Source of the DNA: Schaalia sp. ZJ405
Lineage (GTDB): Bacteria; Actinomycetota; Actinomycetes; Actinomycetales; Actinomycetaceae
Assembly: GCF_011038885.2 (NCBI RefSeq)
Contig: NZ_CP064952.1
Coordinates: forward strand, 372,001 to 436,000
Reading direction: 5' to 3'
DNA length: 64,000 bases
The position numbers and the translations under genes were made by a program. Position 1 is the stretch's first letter. Each line of letters begins with the position of its first letter. Below are positions 1-64,000 of this stretch, one piece after another. The notes beneath the pieces are model-generated. The model searched no databases, was not told the origin of the DNA, and saw only the letters and a program-made list of their open reading frames with translations.

Positions 1-1056
1 GCGAAGGTGTCGCAGAAAGTCCTCACCGAACTGGCGCGTACAGCCGGTCCTGCACCTGTCGATGCGACGGTCACCGCCGATCCTGCGAGCGGAGTTTTCT
101 CCGGATCCACAGCGGAAAACGGGATGACGATTGACACGAAGGCTGTGGAATCAGCGGTGTCGGAAGCGGCGAAGGGGCTCTCGTCCTCGTCTCTGACACT
201 TCGCGCAATCGAGGTCGGTCCGAAAGTGACAACGGAGGCCGCCGCGAAGGTCGCTGAGGAAGCTAACGCTCTTGTGCAACTTGATGTCACTGTGTCCGAC
301 ACGGTGGATCGCTATTCGCCGGATGTTCCCACGAAAGCGCAATGGGTGACTTTTGAGACGAAGAACGGGAAGCTCTCATCTCCAAAACTTGACCGTGACA
401 AGGTCAATGAGTGGGTTGAAAAAGCGGTAAAGGAAGCGAATGTTGCGCCCACGGAAGGCGTCAATAACGTTGACTCCGCGGGAAATGTGCTCGTTGAGGC
501 GATGCCGGGGAAGAAGGGTTTCTCCGTGAACAACGCCAGTGCCGTCACAGATGCCATCGTGTCGAGCCTGACAGACCGGAAAGCATACTCAGGTGAGTTC
601 GCCTATGACGAGGTAGCGCCCACGTATGCGGCTCGCCCAGTCCTTGCCGGTTACCAAAACTACGTGTATCCGGCAGCGGCAGGCGAAAAATGGGTGGACA
701 TTAACCTGGCAGCGTCAACGCTGACGGCCTACGAGGGGTACAACGTTGTGCGGGGGCCGGTGCCGATGAATCACGGGGGACCGGGACGCGAAACCGTTGT
801 TGGAACTTTCCATGTTTACCTGAAGTATCAGAAACAGGACATGGGGTGTAGCCCTGAGTGGCCCTACTGTGTCCGCGACGTTCCGTGGGTCACCTACTTC
901 ACGGGATCCTATGCGATGCACGGTGCCCCCTGGGCGGATGCCTTTGGAATTGGCTCAGATTATTCGTCATCGGGGTGCATTAACTTGCCGGTGGACGAGG
1001 CGCGTTGGATGTGGGGCTGGAGCGACATGGGAACGGCGGTCGTCACCCATCACTGA
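1..1056 (+). CDS. L,D-transpeptidase (YkuD domain), 5' end outside window
   Basis: The frame is open from base 1, so the gene begins upstream and 351 C-terminal residues are visible. The last ~130 residues form a YkuD catalytic domain starting near VDINLAASTLTAYEG and containing the MHGAPW histidine motif and SSSGCINLP, whose cysteine (about residue 326 of the visible part) is the expected nucleophile. The preceding ~200 residues resemble the repeated peptidoglycan-binding-type domain often found before YkuD in actinobacteria. By family, the enzyme makes 3-3 cross-links in peptidoglycan outside the membrane. The signal or anchor segment must lie upstream of the window. A GTG at position 7 could be read as a start, but nothing like a ribosome site or signal peptide supports it. 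Confidence 0.9.
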   Translation, partial: AKVSQKVLTELARTAGPAPVDATVTADPASGVFSGSTAENGMTIDTKAVESAVSEAAKGLSSSSLTLRAIEVGPKVTTEAAAKVAEEANALVQLDVTVSDTVDRYSPDVPTKAQWVTFETKNGKLSSPKLDRDKVNEWVEKAVKEANVAPTEGVNNVDSAGNVLVEAMPGKKGFSVNNASAVTDAIVSSLTDRKAYSGEFAYDEVAPTYAARPVLAGYQNYVYPAAAGEKWVDINLAASTLTAYEGYNVVRGPVPMNHGGPGRETVVGTFHVYLKYQKQDMGCSPEWPYCVRDVPWVTYFTGSYAMHGAPWADAFGIGSDYSSSGCINLPVDEARWMWGWSDMGTAVVTHH

Positions 1057-1130
1057 TCACGCGCCCGCAGCGCCCGCGGGGCACGCACAGATCACGCACT
1101 GATCACGCGCCCGCGGGGCCCGCAGGGCAC
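1053..1130. repeat. Imperfect direct repeat after the transpeptidase stop
   Basis: Two copies of CACTGATCACGCGCCCGC (about 1053 and 1097) are each followed by a GC-rich tail ending in GGGCAC. The first copy overlaps the transpeptidase stop codon. The block fills the 79-base gap between two converging genes. I see no clear hairpin with a T-run. Confidence 0.6.
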
Positions 1131-1135
1131 ACCAC

Positions 1136-2116
1136 CTACGCGTAATAGGGGAACTTCGTCCAGTCGGGACGGCGGTGCTCAAGGAAAGCATCCCGTCCTT
1201 CCTGGGCTTCCTCGGTCATATACGCAAGCCGCGTTGCCTCCCCGGCGAACACCTGCTGCCCGGCCATCCCGTCGTCGGCCAAGTTAAACGCGAACTTGAG
1301 CATGCGTATTGCCTGAGGAGACTTCGACGCAACGATGGATGCCCATTCGAGAGCGGTGTTTTCTAGTTCGGCGTGCGGCACAGCCCGATTGATTACCCCC
1401 CACTGCTGGGCGGTCACTGCGTCGTAACGCTGAGCAAGGAAGAAAATTTCACGTGCCCGTTTGTCGCCCGCTTGGCGGGCCAGCAATGCTGAACCGTATC
1501 CGGCATCGAAAGACCCAACATTGGCATCGGTCTGCATGAATGCGGCGTGCTCAATGGATGCAACGGACAGGTCAGCGACGACGTTGAGGGAATGTCCTCC
1601 ACCTGCCGCCCACCCGGGAACCGCAGCGATGACCACTTTCGGCATGGTGCGGATCAGTCGCTGAACTTCAAGGATATGCAGGCGACCTGCGCGCGCAGGG
1701 TCGATCTGTTCCCGTCGCTCGGCGGTGGGACGTGAGTCGTCGGCCTCGTCAACCTCGTAGCGATAGCCGTCGCTACCTCGTACACGCTGGTCCCCTCCCG
1801 AGCAGAAGGAATACCCTCCGTCTCGTGGAGAGGGGCCATTTCCGGTGAGAATCACGGCGGCGACATCATTTGTCAGCCTGGCATGATCGAGGCAACGGTA
1901 GAGCTCATCGACGGTATGAGGGCGGAAAGCATTGCGGATGTCCGGCCGGTCAAAAGCAATGCGCACGACAGGAAGGTCAGATCCTTCGGGCGCGCTGTCG
2001 AGGTCAATTCCGCGGGAGATTCCCCGGTGATAGGTGATGTCGGTCAAGTCGAATCCGTGGACCTCGCGCCACCGAGCCGCATCAAAGGTGTCGGAAACAA
2101 AAGGCAATACACTCAT
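1136..2116 (-). CDS. menB: 1,4-dihydroxy-2-naphthoyl-CoA synthase (MenB)
   Basis: This is a crotonase-fold enzyme that cyclises o-succinylbenzoyl-CoA in menaquinone synthesis. The 326-residue protein shows the oxyanion-hole segments YSFCSGGDQ and AAGGGHSLN and the signature QTDANVGSFDAGYGS. The Asp in QTDAN occupies the position that supplies a carboxylate in the bicarbonate-independent MenB type known from mycobacteria; E. coli has Gly there. The start MSVLPFVSD is preferred over an in-frame ATG 57 bases upstream because TAGGCT lies exactly 7 bases before it, as expected for a leaderless transcript. Length fits actinobacterial MenB. It is divergent from menC. Confidence 0.95.
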   Translation of the reverse strand: MSVLPFVSDTFDAARWREVHGFDLTDITYHRGISRGIDLDSAPEGSDLPVVRIAFDRPDIRNAFRPHTVDELYRCLDHARLTNDVAAVILTGNGPSPRDGGYSFCSGGDQRVRGSDGYRYEVDEADDSRPTAERREQIDPARAGRLHILEVQRLIRTMPKVVIAAVPGWAAGGGHSLNVVADLSVASIEHAAFMQTDANVGSFDAGYGSALLARQAGDKRAREIFFLAQRYDAVTAQQWGVINRAVPHAELENTALEWASIVASKSPQAIRMLKFAFNLADDGMAGQQVFAGEATRLAYMTEEAQEGRDAFLEHRRPDWTKFPYYA

Positions 2117-2260
2117 GTGCCCTAGCCTACGGGGTTGCAGCCTCAGCGGTTGCTTCGCGAGCGCGGGCGCCAACGTCGTGTGGACGCCCCACAGGGCGTG
2201 CGAGGCCGCATCGTCCTCGATTCCGAAGGAATACCCTGCGATGAGGCTAGGCTATCTGCC
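2117..2260. promoter_or_regulatory. Divergent menB/menC promoter region with mirrored leaderless -10 boxes
   Basis: On the minus strand TAGGCT (2129-2124) lies 7 bases before the menB ATG. On the plus strand TAGGCT (2248-2253) lies 7 bases before the menC ATG. Neither start has a Shine-Dalgarno sequence. The symmetry fits two -10 boxes (TANNNT) driving leaderless mRNAs, a common actinobacterial arrangement. No convincing -35 box is visible. Confidence 0.5.
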
Positions 2261-3349
2261 ATGACGATGTCCCCTCTATCTCGGAATCTCCGGGTGACGG
2301 AACTGCCGATCAACACCCTCCCACCGACGGTCCGCGCATTCCTTGATGGAATCGAGCGCGTGTGCGTGTACTCGGTGGATATGACAGCGCGTTTTCGCCG
2401 CGTGACTAGCCGTGACGGACTCTTTCTTCTCGGGGAAGCCGGATGGGGTGAAGCGGCGCCATTTTGGGACTATGACGCCGCGGAATCATCGCTGTGGCTG
2501 CGGAGTGCATACATCCAGGCAACACGCCCAGCCGTTGCGGTCGTGCGATCTTCCGTTGCCGTCAATGTCACGATCCCAGTTGTGGGGAACGAGGACGCAC
2601 AGCGCCGGGTTTGCGAATCCGGTGGCTGCCAGACGGCGAAAGTCAAAGTGGCTGACCCGGGAGTCTCCCTCGCTGAGGATGCGTCGCGGGTTGAAGCCGT
2701 GGCCGATGCGCTCGCGCGCAGTACCGGGGGACGAGGACGAATCCGCGTGGACGCTAACGGCGCGTGGAATCGCGACGACGCCGTTGACGCGATCCGAGTG
2801 CTTGACCGCGCAGCGTCTGCGGTTGGGGGGTTGGAATACGTTGAACAGCCGTGTGCGACGGTTGAGGACCTCGCCGCTGTTCGACGCCGCGTTGATGTTC
2901 CGATTGCGGCGGATGAGTCAATTCGTCGTGCGCATGATCCACTGGCGGTTGCCCGAGCCGAGGCCGCGGACATCGCGATCGTTAAAGTTGCTCCCTTGGG
3001 TGGGGTTGAACGGGCATTGAATATCGGAGCCGACACGGGTCTTGACGTCGTCATTTCTTCGGCTCTTGAAACGTCAATTGGTTTATCTGCCGGTGTTCGG
3101 GCTGCTGCGGCTCTCCCAGGGGGTGAGCGCGCCTGCGGACTGGCAACCGCTCAGTTGCTTCAAGGGGATGCTTGTGAGCCTCTTCTTCCTCGCAATGGGC
3201 GCATTGAGGTTCGAGCGGGGACGCTGGATGAGCGCTTCATTTCCGATGAGCCGGTGGATGAGCGTCTCGTTGAACGGTGGCAACGGCGCTTGAGGGACAT
3301 GGTGGATGCTCTTTCATGTCCGTTCCCAGGTGCGGAGAGGGCACATTGA
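2261..3349 (+). CDS. menC: o-Succinylbenzoate synthase (MenC)
   Basis: This enolase-superfamily enzyme dehydrates SHCHC to o-succinylbenzoate in menaquinone synthesis. The 362-residue protein has the barrel motifs in order: AKVKVAD (KxK catalytic lysine), RVDANGAWN (metal Asp), VEQPC (metal Glu), AADES (metal Asp) and IVKVAPLGG (second catalytic lysine). The chosen start, MTMSPLSRN, follows TAGGCT by 7 bases; longer in-frame starts would read through the menB promoter. The stop overlaps the menD start by one base (TGATG), indicating coupled translation. One copy of the 14-base dispersed repeat lies inside at 2727-2740, read as GGRGR. Confidence 0.93.
   Translation: MTMSPLSRNLRVTELPINTLPPTVRAFLDGIERVCVYSVDMTARFRRVTSRDGLFLLGEAGWGEAAPFWDYDAAESSLWLRSAYIQATRPAVAVVRSSVAVNVTIPVVGNEDAQRRVCESGGCQTAKVKVADPGVSLAEDASRVEAVADALARSTGGRGRIRVDANGAWNRDDAVDAIRVLDRAASAVGGLEYVEQPCATVEDLAAVRRRVDVPIAADESIRRAHDPLAVARAEAADIAIVKVAPLGGVERALNIGADTGLDVVISSALETSIGLSAGVRAAAALPGGERACGLATAQLLQGDACEPLLPRNGRIEVRAGTLDERFISDEPVDERLVERWQRRLRDMVDALSCPFPGAERAH
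2727..2740 (-). repeat. Dispersed 14-mer (TCGTCCTCGTCCCC), copy in menC
   Basis: Exact copy, minus orientation, inside menC just before the conserved RVDANG segment. Here it is read in a different frame (GGRGR) from the copies in menD, murB and menF. Confidence 0.7.
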
Positions 3350-5226
3350 TGGGTGATCATTTTCTGACACACGACCGCCCGCAGCCTGGTCACGACGCTT
3401 CTTCTCAGGAGGGTTTGGGGCAACAAACGCCCGGCGGGGATCACGCAGACCAGCGAGCTCACGAGATTCAGGAGTATCCGTCGATCACTCTCGCATGGGA
3501 CATCGTCGCTGCTCTCACCGCCTCCGGAGTACGCGATATCGTCTACTGCCCCGGATCCCGCTGCGCTCCCTTCGCCTATGTTCTCTACGCGGCGCAGCGC
3601 GCGAACACGGTTCGCACCCACGTGCGTCTTGACGAACGTTCCGCGGCGTTTCTTGCTCTGGGGCTGAGCCGCGGTTCAGACGATGAGTTCGGACTGGCTC
3701 CGGTGGCGATCGTGACAACGAGCGGCACTGCGGTCGCTGAGCTTCACGCCGGTGTTGTCGAGGCCTACCACTCCCACATTCCTCTGATCATCGTCAGCGC
3801 CGACCGCCCGAATCTTCTCCACGGTGTCGGAGCCTCGCAGACAACAACGCAGCGCGGAATTTTCGGACCTCACGTGGTGTCTGAACGTGAGCTGCACTCA
3901 ACCGAGGCGGGGTGTGATGCGGTTGGAGCCCGGGTGGAGCGTCTCGTCGCCCAAGCGCGAGGTCTTCCCCGCGGTGTTCCCGGACCCGTTCACCTCAACG
4001 TGTGTCTCGACACGCCCCTGGTTCCAGCTGATCTTCACGCTCTGAGAGTCCGCGCCGACTTGTCCCCATCGACGCCTCCGGCTGCCAGGGTGCGCGTCCT
4101 CGCATCTCCCATACGCCCAACGGCCTGGGACGAGGTCGTTGAGCCGGATTTACGCACGGTGATCCTCGCCGGAGACGGTGCCTCACCCCAAGCTCGCGAG
4201 TGGGCGCAGATGGCTCAGATCCCGATTTTTGCTGAACCAACAAGCGGCCTCGTTGGAACTGCCCACCATATTCCCTTCCAGCAGTCGCTCCTGAGCGATC
4301 CGGACGTGGCATCGTGTATCCAGCAGGTCATCGTCACGGGGAGACCAACCCTGTCTCGCCCCGTATCCGCTCTCCTCGCACGTGCCGACGTGCGCGTCGT
4401 CGTTGTTGGCGAAAGTGGGCAGTGGCCAGATGTTTCCGGTACGGCATCCTGCGTTGTTGCCGCACTTTCTCCCAGGGAACATTCCGGGGACGAGGACGAG
4501 GCCGACGTGCCCCGCATGAACGTCTGCGATGATGTCTCCACAACACCTGACGACGGACACACTCAGTGGCTTGCCGAACTGCGTGCGCGCGCACAGACAA
4601 CGCAGACTCGGATCGATGAAATCCTTGGACGCGGTGAACCTCAAGTTCCCACACTGATGCGTCTTGCCCGTCTCGTCTGGGAGTCGACTCAGGGTCCGCT
4701 GATCTTGGGGGCATCAAATACGATTCGCGCGGTTGATCTCGTTGCCCGGTGTAGGCGGGAAGGAATTGTCGTGGCGAACCGCGGCGCCGCCGGAATTGAC
4801 GGGACGCTGGCAACCGCGAGCGGAGTGGCACTGGCCCAAGCGAAGGCCACGACCGTCCTCGTTGGTGACCTGACCTTTCTTCACGACGCCTCAGCCTTGG
4901 CCCAGGGAGAGCACGAACTTACGCCCGCGCTCGACATCATCGTTGCTGATGACCGAGGGGGTGGAATTTTCGCCACCCTTGAGCATGGCAAAGCAGAGTA
5001 TTCCGATGTCTGCCGCCGGTGGTTTGCAACGCCTCAGTCGGTGGATCTCTCCTCGCTTGCACGGGCGTACGGAGTTGAATATCACCGCGGGACTTGCCTT
5101 GATGACTGTGCGGCGTTCCTGTCAACGCGCACCGAGGCTGCGGGGATGAGGATTCTTCATGTTCCGATTCGGACGGGCGTGGATGACTACGTGGATCTGC
5201 GCGCTGCGTCGCGACCCCAAAGGTGA
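3349..5226 (+). CDS. menD: SEPHCHC synthase (MenD)
   Basis: This thiamine-diphosphate enzyme condenses isochorismate with 2-oxoglutarate (SEPHCHC = 2-succinyl-5-enolpyruvyl-6-hydroxy-3-cyclohexene-1-carboxylate). Recognition comes from the N-terminal CPGSRCAPF segment, the catalytic Glu in DERSAAFLALG, TSGTAVAELHAGV, and the C-terminal cofactor region VGDLTFLHD and DDRGGGIFATLEHG. At 625 residues it is longer than the usual ~550. Extra length lies in an N-terminal tail of ~45 residues and a low-complexity insert carrying GDEDEAD, encoded by a dispersed repeat copy. The ATG at 3349 overlaps the menC TGA by one base, which fixes the start. Confidence 0.95.
   Translation: MGDHFLTHDRPQPGHDASSQEGLGQQTPGGDHADQRAHEIQEYPSITLAWDIVAALTASGVRDIVYCPGSRCAPFAYVLYAAQRANTVRTHVRLDERSAAFLALGLSRGSDDEFGLAPVAIVTTSGTAVAELHAGVVEAYHSHIPLIIVSADRPNLLHGVGASQTTTQRGIFGPHVVSERELHSTEAGCDAVGARVERLVAQARGLPRGVPGPVHLNVCLDTPLVPADLHALRVRADLSPSTPPAARVRVLASPIRPTAWDEVVEPDLRTVILAGDGASPQAREWAQMAQIPIFAEPTSGLVGTAHHIPFQQSLLSDPDVASCIQQVIVTGRPTLSRPVSALLARADVRVVVVGESGQWPDVSGTASCVVAALSPREHSGDEDEADVPRMNVCDDVSTTPDDGHTQWLAELRARAQTTQTRIDEILGRGEPQVPTLMRLARLVWESTQGPLILGASNTIRAVDLVARCRREGIVVANRGAAGIDGTLATASGVALAQAKATTVLVGDLTFLHDASALAQGEHELTPALDIIVADDRGGGIFATLEHGKAEYSDVCRRWFATPQSVDLSSLARAYGVEYHRGTCLDDCAAFLSTRTEAAGMRILHVPIRTGVDDYVDLRAASRPQR
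4486..4499 (-). repeat. Dispersed 14-mer, copy in menD
   Basis: Exact copy, minus orientation, read as SGDEDEA in a variable insert of MenD rather than in a conserved segment. Confidence 0.75.
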
Positions 5227-5336
5227 ACTCCGTCTATTCCAGGAAACTTCCAGATAACTGTCAGTGTTCGGGGAAGAAATACGTGCACACTGTTTCCTGA
5301 ACGCAGCACCACTGGTGACATGACCAAGAAGGAAAT
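5227..5336. promoter_or_regulatory. menD-htrA gap with spaced inverted repeat
   Basis: This 110-base gap has TTCCAGGAAAC at 5237-5247 and GTTTCCTGAA at 5292-5301, an almost complementary pair about 45 bases apart. A good ribosome site (AAGGA) precedes the htrA ATG. A regulator site or promoter is plausible but unproven; no terminator is obvious. Confidence 0.3.
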
Positions 5337-6998
5337 ATGAGCGACGAAACATTTGATCCCCGCGAGGGACGCGACGTACAGGACGCCCCCGAAGCGGAGC
5401 CACAAACGACTCCTGGAAACATGGAATCGCAGGGCTCCGCGTGGAGCCCTCAGTCCGACGCAGGGATGCCGCCCGTCACCGAAACTCCGGGCGCATCCGG
5501 CGAGCCTCAGTTTGGTGGGGCCGCAGCATCGTCCTCGTCCAATGCTCCGTCGGAATTCCCTCCACCGGTTGCCAGCACACGTATCCAGGGATACCCGGGA
5601 CCGCATGCCGGTGAGGAAATGTCGCATCCCACCCCTGATGAGCAGCCGACACGCCCCAGCAATCCCTTTGCGGCTCCGACGGGCAGGCAAACGCCGACGT
5701 CGATGACCGCACCTCAACCGCCTATTGCGCCACAAACGCCTCAAGCGCCACAACCGATGATGACGACGAACACCTCACGGGGTCGTGCCCGCTCGAAGGG
5801 ACCGGGATGGGGAGCACTTATCGTCGCGATGGTTGTCACCGCCCTTGTCACCGCCGGCGGTTTCTGGGGAATTGGCGGAGCACTCGGCCTGTTCTCTCAT
5901 GCAGAATCGTCGGGATCAACAGCGCACTCGTCCTCGTCCACCTCCTCGACCACGCAGACCGTGCCGAAGGTGCCGACGTCGGGGGAAAGCGCGAACTGGC
6001 AGGCCGTTGCCAAAGCTGTCTCACCGGCGGTCGTGACGATCTCCGTTGTGGGGCAAAACGCCTCGGGCGTTGGCTCGGGAGTGATCTACGACGCCAAGGG
6101 TGACATCGTCACGAACTATCACGTGATCTCCAAAGCGATCGGATCCAAGGGCGGCCTGTCCGTCACGCTCGCCGATGGGCGAATCTACGACGCGGAGATC
6201 GTGGGATACGACCAGACAACCGATCTCGCCGTCATCAAACTCGTCAACGCCCCCTCGGATCTGACGGTCGCCTCTTTCGGTTCATCGAAGGACTTGGCGG
6301 TCGGCCAGCAAGTCATGGCCATCGGCGCCCCCCTCGGGTTGTCGAACACGGTGACGACGGGGATTGTTTCGGCGCTGAATCGTCCGGTTGAAGTGTCGGC
6401 CCGAGAAGAACGGGAACCGCAGGAACCCAACCCTCTCGACCCGTTTAACCAGCTGCCGAACCTGCGCGGCCAACAGCAAGCGGGATCGGAGTCAGTCATC
6501 ACGAACGCGATCCAAGTGGATGCGTCGATCAACCCCGGAAACTCCGGTGGGCCGCTGTTCAACGCAAACGGTGCGGTCATTGGCATTAACTCGTCGATCG
6601 CGTCGATGTCGTCAACGTCGTCGGAGGCTGGATCTATCGGCTTGGGCTTCGCGATCCCCGCCGACCTCGTCACTTCCGTTGCTGACCAGCTCATCGCCAA
6701 TGGTACAGCCGACCACGCGGTTCTTGGGGTGTCAATTACCACCGGTGAAGTCGACGTTGACGGGGCAACGAAAGCCGGTGCGAAAGTTGCCCAGGTGAGT
6801 CCCGGCGGCGCAGCGGCTGCGGCAGGAATTCGCGAGGGCGATGTCATCGTTGCCGTCAACGGTTCCGAGGTGTCGTCAGCTAAGCAGCTCACCGGCTACA
6901 TTCGCCGCTACAAAGGTGGAGACGAGGTGAGCGTGTCGGTTGTCCGTGACGGCAAGGTCGAGGACATTAAGACAACGCTTCAATCCCAGTCGAGGTAG
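5337..6998 (+). CDS. Membrane-anchored HtrA/DegP-type serine protease with PDZ domain
   Basis: This is an envelope quality-control protease. Order in the 553-residue protein: a disordered Pro/Ser-rich cytoplasmic region (about 1-155), one membrane segment (about 157-186), a Ser/Thr linker, a trypsin-like domain, and a C-terminal PDZ domain (about 455-550, with GIREGDVIVAVNG). The triad is visible as His262 (NYHVIS), Asp296 (TTDLAVIKL) and Ser403 (NPGNSGGPLF). Start ATG has AAGGA 5 bases upstream. The layout matches actinobacterial HtrA/PepD proteins. It sits between menD and menF with no evident functional link. Two shortened copies of the dispersed repeat (5529, 5928) encode Ser runs. Confidence 0.93.
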   Translation: MSDETFDPREGRDVQDAPEAEPQTTPGNMESQGSAWSPQSDAGMPPVTETPGASGEPQFGGAAASSSSNAPSEFPPPVASTRIQGYPGPHAGEEMSHPTPDEQPTRPSNPFAAPTGRQTPTSMTAPQPPIAPQTPQAPQPMMTTNTSRGRARSKGPGWGALIVAMVVTALVTAGGFWGIGGALGLFSHAESSGSTAHSSSSTSSTTQTVPKVPTSGESANWQAVAKAVSPAVVTISVVGQNASGVGSGVIYDAKGDIVTNYHVISKAIGSKGGLSVTLADGRIYDAEIVGYDQTTDLAVIKLVNAPSDLTVASFGSSKDLAVGQQVMAIGAPLGLSNTVTTGIVSALNRPVEVSAREEREPQEPNPLDPFNQLPNLRGQQQAGSESVITNAIQVDASINPGNSGGPLFNANGAVIGINSSIASMSSTSSEAGSIGLGFAIPADLVTSVADQLIANGTADHAVLGVSITTGEVDVDGATKAGAKVAQVSPGGAAAAAGIREGDVIVAVNGSEVSSAKQLTGYIRRYKGGDEVSVSVVRDGKVEDIKTTLQSQSR

Positions 6999-7025
6999 CT
7001 TCCTCCACGTCAGGCATGGTCAGTT

Positions 7026-7064
7026 AGCCCGTCGGTGGTTCCCCAGGGAAATAGCCGGCGGGCT
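7026..7064. terminator. Hairpin between converging htrA and menF
   Basis: Arms AGCCCGTCGG (7026-7035) and CCGGCGGGCT (7055-7064) pair over 10 bases with one G-U. An inner TTCC/GGAA pairing extends the stem. There is no strong T-run. The position between convergent genes suggests a bidirectional terminator. Confidence 0.5.
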
Positions 7065-7132
7065 GCTGCATTGGGGGCGACGTGATGGCAGAAGAGCCGC
7101 GATAGCCGGATTCTTCGGCGGGAAGCCGCGCG

Positions 7133-7146
7133 GGGGACGAGGACGA
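7133..7146 (-). repeat. Dispersed 14-mer, intergenic copy after htrA
   Basis: Exact copy in the htrA-menF gap, 10 bases from the menF stop. It extends to 16 bases (through GAGC) in common with the copy at 8256-8271, and it is flanked by GCGC-type sequence. Confidence 0.8.
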
Positions 7147-7155
7147 GCGCGCGCC

Positions 7156-8439
7156 CTATTCCACTCCAAGGACCGTCAGGAGCGGAGCCATTTTTGCTCG
7201 GGTTTCGGCCAACTCAGACCGCGGATCAGAGTCGGGCATGATGCCGCACCCTGCGAAGACCCGGAGAGTGAGAGCATCGTCGCTGAGCTGCCCGCACCGC
7301 AGTGCCAAAGCGATTTCGCCTTCCCCGCTGTGATCCATCCAGCCGACGGGACCGGAGTAGCGTCCCCGCTCGGTGCGTTCACATTCGTCAAGCAAAGCAA
7401 GGGCACGTGCCCGTGGGGTTCCACAGACCGCAGCTGTGGGATGAATGTGGTGAACAACGTCGAGGACAGTTCGCCCGTCGAGAGATCCCTCGATATCACT
7501 GGCCAGGTGGGCGACATTCGGTAAGTCAAGAATGAAAGGGCCAGCCGCTTCCTCGCGGGGGATTCCGGCGTCGTCGAGCGCATCTGTGACGGAACGCACG
7601 GCGAGACGATGTTCGCGTCGATTCTTATCGGAGTTCATCAGGTCCTCACCGCGTCCGGCCGGAGCGGTTCCAGCGAGGATCCGTGAGCGGAAACGCCCGT
7701 TCGATGCCGATGCGAGCATCTCCGGAGTGGCTCCAACGAGCCCGGCGACCGAAAAACGCCACGTCGTTGGGAAATGTCGGCCAAGCGCCGACACGATTTC
7801 ACGGACACTGAGCGGCGTGGTGGCCCTAATTGATAAGTCACGCGCCATGACAACCTTCGAGGCTGCGCCCTCGTTGAGCTTGTCGATAATGTGCGTCACC
7901 GAGCGTCTCCACTCGTCCTGCGTCATCCGCCCCGGAAGCATCGACAGTTCCGTGGGCTCAGGCAGGGGAATTGCGGTGCTCGTCGCCTCATCATGCAGGT
8001 GTCGCGCGGCTTCGAGGGGATCGTCAACCTCGTCGAGGGCGCGCGTGCGAGCAGTGGTTGCCACCCAACGCTCATCCTCCACGTCAACGATCAACGTGCG
8101 AGGGATCACAACCGCTGAGGGAGTGCGTGAGTGAAAACCCTCGGAAATAAAGGCCAGCGGGAACTGAAGATCGGATGGCTGGGGATCCGAGGGACAGCGA
8201 ACAAGCTCAACGATGGTGCGCCACAGCATTCCCAGTGTGTTGGGGGTGAGTGCGCGCTCGTCCTCGTCCCCGATGACGGAGCCGAAACCGACGGCGCGCA
8301 GGCGCGGGCCGAACCACGCGCAAGACTCCACGCCCGGCAGGAGAAACTCATCAAGGGGAACGGAACGTAACGGCGACGAGGACGGAATCCGCTCCACCCG
8401 GACTGCCAGTGGGAAGGATGCGGAAACCGAGTGATGCAT
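7156..8439 (-). CDS. menF: Isochorismate synthase (MenF)
   Basis: This chorismate-binding enzyme converts chorismate to isochorismate, the entry step of menaquinone synthesis. Landmarks are KVVMARD with the general-base lysine, DLPNVAHLASDIEG, HPTAAVCGTPR, ERGRYSGPVGW and AGCGIMPDSDP near the C-terminus. It is 427 residues from MHHSVSASF. That start lies 7 bases after TACGAT (TANNNT), suggesting a leaderless mRNA; an ATG 9 bases upstream would overlap this box. An entC-type (siderophore) role is possible by family, but the men neighbours argue for menaquinone. The dispersed repeat at 8258 is read as IGDEDERA. Confidence 0.92.
   Translation of the reverse strand: MHHSVSASFPLAVRVERIPSSSPLRSVPLDEFLLPGVESCAWFGPRLRAVGFGSVIGDEDERALTPNTLGMLWRTIVELVRCPSDPQPSDLQFPLAFISEGFHSRTPSAVVIPRTLIVDVEDERWVATTARTRALDEVDDPLEAARHLHDEATSTAIPLPEPTELSMLPGRMTQDEWRRSVTHIIDKLNEGAASKVVMARDLSIRATTPLSVREIVSALGRHFPTTWRFSVAGLVGATPEMLASASNGRFRSRILAGTAPAGRGEDLMNSDKNRREHRLAVRSVTDALDDAGIPREEAAGPFILDLPNVAHLASDIEGSLDGRTVLDVVHHIHPTAAVCGTPRARALALLDECERTERGRYSGPVGWMDHSGEGEIALALRCGQLSDDALTLRVFAGCGIMPDSDPRSELAETRAKMAPLLTVLGVE
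8258..8271 (+). repeat. Dispersed 14-mer, copy in menF
   Basis: Exact copy, plus orientation. On the menF coding strand it is read as GDEDER. The shared 16-base form runs 8256-8271. Confidence 0.75.
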
Positions 8440-8494
8440 GGATGACATCGTAGTGCGCGGCGCGCTCAGTCGTGGACGTGGGAAGATAAGACCC

Positions 8495-9235
8495 ATGAGC
8501 GAACTTGATTCGGATGCCATCCGCGCAGACCTGAGTAAAAACGTTGGTGACATTGCCCAGATGTTTGACGGCGTTGCCGACAGGTACGACCTGATGGACG
8601 CCCTGATGACCGGCGGAATGGACCACCTGTGGATGGTGGCTCTGCGCAAGGCAACGCAGGCGGGACCCGGGGATCGTGTCCTCGATGTGGCTGCCGGTAC
8701 GGGGGCGTCATCTGCGGCGATTGCGCGCACCGGAGCGCACGTGACGGCCTGTGATCTGTCTGAGGGGATGATCGAGGTCGGGCGCGCACGTCATCCCGAT
8801 ATTGAGTTCATCCAGGCGAATGCGATGGACATGGAGTTCGAGTCCGACAGCTTCGACATTGTGACGATCTCCTATGGGCTGCGCAATATCCCTGACCCTG
8901 AGAAGGCTCTGCGTGAGATGGCGCGGGTGGTGCGTCCTGGCGGTCGACTGGTTGTGTGTGAGTTTTCGACCCCGCCGAATCGTGTGTTTAGAGCGCTCTA
9001 TTCGTTCTATTCGGCAACGGTGCTTCCGATGGTCGCGCGGATTGCCTCATCGAATGATGTGGCCTACGACTACCTCGTTGAGTCGATCCGAGAGTGGCCC
9101 GATCAGGAGAGCGTGGGACGGATGATTGCGCGTTCAGGCTGGGAAAATGTCGAGTATCGAAATCTCACGGGGGGCATTGTTGCGCTGCATCGGGCGGAAA
9201 AACCCGTGCGTGAGGGTGATCGAGATCAATTCTGA
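8495..9235 (+). CDS. menG: Demethylmenaquinone C-methyltransferase (MenG/UbiE family)
   Basis: This SAM-dependent methyltransferase carries out the final ring methylation of menaquinone. The 246-residue protein has the family N-terminus (VGDIAQMFDGVADRYD), SAM motif I DVAAGTGASS and the UbiE signature YGLRNIPDPEKALREM with RPGGRLVV. MSELDSDAIR is chosen as start from family alignment; an ATG 57 bases upstream would overlap the menF promoter. Only 55 bases separate it from menF, so the two share a divergent regulatory region. Confidence 0.94.
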   Translation: MSELDSDAIRADLSKNVGDIAQMFDGVADRYDLMDALMTGGMDHLWMVALRKATQAGPGDRVLDVAAGTGASSAAIARTGAHVTACDLSEGMIEVGRARHPDIEFIQANAMDMEFESDSFDIVTISYGLRNIPDPEKALREMARVVRPGGRLVVCEFSTPPNRVFRALYSFYSATVLPMVARIASSNDVAYDYLVESIREWPDQESVGRMIARSGWENVEYRNLTGGIVALHRAEKPVREGDRDQF

Positions 9236-9460
9236 GTACGGAGACGAAAGATTAATTAGGGTAACCCAATTTTGCGCAATTCCCATGAGGGGATAGCATC
9301 AGCTCATCGTGAAATGGCGGAATTACGCCGCGAAACGTGCGTGTCATAGGGGCCATGCAATTTGGGGCTAATGTGAACGACTGGGTCGCGGTTCGTGCAG
9401 ACCGCCCCGAAATGCACACATGCGCACAACTGTGCGTTCAATCATCAGTGGAGGAAACCT
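9236..9460 (+). promoter_or_regulatory. Upstream region of menJ/nuo with promoter and an IdeR-like box
   Basis: TTGCGC (9272-9277) and TAGCAT (9294-9299) with 16-base spacing form a possible promoter. Directly upstream, 9251-9269 (core TTAGGGTAACC) matches my recollection of the IdeR/DtxR 19-base consensus at 13 positions. The leader would then be ~155 bases. No ORF of interest is seen. Confidence 0.3.
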
Positions 9461-10741
9461 GTGGTCGATGACCTGGCTGGCAACGCCGTTGCCGACGTTG
9501 TCGTCGTTGGCGCAGGGCCCGGCGGATCCTCCACCGCCTACCACCTGGCGCAACTGGGAATCGACGTCCTCCTCCTCGACAAAGCATCATTCCCGCGCGA
9601 CAAAATCTGCGGAGACGGCCTCACGCCGGCCGCGGTTCATGAGCTCGTCCACATGGGTATCGACACCTCCGGGTGGATGAAGAACCGAGGACTCACAGTC
9701 ATTGGCGGCGGTCATCGCGTTCACCTCGAATGGCCCGACCAGAAGTCACTGCCCGGATACGGGTTGACCAGGGCGCGAGGCGAACTTGATGCCGAGCTTG
9801 CCGCCCAAGCTGTGCGCGCTGGCGCACGTCTGGAAGAAAACGTCACCGTCACCGGTCCCATCCAGGATTCCTCCGGACGAGTGTGCGGAGTAACGGCACG
9901 CATCGGACGAGGAAAAGACGCGCAGGAAATCAGCGTTCGGGCAAAGCTCGTCGTTGATGCCGGCGGAGTCGCTGCCCGTCTTGCTACCCGAGTGGGACTT
10001 CACAAGCGCGTGAATCGTCCGATGGGAGTAGCTGCACGCGCCTACTTCCGTTCCGATCGCGGCAACGAGGAATGGATGGAATCCCACCTCGAACTATGGT
10101 CGGGAACCCCCGGAGAATCAGATCTCCTGCCCGGATACGGCTGGATCTTCCCAATGGGTAACGGCCTGGTCAATGTGGGACTTGGTTCCGTGTCGTCTCG
10201 TGCGGACGCCACCGCGCTTCCCTATAAACAGGTTTTCAGGCAGTGGACAGCAAGTCTGCCGAGTGAATGGGGATTCACCCCCGAAAATCAAGTGGGCCCA
10301 CTGCGATCTGCTGCGCTGCCGATGAGTTTTAATCGCGCGCCCGCCTATAGCAGCGGCCTCGTTCTCGTTGGAGACGCAGGAGGCATGGTCTCCCCGTTCA
10401 ATGGCGAAGGAATCGCCCCCGCGATGAAAGCTGGACGTTTCGCTGCGGCGAGCATCGCACAGGCACTGTCACGCACAAGCCGCGCCGGATGCGACCGAGC
10501 GATGAGCGAATACCCCGAAATGCTTCGAGCCGAATACGGCGGTTACTATCAGCTCGGTCGAGTTTTCGTGCGTCTCATTGAAAACCCGCAGATTATGCGG
10601 CTGTGCACCAACCGGGGACTACCTATTCCGCGGCTGATGAAACTGGTTCATAAACTTCTGTCCGACGGATATGAACGGGCAGGCGGCGACATTGATGATC
10701 GCCTGATTACGGCGTTAACACGGGTGGTGCCTGCCGCATGA
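9461..10741 (+). CDS. Geranylgeranyl reductase family FAD-dependent oxidoreductase (MenJ-like)
   Basis: The protein has an N-terminal FAD-binding GAGPGGS motif (residues 17-23), DKASFPRDKICGDGLTP typical of the GGR family, and GDAGGMVSPFNGEGIAPAM for the flavin ribityl/pyrophosphate site. In mycobacteria the homologue MenJ saturates one isoprene unit of the menaquinone side chain, and the men/nuo neighbours make that role likely. It is 426 residues. The GTG at 9461 is chosen because GGAGG lies 7-8 bases upstream; upstream ATG codons lack this. It probably leads the nuo transcript, with 73 bases and no terminator before nuoA. Confidence 0.87.
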   Translation: MVDDLAGNAVADVVVVGAGPGGSSTAYHLAQLGIDVLLLDKASFPRDKICGDGLTPAAVHELVHMGIDTSGWMKNRGLTVIGGGHRVHLEWPDQKSLPGYGLTRARGELDAELAAQAVRAGARLEENVTVTGPIQDSSGRVCGVTARIGRGKDAQEISVRAKLVVDAGGVAARLATRVGLHKRVNRPMGVAARAYFRSDRGNEEWMESHLELWSGTPGESDLLPGYGWIFPMGNGLVNVGLGSVSSRADATALPYKQVFRQWTASLPSEWGFTPENQVGPLRSAALPMSFNRAPAYSSGLVLVGDAGGMVSPFNGEGIAPAMKAGRFAAASIAQALSRTSRAGCDRAMSEYPEMLRAEYGGYYQLGRVFVRLIENPQIMRLCTNRGLPIPRLMKLVHKLLSDGYERAGGDIDDRLITALTRVVPAA

Positions 10742-10814
10742 CACAGCGCACGACCTCGCCGAAAATCACACCAAAGACAACCATTATTTTCATCGATCGA
10801 TCCTGGGAGGAACA

Positions 10815-11174
10815 ATGACGAATCCCTACGTTCCGCTGCTGATCATGGCGGCGGCGGCCCTCGTCGTAGCGTTTGGAGGCCTGGGCGCATCAGCGATCCT
10901 CGGACCGACGAAGAAATCGAAAACTAAAGCCGATAACTACGAATGCGGTATCGAACCGGCCAGCGCGCACCTGCACGACGGTCGCTTCCCTGTGCGCTAC
11001 TACCTTGTCGCCATGACATTCATTATCTTCGACATCGAAGTGGTGTTCATGTACCCGTGGGCCGTGAGCTTCAACGAGCTCGGCCTGTTTGGACTTATTG
11101 CCATGCTCACCTTCCTTGCGCTCATCACCGTGCCCTATGCGTACGAGTGGCGACGCGGTGGACTGGACTACTGA
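10815..11174 (+). CDS. nuoA: NADH-quinone oxidoreductase subunit A
   Basis: A small membrane subunit of complex I with three predicted transmembrane segments in 119 residues. It shows the family pattern NYECGIEP (conserved Cys-Gly-Glu loop) and [21 protein letters not shown] lies 6 bases before the ATG. It is the first of 14 contiguous nuo genes. Confidence 0.97.
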
Positions 11175-11191
11175 CGGACGGGAGTAAATCA

Positions 11192-11746
11192 GTGGGAATC
11201 GAAGAGAGCCTGCCCGCAGGCATTGCTCTAACAAGCATCGAAAAGGTCCTTGGGCTGGCACGTAAGCACAGTCAATGGCCCGTGACGATGGGTCTGGCCT
11301 GCTGTGCAATCGAAATGATGGCAGCCGGAACCCCGCGTTTCGACATGGCGCGATTTGGTCTCGAAGTCTTCCGCGCCTCGCCGCGTCACTCCGACATGAT
11401 GATCGTGTCGGGCCGTGTCTCGCACAAAATGGCCCCGGTAATCCGCCGCGTCTACGACTCCATGCCCGAACCCAAATGGGTGATTTCTATGGGAGCGTGC
11501 GCGTCTTCAGGTGGCATGTTCAACAACTACGCCGTCGTCCAGGGCTGCGACCACATTGTTCCCGTTGACGTCTACCTGCCCGGCTGCCCGCCGCGCCCCG
11601 AGGCTCTCATTCACGCCGTTCTGACGCTGCGTGAGCAGATCGGTAAAGAACCTCTCGGTGTTCATCGACGTGAGATCGCCCGTAAGGCCGAACAGGCCGC
11701 CCTCGCAGCGACCCCCACCCACCAGATGAAGGGACTGCTCGCATGA
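11192..11746 (+). CDS. nuoB: NADH-quinone oxidoreductase subunit B
   Basis: This subunit of the quinone-reducing module carries the N2 [4Fe-4S] cluster. Ligand cysteines are visible in [19 protein letters not shown] and [10 protein letters not shown]. At 184 residues it fits the family. The GTG at 11192 has GGAGT upstream and gives the expected N-terminus ([10 protein letters not shown]), 17 bases after nuoA. A longer in-frame reading would overlap nuoA. Confidence 0.97.
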
Positions 11747-12462
11747 CTGAGAATCTGGATGCTCCTCAGGACATCGTTCCCCAGCAGCGTGGCTTCGACG
11801 TGCCCGAACGGATCACCCGACGCACGGGGATGTTCGGCGCACGCCAGGGTGATGACACAACGGGCTTCTCCGGCCTCGTCACCGAATCTGCTCTTCCCGG
11901 AGAAACGGCGCGTCCCTACGGTGGATGGTTCGACACGGTCGTCGATGTCCTCGAAGAACTCATCGCAGCCGACGGGCTTGATGTTGCCAGCGTCATCGAA
12001 AAGGTCGTTGTTGACCGCGATCAGCTGACAATCTTCATTACCCGTGAACACATTGCCCGCGTTGCGAAGTACCTGCGTGACGATCCGGACCTGCGTTTCG
12101 AGCTGTGTCTGGGAACGAACGGCGTGAACTACCCCGAGGACCGCGGACGTGAACTGCACGCAATCTATCCGCTGATGTCGATCACGTATTCACGAACCAT
12201 TCGCCTCGAAGTCACGTGCCCCGATTCGGACCCGCACATCCCGTCGATCGTGTCCATCTACCCCGGAAACGACTGGCAGGAACGTGAAACCTGGGACCTC
12301 ATGGGCATCGTGTTCGACGGACACCCCTCCCTGACACGCACAGCGCTTCCCGATGACTGGGTAGGACACCCACAGCGCAAGGACTACCCGCTCGGCGGAG
12401 TCCCCGTCGAATTTATGGGCGCCACCGTTCCGCCCGCAGACACGCGGAGGTCATACAACTGA
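11743..12462 (+). CDS. nuoC: NADH-quinone oxidoreductase subunit C
   Basis: A peripheral-arm subunit of 239 residues. The 30-kDa subunit signature is near the C-terminus ([16 protein letters not shown], followed by [18 protein letters not shown]). The first ~60 residues form an extension common in actinobacterial NuoC. It overlaps nuoB by 4 bases (ATGA). Confidence 0.96.
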
Positions 12463-13811
12463 TGAGCACCACGAAATTCCATGCGGCGTCCTCAGCCGCC
12501 GGACTCAAGATCGATGAAATCCCCGAGGTGATGACTCAGGGAGGCGACTGGGAAGACATTCTTAACGAGATCCAGAAGATCTCGAACGAACGCATCGTTG
12601 TCAACATGGGTCCCGTTCACCCGTCGACGCACGGCGTGCTCCGCCTCGTTCTTGAACTTGACGGTGAAACAGTCCGCGAGACTCGAATCGACACGGGCTA
12701 CCTGCACACCGGTATCGAAAAGAACATGGAGTACCGCACGTGGACCCAGGGCGTGACATTCTGCACGCGCATGGACTACGTTGCCCCCTTCTTCCAAGAG
12801 GTCGCCTACTGTCTGGGAGTTGAGAAGCTCCTCGGTGTTACCGATGACATCCCCGAGCGCGCCACGCTGATTCGCGTCCTCATGATGGAGCTGTGCCGCA
12901 TCGCCTCCCACCTCGTTGCCATTGGGTCCACCGGTAACGAAATGGGCGCGACAACGATGATGACGATTGCCTTCCGGGCACGCGAAGAAATCCTCAGGAT
13001 CTTCGAGCGCATCACCGGTCTGCGCATGAACCACGCGTACATTCGTCCCGGTGGGGTCGCTCAAGATATCGGCGAAGGCACGATCGACTACATCCGCGAG
13101 CTTCTCCCCAAGTGCCGCCGCGACATCGGTGAGCTGGAAGATCTGACGAAAGCCAACCCGATTTTCAAGAAGCGTCTGTGCGATGTCGCGATCATGCCGC
13201 TGTCAGCACTCATGGCGATCGGGTCAACCGGGCCGGGTGTGCGCGCCGCTGGCCTTCCCCTCGACCTGCGCAAGTCGCAACCGTACTGCGGATACGAGAC
13301 CTTCGACTTTGATGTTCCCGTGCGCGACCAATCCGACGTGTACAACCGAACAATGGTGCGCTTCGACGAGTGCTACCAGTCGCTGCGGATCGTCTACCAG
13401 GTCCTTGAGCGTCTCGAAGAGTGCGAGGGTGCGCCCGTGATGGTTGCGGATCCCGAGATCGCGTGGCCAGCGCAGCTTTCAGTGGCCACCGACGGCCAAG
13501 GCAACTCACTTGACCACATCGCTCAGATCATGGGTCAGTCGATGGAATCGCTGATCCACCACTTCAAGCTGGTCACCGAGGGCTTTAGGGTTCCCGCGGG
13601 TCAGGTGTACCAAACGATTGAACATGCCAAGGGTATTCTCGGCGTTCACCTGGTCTCTGACGGAGGAACGCGCCCGTTCCGCGTGCACTTCCGCGATCCG
13701 TCCTTCGCGAATCTTCAGTCTCTGGCGATGATGACCGAGGGCGGCCAGCTCGCCGATGTTGTTGTCTCCCTCGCCGCAATTGACCCCGTCCTTGGAGGTG
13801 TCGACCGATGA
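12462..13811 (+). CDS. nuoD: NADH-quinone oxidoreductase subunit D
   Basis: This 49-kDa-type subunit of 449 residues forms the quinone pocket with NuoB. It is recognised by [33 protein letters not shown] and the C-terminal DPVLGGVDR. Overlap TGATG with nuoC fixes the start. It is a stand-alone gene, not fused to nuoC. Confidence 0.97.
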
Positions 13812-14512
13812 GTTATTCCGCAGAAGTTGAGGCTCGCTTACGGGCCGAGTCCGCTGAAATCATCGGACGTTACCCAACGGGCCATGAGCGTTCCGCTCTG
13901 CTGCCGATGCTCCACCTCGTTCAATCCGAGGACGGATACGTCAGCGCTGACGGGATCGCTCTTATCGCCGATATTCTCGGGATTGAACGCGCCGAAGTCA
14001 GCGCAGTTGCCACGTTCTACACGCAGTACAAGCGTCACCCCAACGGTGACTACCTCGTGGGTGTGTGCACGAATGCGCTGTGCGCTGTCATGGGCGGCGA
14101 TGAAATCTGGGAGGCCGTCTCGAAGAAGGTCGGTGTTGGCAGTGATGAAACCAACGAGTCGGGGACTATCACCCTGGAACGCCTCGAATGTAACGCTGCG
14201 TGCGACTACGCACCCGTTGTCATGGTGAACTGGGAGTTCTTCGATAACCAAACCCCAGAGTCGGCGCTCGCCCTCGTTGATGACATCGAAGCTGGACGTC
14301 CCATCCACCCCACGCGCGGCGCGAACATTGTGCCAACCTTTAAGGAAGTTGAGCACACGCTCGCAGGCTTCCTCGACGGACACCAGGATGAAGGACCGTC
14401 GGCGGGGAAGCCCTCGCTGCTTGGACGTGAAATTGCCGCAACTCACGGGTGGACCGAACCCGTGCAGGTTGCGGACGCAACCGACGACTTGAAGGGAGGC
14501 GAGCACGCATGA
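13808..14512 (+). CDS. nuoE: NADH-quinone oxidoreductase subunit E
   Basis: A 24-kDa-type subunit with a thioredoxin-like [2Fe-2S] domain. Four ligand cysteines are visible in [12 protein letters not shown] and [11 protein letters not shown]. It is 234 residues, with a C-terminal tail of ~60 residues beyond the core. It overlaps nuoD and nuoF by 4 bases each. Confidence 0.96.
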
Positions 14513-15810
14513 CGAGTTTTGCCGCACCTGGACCGCTGACCCCAATCGTGACGAATGGCTGGGGTGAGGATCGTTCGTGGACACTTGAGTCCTACCTGTC
14601 ACGCGGTGGATACGAGGGGCTGAAGAAAGCCAACGGCATGGATGCCGCACAGATCGTGGAAACCGTGAAGGCCTCTGGCCTGCGTGGCCGCGGCGGCGCG
14701 GGATTCCCCACCGGTCTCAAATGGTCTTTCCTCCCGCCCGACGACGGGCTTGCCCGCTACCTCGTTGTCAACGCCGACGAATCCGAGCCGGGAACCTGCA
14801 AAGACATCCCGACCCTCATGGCGAACCCTCACATTCTTGTCGAGGGCGTGGCCATCACCTCGCGCGCGATCAACTGTCAGCACGCATTCATTTACCTGCG
14901 TGGCGAGGTCGTCCACGTTTACCGTCGTCTGCTTGCCGCGATCAAGGAAGCAACGGACGCGGGCATCCTCGGGGACCTGAAAATTACGGCGCACGCCGGT
15001 GCAGGTGCCTACATCTGCGGTGAGGAAACGGCGCTTCTGGACTCTCTGGAAGGCCGACGGGGACATCCCCGCCTCAAGCCGCCTTTCCCCGCGGTTGCTG
15101 GCCTGTACTCACGCCCGACGGTGGTCAACAACGTTGAGTCGATCTGTCAGGTTCCCGGAATTTTCCGCCACAGCGCCGAATGGTATGCCTCGATGGGAAC
15201 GGAAAAGTCGAAGGGACACGGTATTTTCTCGGTCTCCGGTCACGTGACGAATCCGGGTCAATTCGAAGCCCCATTCGGTATCACGATGCGCGAACTCATC
15301 GAGATGGCCGGCGGTATCCGTCAGGGACATCAGTTGAAGTTCTGGACTCCCGGTGGCTCATCCACCCCTCTCTTTACCGAGGCCGAGCTGGACACCCCGC
15401 TCGACTACGAGTCCGTGGGTGCTGCCGGGTCGATGCTGGCCACCCGCGCTCTGCAGGTGTTCGACGAGACAACGTCGGTTGTCCGTGTGATCACGCGGTG
15501 GGCTGAGTTCTACCAGCACGAGTCGTGCGGGAAGTGCACGCCGTGTCGCGAAGGAACCTACTGGCTCAAGCAGATCATGCTGCGCCTGGAAAAAGGACAG
15601 GGACTGCCTGGCGACATCGACCTGCTCGACGAGATCGCCCACAACATCGCCGGACGTTCTTTCTGCGCCCTCGGTGATGCCGCCGCAACGCCGATCATGT
15701 CCGGAATTCAGCGTTTCCGTGACGAGTTCGAGGCGGGGCTAACCACCCCTGCTCGTGAACTCTTCCCCTACGAAGCGTCCGCCGTTTACGCCCGAGGAGG
15801 TGTTCGATGA
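14509..15810 (+). CDS. nuoF: NADH-quinone oxidoreductase subunit F
   Basis: This 51-kDa-type subunit binds NADH and FMN. The 433-residue protein has GRGGAGFPTGLKW (FMN/NADH site), ADESEPGTCKD and the N3 [4Fe-4S] site ESCGKCTPCREG. The ATG at 14509 overlaps the nuoE stop in ATGA; a longer reading from within nuoE is rejected. Confidence 0.97.
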   Translation: MTSFAAPGPLTPIVTNGWGEDRSWTLESYLSRGGYEGLKKANGMDAAQIVETVKASGLRGRGGAGFPTGLKWSFLPPDDGLARYLVVNADESEPGTCKDIPTLMANPHILVEGVAITSRAINCQHAFIYLRGEVVHVYRRLLAAIKEATDAGILGDLKITAHAGAGAYICGEETALLDSLEGRRGHPRLKPPFPAVAGLYSRPTVVNNVESICQVPGIFRHSAEWYASMGTEKSKGHGIFSVSGHVTNPGQFEAPFGITMRELIEMAGGIRQGHQLKFWTPGGSSTPLFTEAELDTPLDYESVGAAGSMLATRALQVFDETTSVVRVITRWAEFYQHESCGKCTPCREGTYWLKQIMLRLEKGQGLPGDIDLLDEIAHNIAGRSFCALGDAAATPIMSGIQRFRDEFEAGLTTPARELFPYEASAVYARGGVR

Positions 15811-18374
15811 GTGACGCACCTCAGATGGTGGACGTGACCATCGATGACGTCCATCTGAGTGTCCCGCAGGGGACCCTCGTCATCCGCGCCGCCGAGCAGG
15901 CGGGCATCCGGATCCCGCGTTTTTGTGACCACCCGCTCCTCAAACCGGTTGCGGCGTGCCGCCAGTGCCTCGTCGAAGTCGGAATGCCTGACCGCAACAC
16001 CGGCGAGTTGCGTTTCATGCCGAAGCCGCAGCCCTCGTGTGCGCAGACCGTAACCCCGGGAATGGTTGTCAAAACCCAGTTCACCTCAGAGGTTGCCGAC
16101 AAGGCGCAGCGCGGTGTTATGGAGTTCCTCCTGATCAACCACCCGCTGGATTGCCCGATCTGCGACAAGGGCGGCGAATGCCCCCTGCAGAACCAGGCAA
16201 TGACTGAAGGACGTGGCACCTCGCGTTTCGCCGATGCGAAGCGGACGTACCGTAAGCCGCTGAAGCTCACAAGCCAGATTCTCCTTGACCGCGATCGTTG
16301 CATCCTGTGTCAGCGGTGCGTGCGTTTCGGTAAAGAAATCTCCGGTGACGTCTTCATCGATCTTCAGGGTCGAGGCGGTGGCACTGCCCCAACGGATGAC
16401 CACTACTTCATGGCCGAGCAGATCGGCGGTTTCGACACGTCAACGCTGGGCTACCACGACCCCAAGGGCAAGGGCTCCGGTGACGCCGGTATCTCAGGCC
16501 CCTACGGTGACGCGGGGATCATCGGTTCGGTGAACGAGGGCGAGCTCGGCCCGTCCGACCGAGATATTTCGGGACGCGCATTCGCGTCATACTTCTCGGG
16601 CAACATTATTCAGATCTGTCCGGTCGGGGCGCTGACCGCGGCCTCGTACCGTTTCCGCGCTCGCCCCTTCGACCTCGTGTCGACTCCGTCGGTCACCGAG
16701 CAAGACGCGTCAGGCTCTGCGATCCGCGTTGACATGCGACGCGGTGAAGTTGTTCGCCGCATGGCTGGCAACGACCCGGAAGTCAACGAAGAGTGGATCA
16801 CCGATAAGGATCGTTTCGCTTTCGAATGGGACCGCCAGGATCGCCTGACAACCCCGCTGGTGCGTGAAAACGGTGAACTCGTGCCGACATCATGGTCGGA
16901 TGCGCTTCACCGGGTCCGCGAAGGCTTGGAAGCCGCGCAGGGAGCCGTTGGTTTCCTTCCCGGTGGCCGACTGACCTTCGAGGATGCATGGGCGTGGTCG
17001 AAGTTCGCCCGCACCGTCGTTGGCTCAGACTCCATCGACGCGCGTTCGCGGTCCTTCTCCGAGGAGGAACGCTCGTTCCTCGCCTCGCGCGTTGCCGGTT
17101 CCGGCCTGGGAGTGACCTACGGTGACCTTGAAAAAGCCTCGCAGGTTCTTCTCGTCGGCCTCGAACCCGAAGACGAATGTGGTGCCCTATTCCTTCGCCT
17201 CCGCAAGGCCGTCCTCAAGGGATCGTTGAAAGTCTCCACGGTCGCGCCGATGACGAGCAATGGTTCGCGCAAACTTAAAGCCCAGTTGCTGCGCGCGGCT
17301 CCCGGCACCGAGGTCGAGGTCATTGAGTCGATCGCTGCAGGTGGCCTCAACGGTGACCTCGCCAAGGCTCTTAAGGGCGGCATCGTCCTCGTCGGTGAGC
17401 GTGCTGGCCGCACACCGGGATTACTCAGCGCAGTTGATACCCTCGCAGCTCGCGTGGGCGCACGTCTCCAGTGGGTTCCGCGTCGCAGCGGTGAGCGCGC
17501 CGCCATTGAGGCCGGACTCCTTCCGGGTCTGTTGCCTTTTGGACGTTCGCTCGTTGATGCCCAGTCCCGTCAGTCCCTTGGCTGGTCAGATACTGTTCCG
17601 ACGCAGCCGGGGCTTGACGTTCAGGGAATTGTCGAGGGCGTCCTCGATCAGTCCGTTGGCGCACTCGTTGTCGGCGGCGTTGACGTTCGAGACTTCGAGG
17701 AACCGGGTGTTGTCCTTGAGGCCCTTGAAGCAGTTCCCTTCCTTGTGTCTCTTGAGGTGCGAGCATCAGTCGTCACCGAATGTGCTGACGTGGTGCTTCC
17801 GGTTGCACCGCCGCGGGAAAAGAACGGCACATTCATCAACTGGGAGGGACGTCTACGGCCCTTCGGTCAGGCAATGTCCGCTCGTTCCCTGACGGATCGC
17901 GACGTCTTCGTCCGTCTTGCAGACGAGTTCGGTGTTGACCTGGGAATCGCGACTCTCGAAGACCTGTACAACGAGGTCAATCCGCTGATGAGCTGGACGG
18001 GCTCTCGCGCTCCCTTTGTCTTGGTGACGGCGCCCGCGCCTGAGCCGGTTCCTGCGGGTCAGGCTCTCCTGGCAACCCACAAGCCGATGATTGATGCGGG
18101 ACGTCTCCAGGATGGGGCACCCTGGCTTGCAGGGGCCGCGCGCCAGCCGGTTGCTCTGGTTTCAGCTCAGACGCTTGCGCTGGTTGGAATTCACGAGGGC
18201 GAGCGCCTCACCCTGACCACGGAGCGCGGTTCGATCACGCTGCCGGCGGTTGTTGCGGACCTGCCCGACCACGTCGCGTGGGTGCCGGAGTGTTCAACGC
18301 AGTCTCTTGTTCACATGTCCCTGGGGCCGGCTGGTTCCCACGTGGCACTCAGCAGTGGGGAGGTGGCCCGGTGA
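15807..18374 (+). CDS. nuoG: NADH-quinone oxidoreductase subunit G
   Basis: A 75-kDa-type subunit of 855 residues. The N-terminus is a [2Fe-2S] ferredoxin domain (CDHPLLKPVAACRQC), followed by the His/Cys-ligated cluster region (CPICDKGGECPLQ) and another cluster site (CILCQRCVRFGKE). The rest is a molybdopterin-oxidoreductase-like domain without catalytic cofactor in this family. The C-terminal part has GTFINWEGRLRPFG and a formate-dehydrogenase-type end domain. It starts 4 bases inside nuoF. Confidence 0.96.
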   Translation: MSDAPQMVDVTIDDVHLSVPQGTLVIRAAEQAGIRIPRFCDHPLLKPVAACRQCLVEVGMPDRNTGELRFMPKPQPSCAQTVTPGMVVKTQFTSEVADKAQRGVMEFLLINHPLDCPICDKGGECPLQNQAMTEGRGTSRFADAKRTYRKPLKLTSQILLDRDRCILCQRCVRFGKEISGDVFIDLQGRGGGTAPTDDHYFMAEQIGGFDTSTLGYHDPKGKGSGDAGISGPYGDAGIIGSVNEGELGPSDRDISGRAFASYFSGNIIQICPVGALTAASYRFRARPFDLVSTPSVTEQDASGSAIRVDMRRGEVVRRMAGNDPEVNEEWITDKDRFAFEWDRQDRLTTPLVRENGELVPTSWSDALHRVREGLEAAQGAVGFLPGGRLTFEDAWAWSKFARTVVGSDSIDARSRSFSEEERSFLASRVAGSGLGVTYGDLEKASQVLLVGLEPEDECGALFLRLRKAVLKGSLKVSTVAPMTSNGSRKLKAQLLRAAPGTEVEVIESIAAGGLNGDLAKALKGGIVLVGERAGRTPGLLSAVDTLAARVGARLQWVPRRSGERAAIEAGLLPGLLPFGRSLVDAQSRQSLGWSDTVPTQPGLDVQGIVEGVLDQSVGALVVGGVDVRDFEEPGVVLEALEAVPFLVSLEVRASVVTECADVVLPVAPPREKNGTFINWEGRLRPFGQAMSARSLTDRDVFVRLADEFGVDLGIATLEDLYNEVNPLMSWTGSRAPFVLVTAPAPEPVPAGQALLATHKPMIDAGRLQDGAPWLAGAARQPVALVSAQTLALVGIHEGERLTLTTERGSITLPAVVADLPDHVAWVPECSTQSLVHMSLGPAGSHVALSSGEVAR

Positions 18375-19678
18375 ACCTGACGGCTCTTGCGGTGCCAAAA
18401 TACGCCGCAGCAGATTTCTCCGAGGAGACGTGGTGGATCACGCTGATTAAGGCCGTGTTCCTCATCCTCTTCCTCATCATCAACGTGATCGCAGCCCTGT
18501 GGGTTGAGCGCCGAGGCCTCGGTCGCATGCAGACCCGCCCGGGTCCCAACGTTGCTGGACCTCTGGGGCTTTTCCAGGCTTTCGCTGACGCAGGCAAGCT
18601 CCTCTTCAAGGAGGACATGTGGACTCGTCGCTCAGATAAGTTCCTCTACTTCCTTGCCCCGGCGATTGCGGCATTCTCGGCGTTCAGCATCTTCGCGGTC
18701 ATCCCGATGGGACCGAATGTCAACCTTTTCGGTCATTCATCGCCGCTTCAGCTCGCAGACATGCCCGTGGCAACGCTCTACATCCTCGCGGTCACATCGC
18801 TGGGTCTCTACGGCATCGTCCTGGGCGGATGGTCGACTCGGTCAACGCTTCCGCTCTACGGCGCGGTTCGCTCCTCCGCTCAGGTGATTTCCTATGAGCT
18901 TGCGATGGGCATGGCGTTGGTTTCCGTCTTCCTCATGTCAGGCACGATGTCGACCTCGCAAATCGTTGCCTCTCAGGGACAGGTCTGGTGGGCTTTCGCC
19001 CTCGCTCCCGCATTCGTTGTGTACCTCATCAGCGCATGCGGTGAAGTCAACCGCCTTCCTTTCGACCTTCCCGAAGCTGAAGGTGAACTGGTTGCCGGTC
19101 ACATGACGGAGTATTCGTCGATGAAATTCGGCTGGTACTACCTGTCGGAGTACATCAACATGCTCAACGTTTCAGCGGTGGCCACAACGATGTTCTTCGG
19201 CGGCTGGCATGCTCCGTGGCCGCTGTCCCACTTTGGCATCCTCAACGACGGCTGGTGGGGAATGCTGTGGTTCTTCCTCAAGATGTGGTTCTTCATGTTC
19301 CTGCTGATCTGGACGCGTGCCACTTTGCTGCGCTTCCGCTACGACCAGTTCATGACCCTCGGGTGGAAGTGGCTCATGCCGATCGCTCTGCTCTGGCTAG
19401 TTGCGGTTGCGGTTGTCCGCGGTGTCACCGCGTGGGTTGAGATCCCGCTTCCGATTCTTGGGGGAATCATCGTCGTATTCTTCGCTGTCGTTCTCGCGAT
19501 CCTGTGGGTGACCGACAAGGGCGAGGTCGTCACACGTGATCCGGCCTCGGAGGAATACACCGGGTTCGAGGACGGGTTCCCCGTTCCACCGCTTCCGGGC
19601 CAACAGCCAGTGAAGTCCACTCGCGCGGGGCGCGAGCCCATCCTTGCGACCACTTCTGAGGAGGGTACCGATGAGTAA
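18371..19678 (+). CDS. nuoH: NADH-quinone oxidoreductase subunit H
   Basis: A membrane subunit of 435 residues with about eight transmembrane segments, joining the quinone site to the proton-pumping arm. Landmarks are [18 protein letters not shown] and [20 protein letters not shown]. The GTG at 18371 overlaps the nuoG TGA (GTGA) and gives the natural N-terminus. The C-terminal ~60 residues are a charged tail. Confidence 0.96.
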
Positions 19679-20327
19679 GAAATCCACGGAATCGGGACAG
19701 ATGCGGTTCGAGCACGATCCGAAGGGACCGATCGCGGAGTTCTTCGCTCCCGTTGCCGGATACGGGGTGACGATTTCCTCGTTCTTCCGTCCCACGGTCA
19801 CCGAGCAGTACCCGCGCGAACCCGCGAGAGTGCAGCCGCGATTCCACGGCCGACACCAGCTCAACCGCTACGCCGATGGTTTGGAAAAGTGCATCGGATG
19901 TGAGCTGTGTGCCTGGGCGTGCCCGGCCGACGCCATTTTCGTTGAGGCGGCGTCTAACACCCCGCAGGAGCAGTACTCGCCGGGGGAGCGTTTCGGCAAC
20001 GTCTACCAGATCAACTACCTGCGATGCATTTTCTGCGGAATGTGCATCGAAGCATGTCCGACGCGCGCTCTGACGATGAGTAACGACTTCGAGCTTGCGA
20101 AGTACACGCGCGAAGACGACATTTACGAAAAGCAGGATCTGCTTGTTCCACTGTCGGAGGGGATGCTTTCCACACCTCACCCGATGGTTGAGGGATACTC
20201 CGATGGTGACTACTACCGCGGTGAGGTCACCGGAGTCACTCAAACCCAGATTGACTGGGTGCGCGAGCAACGCCCCGATGATCCGTCGCTGGCACACGCG
20301 TCGGCCACTCAGGAGGTACAGCGATGA
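19671..20327 (+). CDS. nuoI: NADH-quinone oxidoreductase subunit I
   Basis: A two-cluster ferredoxin subunit. [12 protein letters not shown] and [12 protein letters not shown] supply the eight Cys ligands of two [4Fe-4S] clusters carrying electrons towards N2. It is 218 residues. The ATG at 19671 overlaps the nuoH end by 8 bases and follows GAGGGTACC. Confidence 0.96.
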
Positions 20328-21316
20328 ATTTCCTCGGCAGCTGGCCGGTCGTTGAATCGACGGGTCAGGCAGTTCTCTTCGGATGCACGGCGGTCTTCAT
20401 GATTGCCTGTGCCCTCGGGGTGCTGTTCTTGAAGAAGGCGGCCTACGCGGCGATCTGCATGGTCGGCGTGATGATCGGCCTGGCGGTGCTCTACCTGTCT
20501 CTTGAAGCACCGTTCCTTGGGGTCACGCAGGTCGTTGTCTACACGGGCGCGATCATGATGCTCTTCCTCTTCGTCATCATGATGATCGGCATCGGCGCAA
20601 CCGACGGGTACACCGTCCAGGGACGCGGCAAGATTTACGGTGCGATCCTCGCTGGGCTCGGCCTGGCGCTCGTCCTCGTGTCCACCATTGGTCACACGAC
20701 CATCACCAACGCGCCGGGGTACGCAAAAGTTGATCCCTATTCGGATCAACCCATTACGGATCTGGCAACAACGCTCTTCTCCGAACACTGGCTGACAATG
20801 GAGCTCGCCGGGGCGCTGCTGATCACCGCAGCGATCGGTGCAATGCTCCTGACGCACTCAGATCGACTGGGCGTGGCGATTAACCAGCACGAAACAGTCA
20901 AGGCCAAGATGCGTGCCTTCGCTCAAACGGGACGTCACATCGGTCAGCTTCCTGCTCCGGGTGTGTACGCACGGACCAACGCCGCCGATGTGCCGGCGAT
21001 TTCCGGTGAGACTCTGGGGCCGGTTGAAGAATCGGTGCCTCGAGTCATCCGTGTCCGTGGCCTCGATCGGACGCTCGACCAGGTGGATCGCGAGGTTGCG
21101 CAGTCGCTGATGCTGGCGCGTGCCCAGGAGACAATCGATTCTCCCTTTGCTCTTGAAGCCTCCGCTGCTGTTGCGCGTTCGGGATCCTGGGGGATGCCCG
21201 GGCCCGCTGCGCCCACTGGACTTGATCAGCCCGAAGCACATGTTGATTCTCAGCCGGATGCTCAGGTGCTGCCCGATGCATCCGCCACCGCTTCGATCCA
21301 GGAGGAAGAAAAGTGA
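20324..21316 (+). CDS. nuoJ: NADH-quinone oxidoreductase subunit J, long C-terminal tail
   Basis: The first ~190 residues hold about five membrane segments with the NuoJ pattern [22 protein letters not shown]. The remaining ~140 residues are hydrophilic and rich in Ala, Pro and Gln, with no domain I recognise. At 330 residues it exceeds mycobacterial NuoJ as I recall it. The tail should lie in the cytoplasm. It overlaps nuoI and nuoK by 4 bases. Confidence 0.95.
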
Positions 21317-21612
21317 GTCTGTCCTGGTACCTCGTCCTCGCGGGAATTCTTTTCTCGATCGGCGCCGTTGTTGTTCTTGTGCGCCGTTCGGCGGTAATTT
21401 CCCTCATGGGTGTTGAACTCATGCTGAATTCGGCAAACCTCGTTTTCGTGACCTTCGCGCGAATGTTCGGCGATGTCAACGGCGAAATTATGGCGTTCTT
21501 CGTCATGATCGTCGCCGCAGCGGAAGTTGTCGTTGGTTTGGCCATCATCGTGTCCATCTTCAAGTCGCGCGCAACAACAAGCGTCGACGATTCGAACCTA
21601 CTCAAGCACTGA
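21313..21612 (+). CDS. nuoK: NADH-quinone oxidoreductase subunit K
   Basis: A 99-residue antiporter-like subunit with three membrane segments. [14 protein letters not shown] carries the conserved membrane glutamate. GTG start follows GGAGGAAGAAA in the end of nuoJ. Confidence 0.96.
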
Positions 21613-21625
21613 GGGAGGAATACCT

Positions 21626-23611
21626 ATGACACCGACCCTCGCATTGCTGAGCACTCATGCCAGCCCGGCCGTTGACCCCGTTCCCGCAACGGGTGCAGCG
21701 TCCTACGCGTGGCTGATGATCGCCGTTCCTCTGGCGGTTTCCGGACTTCTCCTGCTGCTGGGACGCCGCAGCGACAAGCGCGGCCACCTGTTGGCTACCT
21801 GCGCTTCCTGGGTGTCTTTCATTGTTGGCGCCGTTATCGTTGCCCAGATGCTCGGGCTTGATGAGTCTGGCCGACGGATGCAGCAGACGCTGTTCTCGTG
21901 GATTCCCGCCGGAGACTTCAGCGTTGACTTCGGTCTCCTCGTCGATCCGCTGTCGCTGACCTTCGTCATGCTGGTGACCTTCGTGGGTTCACTCATCCAC
22001 GTGTACGCCATCGCCTACATGGAGCACGACACGGATCGCCGACGCTTCTTCGCCTACCTCAACCTCTTCATTGCGGCGATGCTCACGCTCGTGCTCGCAG
22101 ATTCCTACGCTGTGCTCTTCGTCGGTTGGGAAGGCGTTGGCCTCGCATCGTATCTGCTCATCGGCTTCTGGAACCAGGTTCCGGCAAATGCAGCTGCCGC
22201 GAAGAAAGCATTCGTCATGAACCGTGTCGGCGATGTCGGCATGCTCATCGCCATGATGGCGATGGTGGCAAACTTCGGTTCCGTTCGGTTCTCAGATGTC
22301 AACGCCGGAGTTGGGGGGATCCCCGAAGCTCAGGCGACGATTATCGGCCTCTTCCTTCTGGTTGCTGCCTGCGGTAAGTCCGCGCAGTTCCCCTTGCAAG
22401 CGTGGCTGGGCGACGCTATGGCGGGTCCGACACCTGTTTCCGCGCTCATCCACGCGGCAACGATGGTCACCGCCGGTGTCTACCTCATCGTCCGTTCCGG
22501 CGCGGTCTTCGTTGCCGCTCCGATCGCCGCCACAGCTGTTGCTGTGATCGGTGCGATTACGCTGCTCTTCGGAGCAATCGTCGGTTCCGCCAAAGACGAC
22601 ATGAAGAAAGTCCTCGCGGCCTCGACAATGTCACAGATTGGCTACATGATGCTTGGAGCGGGGCTCGGTCCGATCGGTTGGGCCTTTGCGATCTTCCACC
22701 TGTTCACGCACGGCTTCTTCAAGGCCCTGATGTTCCTTGGAGCCGGTTCCGTGATGCACGCAATGATGGATCAGGTCAACATGCGTCGCTTCGGTGCGTT
22801 GAAGAACGCGATGACGGTGACCTGGCTGACCTTCATGATGGGCTGGCTGGCGATCTTGGGTGTTCCGCCGTTCTCCGGTTTCTGGTCGAAAGACAAAATT
22901 ATCGAGGCCGCCTTCGCAGCCTCAACTTTCGGTGGACATGACGCTCCGTGGGCCGGCTGGATCTTTGGACTCGTAGCGCTGGTTGGTGCCGGAATTACCG
23001 CGTTCTACATGTCGCGTCTGTTCTTCATGACATTCCACGGCAAAGCCCGCTGGACCACCGAAGCCGAAGGCGCTGGAGTTCACCCCCACGAGGCCGGTGC
23101 TTTGATGACCGTTCCCATGATCATTCTGGCGATCGGTGCGGTCCTCATCGGTGGGTTGATGTCCATCGGAAACTTCTTCACCAACTGGCTTGCCCCGGCG
23201 ATCGGCGGTGTTGAGCATGCAGAGCCGGTTCTCCCGGTGGTTGCCATCCAGGTGCTCACGCTGATCCTCGTTCTGGCAGGTGCGTTCCTCGCCTGGCGGA
23301 TGTACGGCAAAGCTGATGTTCCCGTCGGTGTTCCCGCGGGGAACGCCCTCACTGAGGCTGCTCGGCACGATCTATACCAGGATGACATCAACGGGGTTCT
23401 CTTCGTGGCACCGACCAAGGCACTTGTGCGCGGAGCCGCCGCCGGTGACCGCGTGGTTGTTGATGGTGTCGTCAGGGGAGTGAGCGCGGGTTCCCTTGGC
23501 CTGGGACGCCTCATTGGCGCAACGCAGACCGGTTTTGTCCGCAGCTACGCCGCCTACATCCTTGGAGGCGTCGTTGTTGCCCTTGCCATCGTCCTTGGAT
23601 TTAGGTTCTGA
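21626..23611 (+). CDS. nuoL: NADH-quinone oxidoreductase subunit L
   Basis: An antiporter-like proton-pumping subunit of 661 residues. The core has LFVGWEGVGLASYLLIGFW, LGDAMAGPTPVSALIHAATM and FHLFTHGFFKALMFLGAGS. The C-terminal part has the extra helices of NuoL. ATG at 21626 follows GGGAGGAATACCT; a longer frame reaching into nuoK is rejected. Confidence 0.96.
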   Translation: MTPTLALLSTHASPAVDPVPATGAASYAWLMIAVPLAVSGLLLLLGRRSDKRGHLLATCASWVSFIVGAVIVAQMLGLDESGRRMQQTLFSWIPAGDFSVDFGLLVDPLSLTFVMLVTFVGSLIHVYAIAYMEHDTDRRRFFAYLNLFIAAMLTLVLADSYAVLFVGWEGVGLASYLLIGFWNQVPANAAAAKKAFVMNRVGDVGMLIAMMAMVANFGSVRFSDVNAGVGGIPEAQATIIGLFLLVAACGKSAQFPLQAWLGDAMAGPTPVSALIHAATMVTAGVYLIVRSGAVFVAAPIAATAVAVIGAITLLFGAIVGSAKDDMKKVLAASTMSQIGYMMLGAGLGPIGWAFAIFHLFTHGFFKALMFLGAGSVMHAMMDQVNMRRFGALKNAMTVTWLTFMMGWLAILGVPPFSGFWSKDKIIEAAFAASTFGGHDAPWAGWIFGLVALVGAGITAFYMSRLFFMTFHGKARWTTEAEGAGVHPHEAGALMTVPMIILAIGAVLIGGLMSIGNFFTNWLAPAIGGVEHAEPVLPVVAIQVLTLILVLAGAFLAWRMYGKADVPVGVPAGNALTEAARHDLYQDDINGVLFVAPTKALVRGAAAGDRVVVDGVVRGVSAGSLGLGRLIGATQTGFVRSYAAYILGGVVVALAIVLGFRF

Positions 23612-23625
23612 GGGGATCGAGAAAC

Positions 23626-25188
23626 ATGGAAAACACTATGATTGCAGCGAACATCCCGTGGCTGACGCTTCTCGTTGCCCTTCCCGCAGCGGGAGCCCTG
23701 ATCCTCGCGATTATTCCGTCGATCCGGCGCAGCTCGGGTAATCTCCTCGCTCTGGCCATCTCGGTCATTGAACTGATCCTCGCGGTGGTCGCGTCGATCG
23801 TCTCCTTCGACTGGTCGGCATCGGGCACCTATCAGATGGTCGAGTCGGTTCCGTGGATTCCTCAGATGGGTGTTTCCTGGGCTCTGGGTGTCAACGCCCT
23901 GGGCTTGGTGATGATCCTTCTCGCGGTCGCCCTCGTCCCCCTCGTCCTGATCGCCGGACTCAAAGACGACGGAAACTCACGCGACGCGGGTGCGTACTCG
24001 GCCCTCGTGCTTGCGCTTGAGGCCTTCATGGTTCTGATCTTTGCCGCCTTCGATGTGGTTGTCTTCTACATCGCCTTCGAGGCAATGCTGGTTCCGCTCT
24101 ACCTGATGATTGGTCGCTACGGAGTGGGGGACGCGGTCAAGCGCCGCGCCGCCGCCATGAAGTTCCTCCTGTACTCACTGGCCGGCGGACTTGTCATGCT
24201 CGGTGGGCTCGTGGCCCTGTGGGCGGGCGCAGCCGAGCATTCGGACACCTACTTCCGTCTGGACTCACTGGCGAGTTCCGCCCCGGCGCTTTCCGGAGCA
24301 CTGCAGATGGGTGTCTTCGTGACCTTCATCGTTGCCTTCGCCATCAAGGCGCCGATGGTTCCTGTCCACACGTGGCTGCCCGACACTGCCGAGGTGGCGC
24401 GTCCGGGAACCTCGGTGCTGCTTGTGGGTGTTCTCGACAAGATCGGCACCTTTGGAATGATCACGCTGTGCGTGCGTCTGTTCCCGGATGCTGCCACGGA
24501 TGCCCGGTGGGTGCTTGTGGGCCTGGCGGTCCTGTCAATCCTGTGGGGTGCGTTTGCAGCGAACGGACAGGACGACATCATGCGTCTCGTGTCCTACACC
24601 TCGGTGTCGCACTTTGGTTTCATGGTCCTGGGAATTTTCATCGGATCTGAGATTGCTCTCGTCGGCGCCATGTTCTACATGGTGGCCCACGGCGTGTCGA
24701 TCGCCGCGATGTTCCTCCTGTCGGGGTGGCTGTCGAGTCGCGGCGGCACGCAGGACATGCGCGAATACTCCGGTATGCAGCGCGTGACTCCGGTACTGGC
24801 AGGCCTGTGGCTGGTTTCCGGTCTTGCATCGGTCGCGCTTCCCGGTCTTTCGGGCTTCGTTCCCGAATTCCTTGTCCTCATGGGCACGTGGAAGGTCAAC
24901 GTTCTTGTCGCAGTCCTCGCTGTGCTGGGCGTCATCCTTGCGGCGCTCTATATCCTCACCCCCTACCAACGGGTGTTTACGGGCGCACCTCGCGAAGACA
25001 AGATCGGTCTTCACGACTTGTCCGGTCGTGAAAAGACGGTGATGACTCCGCTTATCGCCGCGATGCTGATCCTGGGTATCTGGTCAGCTCCGCTCATCGG
25101 AGCGCTGACCCCCATCGCCTCTGACTCCGTGTTGTCACACGACGCGGGGGCTCAGGCGCAGACCTTGTCAGAAGGGAGCACGAAGTGA
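23626..25188 (+). CDS. nuoM: NADH-quinone oxidoreductase subunit M
   Basis: An antiporter-like subunit of 520 residues with 14 or so membrane segments. Characteristic stretches are FEAMLVPLYLMIGRYG and KAPMVPVHTWLPDTAEVARP. It starts 14 bases after nuoL; an internal ATG 12 bases further in (MIAANIP) is an alternative start. Confidence 0.95.
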   Translation: MENTMIAANIPWLTLLVALPAAGALILAIIPSIRRSSGNLLALAISVIELILAVVASIVSFDWSASGTYQMVESVPWIPQMGVSWALGVNALGLVMILLAVALVPLVLIAGLKDDGNSRDAGAYSALVLALEAFMVLIFAAFDVVVFYIAFEAMLVPLYLMIGRYGVGDAVKRRAAAMKFLLYSLAGGLVMLGGLVALWAGAAEHSDTYFRLDSLASSAPALSGALQMGVFVTFIVAFAIKAPMVPVHTWLPDTAEVARPGTSVLLVGVLDKIGTFGMITLCVRLFPDAATDARWVLVGLAVLSILWGAFAANGQDDIMRLVSYTSVSHFGFMVLGIFIGSEIALVGAMFYMVAHGVSIAAMFLLSGWLSSRGGTQDMREYSGMQRVTPVLAGLWLVSGLASVALPGLSGFVPEFLVLMGTWKVNVLVAVLAVLGVILAALYILTPYQRVFTGAPREDKIGLHDLSGREKTVMTPLIAAMLILGIWSAPLIGALTPIASDSVLSHDAGAQAQTLSEGSTK

Positions 25189-26753
25189 ATCTCCTCGCGA
25201 CAGCGAATTTCACTGCACCAACTATTGAGTGGGCCTCCCTCACTCCAATCATCATCGTTCTGGGAGCCGCAGTTCTCGGAGTCCTCATCGAGGCATTCGC
25301 TCCAGCCAGGAGCCGGCGCGGTGCGGGAATTTTCCTCGGAATTCTTGCCCCGCTCGCAGCCTTCGTCGTCCTCGTCATGCGGTGGTTCACAGTCGTGGAC
25401 ACCCCCTCATCTCTCGGCGAGTACGTTGAAGATCCCCTGACGATTGCGACGCAGGCGATCCTCGTCCTCGTCACTTTCGTGGCGATCCTCGTCATGGCCG
25501 ACCGCACGCGCGTCGGTGACGGTGCCTTCGCGGGACAGCCCTCGGACCGGCCCGGATCATCTGATGAGGAAACCTCGGATGCACACGGTTATCAGCGTTC
25601 GGAGATGTTCCCGCTGACGCTGTTCTCGCTGGGCGGCATGATGATCTTCCCGGCGGCGGACTCATTCATCACGCTGTTCGTTGCCCTTGAGGTCATGTCG
25701 TTGCCGCTGTACATTCTCGCGGCAACGGCTCGCCGTCGTCGTCAGCTCTCCCACGAGGCCGCGCTGAAGTATTTCCTTCTCGGCGCTTTCGCCTCGGCCT
25801 TCCTCCTCATGGGTTCGGCGTTGCTTTACGGCTTCTCCCGTTCCCTGAAGATTTCGGCCTTGGCCTCAGCGATTCCCACTGCCTTGGGCATGGACTGGTT
25901 GGCTGTCGTCGGCGTATTCATGGTCATGGTGGGCTTGCTCTTCAAGGTTGGCGCGGCTCCATTCCACGCGTGGACCCCTGATGTCTACACGGGAGCTCCG
26001 ACTCCGGTCACGGGCTTCATGGCAGCAGCGGTGAAAATCGCAGCGTTCGCCGCGATGCTCCGCTTCTACCAGGTTGTTGCCGCAATCCTCCAGTGGGATC
26101 TCCTCCCGGTGTTCGCTGTTATTGCCTTGGCAACGATGGCCGTTGGAACCTTTGTCGGTCTCGTGCAAAAAGACGTCAAGCGAATGCTGGCGTACTCATC
26201 GATTGCCCACGCTGGTTTCATTCTCATCGGTGTGTTCTCAGTGGTTCCGGGTTCGGCGGGGCATGTGCTGTTCTACGTCCTGGCCTACGGCGTTGCAACG
26301 GTCGGTGCTTTTGGCGTCATCTCGCTGGTGCGTTCAACCGATGCTGAAGGCTACATCGGTGGAGAGGCAACATCTCTTGAACGTTGGGCGGGCCTGGGCA
26401 AGAACCACCCGGTGATTGCCGGTTCGATGCTCGTCTTCCTCCTGTCCTTTGCCGGCATCCCGCTCACAGCGGGCTTCATCGGGAAGTTCGTTGTCTTCTC
26501 CGATGGTTTCGCCGGTGGCTTGGGATGGCTTGTGGCGTTCGCACTGCTGAGCTCAGCGATTACGGCGTTCTACTACTTCCGCCTCGTGCGTCTCCTGTTC
26601 TTCACGGAGCCGTCTGAATCTGCGGTTGTTGTACGTTCGGAGGGAACCGGAGCTTTCGCCATCGTTGCCTGCGCTGTCGTGACGATCATCCTCGGTGTGT
26701 TCCCCGGTCCCGTGTTGTCTCTTCTCGCTCAGGTCGGCATACTTCTCCCGTGA
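25185..26753 (+). CDS. nuoN: NADH-quinone oxidoreductase subunit N
   Basis: An antiporter-like subunit of 522 residues. Recognised from ALEVMSLPLYILAAT, FKVGAAPFHAWTPDVYTGAP and KRMLAYSSIAHAGF. GTG start overlaps nuoM (GTGA). A hydrophilic loop at about residues 110-140 separates membrane segments. Two shortened dispersed-repeat cores lie at 25366 and 25462. Confidence 0.95.
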   Translation: MNLLATANFTAPTIEWASLTPIIIVLGAAVLGVLIEAFAPARSRRGAGIFLGILAPLAAFVVLVMRWFTVVDTPSSLGEYVEDPLTIATQAILVLVTFVAILVMADRTRVGDGAFAGQPSDRPGSSDEETSDAHGYQRSEMFPLTLFSLGGMMIFPAADSFITLFVALEVMSLPLYILAATARRRRQLSHEAALKYFLLGAFASAFLLMGSALLYGFSRSLKISALASAIPTALGMDWLAVVGVFMVMVGLLFKVGAAPFHAWTPDVYTGAPTPVTGFMAAAVKIAAFAAMLRFYQVVAAILQWDLLPVFAVIALATMAVGTFVGLVQKDVKRMLAYSSIAHAGFILIGVFSVVPGSAGHVLFYVLAYGVATVGAFGVISLVRSTDAEGYIGGEATSLERWAGLGKNHPVIAGSMLVFLLSFAGIPLTAGFIGKFVVFSDGFAGGLGWLVAFALLSSAITAFYYFRLVRLLFFTEPSESAVVVRSEGTGAFAIVACAVVTIILGVFPGPVLSLLAQVGILLP

Positions 26754-27763
26754 GTGTTTCTGCGCCTAATCTGCATGTTCCCGGCCTCGAGTCTCGGATC
26801 CAACCGGGGCTCGAGGCCGTCGAGCGTCATTTAACGACGTCTGTTTCCGGTTCCCGCGATCTCATTGATGAGTTGACGAGCCACCTCGCCCTCGCCGGTG
26901 GGAAGCGGATGCGTCCACTGCTGACGCTGGTGTGCGCCCAACTGGGTGATCCTGATGAAGCACTCAGCCCCCGTGTGATCACGGGAGCTACCGCTGTGGA
27001 GCTGACACACCTGGCATCCCTGTACCACGACGACGTCATGGATTCGGCTCCTACCCGTCGGGGAGTGCCTTCGGCCCAACACCAATGGGGAAATAACCGC
27101 GCGATCCTTGCCGGAGACATCCTGTTTGCGCGTGCTTCGGTACTCATTGCGTCGCTGGGCCCTGAGATTGTTGCGCATCACGCGAGAACTTTCGAGCGCC
27201 TGTGCGTTGGCCAGCTCAATGAGACCTTTGGTCCGAGTCAGGGTGCTGATCCGGTGGAGTTTTATCTCCAGGTGCTCGCCGATAAAACGGGCTCGTTGGT
27301 GGCGGCAGCCGCGAACTTCGGTGCGTGGCTTTCGGGTGCGGGCCCGGAGGTGTCGGCAATTGTTTCGGAGTTCGGTGAGTACGTCGGTGTGGCCTTCCAG
27401 ATCGCCGATGATGTCCTGGACTTAGTCTCAACGGGTGAGACGTCAGGGAAGACCCCGGGAACTGATCTTCGCGAGGGCGTGGACACTCTTCCGGTTCTCC
27501 TCCTACGTCGCCGCAGTGCGCGAGGGATCCTCGATGCTCAAGGTGAAGAGATTCTCCACCTGCTTGAAGGTGACCTGTCATCGGATGAGGCTTTAGCTGA
27601 GGTTGTCTCCCGCCTGCGTACACACGACGTCCTTGAGGAAACTCGTCAACTTGCTCGCGACTGGGCTGATCATGCGGTTGGGTGTCTTGCCCCGCTTCCA
27701 GATTCGGAGGCAAAGACGGCGTTGGAGTCCTTTTCTGCTCTGATGGTGGATCGTTTGGCGTAG
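26750..27763 (+). CDS. Polyprenyl (hepta/octaprenyl-type) diphosphate synthase
   Basis: This trans-prenyltransferase extends isoprenoid chains. The first Asp-rich motif is HDDVMDSAPTRRG (Asp94, Asp95, Asp98) and the second is ADDVLDLVS near residue 222; GGKRMRP binds the substrate diphosphate. In 337 residues it resembles GrcC/HepT enzymes that make the menaquinone side chain, and its 4-base overlap with nuoN in a men/nuo block supports this. Exact chain length cannot be read from sequence. GTG start. Confidence 0.9.
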   Translation: MSVSAPNLHVPGLESRIQPGLEAVERHLTTSVSGSRDLIDELTSHLALAGGKRMRPLLTLVCAQLGDPDEALSPRVITGATAVELTHLASLYHDDVMDSAPTRRGVPSAQHQWGNNRAILAGDILFARASVLIASLGPEIVAHHARTFERLCVGQLNETFGPSQGADPVEFYLQVLADKTGSLVAAAANFGAWLSGAGPEVSAIVSEFGEYVGVAFQIADDVLDLVSTGETSGKTPGTDLREGVDTLPVLLLRRRSARGILDAQGEEILHLLEGDLSSDEALAEVVSRLRTHDVLEETRQLARDWADHAVGCLAPLPDSEAKTALESFSALMVDRLA

Positions 27764-27919
27764 GGTTTCCCAGCTTCTGCGCATCCGCTCTGTGACGACG
27801 GCCTCGGATGTATGGTTCGTGTCTCACATGAGGTTGACCTTCGTGGGGACCGATAAGCTAGGGGACGGACTTTTACAGGTCGGGCACTCCGCGTGCTCGA
27901 ATGATGAAGGAGACGTGGC

Positions 27920-29437
27920 TTGGCATCACTGAATGTCGCGGTAATCGGCGCAGGCCCGGCAGGTATTTACGCATCGGATATCTTGTCGAAATCGGGACTT
28001 GAGGTGAACATCGACCTCTTCGAGCGTCTCCCCGCACCCTACGGCCTTGTTCGCTACGGCGTTGCCCCCGATCATCCGCGCATCAAGCAGATCATCGTTG
28101 CTCTGTATCGAATTCTCCAACGCGGTGACATCCGTCTCCTAGGAAACGTTGAAATCGGTCGGGACGTGACGATCGATGACCTGCGTGAACACTACGACGC
28201 CATCATCGTTGCAACGGGAGCAGACCGAGATGCTCCCCTCGATATCCCGGGAATCGATCTTCCCGAGTCCTACGGTGCCGCTGACTTTGTGTCCTGGTAC
28301 GACGGACATCCCGATTACCCCCGGACATGGCCGCTGGAGGCACAGGAGGTTGCCGTTATCGGTGTGGGCAACGTCGCCCTCGACGTTGCCCGAGTGCTTG
28401 CAAAGCACGCAGAGGACATGATGGTCACGGAGGTCCCCGAGAACGTTGCCGAGGGTCTGGCACGCAATCCGGTGACGGATGTCCACGTCTTCGGCCGTCG
28501 CGGTCCCGCGCAGGTGAAGTTCACTCCTCTTGAGCTCCGTGAGCTCGGCAAGGTTCCCGATGTTGATGTCATCGTCTCCGAAGAAGATTTCGACTTTGAC
28601 GAGGGCTCGCAAAAGGCACTGCGCGAATCAAATCAGCAGCGTCAGGTTGTCAAAACATTAACGAACTACGCGTCGGTGGATCCCCAGGAGCACCGGGCAT
28701 CACGCCGCATCCACATTCATCTTTTTGAGTCTCCGGCAGAGATTCTTGGTGATGAATCCGGACATGTGAAAGCCCTGCGCACCGAACGCACAGAGTTGAC
28801 CGGTGACGGCAGTGTGCGCGGCACGGGTGTGAAAACAACGTGGCCAGTCCAAGCGGTCTACCGCGCAGTCGGCTACTACTCATCGCCGATTGAGGGCTTA
28901 CCTTTTGACCGGGAACGCGGCGTCGTCCCCAACGACGAAGGTCGTGTGCTCGCTCATGCGGGAGCCGAGGACGAGGTTCTCACCGGCATCTACGCAACGG
29001 GATGGATCAAGAGAGGCCCCGTCGGTCTCATCGGCTCAACGAAGTCGGACGCGCAGCAAACCATTGCTCACCTCGTCGAAGACGCGAACGCCGGTAAGCT
29101 CCACGCGACAACACCACGTGTTGGCCATGAGGCGATGGTTGCGCTCCTGGACGAACGCGGAGTCGAATACACCACCTGGCAGGGGTGGGAACTCCTCGAC
29201 GCCTACGAGAAGGAACTCGGCGAGAAATTCGGAGAACTCCCCAACGGTCGCGGAATCCGTGAACGCGTCAAAGTTGTGTCGCGGCGCGCGATGACGGATA
29301 TCTCACGGGCAACAGGTGACGGTGCGGCTGCGTCCTCGTCCCTGATTGGAGACATGGGAGAAATGGGGGTTCCCAGTGCCCCCGAACGCTTCGATGACTA
29401 CACGGGTCCAGGTCGGCGCACCTCAAAGGGTTCCTGA
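27920..29437 (+). CDS. fprA: Ferredoxin/adrenodoxin-type NADP+ reductase (FprA family)
   Basis: A two-domain flavoprotein passing electrons between NADPH and ferredoxin. VIGAGPAGIYASDIL binds FAD; ERLPAPYGLVRYGVAPDHP is a family hallmark; VIGVGNVALDVARVL binds NADPH; GPVGLIGSTKSDAQQT closes the flavin site. Length is 505. The TTG at 27920 is chosen because GAAGGAG lies 7 bases upstream and it gives the natural N-terminus just before the FAD motif. Its ferredoxin partner is not in the window. Confidence 0.93.
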   Translation: MASLNVAVIGAGPAGIYASDILSKSGLEVNIDLFERLPAPYGLVRYGVAPDHPRIKQIIVALYRILQRGDIRLLGNVEIGRDVTIDDLREHYDAIIVATGADRDAPLDIPGIDLPESYGAADFVSWYDGHPDYPRTWPLEAQEVAVIGVGNVALDVARVLAKHAEDMMVTEVPENVAEGLARNPVTDVHVFGRRGPAQVKFTPLELRELGKVPDVDVIVSEEDFDFDEGSQKALRESNQQRQVVKTLTNYASVDPQEHRASRRIHIHLFESPAEILGDESGHVKALRTERTELTGDGSVRGTGVKTTWPVQAVYRAVGYYSSPIEGLPFDRERGVVPNDEGRVLAHAGAEDEVLTGIYATGWIKRGPVGLIGSTKSDAQQTIAHLVEDANAGKLHATTPRVGHEAMVALLDERGVEYTTWQGWELLDAYEKELGEKFGELPNGRGIRERVKVVSRRAMTDISRATGDGAAASSSLIGDMGEMGVPSAPERFDDYTGPGRRTSKGS

Positions 29438-29528
29438 AGGGAGGAACTCGTGACGGTCGCGGGCGCGGAGGGCGCTGCGTGAGCGTGGCGTTCAGGAAGC
29501 ATTCAGCTGCGCCTCATATTCTAGTTTC

Positions 29529-30407
29529 ATGACGCGTCGCAGTTATCACAACGGCTTGAAAACCACGGTGCTTCTGGCGTCGATGTGGGCGATTCTTCTC
29601 CTGATCGGCGCAGTGATCGCTCAAGGAACAGGACGGGCGTGGTGGATCTGGGTTTTTGCTGGAATCGGCCTCGTCCAGACGGGCATTGCCTACTGGAATT
29701 CCGCATCAATCGCACTGCGGTCAATGAATGCGTACGCCGTGACCGAGGCGGAACGTCCCGATCTCTACCGGATCGTTCGGGAACTGTCGGAGCGGGCAGG
29801 TCAGCCGATGCCGTCGCTATGGATTGCGCCAACTCAGACACCGAACGCTTTTGCCACGGGGCGTGATCCTCAACACGCTGCGGTGTGCTGCACCGAAGGC
29901 ATCCTTGAGCTGCTCAATGAGAGGGAACTGCGCGGCGTCCTCGGCCATGAACTGATGCACGTGTACAACCGCGATATCCTCACGTCCTCAGTGGCGGCCG
30001 CGATGGGCGGAATCATCACGTCGATCGCACAGTTCCTCATGTTCTTCGGGGCAGGGAACCGACGCGACAACAACGGGGGAGTGGGAGTGCTCGCCGCCAT
30101 CGCCATGTCACTTCTTGCCCCCATCGCCGCCACGCTCATTCAGTTTTCCATTTCGCGAACCCGTGAGTTCGATGCGGACGAGGACGGGGCGCAGCTGACG
30201 TCGGATCCCCTAGCTCTGGCCTCGGCGCTGCGCAAACTTGATCACATGACCGAGCGCAGGCCTATGCAGCCAACACCGGCGAATCAGAATGTTGCGGCAA
30301 TGATGATTGCCAACCCATTCCGCGGCCAGGGGATGCGCGCTCTCTTCTCCACGCACCCGCCGATGGATCAACGCATCGAACGTTTAGAAAAGATCGCCGG
30401 ATACTGA
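29529..30407 (+). CDS. htpX: Membrane zinc metalloprotease HtpX
   Basis: An M48-family protease that degrades damaged membrane proteins. The 292-residue protein has two N-terminal membrane segments, the zinc motif HELMH (His140, Glu141, His144) and two further membrane segments before FSISRTREFDADEDGAQL, where the third metal-binding Glu lies. No ribosome site is visible. TATTCT ends 6 bases before the ATG, which suggests a leaderless transcript. A convergent terminator follows. Confidence 0.93.
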   Translation: MTRRSYHNGLKTTVLLASMWAILLLIGAVIAQGTGRAWWIWVFAGIGLVQTGIAYWNSASIALRSMNAYAVTEAERPDLYRIVRELSERAGQPMPSLWIAPTQTPNAFATGRDPQHAAVCCTEGILELLNERELRGVLGHELMHVYNRDILTSSVAAAMGGIITSIAQFLMFFGAGNRRDNNGGVGVLAAIAMSLLAPIAATLIQFSISRTREFDADEDGAQLTSDPLALASALRKLDHMTERRPMQPTPANQNVAAMMIANPFRGQGMRALFSTHPPMDQRIERLEKIAGY

Positions 30408-30445
30408 CAAAGACAGGGGCGTCTTCTCCTGTCCGCTACCCCCGG

Positions 30446-30505
30446 CGCGCGTGGTGCCGATACTGACGAGGCCGACGCGCGTGATGCCAGCTGCTGACGA
30501 GGTGG
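30446..30505. repeat. Imperfect ~30-base tandem repeat after htpX
   Basis: Two units start GCGCGTGGTGCCG and GCGCGTGATGCCA, and both contain CTGACGAGG. They lie in the non-coding gap between htpX and yajQ. Confidence 0.4.
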
Positions 30506-30520
30506 GGCGCTCAGCCGCGT

Positions 30521-30558
30521 CGGTTCTGAGAATCGAATGAGATCGGTTCTCAGAATCG
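30521..30558. terminator. Bidirectional hairpin between htpX and yajQ
   Basis: CGGTTCTGAGAATC (30521-30534) pairs along its whole length with GGTTCTCAGAATCG (30545-30558), including two G-U pairs, around a short loop. Both arms also look like direct repeats because TTCTGAGAA is nearly self-complementary. Its place between convergent genes supports termination. Confidence 0.55.
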
Positions 30559-30606
30559 GATCAGCTCGGTGCATCCCCAGATCGCGTCAGGCCTGCTTGC
30601 CTCGCC

Positions 30607-31111
30607 TCAGCGGTAGTTGACGAACTGGAGAGCCGTGTCAAACTTTTCCCCCGCCGGGCCCTTGAGCAGCGCAATGACGGCCTGAAGATCGTCGCGGGAC
30701 TTTTGAGGACACGCGCAGTTCATCGCCCTGAATCTGCGCCTTGACACCCTTGGGGCCCTCGTCGCGGATGAGCTTGGAGATTTTCTTCGCTTCATCCTGG
30801 GCAATGCCTTCTTTCAGCGGCGTGACAAGCTTGTAGATTTTCCCGGAGGCTTTTGGCTCGCGATCCTTATAGTCCAGGGATTTGAGGGACAGACCACGCC
30901 GGATGAGTTTCGTCTGAAGAACGTCAAGGATCGCCAAGACACGCTCAGGTGAGTTTGCCTCCATCTCAATGGCATCTCCAGACAGGCGGATCGCGGCGTC
31001 AACATTACGGAAGTCGTATCGGTTGGCGATCTCCTTCGCGGCCTGGTTCACGGCGTTATCTACTTCTTGACGGTCGAGCTTAGAGACGATGTCGAATGAC
31101 GAGTCAGCCAT
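30607..31111 (-). pseudogene. yajQ: YajQ/UPF0234 family protein, single-base frameshift
   Basis: Reading from ATG 31111 (ribosome site GAAAGGA) gives a normal YajQ N-terminus, [19 protein letters not shown], through GDELRVSSK. The frame then runs out of homology. The expected C-terminus, [13 protein letters not shown] to [11 protein letters not shown], continues in the next frame to the stop at 30607-30609. The total length, 505 bases, is one more than a multiple of three. Removing one A from the AAAA run near 30707 restores a full ~167-residue protein. This may be a real inactivation, phase variation or a sequencing error. The family is a two-domain nucleotide-binding fold reported to bind cyclic-di-GMP in some bacteria. 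Confidence 0.85.
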
Positions 31112-31356
31112 AGTGGGTCCTTTCAACGGATCGCGCGTGATTTTGCTCATGATCCACGTGGTCATGACGCGCGCGTGATGCCCCCTAGCGTAGTGGGTGA
31201 CGAGGGCGGGTGGCGAAATATCGGTGTTTTTTGCCGGTGTCACCGAGAGGTTGTCGGCGTGGTCCGCCCTCAGTTGCTCAACTTCTTGGGGCCGCTCTGA
31301 TTCGCATTTGGGCGTTGAATTCTGTTATTCTTCCACGGCACCGAAAAACGGTGCAC
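31112..31356. other. Gap between yajQ and tRNA-Tyr
   Basis: This 245-base divergent gap must contain the yajQ and tRNA-cluster promoters. A weak candidate for the tRNAs is TTCGCA (31301) with an AT-rich TTATTC about 18 bases on. No conserved ORF is visible. Confidence 0.3.
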
Positions 31357-31438
31357 GGCGGGGTTCCCGAGTGGCCAAAGGGATCTGACTGTAAATCAGA
31401 CGCGGAATGCTTCGGGGGTTCGAATCCCTCCCCCGCCA
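31357..31438 (+). tRNA. tRNA-Tyr (GTA)
   Basis: Acceptor arms GGCGGGG (31357-31363) and CCCCGCC (31431-31437) pair fully. The anticodon stem TCTGA/TCAGA encloses CTGTAAA with anticodon GTA. A long variable arm is present, as expected for bacterial tRNA-Tyr. CCA is not fully encoded. Confidence 0.95.
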
Positions 31439-31586
31439 CACTTTCGACTTCGGTCGAAGAGGTTGCGCCGGCAGGGTTTTTACCGTGCTGTCGCGCCGCC
31501 CGGTGAAAACCGGGAAACGCTGTGAGGTCCTTCTCATGCGATTCGATTGCTTCGGTAGTCGGGCCTGAGCTAGGCTTTCCGGCGTT

Positions 31587-31659
31587 GCCCCGATAGCTCA
31601 GTAGGCAGAGCGTCTCCATGGTAAGGAGAAGGTCAAGGGTTCGATTCCCTTTCGGGGCT
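31587..31659 (+). tRNA. tRNA-Thr (GGT)
   Basis: GCCCCGA pairs with TCGGGGC. The anticodon stem TCTCC/GGAGA encloses ATGGTAA, giving anticodon GGT. The T-loop TTCGATT is normal. No encoded CCA. Confidence 0.95.
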
Positions 31660-31689
31660 CTGGTTCGCGGCTCCGGTCGCAACCGCCGT

Positions 31690-31766
31690 GGCGGGGTAGC
31701 TCAGCTGGTTAGAGCGCACGACTCATAATCGTGAGGTCGCGGGTTCGAGTCCCGCCCCCGCTACCA
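31690..31766 (+). tRNA. tRNA-Met (CAT)
   Basis: Acceptor GGCGGGG pairs with CCCCGCT (one G-U at the end). The anticodon stem CACGA/TCGTG encloses CTCATAA, anticodon CAT. CCA is encoded (31764-31766). The fully paired acceptor end indicates an elongator rather than initiator; a tRNA-Ile(CAU) modified by TilS cannot be excluded by eye. rpmG follows directly. Confidence 0.9.
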
Positions 31767-31818
31767 AGATTGACCGGTCGCGCGCGACACAAACTATCAG
31801 CAAAAGAGGGAAGCAACC

Positions 31819-31989
31819 GTGGCAAGCAAGTCTCAGGACGTTCGCCCCAAGATCACTCTGGCCTGCTCGGAGTGCAAGGAGCGCAACTACATCACGAAGA
31901 AGAACCGTCGGAACACGCCGGATCGTCTCGAACTGGCAAAGTACTGCCCGCGTTGCCGCAAGTCGGTGATGCACCGCGAGACACGCTGA
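31819..31989 (+). CDS. rpmG: 50S ribosomal protein L33
   Basis: A 56-residue protein starting at GTG 31819 ([19 protein letters not shown]) and ending HRETR. Two CxxC pairs (CSEC, CPRC) mark the zinc-binding form of L33. GAGGGAAG lies about 10 bases upstream. The position after tRNA-Thr/tRNA-Met is conserved in many actinobacteria. Confidence 0.95.
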
Positions 31990-32123
31990 TTCCGTCGACA
32001 CAACGTGTCGCGTTCGCCCCTGAGGAGTGATCCCGGGGGCGTTCGCTGTATCCGCCCCATCATCTGCTCCGAGAGCCTCGACGTTTCCACGGCAAGGCCT
32101 GAGAATTCGGGAGCTAGACCGCT

Positions 32124-32137
32124 TCGTCCTCGTCCCC
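32124..32137 (+). repeat. Dispersed 14-mer, intergenic copy before murB
   Basis: Exact copy followed by ATTTTG, 18 bases before the murB ATG and just upstream of its ribosome site. Confidence 0.8.
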
Positions 32138-32155
32138 ATTTTGTGAAGGAGCCCC

Positions 32156-33301
32156 ATGTCCGCCCCGACCCTCGCTGACCTGACGACGCTACGTGTCGGC
32201 GGCCCTGTCGCTCAATTTGTCCGCTCCCAATCCGAGAGCGAATTCATCGAGGCGGTTGCCCAGGCGGATGCCACGGGTCTGCCTCTGCTCGTCATCGGCG
32301 GTGGATCGAATCTCCTCGCCTCGGACGCTCCCTTTGAGGGGGTCGTTGTCTCCCACGGCGTCGCTGCCATTACTCAGCACCCCGCACCCGCGGTCGGTGC
32401 GGGTCCTCTTCCTGATGGAGAGGGCGCCCCGGTGTCCTCGGATACTTCGGGGGACGAGGACGAGGCTGTCCGTGTGATCGCTTCCGCAGGGACGACCTGG
32501 GACGAACTTGTTGCCTGGACCGTTGACCGTGGTCTGTCGGGACTTGAGGCGTTGTCGGGGATCCCTGGGACAGTCGGTGCAGCTCCCGTGCAAAACATCG
32601 GCGCATACGGTCACGAAGTCGCTGAGTTCCTTGAAAGCATTCGGGCGTGGGATCGGCAGGAACACCGCGAGGTGACGCTCACGCGTGAGCAGATGGCTTT
32701 CGGCTACCGAACCTCCGTGATCAAGCGTTCGATCCTGGAAAGCGGATGGGGACCAACGGGACGATGGGTTGTCCTTGAGGTGACCTTCCGGCTTTGTCGA
32801 TCACACCTGAGCGCTCCGATCCTGTACAGCCAGCTTGCGAGCAGTCTCGACGTGGAACAGGGTGACGTGGTCGCTTCTCGTCGCGTCCGTGAAGCTGTCC
32901 TGAGCCTGCGTGCCTCAAAGGGGATGGTCCTCACCCCAGGTGATCACGACACGTGGTCCGCGGGGTCGTTCTTCACGAACCCGATCATCCCCTCATCTGC
33001 GGCATCGGTCATTGACGAGGACGCCCCGCGGTATCCCGCGGGGGAAGCCGCTGATGGCACCCCCCTGGTGAAAACATCGGCGGCGTGGCTTATCGAACAC
33101 GCGGGATTTACGAAGGGGTTCGCGCTTCCGGGCGAGGGACGGGCTGCGTTATCGTCGCGTCATGTGCTCGCGCTGACAAACCGTGGGGGAGCCACAGCAC
33201 GCGAGATCGCCGATCTTGCCCGCGCCATTCAGCGGGGCGTGGAGGACACTTTCGGGATCCATCTTGTCCCCGAGCCGGTCTGCCTCGGTATTGACCTCTA
33301 G
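32156..33301 (+). CDS. murB: UDP-N-acetylenolpyruvoylglucosamine reductase (MurB)
   Basis: This FAD enzyme makes UDP-N-acetylmuramate for peptidoglycan. TTLRVGGPVAQFV and VIGGGSNLL bind FAD; GIPGTVGAAPVQNIGAYG and FGYRTSVIKR follow; AGSFFTNP contains the Ser that acts as proton donor in type I MurB. The protein is 381 residues. An insert of roughly 35 residues (about 75-108) before the VRVIASAGTTWDELV segment is Pro/Gly/acidic and encodes GDEDEA from a dispersed repeat copy. ATG follows GAAGGAG with good spacing. Confidence 0.95.
   Translation: MSAPTLADLTTLRVGGPVAQFVRSQSESEFIEAVAQADATGLPLLVIGGGSNLLASDAPFEGVVVSHGVAAITQHPAPAVGAGPLPDGEGAPVSSDTSGDEDEAVRVIASAGTTWDELVAWTVDRGLSGLEALSGIPGTVGAAPVQNIGAYGHEVAEFLESIRAWDRQEHREVTLTREQMAFGYRTSVIKRSILESGWGPTGRWVVLEVTFRLCRSHLSAPILYSQLASSLDVEQGDVVASRRVREAVLSLRASKGMVLTPGDHDTWSAGSFFTNPIIPSSAASVIDEDAPRYPAGEAADGTPLVKTSAAWLIEHAGFTKGFALPGEGRAALSSRHVLALTNRGGATAREIADLARAIQRGVEDTFGIHLVPEPVCLGIDL
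32450..32463 (-). repeat. Dispersed 14-mer, copy in murB
   Basis: Exact copy in minus orientation within the non-conserved insert of MurB, read SGDEDEAV. The same residues occur in the MenD insert. Confidence 0.75.
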
Positions 33302-33347
33302 AAGCCGGGTATTGACCTCTAGGAGCTCGGTATCGAACTCGAGGAGG
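33286..33347. repeat. Three-unit ~21-base tandem repeat across the murB/deaminase 3' ends
   Basis: Units CGGTATTGACCTCTAGAAGC (33286-33305), GGTATTGACCTCTAGGAGCT (33308-33327) and CGGTATCGAACTCGAGGAGG (33328-33347) are increasingly diverged. They cover the murB stop codon and the stop plus last codons of the convergent deaminase. Confidence 0.7.
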
Positions 33348-34494
33348 CAGGTCCGCATCCCTGCTGACCTCCGCCGTCCTCGGTTCCCGGTTCTGTGGCA
33401 AGCCATGCGACGATCTGTCCTCGCCACTGTGCTTTTCGAGACGGTGATGCCAGCGATGCGTCAATTGACTCACGGGCCAGGTCGGCCAGCTGTGCGTCAC
33501 TGAAGTCGAAGGCATCACGAGCTGCCGCATACTGCGCCACAAGGCGCGAATGGAAGAGCAGAGGGTCATCTGCGCCCAGGGCGATTTTCACACCGTGTTC
33601 CATGAGCGTTGGTAACGGAACGTGAGCAAAGTCCGGATAGACCCCCAGGTGAACGTTCGACGTGGGGCACACCTCGAAGGCCACACCGGAACTGGCAAGA
33701 CGATCAAGAAGTTCCAGGTCTTCACTGACGCGCACGCCGTGGCCGAGTCGTGCGGGGCTCAGAGCCGCAACGATTTCCCTGACGGATTGCGGTCCCAGTA
33801 ATTCTCCGCCATGAGGTAGTGAGGCCAGACCGGCACGACGCGCGATGTGGAATGCCGCAGAGAACTCCGATGTTGTTCCCACGCGCTCATCGTTGGACAA
33901 GCCGAATCCGACGACGTCGCCAACTCCGTCGCCAACGTATTGCGCAGCGAGGCGAGCGAGGATCCGCGCGTCCAAGGGGTGACGGATACGTGACGCCGCA
34001 ACAATGATTGCGACATCCACCCCGGTGGTTTTCGAGGCTGCGCGAGCTTCATCGAGGATGATTTCGAGGGCCGGAGTGATTCCCCCAACCCAGGGGGCGT
34101 AAGACGTTGGATCCACCTGCATCTCAAGTCGAACGGAGCCTTCGCGGGCATCGTCCTCGGCGGCCTCGCGAACGATGCGGCGCATGACTTCTTCGGAGCG
34201 GACGAGGTGGCGTGCAGCATCGTAGGAACGCTGGAATCTGAACCATCCACGCCCATCCGCGGGGACTTTCAGCGGGTCGAGTTCAACGAGGTGCTGAGGA
34301 AGACGAATCCCGGCGTCCTCGGCAAGCTCGATGAGTGTCTGCGGTCGCATTGCCCCAGTGAAATGGAGGTGGAGGTGAGCCTTGGGGAGCGTTGATGGGT
34401 CTCGTCGTCCGGGGGGTGGAGGTGTAGCTGTGGTCAGGTCGAAGGCCGGACGCGCTGAACTTTTGTGCCGGGCGGGCATGTCATCGCGCCTCAT
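33319..34494 (-). CDS. Adenosine deaminase family protein
   Basis: A zinc amidohydrolase that deaminates adenosine or a related purine. PKAHLHLHFTGAM holds the first metal histidines; LPHGGELLG corresponds to the His-Ala-Gly-Glu catalytic motif; LGHGVRVSED and ALGADDPLLF provide the remaining His and Asp. ADA usually has SLNTDDP, so substrate preference is uncertain. It is 391 residues. The ATG at 34494 overlaps the upstream hydrolase stop by 4 bases (ATGA) and is preferred over one 18 bases upstream. The C-terminal ~30 residues are low-complexity and partly encoded by the tandem repeat. Confidence 0.88.
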   Translation of the reverse strand: MRRDDMPARHKSSARPAFDLTTATPPPPGRRDPSTLPKAHLHLHFTGAMRPQTLIELAEDAGIRLPQHLVELDPLKVPADGRGWFRFQRSYDAARHLVRSEEVMRRIVREAAEDDAREGSVRLEMQVDPTSYAPWVGGITPALEIILDEARAASKTTGVDVAIIVAASRIRHPLDARILARLAAQYVGDGVGDVVGFGLSNDERVGTTSEFSAAFHIARRAGLASLPHGGELLGPQSVREIVAALSPARLGHGVRVSEDLELLDRLASSGVAFEVCPTSNVHLGVYPDFAHVPLPTLMEHGVKIALGADDPLLFHSRLVAQYAAARDAFDFSDAQLADLARESIDASLASPSRKAQWRGQIVAWLATEPGTEDGGGQQGCGPASSSSIPSS

Positions 34495-35303
34495 CGGTGT
34501 GCGTTCAGCCATTCGACGATGTCGGTGATGAGCTGCGGTCCTTCCGGCTCGTTGAGTACCTCGTGGTAGGCACCGGGGATGATCCGCAGCTCAAGGTCGA
34601 GGTCGGGGTGGGCCTCGAGCGCCGCAGCAACGAATTCCCGTGACCCGTCGAGATGGGCGAGGCGGTCCTGATCCCCGTGGAGGATGAGCATGGGCGTTGA
34701 TAGGCGGTGAGCATGACGGATCGATTCGTCGCCCTGGACGAGCATTGTCGCTCCGGTGAGCAGAGCGACCCCGCCGTGCCAGTTGAGAATGTCGGCATCG
34801 AACTCAGCTTGAACCGCCGGGTCACGCGACAGCTTGGATTCGGCGTTCGGTAAGTCGCCGGGGGATGCGATGAGGCCCGGGCACATTCGCGCGAGGGGGA
34901 GGAGCTTGCGCGCAAGGTCGGGACTAATCCCCGATATGGGGCGGAAAGCTGGCCCTGAGAGAACGGTGCCGCGCAAGTGGGAGGAGTCAATGAGTGTTGA
35001 AGCCCCGGTGATCAGTCCTCCCATTGAGTGTCCGAAGAGGAAAATGTCACGAGTACGAGCATGCGTGAGCACGATGCGGCGGGCATCGAGGTGATCCTTG
35101 ATGAGTCGTCCGACGTCGACGCGCGCTCGCGGACCGGATGCGGTGCCGTGACCCGCATGATCGTAGTAGGCGACGTCGTAGCCGGAGGCTGTTAGCGCAT
35201 CGAAAAGAGGGAAATAGCGGCCTGAATGTTCGGCGTAACCGTGGGCTACTAAGACGGTCCCGTGGGGCTTTGCTGAATTTGCGCGAAGAAAGTGGAGGTC
35301 CAT
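34491..35303 (-). CDS. Alpha/beta hydrolase, monoacylglycerol lipase/lysophospholipase type
   Basis: A serine hydrolase of 270 residues. HGYAEHSGRYFPL forms the oxyanion region, FGHSMGGLITG holds the nucleophile Ser, LHGDQDRLAHLDGS the acid Asp, and GAYHEVLNEP the catalytic His. The pattern is that of bacterial monoacylglycerol lipases/PldB-like enzymes. No signal peptide is seen, so it is likely cytoplasmic. CACAAT lies 6 bases before the ATG and no ribosome site is visible, suggesting a leaderless transcript covering the deaminase gene too. Confidence 0.87.
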   Translation of the reverse strand: MDLHFLRANSAKPHGTVLVAHGYAEHSGRYFPLFDALTASGYDVAYYDHAGHGTASGPRARVDVGRLIKDHLDARRIVLTHARTRDIFLFGHSMGGLITGASTLIDSSHLRGTVLSGPAFRPISGISPDLARKLLPLARMCPGLIASPGDLPNAESKLSRDPAVQAEFDADILNWHGGVALLTGATMLVQGDESIRHAHRLSTPMLILHGDQDRLAHLDGSREFVAAALEAHPDLDLELRIIPGAYHEVLNEPEGPQLITDIVEWLNAHR

Positions 35304-35376
35304 GACCCTATTGTGGCAGAGTCACCGCCCGTTGATCGGGCAACGTGTGCAACGGTGAGAATGAACTGGACGTGAA

Positions 35377-35408
35377 CTGTGCCGTCCCACAGCGGTGGGA
35401 CGGCACAG
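35377..35408 (-). terminator. 14-bp perfect hairpin downstream of the aminotransferase
   Basis: CTGTGCCGTCCCAC and GTGGGACGGCACAG pair perfectly around an AGCG loop. It lies 54 bases after the aminotransferase stop on the minus strand. A T-run is lacking. Confidence 0.6.
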
Positions 35409-35461
35409 AACAGATGGACCATCAACGCGGTTGTTCACCGCGTGCGAGAGTCGACAGATGC

Positions 35462-36685
35462 TTAGCGGGCCTCGGCGAGGAGTTCTTGAACTCGACCGAC
35501 ACCTTCGACAAGGTCATCGTCGGAGAGGGCGTAGGACAGGCGGATGAAGCCAGATGGGCCGAATGCTTCGCCGGGAACAACCGCGACCTCGACCTCGTCA
35601 AGGATCAGATCGGCCAGCTGCGCCGAGGTCGTTGGAACGGTCCCGCGGATCGAACGTCCGAGAATGTTCTCAACGTTCGGGTAGGCGTAGAACGCCCCTT
35701 TGGGTGTGGGGACCTCAAGCCCATCGATCTGGCGGAGCATCGTGATCATTGTTTGGCGACGACGGTCGAAAGCTTCGCGCATGAGGTGCACTGTGTCGAG
35801 AGAACCAGAAACGGCTTGCAGCGCGGCACGTTGGGCCATGTTTGACACGTTCGATGTGAGGTGAGACTGGAAAGAGGTTGCGGCCTTGACGATGTCGAGC
35901 GGTCCGATCATCCAGCCAACACGCCACCCCGTCATCGCGTATGTCTTGGCGACACCGTTGAGTACCAGGGTCTGATTTGCCAGCTCGGGAACGAGGGCAA
36001 CGATGTGGGCCGGCTGAGCGTCCTCGTAGAGGAGGTGCTCGTAGATTTCATCGGTGATGACCCAGATGCCGTGCGCGAGTGCCCATTCACCGATCGCGCG
36101 CGTTTCCTCCGGTGTGTACACGGTTCCCGTTGGGTTTGACGGTGAGCAGTGGAGGAGGACTTTTGTGCGGTCAGTGCGTGCCGCTTCAAGCTGGTCGACT
36201 GTCACCTTGTAGTCCTGATCGGCTCCGGCAAAAACCGGAACTGTCACACCACCGGCGAGCTTGATGACCTCGGGGTACGTTGTCCAATACGGCGTCGGGA
36301 GAAGGGCCTCGTCACCGGGGTTGAGGATCGAAGCGAAGGCCTGGAACACCGCTTGCTTACCACCGTTGGTCACGAGGACCGAAGCGGGATCCACTTCGTA
36401 ACCGGAATCACGCAGGGTCTTCTGAGCAATCGCTTCGCGCAGTGCCGGAAGGCCAGCGGCGGGCGTGTAGCGGTGCATTGCGGGGTCCTTGGCGGCCTGA
36501 ACAGCGGCCTCGACGATGTCATCGGGCGTGGCGAAGTCAGGTTCACCGGCGCCGAACCCAATCACCGGACGGCCCTGAGCCTTGAGAGCCTTGGCTTTGG
36601 CGTCGACGGCGAGCGTAGCTGACGGTGTAATCGCAGCGAAACGAGCGGAAACACGAGATGCAGTTGAAGCAGTTGAAGTAGTCAC
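35462..36685 (-). CDS. Pyridoxal-phosphate aminotransferase, aspartate aminotransferase type (class I)
   Basis: A fold-type I aminotransferase of 407 residues. [19 protein letters not shown] is near the N-terminus, [12 protein letters not shown] contacts PLP and substrate, and [14 protein letters not shown] contains the Schiff-base lysine. The family transfers the amino group of aspartate (AspC-type) and sometimes prephenate. The GTG at 36685 gives [16 protein letters not shown], the length expected for the family. An in-frame ATG 147 bases further upstream would cover a dispersed repeat and a likely promoter. Ribosome site is weak (GGGA). Confidence 0.88.
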
Positions 36686-36772
36686 GTCCCAATGGTTCCA
36701 TGTCAACGGACAAAAGTCTCCTCTTTGCCGCAATACGAAACGGTAACGATTGCGACAGTCGTGGGATGCGCC

Positions 36773-36786
36773 TCGTCCTCGTCCCC
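36773..36786 (+). repeat. Dispersed 14-mer, intergenic copy before tRNA-Trp
   Basis: Exact copy in the 189-base divergent gap between the aminotransferase and tRNA-Trp, preceded by GCGCC and followed by AATATG. Confidence 0.8.
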
Positions 36787-36815
36787 AATATGTGACCCAC
36801 TTGGGAGGCACTAGG

Positions 36816-36846
36816 TTGGACAAGGGGACCACTTGTTCCCTAAACT
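36816..36846 (+). promoter_or_regulatory. Candidate promoter of tRNA-Trp-secE-nusG
   Basis: TTGGAC (36816-36821) and TAAACT (36841-36846) with 19-base spacing, 28 bases before the tRNA. Spacing is longer than ideal. Confidence 0.4.
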
Positions 36847-36874
36847 CGACCGAGTGAGTTTCCCCAACTCATGT

Positions 36875-36950
36875 AGGGCAGTGGCGCAATTGGTAGCGCA
36901 CCGGTCTCCAAAACCGGCGGTTGTGGGTTCGAGTCCCGCCTGCCCTGCCA
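36875..36950 (+). tRNA. tRNA-Trp (CCA)
   Basis: AGGGCAG pairs with CTGCCCT. The anticodon stem CCGGT/ACCGG encloses a loop with anticodon CCA. The 3' CCA is encoded. It precedes secE as in many actinobacteria. Confidence 0.96.
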
Positions 36951-36983
36951 GGAAGAACCTGATTGGCACAAGTGGAGGATCGA

Positions 36984-37280
36984 ATGAGCGACAGCAACGT
37001 CATCAGCGACAGCTCCGCGCGCCCGGATCGCACAAAGATCTCGGCGACCCGCAAGCGTGATGAATCCCCAGCTGAAGCCGATAAGAAGCCGAATATCTTC
37101 AAGAGGATCTGGACGTTTATCCTCCAGGTGATTTCGGAGATGAAGAAAGTCACCTACCCTTCCGGTCAGGAGACCTGGACCTACTTCGTGGTTGTCGTTG
37201 TCTTTGTGGCAGCAATCATGGCTTTCGCTGGCCTATTGGACTTGGGATTCGGTAGACTAAGCGCATTGATCTTCGGCTGA
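36984..37280 (+). CDS. secE: Preprotein translocase subunit SecE
   Basis: A 98-residue SecYEG subunit with a hydrophilic N-terminus, the conserved amphipathic segment [17 protein letters not shown] and one membrane segment ([17 protein letters not shown]). ATG at 36984 follows GGAGG by 7 bases; a TTG at 36963 is in frame but lacks this. Confidence 0.95.
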
Positions 37281-37288
37281 AGCCAAGA

Positions 37289-37325
37289 GAACCCGCCCGC
37301 AGGAACCTGCAGGCGGGTTTCTTCT
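37289..37325 (+). terminator. Rho-independent terminator between secE and nusG
   Basis: AACCCGCCCGCAG pairs with CTGCAGGCGGGTT with one mismatch, followed by TTTCTTCT. It would limit read-through from tRNA-Trp/secE into nusG. Confidence 0.75.
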
Positions 37326-37387
37326 ACGGCGTGACATCGAGGATCGGACATCGAAGCAAGCCGACCGAGGCAACGAGGAGAACACGC

Positions 37388-38119
37388 GTGAGCGAAGAAA
37401 TGACATCTGCCGACATCCCTGTCGACGAGACTGCCGAAACACTCGCGGACGAGACCGCCACCGAGGCAGCGGTCGACGCCGCCAACACGCCCGAGGACGC
37501 TGAGGCAACTCACGAGGATCCGGTTGAGAAACTCCGTCGTGAGCTCTACGTGGCCCCCGGTGACTGGTACGTCATCCACACCTATTCCGGTCACGAGCGC
37601 AAAGCCAAGGCCAACCTTGAGCAGCGCGTGGAGAATCAGGGCCTCCAGGAACAGCTTTTCCAAGTTGAAGTTCCTGACGAATACGTCATGGAATACCGAG
37701 GGACCGCGAAGAAACGCGTGCGGCGTGTGCGCATCCCCGGATACATCATCGTTCGCATGGAGTTCAACGAGGCGACCTACCGCGTTGTCAAGGAGACGCC
37801 CGCAGTCACCGGATTCCTCGGTGACCAGCACAACCCTGTTCCGCTGACGATTGACGAGGTCGTCATGCTTTTGACACCGAATGTCATGGAAGAGGCGGCT
37901 GTCGAGCAGAAGCAAGGCCCCGCCCCCGTCCAGGAAGTCCAGGTTGCATACGAACCGGGCGAGGTTGTTACCGTGACCGACGGTCCGTTTGAGGGAATGT
38001 CGGCAACGATTTCCGAGATCATGCCCGAGACTCAGAAGCTCAAGGTCCTCGTGACGATCTTCGAGCGCGAGACTCCGCTGGAAGTCGGATTCGACCAGGT
38101 CGACAAGCTCGAACAGTGA
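37388..38119 (+). CDS. nusG: Transcription termination/antitermination factor NusG
   Basis: A 243-residue NusG: an acidic N-terminal extension (~55 residues, typical of actinobacteria), the NGN domain ([45 protein letters not shown]) and a C-terminal KOW domain ([19 protein letters not shown]). GTG at 37388 follows AGGAGAACAC; ATG 12 bases on is the alternative. Confidence 0.95.
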
Positions 38120-38128
38120 AGTGTCGCA

Positions 38129-38152
38129 CGCGGACTTGGGAACAGGTCCGCG
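38129..38152 (+). terminator. Hairpin with GGAA tetraloop in the nusG-rplK gap
   Basis: CGCGGACTTG pairs with CAGGTCCGCG (one G-U) around GGAA, 10 bases after nusG. There is no T-run, so it could be a terminator or a leader structure of the L11-L1 operon. Confidence 0.4.
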
Positions 38153-38272
38153 CGCGCGTTAGTATCAATGTCTGTGCGAATTGGGATCGCTGTGCCTTCG
38201 TGGCCTGCGGCCCGCGCATAACCCCGGCGACAACCGTCGCTGTGGAACAAACGTAGGAAGACCCGAATTTAC

Positions 38273-38704
38273 ATGGCACCGAAGAAGAAGGTCACCGGCC
38301 TGATCAAGCTTCAGATCGCAGCCGGCGCCGCAACACCTGCTCCGCCTGTCGGTCCCGCTCTGGGCCAGCACGGCGTGAACATCGTTGAGTTCACGAAGGC
38401 GTACAACGCCGCGACCGAGTCGCAGCGTGGCAACATCGTCCCCGTTGAAATCACCGTCTATGAGGATCGTTCATTCACCTTTGTCCTCAAGACTCCTCCG
38501 GCAGCGGAAATGATTAAGAAAGCCGCTGGCCTCCAGAAGGGTTCCGGCACGCCGAACACCGTCAAGGTTGGCTCCATCACGATGGACCAGGCCCGCGAGA
38601 TCGGCCAGGCGAAGATGGCGGACCTCAACGCGAACGACATCGAAGCCGCAGCAAAGATCATCGCCGGTACCGCCCGCTCTATGGGCATCACCGTCGAAGA
38701 CTGA
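38273..38704 (+). CDS. rplK: 50S ribosomal protein L11
   Basis: 143 residues. The N-terminal domain has [26 protein letters not shown] and the C-terminal rRNA-binding domain has [14 protein letters not shown]. It binds the GTPase-associated centre of 23S rRNA. ATG follows GTAGGAAGACC at a distance. Confidence 0.97.
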
Positions 38705-38727
38705 CCCCACAACATTTCCCAGTGGTA

Positions 38728-38742
38728 GGGCAGGCGCTGCCC
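38728..38742 (+). promoter_or_regulatory. Hairpin in the rplK-rplA gap
   Basis: GGGCAG and CTGCCC pair around GCG within the 69-base gap. It may be a translational control element bound by L1, which autoregulates this operon in several bacteria, but the match to an L1 site is not checked. Confidence 0.3.
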
Positions 38743-38773
38743 ACATCCCACGACTGCAAGGAGAAGAAGCAGA

Positions 38774-39490
38774 ATGACGAAGCGCTCAAAGAGCTACCGC
38801 GCGGCAGCTGAGAAGATTCACGCCGATGTGCTCTACACCCCTCTTGAGGCCATGAAGCTGGCCAAAGAAACCACCGTCACCAAGTTCGACTCGACCGTTG
38901 AGGTGATGTTCCGACTCGGTGTTGATCCGCGTAAAGCGGATCAGATGGTGCGTGGCACCGTTTCCCTGCCGCACGGCACCGGCAAGACCTCCCGGGTCTT
39001 GGTCTTCGCCGTTGGCGAGCGTGCACAGGAAGCAATCGACGCCGGAGCTGACGAAGTCGGTGGCGACGAACTCATCGAAAAGGTTGCCAAGGGCTACACC
39101 GACTTCGATGTCGCCGTTGCTACTCCGGACCTCATGGGCAAGGTTGGTCGCCTCGGCCGCGTCCTCGGCCCCCGTGGCCTGATGCCCAACCCCAAGACGG
39201 GCACCGTGACGATGGATGTTGCCAAGGCCATCAAGGAAATCAAGGGTGGGCGTATTGAGTTCCGCGTGGATAAGCACTCGAACCTCGCGTTCATCATTGG
39301 CAAGGCATCTTTCTCTGCTGAGCAACTGACCGAGAACTATGCCGCTGTCCTCGAAGAGGTGCTCCGCCTCAAGCCGTCCTCGTCGAAGGGTCGTTACATC
39401 TCCAAGGGCACCGTCTCTACAACGATGGGCCCCGGCATTCCGCTGGATGTCACGAAGACGAAGAACCTGACCTCGGAGCAGGCATCCTGA
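38774..39490 (+). CDS. rplA: 50S ribosomal protein L1
   Basis: 238 residues with the family core [21 protein letters not shown] and the L1 signature segment [18 protein letters not shown]. It forms the mobile L1 stalk. AAGGAGAAG lies 8-10 bases upstream. Confidence 0.97.
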
Positions 39491-39508
39491 TCTGAGTGAA
39501 ATTCCGTC

Positions 39509-39541
39509 AATCCCCGGAACGTTTCTGACGTTCCGGGGATT
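39509..39541. terminator. Bidirectional terminator between rplA and the GNAT gene
   Basis: AATCCCCGGAACGT and ACGTTCCGGGGATT form a perfect 14-bp stem with a 5-base loop, followed by TTGTCGTTT on the plus strand. It serves convergent rplA and GNAT genes. Confidence 0.8.
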
Positions 39542-39560
39542 TGTCGTTTAACGCCAATGG

Positions 39561-40115
39561 TCACCTGATGGTGTGCGCTTCCCATGTGTCCCGTGTCATC
39601 AGGTTGACATGGCCGGTGCGGTCTTCGCCGAGCTGTGGCACCGGAACATTGTCACTTGTGTGATGGAAGACGAACCCAAGTTTGTCTTGCACCCGAGCTG
39701 ACTTGTGGTTCCCGTCGTAGTACGCACACCACACGGCCCGCATACCGAGGTCCTCGAATGCGTGTCGGATGAGTTCCCTACAGGCTTCGGGCACAAGACC
39801 CCGCCCCCAGTAGTCAACGCCGATCCAATAGCCGAGTTCGCATTCGTCGGCGCGGTCGGTCAGGTCGGTGGCGTCGCCCATCTTCAGGGCAATTGCGCCG
39901 ATGGCTTCGTCGGTGTCACGCAAGGTGATTGCGTAGGATTCGGGCTGAAAAAGCACGGTGTCAATGATGTGCGCCGATTCTTCGACCGTCTGGTGAGGGG
40001 GCCATCCCGCAGCCGGTCCTATTCGCGGATCGCTCGCGTAGCGGAAGAGACTGTCTGCGTCCTCTCGACGCCATGCTCGCAGCACAAGCCTTTCGGTAGT
40101 GAAGTCTTTGATCAT
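39561..40115 (-). CDS. GNAT N-acetyltransferase, RimJ/RimL type
   Basis: A 184-residue acetyltransferase. TTERLVLRAWRREDADSL is the typical start, ELGYWIGVDYWGRGLVPEACREL is the acetyl-CoA segment, and ALVCxx-type HKSARVQDKLGF closes the fold. RimJ/RimL relatives acetylate N-terminal amines of ribosomal proteins, but many have other substrates. It is inserted on the opposite strand between rplA and rplJ. TATTGT lies 6 bases before the ATG, so the mRNA may be leaderless. Confidence 0.85.
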   Translation of the reverse strand: MIKDFTTERLVLRAWRREDADSLFRYASDPRIGPAAGWPPHQTVEESAHIIDTVLFQPESYAITLRDTDEAIGAIALKMGDATDLTDRADECELGYWIGVDYWGRGLVPEACRELIRHAFEDLGMRAVWCAYYDGNHKSARVQDKLGFVFHHTSDNVPVPQLGEDRTGHVNLMTRDTWEAHTIR

Positions 40116-40155
40116 TTCCTCACAATACAGGAGGATTCCAGGGTGTGGTTGCGCG

Positions 40156-40169
40156 TCGTCCTCGTCCCC
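40156..40169 (+). repeat. Dispersed 14-mer, intergenic copy before rplJ
   Basis: Exact copy preceded by TGCGCG. Its 11-base core is repeated in inverted orientation 15 bases downstream. Confidence 0.8.
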
Positions 40170-40181
40170 TTTCCTGCTATT

Positions 40182-40192
40182 GACGAGGACGA
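40182..40192 (-). repeat. Inverted partner core of the 40156 repeat
   Basis: GACGAGGACGA is the exact complement of the TCGTCCTCGTC core at 40156-40166. Together they could form an 11-bp hairpin with a 15-base loop. Confidence 0.8.
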
Positions 40193-40277
40193 AGGGCGAC
40201 CTTCACGAGGGCGAGCGTGTCCACTCCCACACCTGATCCACTTGGGTGCCATTCCTTGGGCTGGTACTCTAGGGAAC

Positions 40278-40450
40278 TGCCCAAGACCGTCGGATCCAAG
40301 GAAACTTGGACGAAGCGCGAAAGCAGCCGACGCAGGTGAGTGAGCGCAGCCTAAAGGCCGCGCACTGGACAACCGGATCTTCCCGGGACTTAACAGAGTC
40401 AGGGGAGGAGATGCGAGCCCGGCACGAATCTGCGTGTCGGGCTTCTTCGT
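40278..40450 (+). promoter_or_regulatory. rplJ-rplL leader with transcription attenuator
   Basis: A ~200-base leader precedes rplJ. Its 3' part has GAGCCCGGCACG-type arm (40416-40426) pairing with GTGTCGGGCT (40433-40443) and then TCTTCGTGTCT, a terminator-like stem. The 5' part (CCAAGACCGTCGG onward) is rich in small complementary segments. L10(L12)4 autoregulation through such leaders is known in bacteria; the control here is inferred. Confidence 0.6.
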
Positions 40451-40481
40451 GTCTGATGGTCACCAATCTGGAAGGAGGACC

Positions 40482-41003
40482 ATGGCGAGGTCTGACAAGG
40501 TGGCAGCGGTTGCCGAACTCGTGGAGCGTTTCCGCGCGAGCGACGCCGTCCTGCTGACTGAGTATCGCGGCCTGACCGTTGGCCAGCTCAAGCAGCTGCG
40601 TCGCGGACTGGGCGACAACGCGAGCTACGCCGTGGTGAAGAACACGCTGGCTGCGCTGGCTGCCAAGGAGGTCGGACTCGACTTCCTGGCTGAGGACCTC
40701 AAGGGTCCAACCGCCATCGCATTTGTCTCAGGTGAGCCCGTTGAGGCCGCCAAGACTCTGCGTGATTTTGCCAAGGAGAACCCCAACCTCGTGCTGAAGT
40801 CCGGCGCGATGGACGGCGCTCAGCTGTCCGTTGAGGGTGTCAAGAAGCTTGCTGATCTGGAGTCTCGCGAGGTGCTGCTGGCCAAGGCTGCCGGCGCTCT
40901 CAAGGCGAAGATTTCGCAGGCGGCGTACGCGTTCAATGCACTGCCCACCAAGGCTGTGCGCACCATCGATGCCCTGCGCGACAAGCAAGGGGAAGCGGCC
41001 TGA
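40482..41003 (+). CDS. rplJ: 50S ribosomal protein L10
   Basis: 173 residues. KVAAVAELVERFRASDAVLLTEYRGLTV and LRRGLGDNASYAVVKNTLAALA are typical; the C-terminal helix binds L7/L12 dimers. ATG at 40482 has GGAAGGAGGACC directly upstream; an upstream in-frame start within the leader is rejected. Confidence 0.97.
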   Translation: MARSDKVAAVAELVERFRASDAVLLTEYRGLTVGQLKQLRRGLGDNASYAVVKNTLAALAAKEVGLDFLAEDLKGPTAIAFVSGEPVEAAKTLRDFAKENPNLVLKSGAMDGAQLSVEGVKKLADLESREVLLAKAAGALKAKISQAAYAFNALPTKAVRTIDALRDKQGEAA

Positions 41004-41105
41004 CGAGACAGGCCCCGCGCTGTCGCCGGTTAGATGCCGGCTACCGGTGCGGAACTCAACACCAATCTGCTCTCGTAGCAGGCCCAACAAGGAAGGATGC
41101 CACTC

Positions 41106-41489
41106 ATGGCTAAGCTCTCCGCTGATGAGCTCATCGAAGCTTTCAAGGAAATGACCCTCATTGAGCTCTCGGACTTCGTCAAGCAGTTCGAAGAGGTCTT
41201 CGACGTCACCGCTGCCGCTCCGGCTGCCGTTGCCGTTGCAGCTCCCGCCGCTGGCGACGCTCCCGCCGCCGAAGAGAAGGACGAGTTCGAGGTTGTCCTC
41301 GAATCCGCCGGCGACAAGAAGATTGCGGTTGTCAAGGTTGTTAAGAACCTCACCGGCCTCGGCCTGAAGGAAGCCAAGGACCTCGTTGACGGCGCACCGT
41401 CGACCATCTTCGAGAACGCGAAGAAGGAAGACGCCGAGAAGGCCAAGGCTGAGATCGAAGAGGCCGGCGGCTCCGTCACCCTGAAGTGA
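41106..41489 (+). CDS. rplL: 50S ribosomal protein L7/L12
   Basis: 127 residues: dimerisation domain ([16 protein letters not shown]), Ala-rich hinge, and C-terminal factor-binding domain ([22 protein letters not shown]). ATG at 41106 has AAGGAAGG at good spacing; the ATG at 41097 abuts this site and is unlikely. Confidence 0.97.
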
Positions 41490-41625
41490 CGCTGCCGGAC
41501 CCATTGATGGGTGTCAGCAGTTGATGAGCGTCACCTGCTGAGTGTATTGTCACGGGCGCAGGTGTCTGCCACTTGGTGGTCGTCTCTGTGTCCTGAGCCC
41601 AGTCGATGCGGTCGATAGCTTCGAC

Positions 41626-41665
41626 AAATCCCGGATCCCCCATGTAGGGGATCCGGGATTTTCCT
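41626..41665 (+). terminator. Rho-independent terminator of rplJ-rplL
   Basis: AAATCCCGGATCCCC and GGGGATCCGGGATTT form a perfect 15-bp stem with loop CATGTA, followed by T residues. Confidence 0.85.
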
Positions 41666-41686
41666 ATGGCCGGGATTTTCCTATGG
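41653..41686. repeat. Exact 17-base tandem duplication in the terminator tail
   Basis: CCGGGATTTTCCTATGG is present twice without a gap (41653-41669, 41670-41686). The first copy includes the 3' arm of the rplL terminator. Confidence 0.85.
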
Positions 41687-41895
41687 GAGGGTAGCCCCAA
41701 TCCTGGGGTGCGTGAGATGTGAGCATCGGGGTAGACAAATCTCCTGGATCAGGTGGTCAATTGTGCATAGGCGAGGTGAATGCAAGAGACAGATGAAAAC
41801 CCTCCGACCTTTTTGTTGAAAAATCGAGGTAATCGGCGCTGACCTCGGGTGATGACATGCGCTGTGGATCGGCGAATACAGAGGAAAGCGCGCGC

Positions 41896-41906
41896 TCGTC
41901 CTCGTC
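41896..41906 (+). repeat. Shortened dispersed repeat before the fucosidase
   Basis: TCGTCCTCGTC core with the flank GCGCGC upstream and AATTTAG downstream; the CCCC end is replaced by AAT. Confidence 0.65.
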
Positions 41907-42017
41907 AATTTAGTTGAAAATATGACCAATGAGGGGTGACTCTCTGCTACTGTCACGTACCGTCCAACAATGATGTTGGGTGTCTCCACAGCACTGCGCT
42001 AACCCGAAGAAGGGCTC

Positions 42018-45000
42018 ATGAAACGAAAAGCCTCGTGGCTGCTGCCGTTTTTTGTCACATCGACGTTGCTTGCAGCTCCACTTCCTTCCCTCGCAGCCGA
42101 CGTCGACGGCTACGTTACTCACGCTGAACTGACTGCCACGCAGACAGCTGAACCTGTCAAAGATGACGTGGTTCCCAGCGGCAATCAATACCGCTACCAG
42201 AAAAACGAACTCGCGGGATTCGTCCACTTCGGACCGAATACCTTCGAGGGAATTGAATGGGGCGAACACTACGGGCGACGTCCTCCCTCGGACATCTTCC
42301 GCTTATCGAAGGATTTCGATGCCGAAACCCTCGTCATGTCAATGAAAAAGGCGGGTTTCAAGCAGATCATCGTCGTGGCGAAACACCACGATGGCTTCTG
42401 CCTCTGGAACAGCGCATTCACCGACTATGACATCGCCAATACGAACTACAAGAACGGCCAGGGAGACATCCTCGCCGAAATCTCCGCAGTAGCCACCCGG
42501 GAAAACATGGACATGGGCCTGTACCTGTCCCCGTGGGATATTCACGAACCCAGCTACGGCTACTACGACGCCAACCACCGACCGACAACCCAAGATCGAG
42601 ACGTTCTGGACTACAACGAGCATTACAACAATCAACTGAACGAAATCCTCTCGAACCCGAAGTACGGCAACAACGGACACTTCACAGAAATCTGGATGGA
42701 CGGAGCCAAGGGCTCGGGCGCGAACGCACAGGACTACAACTTCCAAAAATGGTTCGACACCATTCAGCGCAACGAAGGTCGCGCGGCAGGTTTCGACTCC
42801 GACGCCATGCTCTTTGGAGCCGAATCGCACACAACCGTGCGGTGGATCGGGAACGAACTCGGACTCGCCGGTGCCAACACGTGGTCAAAGTCGAAGGTCA
42901 ATAAACAGAGCAACACCATCGACTCGCGCAGCATCAGTGATCCCGAGGTAGGAACGAAAGCTACCGTCGGTTGGGAAGATGGTAACCAGTGGACCGTTCC
43001 CGAGGCCGACGCGCGAATCACCGCGGGGTGGTTCTGGGCAAACAACCGCAAAACTCCAAAGTCCCTCAAGGACCTGGGGAATATGTATTTCAACAGCGTT
43101 GGCCACAATGCGGTGCTCCTGCTGAATATCCCCCCGAATACTGATGGCACAGTTGACGAAGCAATCCGGTCGCGCCTGGGAGAATTCGGTGATGCGATCA
43201 AACAGAGCTTCGCAAAGAACCTGGCGGCAGCTAACGGGGCGAGCCTGAGTGCCTCCAATGTCCGCGGCAATGCCCAGCAGTTCTCGCCGAACACTCTGGT
43301 CGACGGAGATGACGCGACGCACTGGTCAACAGATGATGGGCAAAGCAGCGGATCCGTGATCGTTGATCTGGGCCGGTCGACACTTGCCGATGTGGTGTCC
43401 GTTGAAGAGGCCATTGAGTTCGGACAGCGCATCAATCACTACATGATTGAATACCGCAACAACACCACTGGGGCGTGGACGAAGCTGAAAGAAGGGACGA
43501 CGATCGGTGCGAAGAGGCTTGTTCGCGACGTCCCATTCCGTGCCCGCCAGGTCCGCATCACAGTGAGCACTCCGGATAACAAAGTCCCGGTGCTTTCTGA
43601 AGTTGGTGTTTACAAGGTCGCCGAACCCTTTGAGCTTGCTTCCCCTGTCCCAGAGGGGATGGACCTGATCTCCATCACCCAAACACCCACTGCCCTCAAC
43701 GGCAACATTGGTTTTCAAGCTGGGCGTGGATGGAACGCTGAAGGCGGCGTGCAGTACATCAACGGCGCGAATAAGTGGGCCAAAACAGGGGCGACACTCA
43801 CACTGAAGTTCCACGGGTCCAAGGTCTACCTCATGGGAACACGCGATCCTGGGCACGGCACGATGGACGTCAGTATTGACGGAGGTCAGGCCGTCACGGT
43901 AGATACGAAAGACACCACGCGAAGTGTGGGGCAGAAAATCTACGAGTCGCCAGATCTTGATGACGGAGATCACACGCTGACACTGAGAGTTAAGAGCGAG
44001 GCCATCGGCATTGAAGCGGCGTTTGTCATTAACAACGGTGGCGTTGGCATGGTCGGTATTGACCGCGATTCTTTCCGGATGAACGAGGCATCGACCCTTG
44101 AGGTTCCGTTGACCCGCGTGGGAGGAACAAGCGGTGAGGTGAGAGTATCGCTTCAACCGAATCCCGGTTCGGCAATCCAAGATGATTTCGACACGGACAA
44201 CGTTCCGGTGGTGACTTTTGCTGATGGACAGAAAACAGCAACTGCTCCCGTGAAGACGCGTCGAAATACGAACGAAACCGGAGATCAGCACTTCACTGTT
44301 GAGCTGACCGATCCGTCTGACACCCTCATTCTCGGCTTCATCACGAGGGCGCGAATCGACATTGCTGACACAGAAACCGAGGTGAAGAAGCCTCTCCTCG
44401 ACGCAATTGCGAAGGCACAGAAACTTAATAAGGCCTGGTACACGCAGGGGTGGGAAGCCTTTGAGAAGGCGCGCGATGTGGCGGTTGGAGCTGCCGAGCA
44501 GCGGCCGGTGAATGCTGACGCGATGTCCGCTGCGGTTGAAGGGCTTGCTACAGCAACAGCGGCTCTGGTTGAACGTCAGAGCTTCTCGGCAGAGGATCCC
44601 TTCGTGTTCCCATCAACCGTTGGCGCCAAGACACTTGCCGAGGCCGAGTTCGGTCAGGTCACCGATGTCAAACTGCCGTCGGATGGACGTTGGGCAGCAT
44701 CCGTTAACGATGCGGCATGGGCCTCTCATGGGAAGTTCGTCAACTGCATTAACCAGCAGGATACGTTGACGATTCCCTATCGTGCTGACCGCGCAGGAAC
44801 GTATCGGGTCACGGCGTTCTACCGCTCAGGTGATCCGCGCAACGCCCTGGCGTGGACGGAGCCTTCCAACAAGATCGAGGCGGGGCAGGCTCAAGCAGGG
44901 GATTCCTCTGCCCAAGAGACACGTCGAGCCGAGTTTGACATGGTGGTTGCCGAGGCCGGGGCCGGCTCCTTGGTCTTCACCGGACCGGAGTTCAAGTCGC

Positions 45001-46013
45001 CGCAGCTGGACGCTTTGGAGTTTGAGCTGATTTCCGCGGTGGAGGAGCCCTCGGCTCCCTCGGATCCTTCGGAGTCCGAGGAACCGACTCAGCCGGCAGA
45101 TCCGGGGAACACGACTGAGCCGAGCACGCCCGGTGAGCCCGCCAATCCGGCAGGGCCGAGTGATCCGGCAGGGCCGTCCGGTCCTGAGACCCCGACCGTC
45201 CCGGACACCCCGGGTCAGACGGGTGAACCCAGTGATCCTTCGGGTCCGTCCGGTTCTGAAGAGCAGCTCAAGCCCATTGAGATCATCGGGTTGGTTGAGG
45301 GAGCGACGAGCCAGGGGAAGCCATTGAGCTTCGTTGTCCGTGGTGTTGCTGCGAACTCCAAGGTGACGTACACGGTTCATTCACAACCGGTCGTCCTTGA
45401 TCCGGTGACCGCAGATTCCCTCGGCGTGGCCAGGGCAGAGTGGATGGTTCCGAAGAACTTCGAGGTCGGGGAACACTCGGTGGTTGCGTCGGTCAATGGT
45501 GCAGAGATCGCACGCGCAACCTTTAGGGTTGTGGCGGCGCCTGCCGACACAGCTGACCCGGCTGCTCCGGTCAATCCGGGAGCCTCACCTGAGGGTGATC
45601 AGCCGGCAGATGGTGATCAGCCGACGGATACCAACAAGCCGGCAGATGGCGACAAGCCGGGGGATGGCGCAGATCCGGCGAATCCTCCTGCGCCCAAGCC
45701 TAGCGAGAAACCAGACAACGAAGGGCCTGACCCGGCGGGCACACCCAATGACGGAGGACGCCCTGGCGGTCCTTCGGATGAAGCATTGGGAATGCTCGAG
45801 AATCCCTTCGGAACATCGGGGATGAAGAAACCCGGTCAAGGCGCTGAGGCTGCCTCCGGGACGGCGATGAAACGGCGTCCGGTTACGGGGACGCATAGCC
45901 TTGCGTCCACCGGAGCAGTGGCGATGACCGGTGTCGGACTCACCGCTACTCTTGCAGCGCTGGGAGCTCTTGGCGTCAGGCGTTCGCGTCGTGACCGTTC
46001 CTCGCTCGGGTGA
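42018..46013 (+). CDS. Secreted, wall-anchored GH29 alpha-L-fucosidase, multidomain
   Basis: A 1331-residue exoenzyme predicted to release terminal L-fucose from glycans at the cell surface. Order: signal peptide (1-~27, KRKASWLLPFF then SLAA); GH29 barrel (~45-385) with GFVHFGPNTFEG, VVAKHHDGFCLW and the probable nucleophile Asp228 in EIWMDGAKG; a discoidin/CBM32-like domain (~395-535); a Calx-beta-like segment (~670-780); a FIVAR-like helical region (~795-855); a second beta-rich CBM-like domain (~870-1010); a Pro/Ser/Glu linker; an Ig-like module (~1090-1175); acidic DGD-type repeats; and a sorting signal LASTG (1295-1299), hydrophobic helix and RRSRRD. LAxTG suits class E sortases. The acid/base residue cannot be assigned by eye. 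Confidence 0.92.
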   Translation: MKRKASWLLPFFVTSTLLAAPLPSLAADVDGYVTHAELTATQTAEPVKDDVVPSGNQYRYQKNELAGFVHFGPNTFEGIEWGEHYGRRPPSDIFRLSKDFDAETLVMSMKKAGFKQIIVVAKHHDGFCLWNSAFTDYDIANTNYKNGQGDILAEISAVATRENMDMGLYLSPWDIHEPSYGYYDANHRPTTQDRDVLDYNEHYNNQLNEILSNPKYGNNGHFTEIWMDGAKGSGANAQDYNFQKWFDTIQRNEGRAAGFDSDAMLFGAESHTTVRWIGNELGLAGANTWSKSKVNKQSNTIDSRSISDPEVGTKATVGWEDGNQWTVPEADARITAGWFWANNRKTPKSLKDLGNMYFNSVGHNAVLLLNIPPNTDGTVDEAIRSRLGEFGDAIKQSFAKNLAAANGASLSASNVRGNAQQFSPNTLVDGDDATHWSTDDGQSSGSVIVDLGRSTLADVVSVEEAIEFGQRINHYMIEYRNNTTGAWTKLKEGTTIGAKRLVRDVPFRARQVRITVSTPDNKVPVLSEVGVYKVAEPFELASPVPEGMDLISITQTPTALNGNIGFQAGRGWNAEGGVQYINGANKWAKTGATLTLKFHGSKVYLMGTRDPGHGTMDVSIDGGQAVTVDTKDTTRSVGQKIYESPDLDDGDHTLTLRVKSEAIGIEAAFVINNGGVGMVGIDRDSFRMNEASTLEVPLTRVGGTSGEVRVSLQPNPGSAIQDDFDTDNVPVVTFADGQKTATAPVKTRRNTNETGDQHFTVELTDPSDTLILGFITRARIDIADTETEVKKPLLDAIAKAQKLNKAWYTQGWEAFEKARDVAVGAAEQRPVNADAMSAAVEGLATATAALVERQSFSAEDPFVFPSTVGAKTLAEAEFGQVTDVKLPSDGRWAASVNDAAWASHGKFVNCINQQDTLTIPYRADRAGTYRVTAFYRSGDPRNALAWTEPSNKIEAGQAQAGDSSAQETRRAEFDMVVAEAGAGSLVFTGPEFKSPQLDALEFELISAVEEPSAPSDPSESEEPTQPADPGNTTEPSTPGEPANPAGPSDPAGPSGPETPTVPDTPGQTGEPSDPSGPSGSEEQLKPIEIIGLVEGATSQGKPLSFVVRGVAANSKVTYTVHSQPVVLDPVTADSLGVARAEWMVPKNFEVGEHSVVASVNGAEIARATFRVVAAPADTADPAAPVNPGASPEGDQPADGDQPTDTNKPADGDKPGDGADPANPPAPKPSEKPDNEGPDPAGTPNDGGRPGGPSDEALGMLENPFGTSGMKKPGQGAEAASGTAMKRRPVTGTHSLASTGAVAMTGVGLTATLAALGALGVRRSRRDRSSLG

Positions 46014-46026
46014 CATGTGAGGATGT

Positions 46027-46054
46027 GGGCGCGCCCGGGTTGCCGGGCGCGCCC
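46027..46054 (+). terminator. 12-bp hairpin after the fucosidase
   Basis: GGGCGCGCCCGG and CCGGGCGCGCCC pair perfectly around GTTG, 14 bases after the stop. It is followed by a shortened dispersed repeat instead of a T-run. Confidence 0.6.
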
Positions 46055-46064
46055 CGTCCTCGTC
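46055..46064 (+). repeat. Shortened dispersed repeat after the fucosidase hairpin
   Basis: CGTCCTCGTC directly abuts the 3' arm of the hairpin and is followed by AATGCG, as at 41907 (AATTTA). Confidence 0.6.
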
Positions 46065-46178
46065 AATGCGCATCACAATGGAAAGCCCACTGATCACGGG
46101 ATGCCCGAGGTGAGGCAAGGACCACGTCGAGGGAATTTGCTTGACGCGCAGAGAATCGCTAACATTTTCACTTGTCGA

Positions 46179-46253
46179 TCCCGCGTAGCTCAACGGCAGA
46201 GCATCCGACTGTTAATCGGACGGTTACTGGTTCGAATCCAGTCGCGGGAGCCA
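46179..46253 (+). tRNA. tRNA-Asn (GTT)
   Basis: TCCCGCG pairs with CGCGGGA. The anticodon stem CCGA/TCGG encloses a loop with GTT. CCA is encoded. No duplicated 3' end that would mark an integrated element is visible nearby. Confidence 0.95.
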
Positions 46254-46341
46254 CACGAACGGCCCGGAGTCAGCGAAAAGTTGATCCGGGTCGTTTCGCA
46301 TATTCCCGGAAATCTCGCTGTGGCTGCCCGAGGGGGAGAGC

Positions 46342-46764
46342 GTGAAAAAGACCGATGTGGGGGTGGCGCGCGCTAAGGAGGCGCCGCCATCTGCGCAGGA
46401 GATCCGCACCGAGCTCATTCTTCGTCTCGTTGAACAGATTCCTCCGGGGAAGGCGGCAACCTATGGGCAGATTGCGCGCATCGTCGGCACGGGTGCGCGC
46501 GTTGTTGGACGCGTCATGGTTCAGTGGGGTGAGTCGGTTCCCTGGTGGCGCGTCGTGAACGTTCACGGAAAGTTTCCGAAAAATCTTCGTTCGGGGGCCC
46601 GATCTCACTGGGTGGACGAGGGGATGATGATGCTGGGTGATGGGGAGCAGATTGACCTGAATCGGTGTCAGGTGGATGACGAATTACTTGAAAGTAACTG
46701 TCAAAAAATCCGCGAGATTCTGCGGAAAGAAGCCGATGAAAACGGTTGTCAAGTATTTCAATGA
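46342..46764 (+). CDS. Alkyltransferase-like protein (MGMT family, no active-site Cys)
   Basis: A 140-residue protein with the DNA-binding domain of O6-alkylguanine transferases: IPPGKAATYGQIARIVG and GARVVGRVM (arginine-finger region). The reactive motif PCHR is replaced by PWWRVVNVHG, so the acceptor cysteine is absent. ATL proteins bind alkylated bases and hand them to nucleotide excision repair; most carry PWHR, so the second Trp is unusual. GTG at 46342 follows GGGGGAGAG. It has no evident link to the fucose genes. Confidence 0.88.
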   Translation: MKKTDVGVARAKEAPPSAQEIRTELILRLVEQIPPGKAATYGQIARIVGTGARVVGRVMVQWGESVPWWRVVNVHGKFPKNLRSGARSHWVDEGMMMLGDGEQIDLNRCQVDDELLESNCQKIREILRKEADENGCQVFQ

Positions 46765-46860
46765 ATAACGATTTTGTAACGAGATGGCGTTGAGCATTCG
46801 TCTTTTCCGACAGAGTGTTCTACTCTTGAGTCACGCCAAAGAGGGCGGCAGTTGATCTCT

Positions 46861-46884
46861 GGTTTCGTTAGCGTTAACGAAACC
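46861..46884. promoter_or_regulatory. LacI-type operator upstream of the sugar ABC transporter
   Basis: Perfect 10-base arms GGTTTCGTTA and TAACGAAACC enclose GCGT. The centre, TTAGCGTTAA, resembles operators of LacI-family sugar regulators. It lies 48 bases before the transporter start. A possible -10, TACTCT (46831-46836), lies about 25 bases upstream. The LacI protein encoded at 54438 is the natural candidate; this is inference. Confidence 0.6.
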
Positions 46885-46931
46885 GGGGAGGCCCAGGAAC
46901 AACGTAGTTACTGGTACCCAAGGGGTGAGAA

Positions 46932-48452
46932 GTGACGAACTTACTTGAATTAAAGGGGATTTCCAAGACATTTCCCGGTGTCAAGGCACTGTCTGATGTG
47001 GATCTTGACTTGCGCGCCGGGGAAATTTTGGGACTCTGCGGTGAGAACGGTGCCGGCAAGTCGACGCTGATGAAAGTCCTCACCGGTATCCACAAAGCAG
47101 ATCCGGGGGGTGAGATCTGGCTCCAGGGGGAAAAAGTTGAGATTCGCGGAACGAATCATGCTCGTGACCTCGGCCTGAGCATCATTCACCAGGAACTCAA
47201 TATCATCCCGGACCTCACGGTTGCACAGAATCTCTATATCGGGCGTCCCCGCTCCCATCGGGGCGGCTACATTTCCGACCGTCAACTGGTCAAAGACGCG
47301 CGTGAACTCTTTGAGCGCCTCAATATGGAGCTGAACCCGAATGATGTCTGCCGCGATCTTCCAGTTGCTCGCTTGCAGATGCTCGAAATCGCACGTGCTC
47401 TGTCCTATGAGTCAACAAAGATCCTCGTCATGGACGAGCCGACGGCTCCGCTGACAACCACGGAAACGGATCAGCTTTTCGAGCTCGTTCACAACTTCAT
47501 TACCCCGCAGACGGGCCTGATCTTCATTACTCACCGTATGCCCGAACTTGCACGCATGACCGATCGCATCGCAGTTCTGCGTGACGGTCAGTACATCGGA
47601 ACGGTCGATACGGCCACAACCCCGATGCCCGAGGTCATCAAGATGATGGTCGGTCGTGCAGTCCCCGCGGATGCACGTCCCACCACGAAGCCGATCTCGG
47701 ATGAAGTCCTTCTCAAGGTTGAAGGCTTGTCAACGAAGAAGACCGTCCATGACGTGTCCTTCGAGGTCAAGAAAGGTGAGATTTTCGGCTTCGCCGGTCT
47801 TGTTGGCGCGGGTCGTACCGAGGTCGCACGCGCGCTGTCGGGTGCTGACCCCCACACGGAAGGTGAGATCTTCATCAACGGACAAAAGGTGAAGATCCGC
47901 AATGCCACGGACGGTGTGAAGAATGGCATCGGCTACCTGTCCGAGGACCGTAAACAGTACGGTCTTCTCCTGGATAAGTCGATCGCTTTCAACACAGCGC
48001 TTGCGTCGATGGATCAATTCAATAAAGCAGCGGTGATTACGAGCGGCAAGATTGAAAAAGTCGCTCAAGAATACGTTGACAAGCTGCGTACCCGTTGCCC
48101 GGGAATCGACACCGAGGTTCGGGCACTCTCGGGTGGTAACCAGCAGAAGGTCGTCATTGCTAAGTGGTTGGTTCGTGACGCTGAGATCCTCATCTTTGAC
48201 GAGCCAACACGCGGTATTGATGTCGGCGCGAAAGACGAGATTTACACACTGTTGGAAGAACTTGCCCGTCAGGGGAAGGCAATCATCGTGATTTCATCCG
48301 AGTTGCCGGAGGTTCTGCGGTTGGCCAACCGCGTCGCCGTGATGGCTCATGGCCGAATCATTGGCACACTCAATAACGAGGATGCCACCCAGGAAAGCAT
48401 TATGGAATTGGCCACCGTCGGCCAGGAAGAAGTGAACGGAGAAGTCGCGTGA
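46932..48452 (+). CDS. Sugar ABC transporter ATP-binding protein (RbsA/MglA type)
   Basis: A 506-residue protein with two fused nucleotide-binding domains. The first has Walker A GENGAGKST and Walker B ILVMDEPTAPL; the second has the degenerate GLVGAGRTE, LSGGNQQKVVIAKWL and ILIFDEPTRGIDVGAK, as in all members of the CUT2 family. It energises uptake of a monosaccharide, probably L-fucose from context. GTG start follows AAGGGGTGAGAA. It overlaps the permease by 4 bases. Confidence 0.93.
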   Translation: MTNLLELKGISKTFPGVKALSDVDLDLRAGEILGLCGENGAGKSTLMKVLTGIHKADPGGEIWLQGEKVEIRGTNHARDLGLSIIHQELNIIPDLTVAQNLYIGRPRSHRGGYISDRQLVKDARELFERLNMELNPNDVCRDLPVARLQMLEIARALSYESTKILVMDEPTAPLTTTETDQLFELVHNFITPQTGLIFITHRMPELARMTDRIAVLRDGQYIGTVDTATTPMPEVIKMMVGRAVPADARPTTKPISDEVLLKVEGLSTKKTVHDVSFEVKKGEIFGFAGLVGAGRTEVARALSGADPHTEGEIFINGQKVKIRNATDGVKNGIGYLSEDRKQYGLLLDKSIAFNTALASMDQFNKAAVITSGKIEKVAQEYVDKLRTRCPGIDTEVRALSGGNQQKVVIAKWLVRDAEILIFDEPTRGIDVGAKDEIYTLLEELARQGKAIIVISSELPEVLRLANRVAVMAHGRIIGTLNNEDATQESIMELATVGQEEVNGEVA

Positions 48453-49453
48453 GCACCAGTGTCAACGCAAAGGCAGCGAAGACCCCAAACCCGGCGGCTG
48501 CCTTCCTTAATCGAAACATGCAGCTGCTCCTTGTGGCGGTTGCGCTTGTCATCATCTACGTCTACTTCATGTTTGCTGCGCCAGGATTCTCGCAGCCGAA
48601 GATCCTCACGGACATCCTCCTCCAGGCGGCATTCACTGGAGTCATGGCCTTCGGTGCGACATTCGTCATCGCAACCTCAGGTATCGACCTTTCCGTCGGT
48701 ACGGGCATGACCTTGGTTGCAGTGATGGGAGGTGTCTTCCTTTCGGGTGATTGGATGAACCTTCCTCTGGGCGTGGGACTTATCCTCATCCTCGTCGTCG
48801 GTGCGTTTATCGGTCTGATCAACGGTATCAACGTCTCTTTCCTCGGTCTGCCACCGTTTATCGCAACGCTCGCAATGATGATGGTCGCGCGCGGTCTTGC
48901 CCTGGTGATCTCCGGAAAAGCAACGATCTCCATCGCGAACAGCGGATACATCGCCCTGTCGACGGGATCGCTCATTCCGGGACTGTCTAACGCTGCGCTG
49001 ATCTTCATTGTTCTGACGATTCTTGCTGCCTTCCTTCTCAACAAGACTCTGCTTGGCCGTTACGCACTGGCAATCGGATCGAACGAGGAAGCCACGCGTC
49101 TTTCCGGTGTGAATGTCCGCCTGTGGAAGCTCATCATCTACACGGTCGCCGGTGTCTTCATGGCGATTGGCGCAATCCTCTACTCGGCACGATTTGGATT
49201 CGTTCAGCCTGCTGAGGGTGTGGGCTTCGAGCTCAACGTCATCGCCGCAACCGTTATCGGTGGAACCTCCCTCGCCGGTGGTCGCGCATCGATTCCAGGA
49301 GCCTTTGTTGGCGCGCTCATCATGGAGACTCTGAAGAAAGGCCTGACGATGATGGGTGTTCCCTCTGAGTGGCAGCTCGTTGTCACCGGTATCGTCGTGC
49401 TCCTCGCGGTCTTCATTGACAACATTCGCCGCGCTCGTGAGAACGCCGCCTGA
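48449..49453 (+). CDS. Sugar ABC transporter permease (RbsC type)
   Basis: A 334-residue integral membrane protein with about ten hydrophobic segments. [13 protein letters not shown] and the later [31 protein letters not shown] are signatures of CUT2 permeases. It would form a homodimeric channel with the ATPase. GTG start inside the preceding stop region. Confidence 0.93.
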
Positions 49454-49585
49454 TCTCGGCATCCGCGAACATTATCCAGACTTACTGAGCACCCCGTTCA
49501 GTATTCATCGAGAAGAAAACGGACTCGCTGTCCACCAAATGAACAGGTTCAGAAATATCTGAACCACCCCACGAAAGGAAAACAC

Positions 49586-50644
49586 ATGCGCCCCATCGGA
49601 CGTATCGTTGCCGCCGCTGCTGTCGGCACACTTGCCCTCGGCATGGCCGCTTGCTCCACATCGATGGACAAGGGCTCCGAAGGCTCAGACAAGGAAATGA
49701 TGTCGGACTCTTCGGCTGAGGGTGAATCCGCTCTGCCGACCGAGCAGTCCGAAGAAGTTCCTGAAGGTGATGGTACCAAGACCATTTACCTTGTTTCCAA
49801 GGGCTTCCAGCACCGCTTCTGGCAGGCAGTGAAGGAAGGCGCTGAGGAAGCTGGCGAAAAGTACAAGTACAAGGTTGAGTTCGTTGGCCCCGACGATGAG
49901 ACCAAGGTGACCCAGCAGCTCGATCAGCTCCAGGCTGCGTTGGACACCAGCCCCGCCGCGATCGGCCTCGCAGCCCTCGACTCGAGTGCTGCAACCCCGC
50001 TGCTCAACAAGATCAAAGATCAGAACATTCCTCTTATCGCTTTCGACTCCGGTGTTGATTCCGACATTCCGTTGACCACGGTTGCAACGAGCAACACCGA
50101 TGCTGCCGCCGAAGCAGCCAAGCACATGATTGAGATGCTTGATGGCAAGACCGGCTCCGTTGGTCTGATCTGCCATGACGCTACCTCGGCCACCGGCAAG
50201 CAGCGTTGCGAAGGCTTCAAGGACTACTTCAAGAAGAACGCTCCCAAGGGCCTGATGCTCCTCGACGAGCAGATCGCTGGCGAGGTCGGCAAGGCTGCTG
50301 ACACCTCGAAGGCCATTATCCAGGCGAACTCCGACATTGTCGGCATCTACGGCTCCAACGAAGCTGCTGCTTCGGGCGCCATCCAGGGCAAGAACGAGTC
50401 GGGCAAGTCCGAAGTTGTTGTTGTCGGTTTCGACTCTGGCAAGACCCAGATCGCTGCAATCAAGGACGGTTCGCAGGCCGGTGCAATCACCCAGGCTCCC
50501 AAGCTCATCGGCTTCAAGACGGTGACCGCTGCAATTCAGGCACTCAACAACATCCCGCTGCCGAAGGTCATTGACTCCGGCTTCTACTGGTACGACAAGT
50601 CCAACATTGACGCCGAGGACATCGCTCCGAACCTCTACGAGTGA
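49586..50644 (+). CDS. Sugar-binding lipoprotein of the ABC transporter
   Basis: A 352-residue substrate-binding protein. The lipobox LGMAAC places the lipidated cysteine at residue 23. An acidic Ser-rich linker precedes a type 1 periplasmic-binding fold (TIYLVSKGFQHRFWQAVKEGAEEAG, IPLIAFDSGVD, IYGSNEAAASGAIQ, VVVGFDSGKTQIAAI). Ligand is not determined by sequence; L-fucose is the best guess from neighbours. AAAGGAAAACAC precedes the ATG. It lies 132 bases after the permease, without a terminator. Confidence 0.92.
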   Translation: MRPIGRIVAAAAVGTLALGMAACSTSMDKGSEGSDKEMMSDSSAEGESALPTEQSEEVPEGDGTKTIYLVSKGFQHRFWQAVKEGAEEAGEKYKYKVEFVGPDDETKVTQQLDQLQAALDTSPAAIGLAALDSSAATPLLNKIKDQNIPLIAFDSGVDSDIPLTTVATSNTDAAAEAAKHMIEMLDGKTGSVGLICHDATSATGKQRCEGFKDYFKKNAPKGLMLLDEQIAGEVGKAADTSKAIIQANSDIVGIYGSNEAAASGAIQGKNESGKSEVVVVGFDSGKTQIAAIKDGSQAGAITQAPKLIGFKTVTAAIQALNNIPLPKVIDSGFYWYDKSNIDAEDIAPNLYE

Positions 50645-50976
50645 TCCGAGGATCCTGGACACATCAACCCAGGACGGTGATACGGACCGGTACATCAGAT
50701 CCGGCACGTAACACCGCCTAGCTCAAAGCCTGCTGTGGTCGGGCACCGGGACACAGACCGTGCCCGACCACAGCAGCTCACACATATCAGGCGCATATAT
50801 CGTGTGCGGTCGTGCCGCTTTGGCAAAGCCCACCGGCGTTTGCTGCGTCAACGTCAGCATTAACGGTGATAGGGGATTTCCCAACAGCACCCGAAAATAT
50901 ACGCCGATACCAAGGAATCCGAGGGGCTTGAATGGCCCCCAACACCACTTATAGATGAAAGAAGATCAGAGAAGAC
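50645..50976. other. 332-base gap between the binding protein and fucI
   Basis: It contains a strong hairpin (50730-50776) ending the transporter operon and a separate promoter for fucI. TTGAAT (50928-50933) and TATAGA (50950-50955) are spaced by 16 bases, 21 bases before the ATG. The rest shows no ORF of note. Confidence 0.55.
50730..50776 (+). terminator. 17-bp hairpin ending the transporter operon
   Basis: CTGCTGTGGTCGGGCAC and GTGCCCGACCACAGCAG pair perfectly with a 13-base loop. The following bases are CTCACAC, so it is an intrinsic-type stem without a T-run. Confidence 0.65.
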
Positions 50977-52740
50977 ATGAGCCATCATCCCCGTATCGGA
51001 ATCCGCCCCGCGATTGACGGCCGCCGCCGTGGCGTCCGCGAAAGTCTGGAAGACCAGACAATGGGCATGGCGAACCGCGTCGCCAAGCTGTTCACCGAGA
51101 ATCTGCGCTACCCCGACGGCGAACCCGTTGAGGTTGTCATCGCCGACACGACAATCGGTCGCGTCCACGAAGCGAAAGCATGCGCCGAAAAGTTCCAGGC
51201 AAACAACGTAGGCCTGACCCTGACGGTCACCCCGTGCTGGTGCTACGGCACGGAAACCACGGACATGGATGCGACGATGCCGCACGCGATCTGGGGTTTC
51301 AACGGCACTGAGCGTCCCGGCGCGGTCTACCTTGCCGCTGCGCTTGCAGGCCACGCCCAGATCGGTATCCCCGCTTTCGGTATTTACGGCAAGCAGGTTC
51401 AGGATGCCGACGACGAGTCAATTCCCGAGGACGTGCGCCAGCGTCTCCTCGACTATGCAACTGCCGGTCTTGCCGTCGCGCAGATGCGTGGCGAAGCGTA
51501 TCTGTCGATGGGGTCAGTGTCGATGGGTATTGCCGGCTCAGCTGTGACCCCCGACTTCTTCGGTCCCTACCTGGGCATGCGTAACGAATACATTGACATG
51601 TCCGAGTTCACGCGCCGTATCGACGAGGAAATCTACGACAAGGACGAATACGAGAAGGCCTACGCGTGGATCCGCGAGAACTTCACCCAGGGTGAAGACT
51701 TCAACGATCCTGAGGGTCAGTTCCCCGAGAAGCACGAAGACTGGTGGAAGTTCGTCACGAAGATGACGCTCATTGGTCGTGACCTCATGCACGGTAACCC
51801 GAAGCTTGCTGAGCTGGGCTTCGAGGAAGAGGCGGGTGGCCACGGAGCCATCGCTTCCGGTTTCCAGGGACAGCGCCAGTGGACGGACCACTTCCCCAAC
51901 GGCGATGTCATGGAGACCATTCTCAACACGAACTTCGACTGGAATGGTGCTCGTCAGCCCTCCGTCATGGCGACGGAAAACGACTCCCTCAACGGCGCAT
52001 CAATGCTCTTCGGTCACCTGCTGACGAATACTCCGCAGATCTTCTCCGATGTGCGCACCTACTGGTCACCCGAGTCCATTGAGCGTGTCACCGGATGGAA
52101 GCCTGAGGGTCGCGCCGCGGCCGGTATCCTCGACTTGCGTAATTCCGGCTCGACGACTCTCGACGGTGCGGGCAAGGCCGTCCGCGACGGTGAGAATGTC
52201 ATCAAGCCCTGGTGGGAGATTACCGAGGACGATCAGAAAGCCGCCCTTGAGGCAACAACATTCCACCCGGCAGCCACCGGATACTTCCGTGGTGGCGGCT
52301 TCTCAACTCACTTCCGTACCTCCGGTGAGATGCCGGTGACGATGTGCCGCATCAACCTTGTGCGCGGCCTCGGACCGGTCATGCAAATCGCCGAGGGCTG
52401 GACCGTTGAGCTGCCCGACGAGGTGGCAACGATCATTGAGAACCGCACGGACCGTGCCTGGCCGACAACGTGGTTCGTTCCCAACCTCACCGGTGAAGGT
52501 GCGTTTGCATCCGTGTACGACGTGATGAACAACTGGGGAGCTAACCACGGTGCGATCTCCTACGGTCACATCGGTGGTCAGCTCATCACAATGGCCTCAA
52601 TGCTCCGCATCCCGGTGAATATGCACAACGTTCCCCAGGAGCGTGTCTTCCGCCCGAAGGCATGGTCGCTGTTCGGTACCGAGTCCCCCGAGGGCGCGGA
52701 CTACCGTGCATGCCAGACCTTCGGTCCGCTCTACCGTTGA
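50977..52740 (+). CDS. fucI: L-fucose isomerase
   Basis: A Mn-dependent aldose-ketose isomerase converting L-fucose to L-fuculose. The 587-residue protein starts [20 protein letters not shown], typical of FucI, and has [44 protein letters not shown] and [11 protein letters not shown]; Glu of TEND and Asp of DVR probably correspond to the metal-binding residues known from E. coli FucI. Length matches the family (~590). Its own promoter separates it from the transporter operon. D-arabinose isomerase activity is a known side reaction of the family. Confidence 0.94.
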
Positions 52741-52772
52741 GATGAATCTCTGACCATGTCATGAGGTCTTTT

Positions 52773-52785
52773 GGGGACGAGGACG
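52773..52785 (-). repeat. Dispersed repeat, 13 of 14 bases, after fucI
   Basis: GGGGACGAGGACG followed by G instead of A. It is preceded by TCTTTT, matching the A-rich flank seen after CCCC in other copies. Confidence 0.75.
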
Positions 52786-52970
52786 GACCGACTTTCTCCA
52801 CGAATGCACGGCTGTACTTGGCGGCTGCGCTTCGTGGAGGGGTCGTCCTCCTCGTCTCCCTCAACCTCCCGCTCGCGCTCAGTCAAGCGCGTTTTAGTGA
52901 GCCCGGCATGACGACGTGGCTCTCACACTCTTGCGGACGAGGATCCGGCACCGGGCTGGTATCCTCGTGC

Positions 52971-52984
52971 TCGTCCTCGTCCCC
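52971..52984 (+). repeat. Dispersed 14-mer, intergenic copy before the kinase
   Basis: Exact copy, preceded by CTCGTGC and followed by GAAACT. It is inverted relative to the copy 185 bases upstream. Confidence 0.8.
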
Positions 52985-53053
52985 GAAACTTCGTGCGCAC
53001 AGGCAAGGCAATGTCGCAGGCCAAGGTGCGCTGTGGAACACAAAGGAACTCAG

Positions 53054-54463
53054 ATGACTACCGCACTTGCTGTCGACCTCGGATCGGCTTCCGGGCGTGT
53101 CTTAGCTGGGACGCTCCGCGAGGATGGCCGGATCGACGTCACCGATGTCCATCGTTTCAAACATCAAGCACAACGACACCACGGGTCGCTGATCTGGGAT
53201 GTTGACACAATGTGGGACGAGGTCGTTGTCGGTCTGCGCAAGGCTGTTGAGCAGTTCCCCGACGCGGTCTCTGTTTCCGTGGACACGTGGGGCGTTGACT
53301 GTGTTCCACTTGATGCTCACGACGAGCGTGTGGGCGAGGTCCGCGCGTACCGTGACGAACGAACCCAGCGAACGCTTGATGAGTTCCGCTCTCGGATTTC
53401 CGATCGTGAGTTCTTCGCCCTCACAGGCATTGAACCGGCGACGATCAACACAGCGAATCAGCTTGTCGCATTGACCATTGAGGAACCCGAGCTTGCCGAG
53501 CGCATTGACACGTTCCTCTACCTTCCCGACTACTTCGCGTGGAAACTCTCCGGCGTTAAGGGCTGGTCACGGTCGATTGCGTCGACTTCTGGTCTGTGTG
53601 AGCCAGGATCCCCCCGATTCTCCAACGAGGTCTTCTCGCGCCTTGGACTGAATCGCGACTGGGTGGGTGAGCTCAGCGACGACCTGACCGTTGTTGGTCA
53701 GTGCACTGTTGAGGGGCTGGAGATGCTCACCGTCGTGCGCGGCGGTGCCCACGATTCCGCGTGCGCTGTTCACGGGCTCCCCATTGACGAGGGCGTGCGC
53801 GCGTACTTCCTGTCGTGCGGTTCCTGGTCGGTGCTGGGTGCGCTGGAGGATCATCCACTGGTGTCCGACGCGGCGTTTGAGCTCGGGTTGACGAATGAAT
53901 CGCGGACCGACGGGGGAGTGCGACCGCTGTTCAACATCACCGGGATGTGGATCCTTCAGGAGATTCAGCGTCAGTGGGAGCGTGAAGGGACCCCGACGGA
54001 TACCGATGAGCTTGTTGCTCAGGCTCGTGAATGTCCGCCCTCGCCGGCGTATTTCAATCCCGATGACCCCTACTTTGCTGAGCCTGGGCAAATGCAGCAG
54101 AAAATTGACGAGGCAATGGACAAGCAGGGGGCCCCGCGTCCAACGACGAAGCCCGAGTACGTCCGTCTGATTATTGAATCCTTTGCTCAGCGCTATGCGC
54201 GGGCCATTGATGAGCTCACCGCGATCACCGGGGTTAAGCCCGATCAGCTCAATCTGGTTGGTGGGGGAGCGCGTAACCATCTTCTCTGTGACCTCACGGC
54301 TCAAGCCTCGGGGGTGCGTGTTGTTGCCGGACCGATTGAGGCTTCAACCCTCGGATCCCTTCTTGCACAACTTGAAACCCTCGGTCACCTCGATCCGCGT
54401 GACCGCCCATCTGTGATTGCGAAGACAGCGAAAACTCATGCCCACTCGCCCGCAAGTAACTAA
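53054..54463 (+). CDS. FGGY sugar kinase, rhamnulokinase/fuculokinase type
   Basis: A carbohydrate kinase of 469 residues. The N-terminal ATPase core has AVDLGSASGRVLAG, SVDTWGVDCVPLD and YRDERT; the C-terminal half has SCGSWSVLG, NITGMWILQEIQRQW and LVGGGARNHLLCDLTAQASG. The sequence is closest to RhaB-like kinases, but between fucI and fucU the expected substrate is L-fuculose at C1. The ATG at 53054 follows AAAGGAAC; an upstream in-frame ATG would cross a dispersed repeat and is rejected. Confidence 0.88.
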   Translation: MTTALAVDLGSASGRVLAGTLREDGRIDVTDVHRFKHQAQRHHGSLIWDVDTMWDEVVVGLRKAVEQFPDAVSVSVDTWGVDCVPLDAHDERVGEVRAYRDERTQRTLDEFRSRISDREFFALTGIEPATINTANQLVALTIEEPELAERIDTFLYLPDYFAWKLSGVKGWSRSIASTSGLCEPGSPRFSNEVFSRLGLNRDWVGELSDDLTVVGQCTVEGLEMLTVVRGGAHDSACAVHGLPIDEGVRAYFLSCGSWSVLGALEDHPLVSDAAFELGLTNESRTDGGVRPLFNITGMWILQEIQRQWEREGTPTDTDELVAQARECPPSPAYFNPDDPYFAEPGQMQQKIDEAMDKQGAPRPTTKPEYVRLIIESFAQRYARAIDELTAITGVKPDQLNLVGGGARNHLLCDLTAQASGVRVVAGPIEASTLGSLLAQLETLGHLDPRDRPSVIAKTAKTHAHSPASN

Positions 54464-55433
54464 GAAAGTGTCGCTGGCTGACGTTGCGGCGTTGGCCGGA
54501 GTGTCAACGAACACGGTGTCGCGCGTTGTGCGCGGGGATGCCGAGGTGGCCGATAAAACCCGCAAAAGAATCAGTCGGATCCTTCAAGAGGTGGGGTATC
54601 GTCCAAATCTTGCGGCCCGGGCGCTTGCGTCCAATCGGACGGGTGTTCTCCAGGTGCTGCTGGCTGCCCCGATGTTTCACGGGCATGGATCGGTGCTTTT
54701 GTCGGTCCTCAACGCGGGCTCGCAGGCCGGATATCACGTGTCTTTGTCGAATGCTTACGGCGTTGACCGGATGGGGACCTCGAATGTCACCCCTTTCGAC
54801 GTTGACGGAGTTGTCATTCTCGGTGGACAGGACCCGACTGTGGACCTTGCCCTCGAAATTGGCCGGCGACTGCCGACGGTGCTCGTTCTGACATCCGAGC
54901 GGGAACTGGAGAATATCTCAACGGTGTCAGTTGACAATGTCCGCGGGGCGAAACTTGCAACCGAACACCTGCTTCAGCAGGGTGTCACAGACATCATGCA
55001 TATTTCTGGACCTCGGGGCTGGTCGGATGCCGTGGGAAGGCGCACCGGTTTTGAGTTGGCATGTGCGGAAGCCGGTGTTGAGGGGCGTGTCGTTGAATCG
55101 GATTCCTGGGATGCTCAGGAGGGGTATGACGCGATGCGTTCACAGTTCAGGCTCCCTCAGGCTTTGTACACCGCGAATGACCAGCTTGCCTTGGGGGCGA
55201 TGCGGGCGATTTACGAACGAGGAGCGAGCGTCCCTCGGGATGTGCGTGTTGTTGGGTTCGATGACCTCGACGGAGCCGAGTGTTTCTGGCCTCCGCTGAC
55301 ATCGATTCGTCAGCCTTTTGATCGGGTTGGGCGCACCGCGGTACGCCTCGTTCGATCAATGATGGATGGTGCCGATCCGCAGGATATTTCCATTGACCCC
55401 GAACTGGTGATCCGAGCCAGCTCGCTGCTTTAG
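54438..55433 (+). CDS. LacI-family transcriptional regulator
   Basis: A 331-residue repressor. The N-terminal helix-turn-helix is VSLADVAALAGVSTNTVSRV, with the hinge helix GYRPNLAARALAS; the effector domain is periplasmic-binding-like (VDGVVILGGQ, YTANDQLALGAMRAI, RVVGFDDLDGAE). Its position inside the fucose gene group suggests it senses fucose or fuculose-phosphate. It overlaps the kinase by 26 bases, so is probably co-transcribed. A GTG at 54468 is an alternative start but would trim the DNA-binding domain. Confidence 0.9.
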   Translation: MPTRPQVTKKVSLADVAALAGVSTNTVSRVVRGDAEVADKTRKRISRILQEVGYRPNLAARALASNRTGVLQVLLAAPMFHGHGSVLLSVLNAGSQAGYHVSLSNAYGVDRMGTSNVTPFDVDGVVILGGQDPTVDLALEIGRRLPTVLVLTSERELENISTVSVDNVRGAKLATEHLLQQGVTDIMHISGPRGWSDAVGRRTGFELACAEAGVEGRVVESDSWDAQEGYDAMRSQFRLPQALYTANDQLALGAMRAIYERGASVPRDVRVVGFDDLDGAECFWPPLTSIRQPFDRVGRTAVRLVRSMMDGADPQDISIDPELVIRASSLL

Positions 55434-55472
55434 CTCAGAAGTTTCACTCTCTGTGATGAAAGGACAGAATCT

Positions 55473-55904
55473 ATGCTGTATGGACCAATGACTCACCCTC
55501 AGTTCCTCCGGGCCTTGGCCGCTGCCGGTCACGGATCGAAAATTCTCCTGGCCGATGCGAATTATCCGCATACGACGGGTGTTAATGAGCGCTGCGAACT
55601 CGTGTCGCTCAACTTCGCGCCCGGGATGCTTGATGTGATCCAGATCCTGGAGGTGCTCAAGCGCACGATCCCCATCGAGAAGGCCGAAATCATGACCCCG
55701 GCCGCGGATCAAGCTCCCGTTGATATTCCGATTCACGATGAATTTAAGGCTCAGCTCCCCGATGTTGAGTTCGGGGAACTCTCGCGTTTCGACTTCTACG
55801 AGGCCGCACGTTCACAGGATGTCGGCATCATCGTTGCCACCGGTGAGCAGCGACTGTACGGCAACCTTCTTTTGACGGTCGGTGTTCGTCAGCCCGGGGA
55901 GTGA
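55473..55904 (+). CDS. fucU: L-fucose mutarotase (RbsD/FucU family)
   Basis: A 143-residue sugar epimerase that interconverts the alpha and beta anomers of L-fucose. THPQFLRALAAAGHGSKILLADANYP contains the family His, and TGEQRLYGNLLLTVGV is the C-terminal signature. D-ribose pyranase is the sister activity; the neighbours favour fucose. GAAAGGAC precedes the ATG. It closes the fucose group. Confidence 0.88.
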   Translation: MLYGPMTHPQFLRALAAAGHGSKILLADANYPHTTGVNERCELVSLNFAPGMLDVIQILEVLKRTIPIEKAEIMTPAADQAPVDIPIHDEFKAQLPDVEFGELSRFDFYEAARSQDVGIIVATGEQRLYGNLLLTVGVRQPGE

Positions 55905-55906
55905 TA

Positions 55907-55927
55907 CTTTCGTTTTTTCTTTCGATT
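55907..55927. promoter_or_regulatory. Candidate DeoR-family operator, direct repeat
   Basis: CTTTCGTTT (55907-55915) and CTTTCGATT (55919-55927) repeat with a 12-base period, directly after the fucU stop. E. coli AgaR-type operators, as I recall them, contain similar CTTTCGTTT repeats. Confidence 0.45.
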
Positions 55928-55935
55928 GTCTCGGG

Positions 55936-55970
55936 CAGCGGCCCAGCATCATTGCGATGCTGGGCCGCTG
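55936..55970 (+). terminator. 15-bp hairpin after fucU
   Basis: CAGCGGCCCAGCATC and GATGCTGGGCCGCTG pair perfectly around ATTGC. The T-run is weak (AGCTTATT). Confidence 0.7.
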
Positions 55971-56072
55971 AGCTTATTGGGCGAATAGTTACTGAAAATT
56001 CGCCGAAAATGCCGTGAGTGTTCGAGGTGGACTCGGGTGGAGAAAAGACGAAAAAGTTGACAATCAAACCTC

Positions 56073-56127
56073 TTGCATCCTTTCGTTTAATTTACTAAAC
56101 TCGCTTCATAAGAAAGCGAATCGAAAG
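56073..56127 (+). promoter_or_regulatory. Promoter and DeoR-type operator of the 2-oxoacid dehydrogenase operon
   Basis: TTGCAT (56073-56078) and TAAACT (56096-56101) are spaced by 17 bases. CTTTCGTTT (56080-56088) lies between the boxes, and its inverted counterpart AATCGAAAG (56119-56127) follows the -10. This arrangement suggests autoregulation by the DeoR protein encoded next. Confidence 0.55.
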
Positions 56128-56153
56128 TTGTATGGTCGCGAAGAGGTGATCAG

Positions 56154-56900
56154 ATGGGACGCGTAGAGCGCACTGATTTCATCCTGAACCGCCTTGCTCA
56201 AGAAGGCGAGGTGAGTGTCTCAGCGCTCGCGGATGCCCTCAACGTGTCCCCTGTTACCGTTCGGACAACGCTCAAGGAACTCGAAGATGGGGGATACCTT
56301 GTGCGCACTCACGGTGGGGCGCGTCCGACAACTTTCAGGAACATCCGTTTGCGGCAAAACGATCGGATCGAAGAAAAAGAACGGATCGCACGTGCCGCTG
56401 CGCAGATGGTTCGCGATGACGACCGAATCATGATTGAAGCGGGCACCACGTGTGCCCTCTTGGTCAAATACCTCGCCGGGAAACGTGGTGTACAGGTCGT
56501 CACCAACTCGCTCCTGGCATTTGCTAATGCGCGTTCCAACCCGCGTCTTGACGTCACACTCACCGGAGGGCGATTCCGCGCCGAATCAGAATCCCTCGTG
56601 GGACCCGTCACCGAACGCGCCATCAATGACTTCAACGCCCGCCTCGTGTTCCTGGGAACCGATGGCTTCACCGTTGAACGGGGACTCACCACGCAGCTCG
56701 TCGAAGGCGGGCAGGTGGGAACCATCATGCGTAATCGCGCAGAAGAGACCTGGCTTCTCGCTGACTCATCCAAATTCGGGCGAGCCGGTTTTGTCAGCTA
56801 TATGGGGATCGAGGATGTCGCGGGGATCATCACCGACAGCCAACTTCCCAAAGAATCCATCAAGGAATTGACCGAGCGTACACAGCTACGCATCGTCTAG
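56154..56900 (+). CDS. DeoR/GlpR-family transcriptional regulator
   Basis: A 248-residue repressor. The N-terminal DeoR helix-turn-helix reads RTDFILNRLAQEGEVSVSALADALNVS, with LVRTHGGARP closing the wing; the C-terminal half is the sugar-phosphate sensor (DDRIMIEAGTTCALL, VTNSLLAFANA, FLGTDGFTVERGL, LLADSSKFGR). AGAGGTGA precedes the ATG. It is followed after 10 bases by the E2 gene and probably controls that operon. DeoR members usually sense phosphorylated sugars, so a link to the fucose genes just upstream is conceivable. Confidence 0.9.
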   Translation: MGRVERTDFILNRLAQEGEVSVSALADALNVSPVTVRTTLKELEDGGYLVRTHGGARPTTFRNIRLRQNDRIEEKERIARAAAQMVRDDDRIMIEAGTTCALLVKYLAGKRGVQVVTNSLLAFANARSNPRLDVTLTGGRFRAESESLVGPVTERAINDFNARLVFLGTDGFTVERGLTTQLVEGGQVGTIMRNRAEETWLLADSSKFGRAGFVSYMGIEDVAGIITDSQLPKESIKELTERTQLRIV

Positions 56901-56910
56901 GAGGAAACAC

Positions 56911-58272
56911 ATGGCCACCATCGTGGTGATGCCCCAGCTGGGCAACTCTGTTGAGTCGTGCATTATCGTCGAATGGAGCGTGAAAGAAGGCGACACTATC
57001 TCCGTCGATCAGACTCTCTGCTCGATTGAAACAGACAAGTCCACTATGGAGGTTCCCAGCACCGACGCTGGAACCGTTCTCAAACTCCTGTGGGACGAGG
57101 GCGACGAGGTCCCCGTCAAGGATCCCCTCCTCATCGTGGGCGAACCCGGCGAAGACATTTCCGACCTCGTTCCCGGAGGCTCCAGTGAAGAAGCTGCCGC
57201 TCCAGCCGAGGCCGAGGAATCTTCCGACACCGCCGCCTCTGCCACGACCCCATCCTTTGCAACGACAACCGCTTCGGGCGCAGTTTCCCCGCGCGCGCGT
57301 TCCCTCGCAGGAGCCAAAGGCATCGACACCTCAGCGATCACCGAGGGCTCCGGACCCCACGGACGCGTCATTGAGCGTGACGTGCAGGCCGCAATCGCCC
57401 AGGGACCCGCATTGACGAACGCTGCGCGCATCCAGGGTGGAACCGCTGCCGAAGGCACCGGCATTGGTGGACGTGTGACAACGGCCGACATCGCCGGCCA
57501 GGGAGCGCAGACCACCGATGCTCCGGCAGCATCGTCCTCGGCCCCCGTTGCAATCCCCGCGGCAGACTTCCCCGGAGCAACGGAATCAACCCAGCTCAAA
57601 GGTGTGCGCAAGGTTGTTGCTCAGCGCATGATGGAATCGCTGGCCGAGACTGCGCAGCTGTCCTACACCGTGTCGGCTAAGGCCGAGGGCCTCATGGCGA
57701 TGCGCAAGAAACTGAAGAACTCTGACGAATCCCTTGGCCTGAGCAAGGTTACCATCGGTGATCTCGTGGGTTACGCCGTCGTCAAGACCGTTGCGAAGTA
57801 CCCGGCGTTCAACGCGACACTTGAAAATGGAACCTTCACGAAGTTTGAGCAGGTTCACCTCGGGTTCGCCGCTGACACGCCGCGCGGTCTGCTGGTCCCC
57901 GTTGTCCGCTCCGCCCAGGCGATGACCCTCAAACAGTTCTCCGCCGAATCCAAGCGTCTTGCCTCGGAGGCCATTGGCGGCACGATCAGCCCCGACTACC
58001 TCTCCGGCGGCACATTCACCGTGTCGAACCTCGGATCTTTCGGAGTGGAGACTTTCACCCCGATTATCAACCGTCCCCAGGTGGCAATCCTCGGTGTTGC
58101 CGCAGTCACGCCGCGTCCCGTTGTTCGCCCCGATGGCACGGTGGGAGTCGAACAGAGGATCGGGTTCTCGCTGACCGCAGACCACCAGGTCATTGACGGT
58201 GCGGACGCCGCCCGCTTCCTCAAGGACCTCGTGTCCGCCATTGAAAACATCGACGTCACCGTGCTCGCCTGA
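56911..58272 (+). CDS. 2-oxoacid dehydrogenase E2 (dihydrolipoyl acyltransferase)
   Basis: A 453-residue core enzyme. The lipoyl domain (1-78) has ETDKSTMEVPS with lipoylated Lys43; an Ala/Glu/Ser linker follows. A peripheral-subunit-binding motif occurs at SPRARSLAGAKGID to GRVIERDVQAA (~128-165), and a second, shorter one at TNAARIQGGTAAEGTG to GRVTTADIAG (~170-197). The catalytic domain ends with DHQVIDGADAARFL, His425 and Asp429 being the active pair. GGAGG is 7 bases before the ATG. Acyl specificity (acetyl or branched) is not determined by sequence. Confidence 0.92.
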   Translation: MATIVVMPQLGNSVESCIIVEWSVKEGDTISVDQTLCSIETDKSTMEVPSTDAGTVLKLLWDEGDEVPVKDPLLIVGEPGEDISDLVPGGSSEEAAAPAEAEESSDTAASATTPSFATTTASGAVSPRARSLAGAKGIDTSAITEGSGPHGRVIERDVQAAIAQGPALTNAARIQGGTAAEGTGIGGRVTTADIAGQGAQTTDAPAASSSAPVAIPAADFPGATESTQLKGVRKVVAQRMMESLAETAQLSYTVSAKAEGLMAMRKKLKNSDESLGLSKVTIGDLVGYAVVKTVAKYPAFNATLENGTFTKFEQVHLGFAADTPRGLLVPVVRSAQAMTLKQFSAESKRLASEAIGGTISPDYLSGGTFTVSNLGSFGVETFTPIINRPQVAILGVAAVTPRPVVRPDGTVGVEQRIGFSLTADHQVIDGADAARFLKDLVSAIENIDVTVLA

Positions 58273-58308
58273 GCCTCACGCGCCCGATATCCCAAAGGAG
58301 AAACACAC

Positions 58309-59676
58309 ATGACTGAAACACACTTCGACGTCATCGTCCTGGGCGCAGGTCCCGGCGGGTATCTTGCCGCCGAGCGTCTTGGACACGCGGGGAAGAAAGT
58401 CCTCCTCGTTGAGGAACAGTACCTCGGTGGCACATGCTTGAACGTTGGATGCATCCCCACGAAGACCCTGCTCGCCGGCGCAAAGACATATCTGCACGCC
58501 AAAGAAGGCCAGCAGTTTGGCGTGACGGTGTCCGATGTCGCGGTTGACTGGCCACAGATGCAGGCCTGGAAGGAACAGGTTGTTCGGGGGCTCGTCGCAG
58601 GTGTCGCCGCAACGGAAAAGAAAGCCGGAGTCACCGTGGTCAACGCGCGCGGCCGCCTCGAAGGGGCTGGACGAGTCAGCGCTGATGGGACAACCTATAC
58701 CGCCGAACACGTCATCATCGCGACAGGTTCAGTTCCCGCGATGCCTCCGCTTCCGGGAGTTCAGGACAATCCAGCAGTCGTTGATTCCACCGGCATCCTC
58801 TCGCTTCCCGAAGTTCCCAAGCGTCTCGCCGTGATCGGCGGCGGCGTGATCGGCGTGGAGTTTGCCTCGCTGTACTCAACCCTGGGATCCGAGGTCACCG
58901 TCATCGAAATGACGGAAGAAATCCTGCCGTTCATGGACAACGACATGGCGAAGAAGATGCGTTCGTCAATGAAGGGCATCACCTTTGAGCTCGGCTGCCG
59001 CGTTGAATCCGTTGAGGGGGCGACCGTTCGTTACTCCAAGGGAGACGAGCAACGCTCCTACGAGGCCGACGTTGTGCTCATGGCTGTTGGACGTCGCCCC
59101 GCAACCCAAGGATGGGGAGCCGAAGAGGCTGGACTTGAGATCAACCGCGGTGTTGTTGTTGACGACACGATGCGGACGAACCTGCCGAATGTGTGGGCGA
59201 TCGGTGACGTTACCGGACGTTCCCTGCTGGCCCACGCCGCCTACCGTATGGCAGACGTTGCCACGGCGAATATCCTCGATCCCGAGGCCGCCAAGCGCGG
59301 TGAGGTTATGCGCTGGAACACCGTGCCGTGGGCCGTGTACTCGCTTCCCGAGGCCGCTGGAGTTGGCCTCACCGAATCAACGGCGAAGAAAGAGGGCCGC
59401 GAGGTTCTTGTTGCCAAGGTTCCCGCTCAGATGTCGGGTCGTTTCATCGCGGAGAACGGCTTCAAGGCACCTGGTGAAGCAAAGATCATTGCCGATCCGA
59501 AGACGCATCAGATCCTCGGTATTCACGTGCTTGGCACGTACGCAGCCGAAATGATCTGGGGTGCTCAGGCTGTCCTTGAGATGGAACTGACCATTGAAGA
59601 TCTCCGCCAGGTCGTCTTCCCCCACCCAACGGTTTCCGAAGTCATTCGCGAGGCCGCCTGGGCCATGAAACTCTGA
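58309..59676 (+). CDS. Dihydrolipoyl dehydrogenase (E3)
   Basis: A flavoprotein disulfide oxidoreductase of 455 residues that reoxidises the E2 lipoamide. [16 protein letters not shown] binds [16 protein letters not shown] holds the redox Cys43 and Cys48, [15 protein letters not shown] binds [18 protein letters not shown] is the second FAD contact, and HPTVSE near the end carries the active-site His. AAAGGAGAAACACAC precedes the ATG, 36 bases after E2. Confidence 0.94.
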
Positions 59677-59711
59677 TTCTCTGCACCATATCGAAGAAAG
59701 AAGCTGACGAA

Positions 59712-62162
59712 ATGACGAAGTCACTGATTATTGATCCCGCCCAGGTGCGAGCCCCCGGGCGCGTCGAATTCCCCGAAGTTCCGATCAACCAATATTCCTT
59801 CAACCTGGATACTGAGCTGGGTCGCTACGGCAAAGACGGCATGGTGAACATGCTCCACGACATGATTGTCGTGCGGACTTTTGAGTCGATGCTTGACTCG
59901 ATTAAGAAGACCGGTGCGTGGGAAGGCATCGAATACAACCACCGTGGCCCCGCCCACCTGGGTGTTGGCCAGGAATCGGCCTACGTCGGTCAGGCCGCGG
60001 TCCTTAGCCCAGACGACCAGGTCTTTGGTTCGCACCGTTCGCACGGTGAAATCCTCGCCAAGTGCTACTCCGCGATGCGTCAGATTTCCGCCGAGGACCT
60101 CGAAACGATTATGAAGGGCTTCCTTGACGGAGAAACCCTGTCCTACGCTGAAAAGATCGGCTACGACGGGACGCTGGACCTCACCGAGAACTTCATTCTT
60201 TTCGGCGCTCTCGCTGAGATCTTCGCCCGTAAGTCCGGGTTCAACCGCGGCCTCGGTGGCTCAATGCACACCTTCTTCCTGCCTTTCGGTTCCTTCCCGA
60301 ACAACGCCATCGTCGGTGGCTCAGCCCCGATCGCCAACGGTGCCGCGCTGTTCAAGCGGATCAACCGCAAGCCCGGCATCGTCGTTTCCAACGTCGGTGA
60401 TGCCGCCCTCGCCTGTGGCCCCGTGTGGGAGGCCATGAACTTCGCTGGCATGGATCAGTTCCGGACCCTGTGGCGCGAGGAAGACGGTGGCAACCCGCCG
60501 ATCCTGTTTAACTTCTTCAACAACTTCTACGGAATGGGTGGACAGACCTACGGCGAGACAATGGGCTACGACGTCCTCGCTCGCGTGGGTGCGGCCATCA
60601 ACCCCGAAGCCATGCACGCCGAACGTGTCGACGGCATCAACCCGCTTGCCGTTGCCGACGCAGTGTCGCGCAAGAAGAAGATCCTCGAAGAGGGACGCGG
60701 CCCGGTCCTCATGGACACGATCACGTACCGTTTCTCGGGTCACTCCCCGTCGGACGCGTCCTCGTACCGCACGAAGGACGAGGTCGACCTGTGGGAAGGC
60801 GTCGACTGCATCAAGGTCTACTCCGATCTGCTCATCGAGAACGGCCTGACCACGCAGACCGACATCGACAACTACACGGCGGGACTCACCGAGAAGCTGA
60901 CGAAGGTTCTGCGCCTGGCCATTGACGAGGACGAGACACCCCGCGTTGCCGACGGTTACATCGACACCGTGATGTTCTCCAACACCCCGACCGACAAGAT
61001 GGACGAGGGCGAAGCGGAGATCGACCTCGAGGATAATCCGCGTGTCAAGGCCATTGCCAAAAAGGTCCGCAGCTCTGTGGATGAGAACGGCAAGCCCGTG
61101 TCGAAGATGCGCATGTACCAGTTCCGTGATGGCCTTTTCGAGGCGATGCTCCACCGCTTTAAGGAAGACCCGACGATGGCTGCATGGGGCGAGGAAAACC
61201 GCGACTGGGGTGGCGCCTTTGCCGTCTACCGTGGTCTCACCGAGGCCCTCCCGTACCGTCGTCTCTTCAACTCTCCGATTGCCGAGGCGTCGATCGTTGG
61301 CGCGGGTGTTGGTTACGCAATGGCCGGTGGTCGTGCGGTTGTTGAACTCATGTACTGTGACTTCCTCGGACGCTCCGGTGATGAAGTTTTCAACCAGATG
61401 GCGAAGTGGCAGTCGATGTCCGCTGGCCTGCTGAAGATGCCGCTCGTCCTGCGTGTTTCCGTGGGCAACAAGTACGGCGCCCAGCACTCCCAGGATTGGA
61501 CGGCGCTTACCGCTCACATCCCCGGCCTCAAGGTGTACTTCCCGACCACGCCGACCGATGCGAAGGGCATGCTCAACCTCGCCCTGCACGGCACTGACCC
61601 GGTGGTCTTCTTCGAGTCGCAGTTGCTTTACGACAAGGGTGAAGATTTCGAGCCCGGAGGCGTTCCCGAAGGCTACTACGAGACCCCCGAGGGTGAGCCC
61701 GCGATCCGACGCGAAGGCAGCGACATCACGATTGCCGGCTACGGTGCAACGATCTACCGCGCACTTGAAGCGGCCGATGTTCTCCAGGAGAAGTACGGTA
61801 TGAGCGCCGAGGTCATTGACCTGCGTTTCATCGCCCCGTTGAACTACGACAAGCTCATTGAGTCCGTGAAGAAGACGGGCCGCCTGCTGCTGACCTCGGA
61901 TGCGGTCGAGCGCGGCTCCTTCCTCAACACGGTTGCCGCAAACGTTCAGACCCTCGCTTTCGACGCCCTTGATGCGCCGATCGCGGTTGTCGGATCTCGC
62001 AACGGCATCACCCCCGGACCCGAGTTGGAGTCGTACTTCTTCCCGCAGGTCGACTGGATCATCGACGCGATCCACGAGCGCATTGTTCCGCTCCCAGGAC
62101 ACACGCCGTCGTCGAACCAGACCGAAGCTGAGCTCGCTCGGCGTCACCGTCTCGGACTCTGA
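59712..62162 (+). CDS. Fused 2-oxoacid dehydrogenase E1 (alpha plus beta)
   Basis: An 816-residue thiamine-diphosphate decarboxylase. Residues ~50-420 are the alpha part: [30 protein letters not shown] and the cofactor motif beginning VGDAALACG and ending [11 protein letters not shown]. Residues ~470-815 are the beta part: [31 protein letters not shown] segment, then [11 protein letters not shown] and the transketolase C-terminal domain ([14 protein letters not shown]). Most bacteria encode these as two genes or as an AceE homodimer. Pyruvate, branched-chain acid or acetoin are possible substrates. AGAAAGAAG precedes the ATG, 35 bases after E3. Confidence 0.88.
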
Positions 62163-62169
62163 TCCCTGC

Positions 62170-62204
62170 GGCTGGGTCGGGTTCCGTCAGGACTCGGCCC
62201 AGCC
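62170..62204 (+). terminator. Hairpin ending the 2-oxoacid dehydrogenase operon
   Basis: GGCTGGGTCGGGTTCC pairs with GGACTCGGCCCAGCC with a few G-U pairs and a short loop, 8 bases after the E1 stop. It lacks a T-run. Confidence 0.55.
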
Positions 62205-62373
62205 CGCCGGGCACCCCGCTGTCCGACTCATTACCGAGGACGACGCCGTCCTCGCCTCGCCGGTGCGACAACACGAGCGCCGCCATCGGCCGGCGTGATC
62301 ATGTGCGGCGCTTTCCCGTGACTCTCTGCCTGAATTCTTAACTATTTCCCCCGCTTGATGTGAAGAGGACCCG

Positions 62374-63675
62374 ATGGATGCCACAAACGATGTGACTCTC
62401 AGCCAGGAGCAGCGCCTCGCTGCGCTGCGCACCCAAGCCGCTCAGGAGAATTTCCCCCAGTGGGTTCCCGAATCGAATAACCACATTCACACGTGCTACT
62501 CCTTCAGCCCGTACACCCCAACCGCCGCCGCCTTGAATGCGCGCCGCGCCGGGTTGCGAGTCGTTGGATCCGTTGATCATGATTCGATCGCCGCGGCTCC
62601 CGAGATGAGCGAAGCAACGAAAATCCTCGGCATGGGGTCTGTGACCGGTTTCGAGATCCGCGCAGTTTTTGACCCCCAGGGGCCACTCAACAACCGCAAA
62701 CTCAATAACCCAGACTCTCAGGGCATCGCCTACATGACGGTTCAGGGCGTGCCTCATCAGAACCGGGAGAAAGTTGCCCAGTGGTTGGCTCCCAAACGGG
62801 CGGCGCGTTTGGAACGCACACTGAAGATGGCCGCTGCGGCAAACGACATCCTCACAGGCCTGGGGCTCGATCCCTTTGATCCACAGCGCGACATGGTGGA
62901 TATCTCGCAATACGCGAACGGAGGCGGAATCACCGAGCGTCACCTCCTGGCAGCGATGGCGACGGCGCTGATCACAGGCTTTGGTCACGGGCAGCCCCTC
63001 GTTGACGGACTGACATCAATGGGCGTGAACATCCCCGCGAAACTTGTTGACGTCCTCGGAGACGAAAACAACCCGCACCTGATGTACGACCTGCTCGGCG
63101 TGCTCAAATCCGAGTACCTTGAGCGCATCTACATTCAACCCACAGATGAGCTGCCCACCACCGAGGACGTCGTTGCCTTCGCCGACTCGGTGGGTGCCAT
63201 CGCGACCTACGCCTACCTCGGTGATGTGTCTGCCTCGCCGACAGGGGACAAGAAAGCAGAAAAATTCGAGGATGAATTCCTTGATGAACTTTTCGAGGCG
63301 ATGGAGGCTAAAAGCCTGCGCGCTGTGACGTATATGCCGCCGCGAAACACAGCTGAACAGCTTGAACGCATTCATACGCTGGCCACGAAACACGGCATGC
63401 TTGAAATCTCCGGTGTTGACATTAACCAACCTCGTCAATCCTTCAACTGTCCGGAGCTGCGTCGTCCCGAATTCGCCGACCTCAACGAGGCGACGTGGGC
63501 AATGGTTGCTCACGAGGCACTGTCCACCGTCGACCCCGAACTCCATATTCTCGGCGAGGGTCGCCTCACCCCTCAGCGGCTCGCCCAAAGGATTGCCGAG
63601 TATGCCCCGCTTGGTCGTGCCATCGCAGATGGGGAAGACCCGGCGGAGGTCGCTCAGAGGGCGACGCGGGCCTGA
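62374..63675 (+). CDS. PHP-domain protein of unknown function
   Basis: A 433-residue protein. The N-terminus has NNHIHTCYSFSPYTPTAAALNARRAGLRVVGSVDHDS, in which the paired histidines and the HD are PHP metal ligands; GFEIRAVF, a later IATYAYLGD and GVDINQPRQSF may supply further ligands. PHP proteins are metal-dependent phosphoesterases, such as histidinol phosphatases. The long central part (~150-250) with NGGGITERHLLAAMA is not one I can name. ATG follows AGAGGACCCG. It begins 211 bases after the E1 gene, beyond a hairpin, and is likely co-regulated with the partial gene downstream. Confidence 0.65.
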   Translation: MDATNDVTLSQEQRLAALRTQAAQENFPQWVPESNNHIHTCYSFSPYTPTAAALNARRAGLRVVGSVDHDSIAAAPEMSEATKILGMGSVTGFEIRAVFDPQGPLNNRKLNNPDSQGIAYMTVQGVPHQNREKVAQWLAPKRAARLERTLKMAAAANDILTGLGLDPFDPQRDMVDISQYANGGGITERHLLAAMATALITGFGHGQPLVDGLTSMGVNIPAKLVDVLGDENNPHLMYDLLGVLKSEYLERIYIQPTDELPTTEDVVAFADSVGAIATYAYLGDVSASPTGDKKAEKFEDEFLDELFEAMEAKSLRAVTYMPPRNTAEQLERIHTLATKHGMLEISGVDINQPRQSFNCPELRRPEFADLNEATWAMVAHEALSTVDPELHILGEGRLTPQRLAQRIAEYAPLGRAIADGEDPAEVAQRATRA

Positions 63676-63701
63676 GACCTGACTTTAGGCGAGGCCGCGT
63701 G

Positions 63702-63727
63702 CGCCGCGAATGCGGCGTCGTCCTCGT
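63702..63727 (+). terminator. Short hairpin abutting a dispersed-repeat core
   Basis: CGCCGC and GCGGCG pair around GAAT (63702-63717), followed immediately by TCGTCCTCGT. The same hairpin-then-core arrangement occurs after the fucosidase gene. Confidence 0.4.
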
Positions 63728-63781
63728 TCATGACAGATCACTTTCACCCCGGATTGGGGATAATTAACAAAGGACACTGAT

Positions 63782-64000
63782 ATGACACACGCACCGTTGC
63801 TTCGGGGACTGTTCCTGAGCGGGCTGGGACGCCCCGTCATCGTTCGTCCCACGACGGGCACCCCGGCACTGACGCTTCCTGAGGACCTGACAACTGCATC
63901 ACCTGCGGATATCGAAGGCGTTGAATTTCCCGCCATCGTTGCCGTGGGAAACGAAACCTACGAGGTGTCCTTGACGACACGTGGGGAACGCGAAATCTCC
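63782..64000 (+). CDS. Unrecognised protein, 3' end outside window
   Basis: 73 codons are open from ATG 63782 to the window end. It starts MTHAPLLRGLFLSGLGRPVI and later has VEFPAIVAVGNETYEVSL. AAAGGACA lies 8 bases upstream, and codon use matches neighbours. I do not recognise the family. It lies 106 bases after the PHP-domain gene on the same strand. Confidence 0.55.
   Translation, partial: MTHAPLLRGLFLSGLGRPVIVRPTTGTPALTLPEDLTTASPADIEGVEFPAIVAVGNETYEVSLTTRGEREIS

Follow-up and report, generated by a model that had tools for sequence, protein, structure and literature searches.

According to the available part of a 2025 paper, DNA self-labelling for uptake is known only in the Neisseriaceae and the Pasteurellaceae (PMC12616744), both of them families of proteobacteria. 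The DUS of the Neisseriaceae occur as eight dialects with ComP as receptor, and in the excerpted accounts they number hundreds to thousands of copies per genome, form terminator-linked inverted pairs and are missing from genomic islands (PMC3630211, PMC7371117). The inner core of the Pasteurellaceae USS, GCGG, lies within AAGTGCGGT and ACAAGCGGT, as these words are given in the same part of the 2025 paper (PMC12616744). In its accessible text, the paper on transformation of Micrococcus luteus (PMC4322843) does not once use the term "uptake sequence". Here we describe a short word in a member of the Actinomycetaceae which, judging from its sequence and distribution, is quite probably a DNA uptake sequence maintained by biased uptake, and neither a DUS nor a USS.

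The window, the whole 64-kb stretch of DNA analysed, holds nine exact copies of a 14-mer, all at the coordinates given in an earlier note on this DNA, five on the plus and four on the minus strand. Our own gene calls agree with the note that five of the nine are non-coding: 7133..7146 (minus strand) lies between convergent genes, 32124..32137 (plus) 18 bases ahead of the called murB start, 36773..36786 (plus) upstream of tRNA-Trp, 40156..40169 (plus) upstream of the ribosomal L10 gene, and 52971..52984 (plus) ahead of an FGGY kinase gene. The remaining four are antisense inside genes, namely those for an enolase-superfamily protein (2727..2740, minus), a TPP enzyme (4486..4499, minus) and a chorismate-binding enzyme (8258..8271, plus), and murB (32450..32463, minus, codons 99-103), where the matches in many congeners stop just before the word. 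The 13/14 copy reported at 52773 is present (52773..52786, minus, intergenic), as are others at 5928..5941 (plus, with a CCAC tail), 23927..23940 (plus, with TCGC at its start) and 57532..57545 (plus, with CGG in the core); copies of TCGTCCTCGTCAAT lie at 41896..41909 (plus, intergenic) and 60921..60934 (minus, inside a gene), and one of TCGTCCTCGTTCAT at 63718..63731 (plus, intergenic). The note's list of shorter cores contained one wrong position, 17393 for a site truly at 17383. Matches with at most two mismatches number 27 in the window against 1.13 expected from shuffles. The genome-wide count that it had proposed as a check gave 112 exact copies in 2.35 Mb (61 plus, 51 minus), an excess present on both strands, against 0 for the reversed 14-mer as a control in the same genome. 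In a 444-kb sample the word ranked first among 14-mers with at least eight copies, with 34 found and 0.17 expected.

The 14-mer itself, which the note had taken as the unit, exceeds what is conserved. The near-invariant part is the core TCGTCCTCGT, with weaker flanks (preferably C-S-N-S-C before and Y-M-M-Y after), and the conserved span is only about 19 bases. Two tails are common, CCCC and CAAT, and in the 444-kb sample the CAAT form TCGTCCTCGTCAAT has 19 copies to the 34 of the 14-mer. When every copy was used to train a wide weight matrix, the matrix wandered off into codon periodicity; it was discarded, and the motif was then derived from intergenic copies alone.

Copies of the word also pair. 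The exact 14-mer at 40156..40169 (plus) and a TCGTCCTCGTCAAT copy at 40179..40192 (minus) face each other as the left and right arms of one inverted pair ahead of the L10 gene, with a predicted RNA hairpin of -22.5 kcal/mol. In the sample of this genome we observe seven facing pairs with loops of 9-17 bases, where some 1.35 would be expected over loop lengths of 0-51, an expectation which is about twofold too low because it counts same-dialect partners only; direct pairs are in excess as well (10 in the same sample). The inverted pairs proposed by the earlier note are in excess and predicted to fold into stable hairpins, while their placement at gene ends (14 of the 15 pairs with both neighbours called) is weak, since the qualifying classes make up 72% of the intergenic bases in the sample.

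Some congeners carry the word with one base changed, as CG[T/C/G]CCTCGT. Counts of SCYCG[T/C/G/A]CCTCGT with T/C/G/A at the variable position are 416/50/37/46 in the genome of the window, 170/1085/187/47 in G173 and 39/25/489/46 in G162, and one base is clearly dominant in 15 of the 35 genomes of the genus. Dialect words also emerge unsupervised in the intergenic DNA of several relatives. For the pattern SCYCGNCCTCGTYMMY, 21 of the 35 genomes exceed every one of 178 genomes from other genera of the family (323 matches in our genome and 511 in G173, with a maximum of 37 outside the genus); the other 14 do not exceed that outside maximum, and G170, G175, G159 and G149 have 0, 6, 7 and 14 matches. 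In some high-GC congeners (G146, G167 and G171) each of the four bases is found at the variable position. Their counts may therefore include codon bias, a contribution which the reversed-word control leaves in place. All ten G-dialect genomes present in a MurB tree of 30 genomes form one 100/100 clade, although this tree was built from tblastn-derived rows of a single gene and its deep nodes are weak; dialects with a common inner core along the phylogeny are clear in the 15 genomes with a dominant base, against a one-gene tree. Other enriched words were seen. One, ACCGATGGTGACGG, is confined to one region with nine copies in 1.8 kb, those of G150, G163 and G145 are local arrays, and GAAGTCCGCTCTG of G157 has eight copies, in three of four stretches and mostly clustered.

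A prophage of about 35 kb, singled out after the gap in the word had been noticed, carries 0 copies against 16.5 expected, at a similar GC content; scarcity in recently acquired mobile DNA is seen in this one prophage. A 160-kb stretch (1547713-1707839) without exact 14-mers at first looked like an acquired island, a reading that was then rejected, for three 20-kb samples of it hold 16 copies of TCGTCCTCGT and the lack of exact 14-mers is due to chance. Hundreds of dispersed copies on both strands and none in one prophage would also be in keeping with a word bound by a nucleoid-associated protein, or by one that organises the chromosome, whose specificity shifted among species. A consensus as strong as this one is untypical of such sites, an argument made for the USS in the excerpted part of PMC1626085. 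Furthermore, the word lacks polarity, as the earlier note had said of its strands (exact 14-mers are 32 plus/29 minus in one contig half and 29 plus/22 minus in the other), and its gaps are distributed like those of random points (spacing CV 1.03). A shift in specificity would also require hundreds of sites to change without copying or drive, yet one base dominates in the 15 genomes noted above, and we regard this explanation as unlikely.

The same counts bear on a Chi-like recombination or repair signal, which would bias incorporation after uptake and so place the drive at recombination instead. A signal of this sort might likewise lead to drive and to dialects, and be missing from newly arrived DNA. 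The Chi sites that are known have a strong polarity along the replichores. The near-equal strands in both contig halves show no bias of the kind seen in Chi or KOPS-type polar sites, and hairpin pairs are not predicted by a signal of this type, which makes it more doubtful still than a nucleoid-protein site.

The word is denser between genes than within them (0.90 against 0.39 per kb in our genome, 2.64 against 0.27 in G173). It might be argued that the word acts in transcription, as a promoter, operator or terminator, or that codon usage produces it, on the grounds that the inverted pairs fold into stable hairpins and that SSSS and DEDE are frequent among the peptide strings encoded by the word. 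However, intergenic copies of TCGTCCTCGT in the divergent, ++, convergent and -- classes (17/14/7/12) track the sizes of these classes (18391/18247/10017/19060 bases), the majority of copies sit inside genes on either strand, the intergenic excess is independent of codons, and the prophage of similar GC is devoid of the word. As such, we hold either origin to be highly improbable.

Within genes, substitution at codons of weak conservation gave rise to most copies. Ungapped columns hold 31 of the 39 alignable intragenic copies in our genome, with an alignment identity of 0.45 at the word against 0.64 in the control, and 25 of 27 in seven other genomes; the gap rate of 8/39 at words is above the 57/921 of the control. 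Least credible of all is a miniature mobile repeat of the REP/MITE type spread by copying, for which the hundreds of near-identical copies, the inverted pairs and the raised gap rate might speak, but against which stand the absence of PF01797 (Y1/RAYT transposase) from all 35 genus genomes (0/35), the short conserved span, the few insertion scars among intragenic copies, and the single codon frame per orientation held by 21 of 22 intragenic 14-mers. The alternatives that the earlier note had listed (nucleoid site, recombination hotspot, miniature repeat) all fare worse than an uptake sequence.

Competence genes, the other check that the note had suggested, are present: the genome encodes comEA, comEC and dprA together with two Tad-pilus clusters. 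Its TadE/G-like minor pilins are encoded at 96820-97137, at 97134-97550 and in 1714686-1716337, and its ComEA at 1454711-1455532. Of the 14 genomes that stay within the outside maximum for the word, comEC is found in all except G150 and G172, and DprA and the pilus ATPase exceed the cut-off in all except G150, so that word presence and competence genes do not match one-to-one, genome by genome. In G150, which is 70% complete, none of the three is over the cut-off and a clear word was not found. Loss of the word along with competence in G150 was dropped as support, given this completeness and the finding that G149, next to it in the MurB tree, likewise shows no clear word even with the full set of three genes.

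The likeness to DNA-uptake sequences suggested by the earlier note came through most of the tests made at the level of sequence, namely the excess, the lack of polarity, the permissive sites, the hairpin pairs, the dialects, the absence from one prophage and the competence set, and an uptake sequence remains our preferred reading. It is reasonable to postulate that the non-palindromic motif, roughly C-S-N-S-C-TCGTCCTCGT-Y-M-M-Y in this species, is the target of a DNA receptor which the competence machinery exposes at the cell surface, with a Tad minor pilin or ComEA as the likeliest place, and that DNA bearing the word would be preferentially taken up. Uptake bias together with homologous recombination could then spread the word by molecular drive: variants nearer the receptor's preferred word would be imported more often, and copies would accumulate by point substitution where coding and regulation permit, in intergenic DNA and low-constraint codons, while newly arrived phage DNA would be without it. 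Were the receptor's preference to shift in a lineage, the genome would follow, which may have produced one-base dialects around a common CCTCGT core; the inverted pairs were probably co-opted as transcription terminators. With somewhat less assurance, we also think it likely that the word represents a third, independently evolved uptake-sequence family, in the Actinomycetota, read via a Tad/Flp-type competence pilus and split into three or more dialects that differ by one base (CGTCCTCGT, CGCCCTCGT and CGGCCTCGT, with CACCCTCGT as a possible fourth), by which the species of one genus are labelled and in part isolated. If this is true, DNA self-labelling evolves repeatedly and with different pilus types, here in a Gram-positive genus with an unrelated word; molecular drive could be put to the test in a third lineage, an actinobacterial uptake receptor should be findable through dialect covariation, and DNA tagged with the word might be of use in transforming these bacteria.

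Compared with the DUS, as the excerpted sources describe them (PMC3630211, PMC7371117), the word has in common its many copies, species dialects with a short inner core, inverted pairs, permissive sites and lack in a prophage. It differs in sequence, as the CTG inner core common to all DUS dialects in the available descriptions is absent from the core word: CTG is in neither TCGTCCTCGT nor its complement, and is met only in copies whose loose tail runs CCCCTGA. The copies are also fewer (112 exact 14-mers and 416 of SCYCGTCCTCGT, against 2245-5918 in the DUS dialect counts available), and the host is an actinobacterium of the Actinomycetaceae, not the Neisseriaceae, with Tad/Flp-type pilus genes. 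With the Pasteurellaceae USS (Hin and Apl types) it shares, going by the excerpted part of PMC1626085, a core with weaker flanks, types by subclade and a substitution origin, the count of gapped alignments being somewhat different (115/474 for USS, 8/39 here). The USS words AAGTGCGGT and ACAAGCGGT, as listed in the available part of PMC12616744, resemble none of the dialects here, host and pilus type are unrelated, and by word comparison the USS inner core is absent from our core and its complement. GCGG does occur, outside any USS 9-mer, in the flanks of some copies and in the complement of the G173 word. A close counterpart in machinery is the Flp (Tad) pilus-dependent transformation of Micrococcus luteus, as set out in the accessible text of PMC4322843, which likewise joins comEA/comEC and two tad clusters in an actinobacterium.

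The earlier note listed nine exact copies of the dispersed 14-mer TCGTCCTCGTCCCC in the window, all at correct coordinates, and proposed a whole-genome count, which we find to be 112, far above chance, with 61 copies on the plus and 51 on the minus strand of the single contig (2,345,961 bases) of Schaalia sp. ZJ405. The window covers bases 372001-436000 of this contig. Read backwards, TCGTCCTCGTCCCC does not occur anywhere in this genome. One ZJ405 protein has three named matches at 73-78%, in Pauljensenia hongkongensis, an Actinomycetaceae MAG and Schaalia georgiae, in line with a place in Actinomycetaceae. In a 444-kb sample (the window plus the final 380 kb of the contig), 34 copies were found against 0.17 expected under an order-5 Markov model, and TCGTCCTCGTCCCC ranked first among 14-mers having at least 8 copies. 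Its near-invariant core word, TCGTCCTCGT, was present 135 times in this sample against 19 expected (all tabulated with their flanks), with CCCC and CAAT as the commonest tails. The motif derived from 70 intergenic matches to an 11-mer, one mismatch being allowed (the reversed 11-mer gave 2), reads C-S-N-S-C, TCGTCCTCGT, Y-M-M-Y, beyond which the information is small.

Exact TCGTCCTCGTCCCC is abundant in ZJ405 only, the next highest count among 213 genomes of the family being 12. When k-mers were ranked in 10 congeners, using 80 kb per genome (genomes of the genus are numbered G143 to G176), related words came up. A second ranking, of intergenic DNA alone in 24 congeners, gave such words first or nearly first place in several: CGCCCTCGT in G173 and G157, CGGCCTCGT in G163, G155, G143, G162 and G148, and, weakly, CACCCTCGT in G159, with weak or no signal in the remainder of the 24. 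G157 also carries GAAGTCCGCTCTG in 8 mostly clustered copies, distributed over three of its four 20-kb stretches. Species forms, or dialects, differ by one base (N) in CG-N-CCTCGT, and whole-genome counts of SCYCG-N-CCTCGT were taken in 35 genomes for N = T/C/G/A. T is dominant in ZJ405 (416/50/37/46); C is commonest in G173 (170/1085/187/47), G169 (113/253/72/76), G157 (88/244/52/62) and G156 (85/200/54/78). G is commonest in G162 (39/25/489/46), G163 (36/37/478/60), G166 (39/24/468/54), G168 (33/32/439/48), G165 (36/32/430/58), G147 (32/33/416/54), G148 (32/29/388/50), G155 (29/27/320/53), G143 (22/13/316/41) and G160 (38/41/160/28), and weakly so in G152 (2/0/60/11), G158 (1/3/42/10), G161 (2/3/49/6) and G164 (5/1/53/6). 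The dialect is mixed, sometimes leaning to C, in G145, G146, G151, G153, G154, G167, G171, G172, G174 and G176, and this census gave no clear dialect in G144, G149, G150, G159, G170 and G175. All four bases are common in G146 (295/369/288/212), G171 and G167, which points to relaxation of the word or else to codon bias. Reversed-word controls never exceeded 30 per genome and were usually below 10, and do not remove codon bias. The fuller pattern SCYCGNCCTCGTYMMY exceeds 37, the maximum among 178 genomes of 35 other genera, in 21 of the 35 genomes. A MurB tree covering 30 genomes includes ten with the G dialect (six strong and four weak), and these fall together in a single clade supported at 100/100; support deeper in the tree is weak, and ZJ405 lies on a long branch.

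Genes were called within this analysis and are uncurated. On these calls, 12 of the 34 exact copies in the ZJ405 sample are intergenic (intergenic DNA being 65,715 of 443,962 bases), 13 antisense and 9 sense within genes, and 21 of the 22 intragenic copies share a single reading frame in each orientation (SSSS or GDED). Frames of TCGTCCTCGT are less strict, the sense copies falling mainly in two (24 and 21 of 47). The core used for densities, CGTCCTCGT, reaches 0.90 per kb between genes versus 0.39 within (504 kb). Elsewhere in this genome, a region with nine ACCGATGGTGACGG words (2251289-2253042) looks like a repeat protein of the calcium-binding DxDxDG type. The window itself holds fucose-use genes at 42018-54463, namely an alpha-L-fucosidase with F5/8 domains (42018-46013), an L-fucose isomerase (50977-52740) and an FGGY kinase (52916-54463); at 16000-28000 AT skew is strongly negative (to -0.275) across a run of long plus-strand genes, whose order resembles that of a respiratory complex I operon.

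Intergenic TCGTCCTCGT counts are roughly proportional to the bases available in four neighbour-orientation classes, so that these copies show no tie to promoters. A site polar to replication is unlikely, as the gaps between the 112 TCGTCCTCGTCCCC copies vary as they would for points placed at random (CV 1.03) and the first half of the contig has 32 plus and 29 minus copies, the second half 29 and 22. GC skew is mostly positive in early and mostly negative in late samples, which fits an origin close to base 1. The Y1/RAYT transposase family, which a miniature repeat might involve, was found in none of the 35 genomes.

As to how intragenic copies arose, 106 copies of TCGTCCTCGT in 504 kb were examined; 39 were located in alignments with relatives' proteins, 10 lay beyond the aligned part, and the remainder had no such relative. 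Scoring a copy as gapped when at least half of its relatives show a gap there, 31 placed copies were ungapped and 8 gapped (864 and 57 for random segments of the same proteins), and identity at the word was 0.45 versus 0.64 in the control; in seven other dialect genomes combined, 25 of 27 were ungapped. Most copies are thus the product of point substitution, not insertion, and lie where conservation is weak, some of them in stretches prone to indels. This kind of test is taken from a USS study, which gives gaps in 115 of 474 alignments (PMC1626085).

The ZJ405 sample has 7 facing pairs whose loops measure 9-17 bases. For loops of 0-51 about 1.35 would be expected, a figure about twofold too low because same-dialect partners alone were counted. 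Direct pairs are also in excess (10), and part of the pairing is therefore local clustering. Among 19 facing pairs across five species, 3 lie in genes, 1 has a single called neighbour, and at least one neighbouring gene ends at 14 of the other 15; this gives gene-end placement weak support, since such classes already make up 72% of intergenic bases in the ZJ405 sample. Predicted hairpins range from -13.9 to -32.4 kcal/mol.

The longest core-free stretch in the final 380 kb (41.7 kb, 2041664-2083380) contains a prophage that encodes terminase, portal, head, tape-measure and endolysin proteins and an integrase; all 10 proteins scanned match PHROGs families. This prophage, of tailed-phage type, spans about 2043000-2081000, outside the window, and also has capsid and PAPS-reductase-like genes. 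The core is absent from 35 kb of it against 16.5 copies expected at the density of the remainder (P about 7e-8), for a single case chosen after the gap was noticed. Its own composition predicts 0.5 copies, so what the prophage lacks is the excess.

A search for competence genes, also suggested in the earlier note, found comEA (SLBB and HHH_3) adjoining comEC in ZJ405, and two tad (Flp-type pilus) clusters with T2SSE and T2SSF proteins, a DUF4244 pilin-like protein and TadE/G-like proteins. DprA is also found in ZJ405. Beyond ZJ405, comEC is present in 32 and DprA in 33 of 34 congeners, and a pilus ATPase scores over the cut-off in 34 of the 35 genomes. Word and competence genes are not matched genome by genome in these 35: among the 14 without a high SCYCGNCCTCGTYMMY count, 12 carry comEC, and 13 carry both DprA and an ATPase over the cut-off. 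In G150, a single-contig genome scored 70% complete, comEC and DprA are unmatched and no ATPase exceeds the cut-off; all three are present in G149, a near neighbour. G150 also holds eleven repeats with a CRISPR-like period (C1:503776-504539, spacing 71-78 bases).

Among the papers found by full-text searches of open-licence literature, none reports such a word for Actinomycetota, as judged by titles and abstract openings. Micrococcus luteus has the same gene set as ZJ405; its transformation is abolished by loss of ComEC, and Flp pili take part (PMC4322843). Inverted pairs of the DNA uptake sequence (DUS) of Neisseriaceae are linked to terminators (PMC3630211). The joint pattern described here is that of DUS and of the uptake signal sequence (USS) of Pasteurellaceae, and no rival fits as well. 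The earlier note had drawn the likeness to both. Membership in either family fails on sequence and host; on our analysis, it is most likely that the word functions as uptake sequences do, while lying outside both the DUS and USS families.
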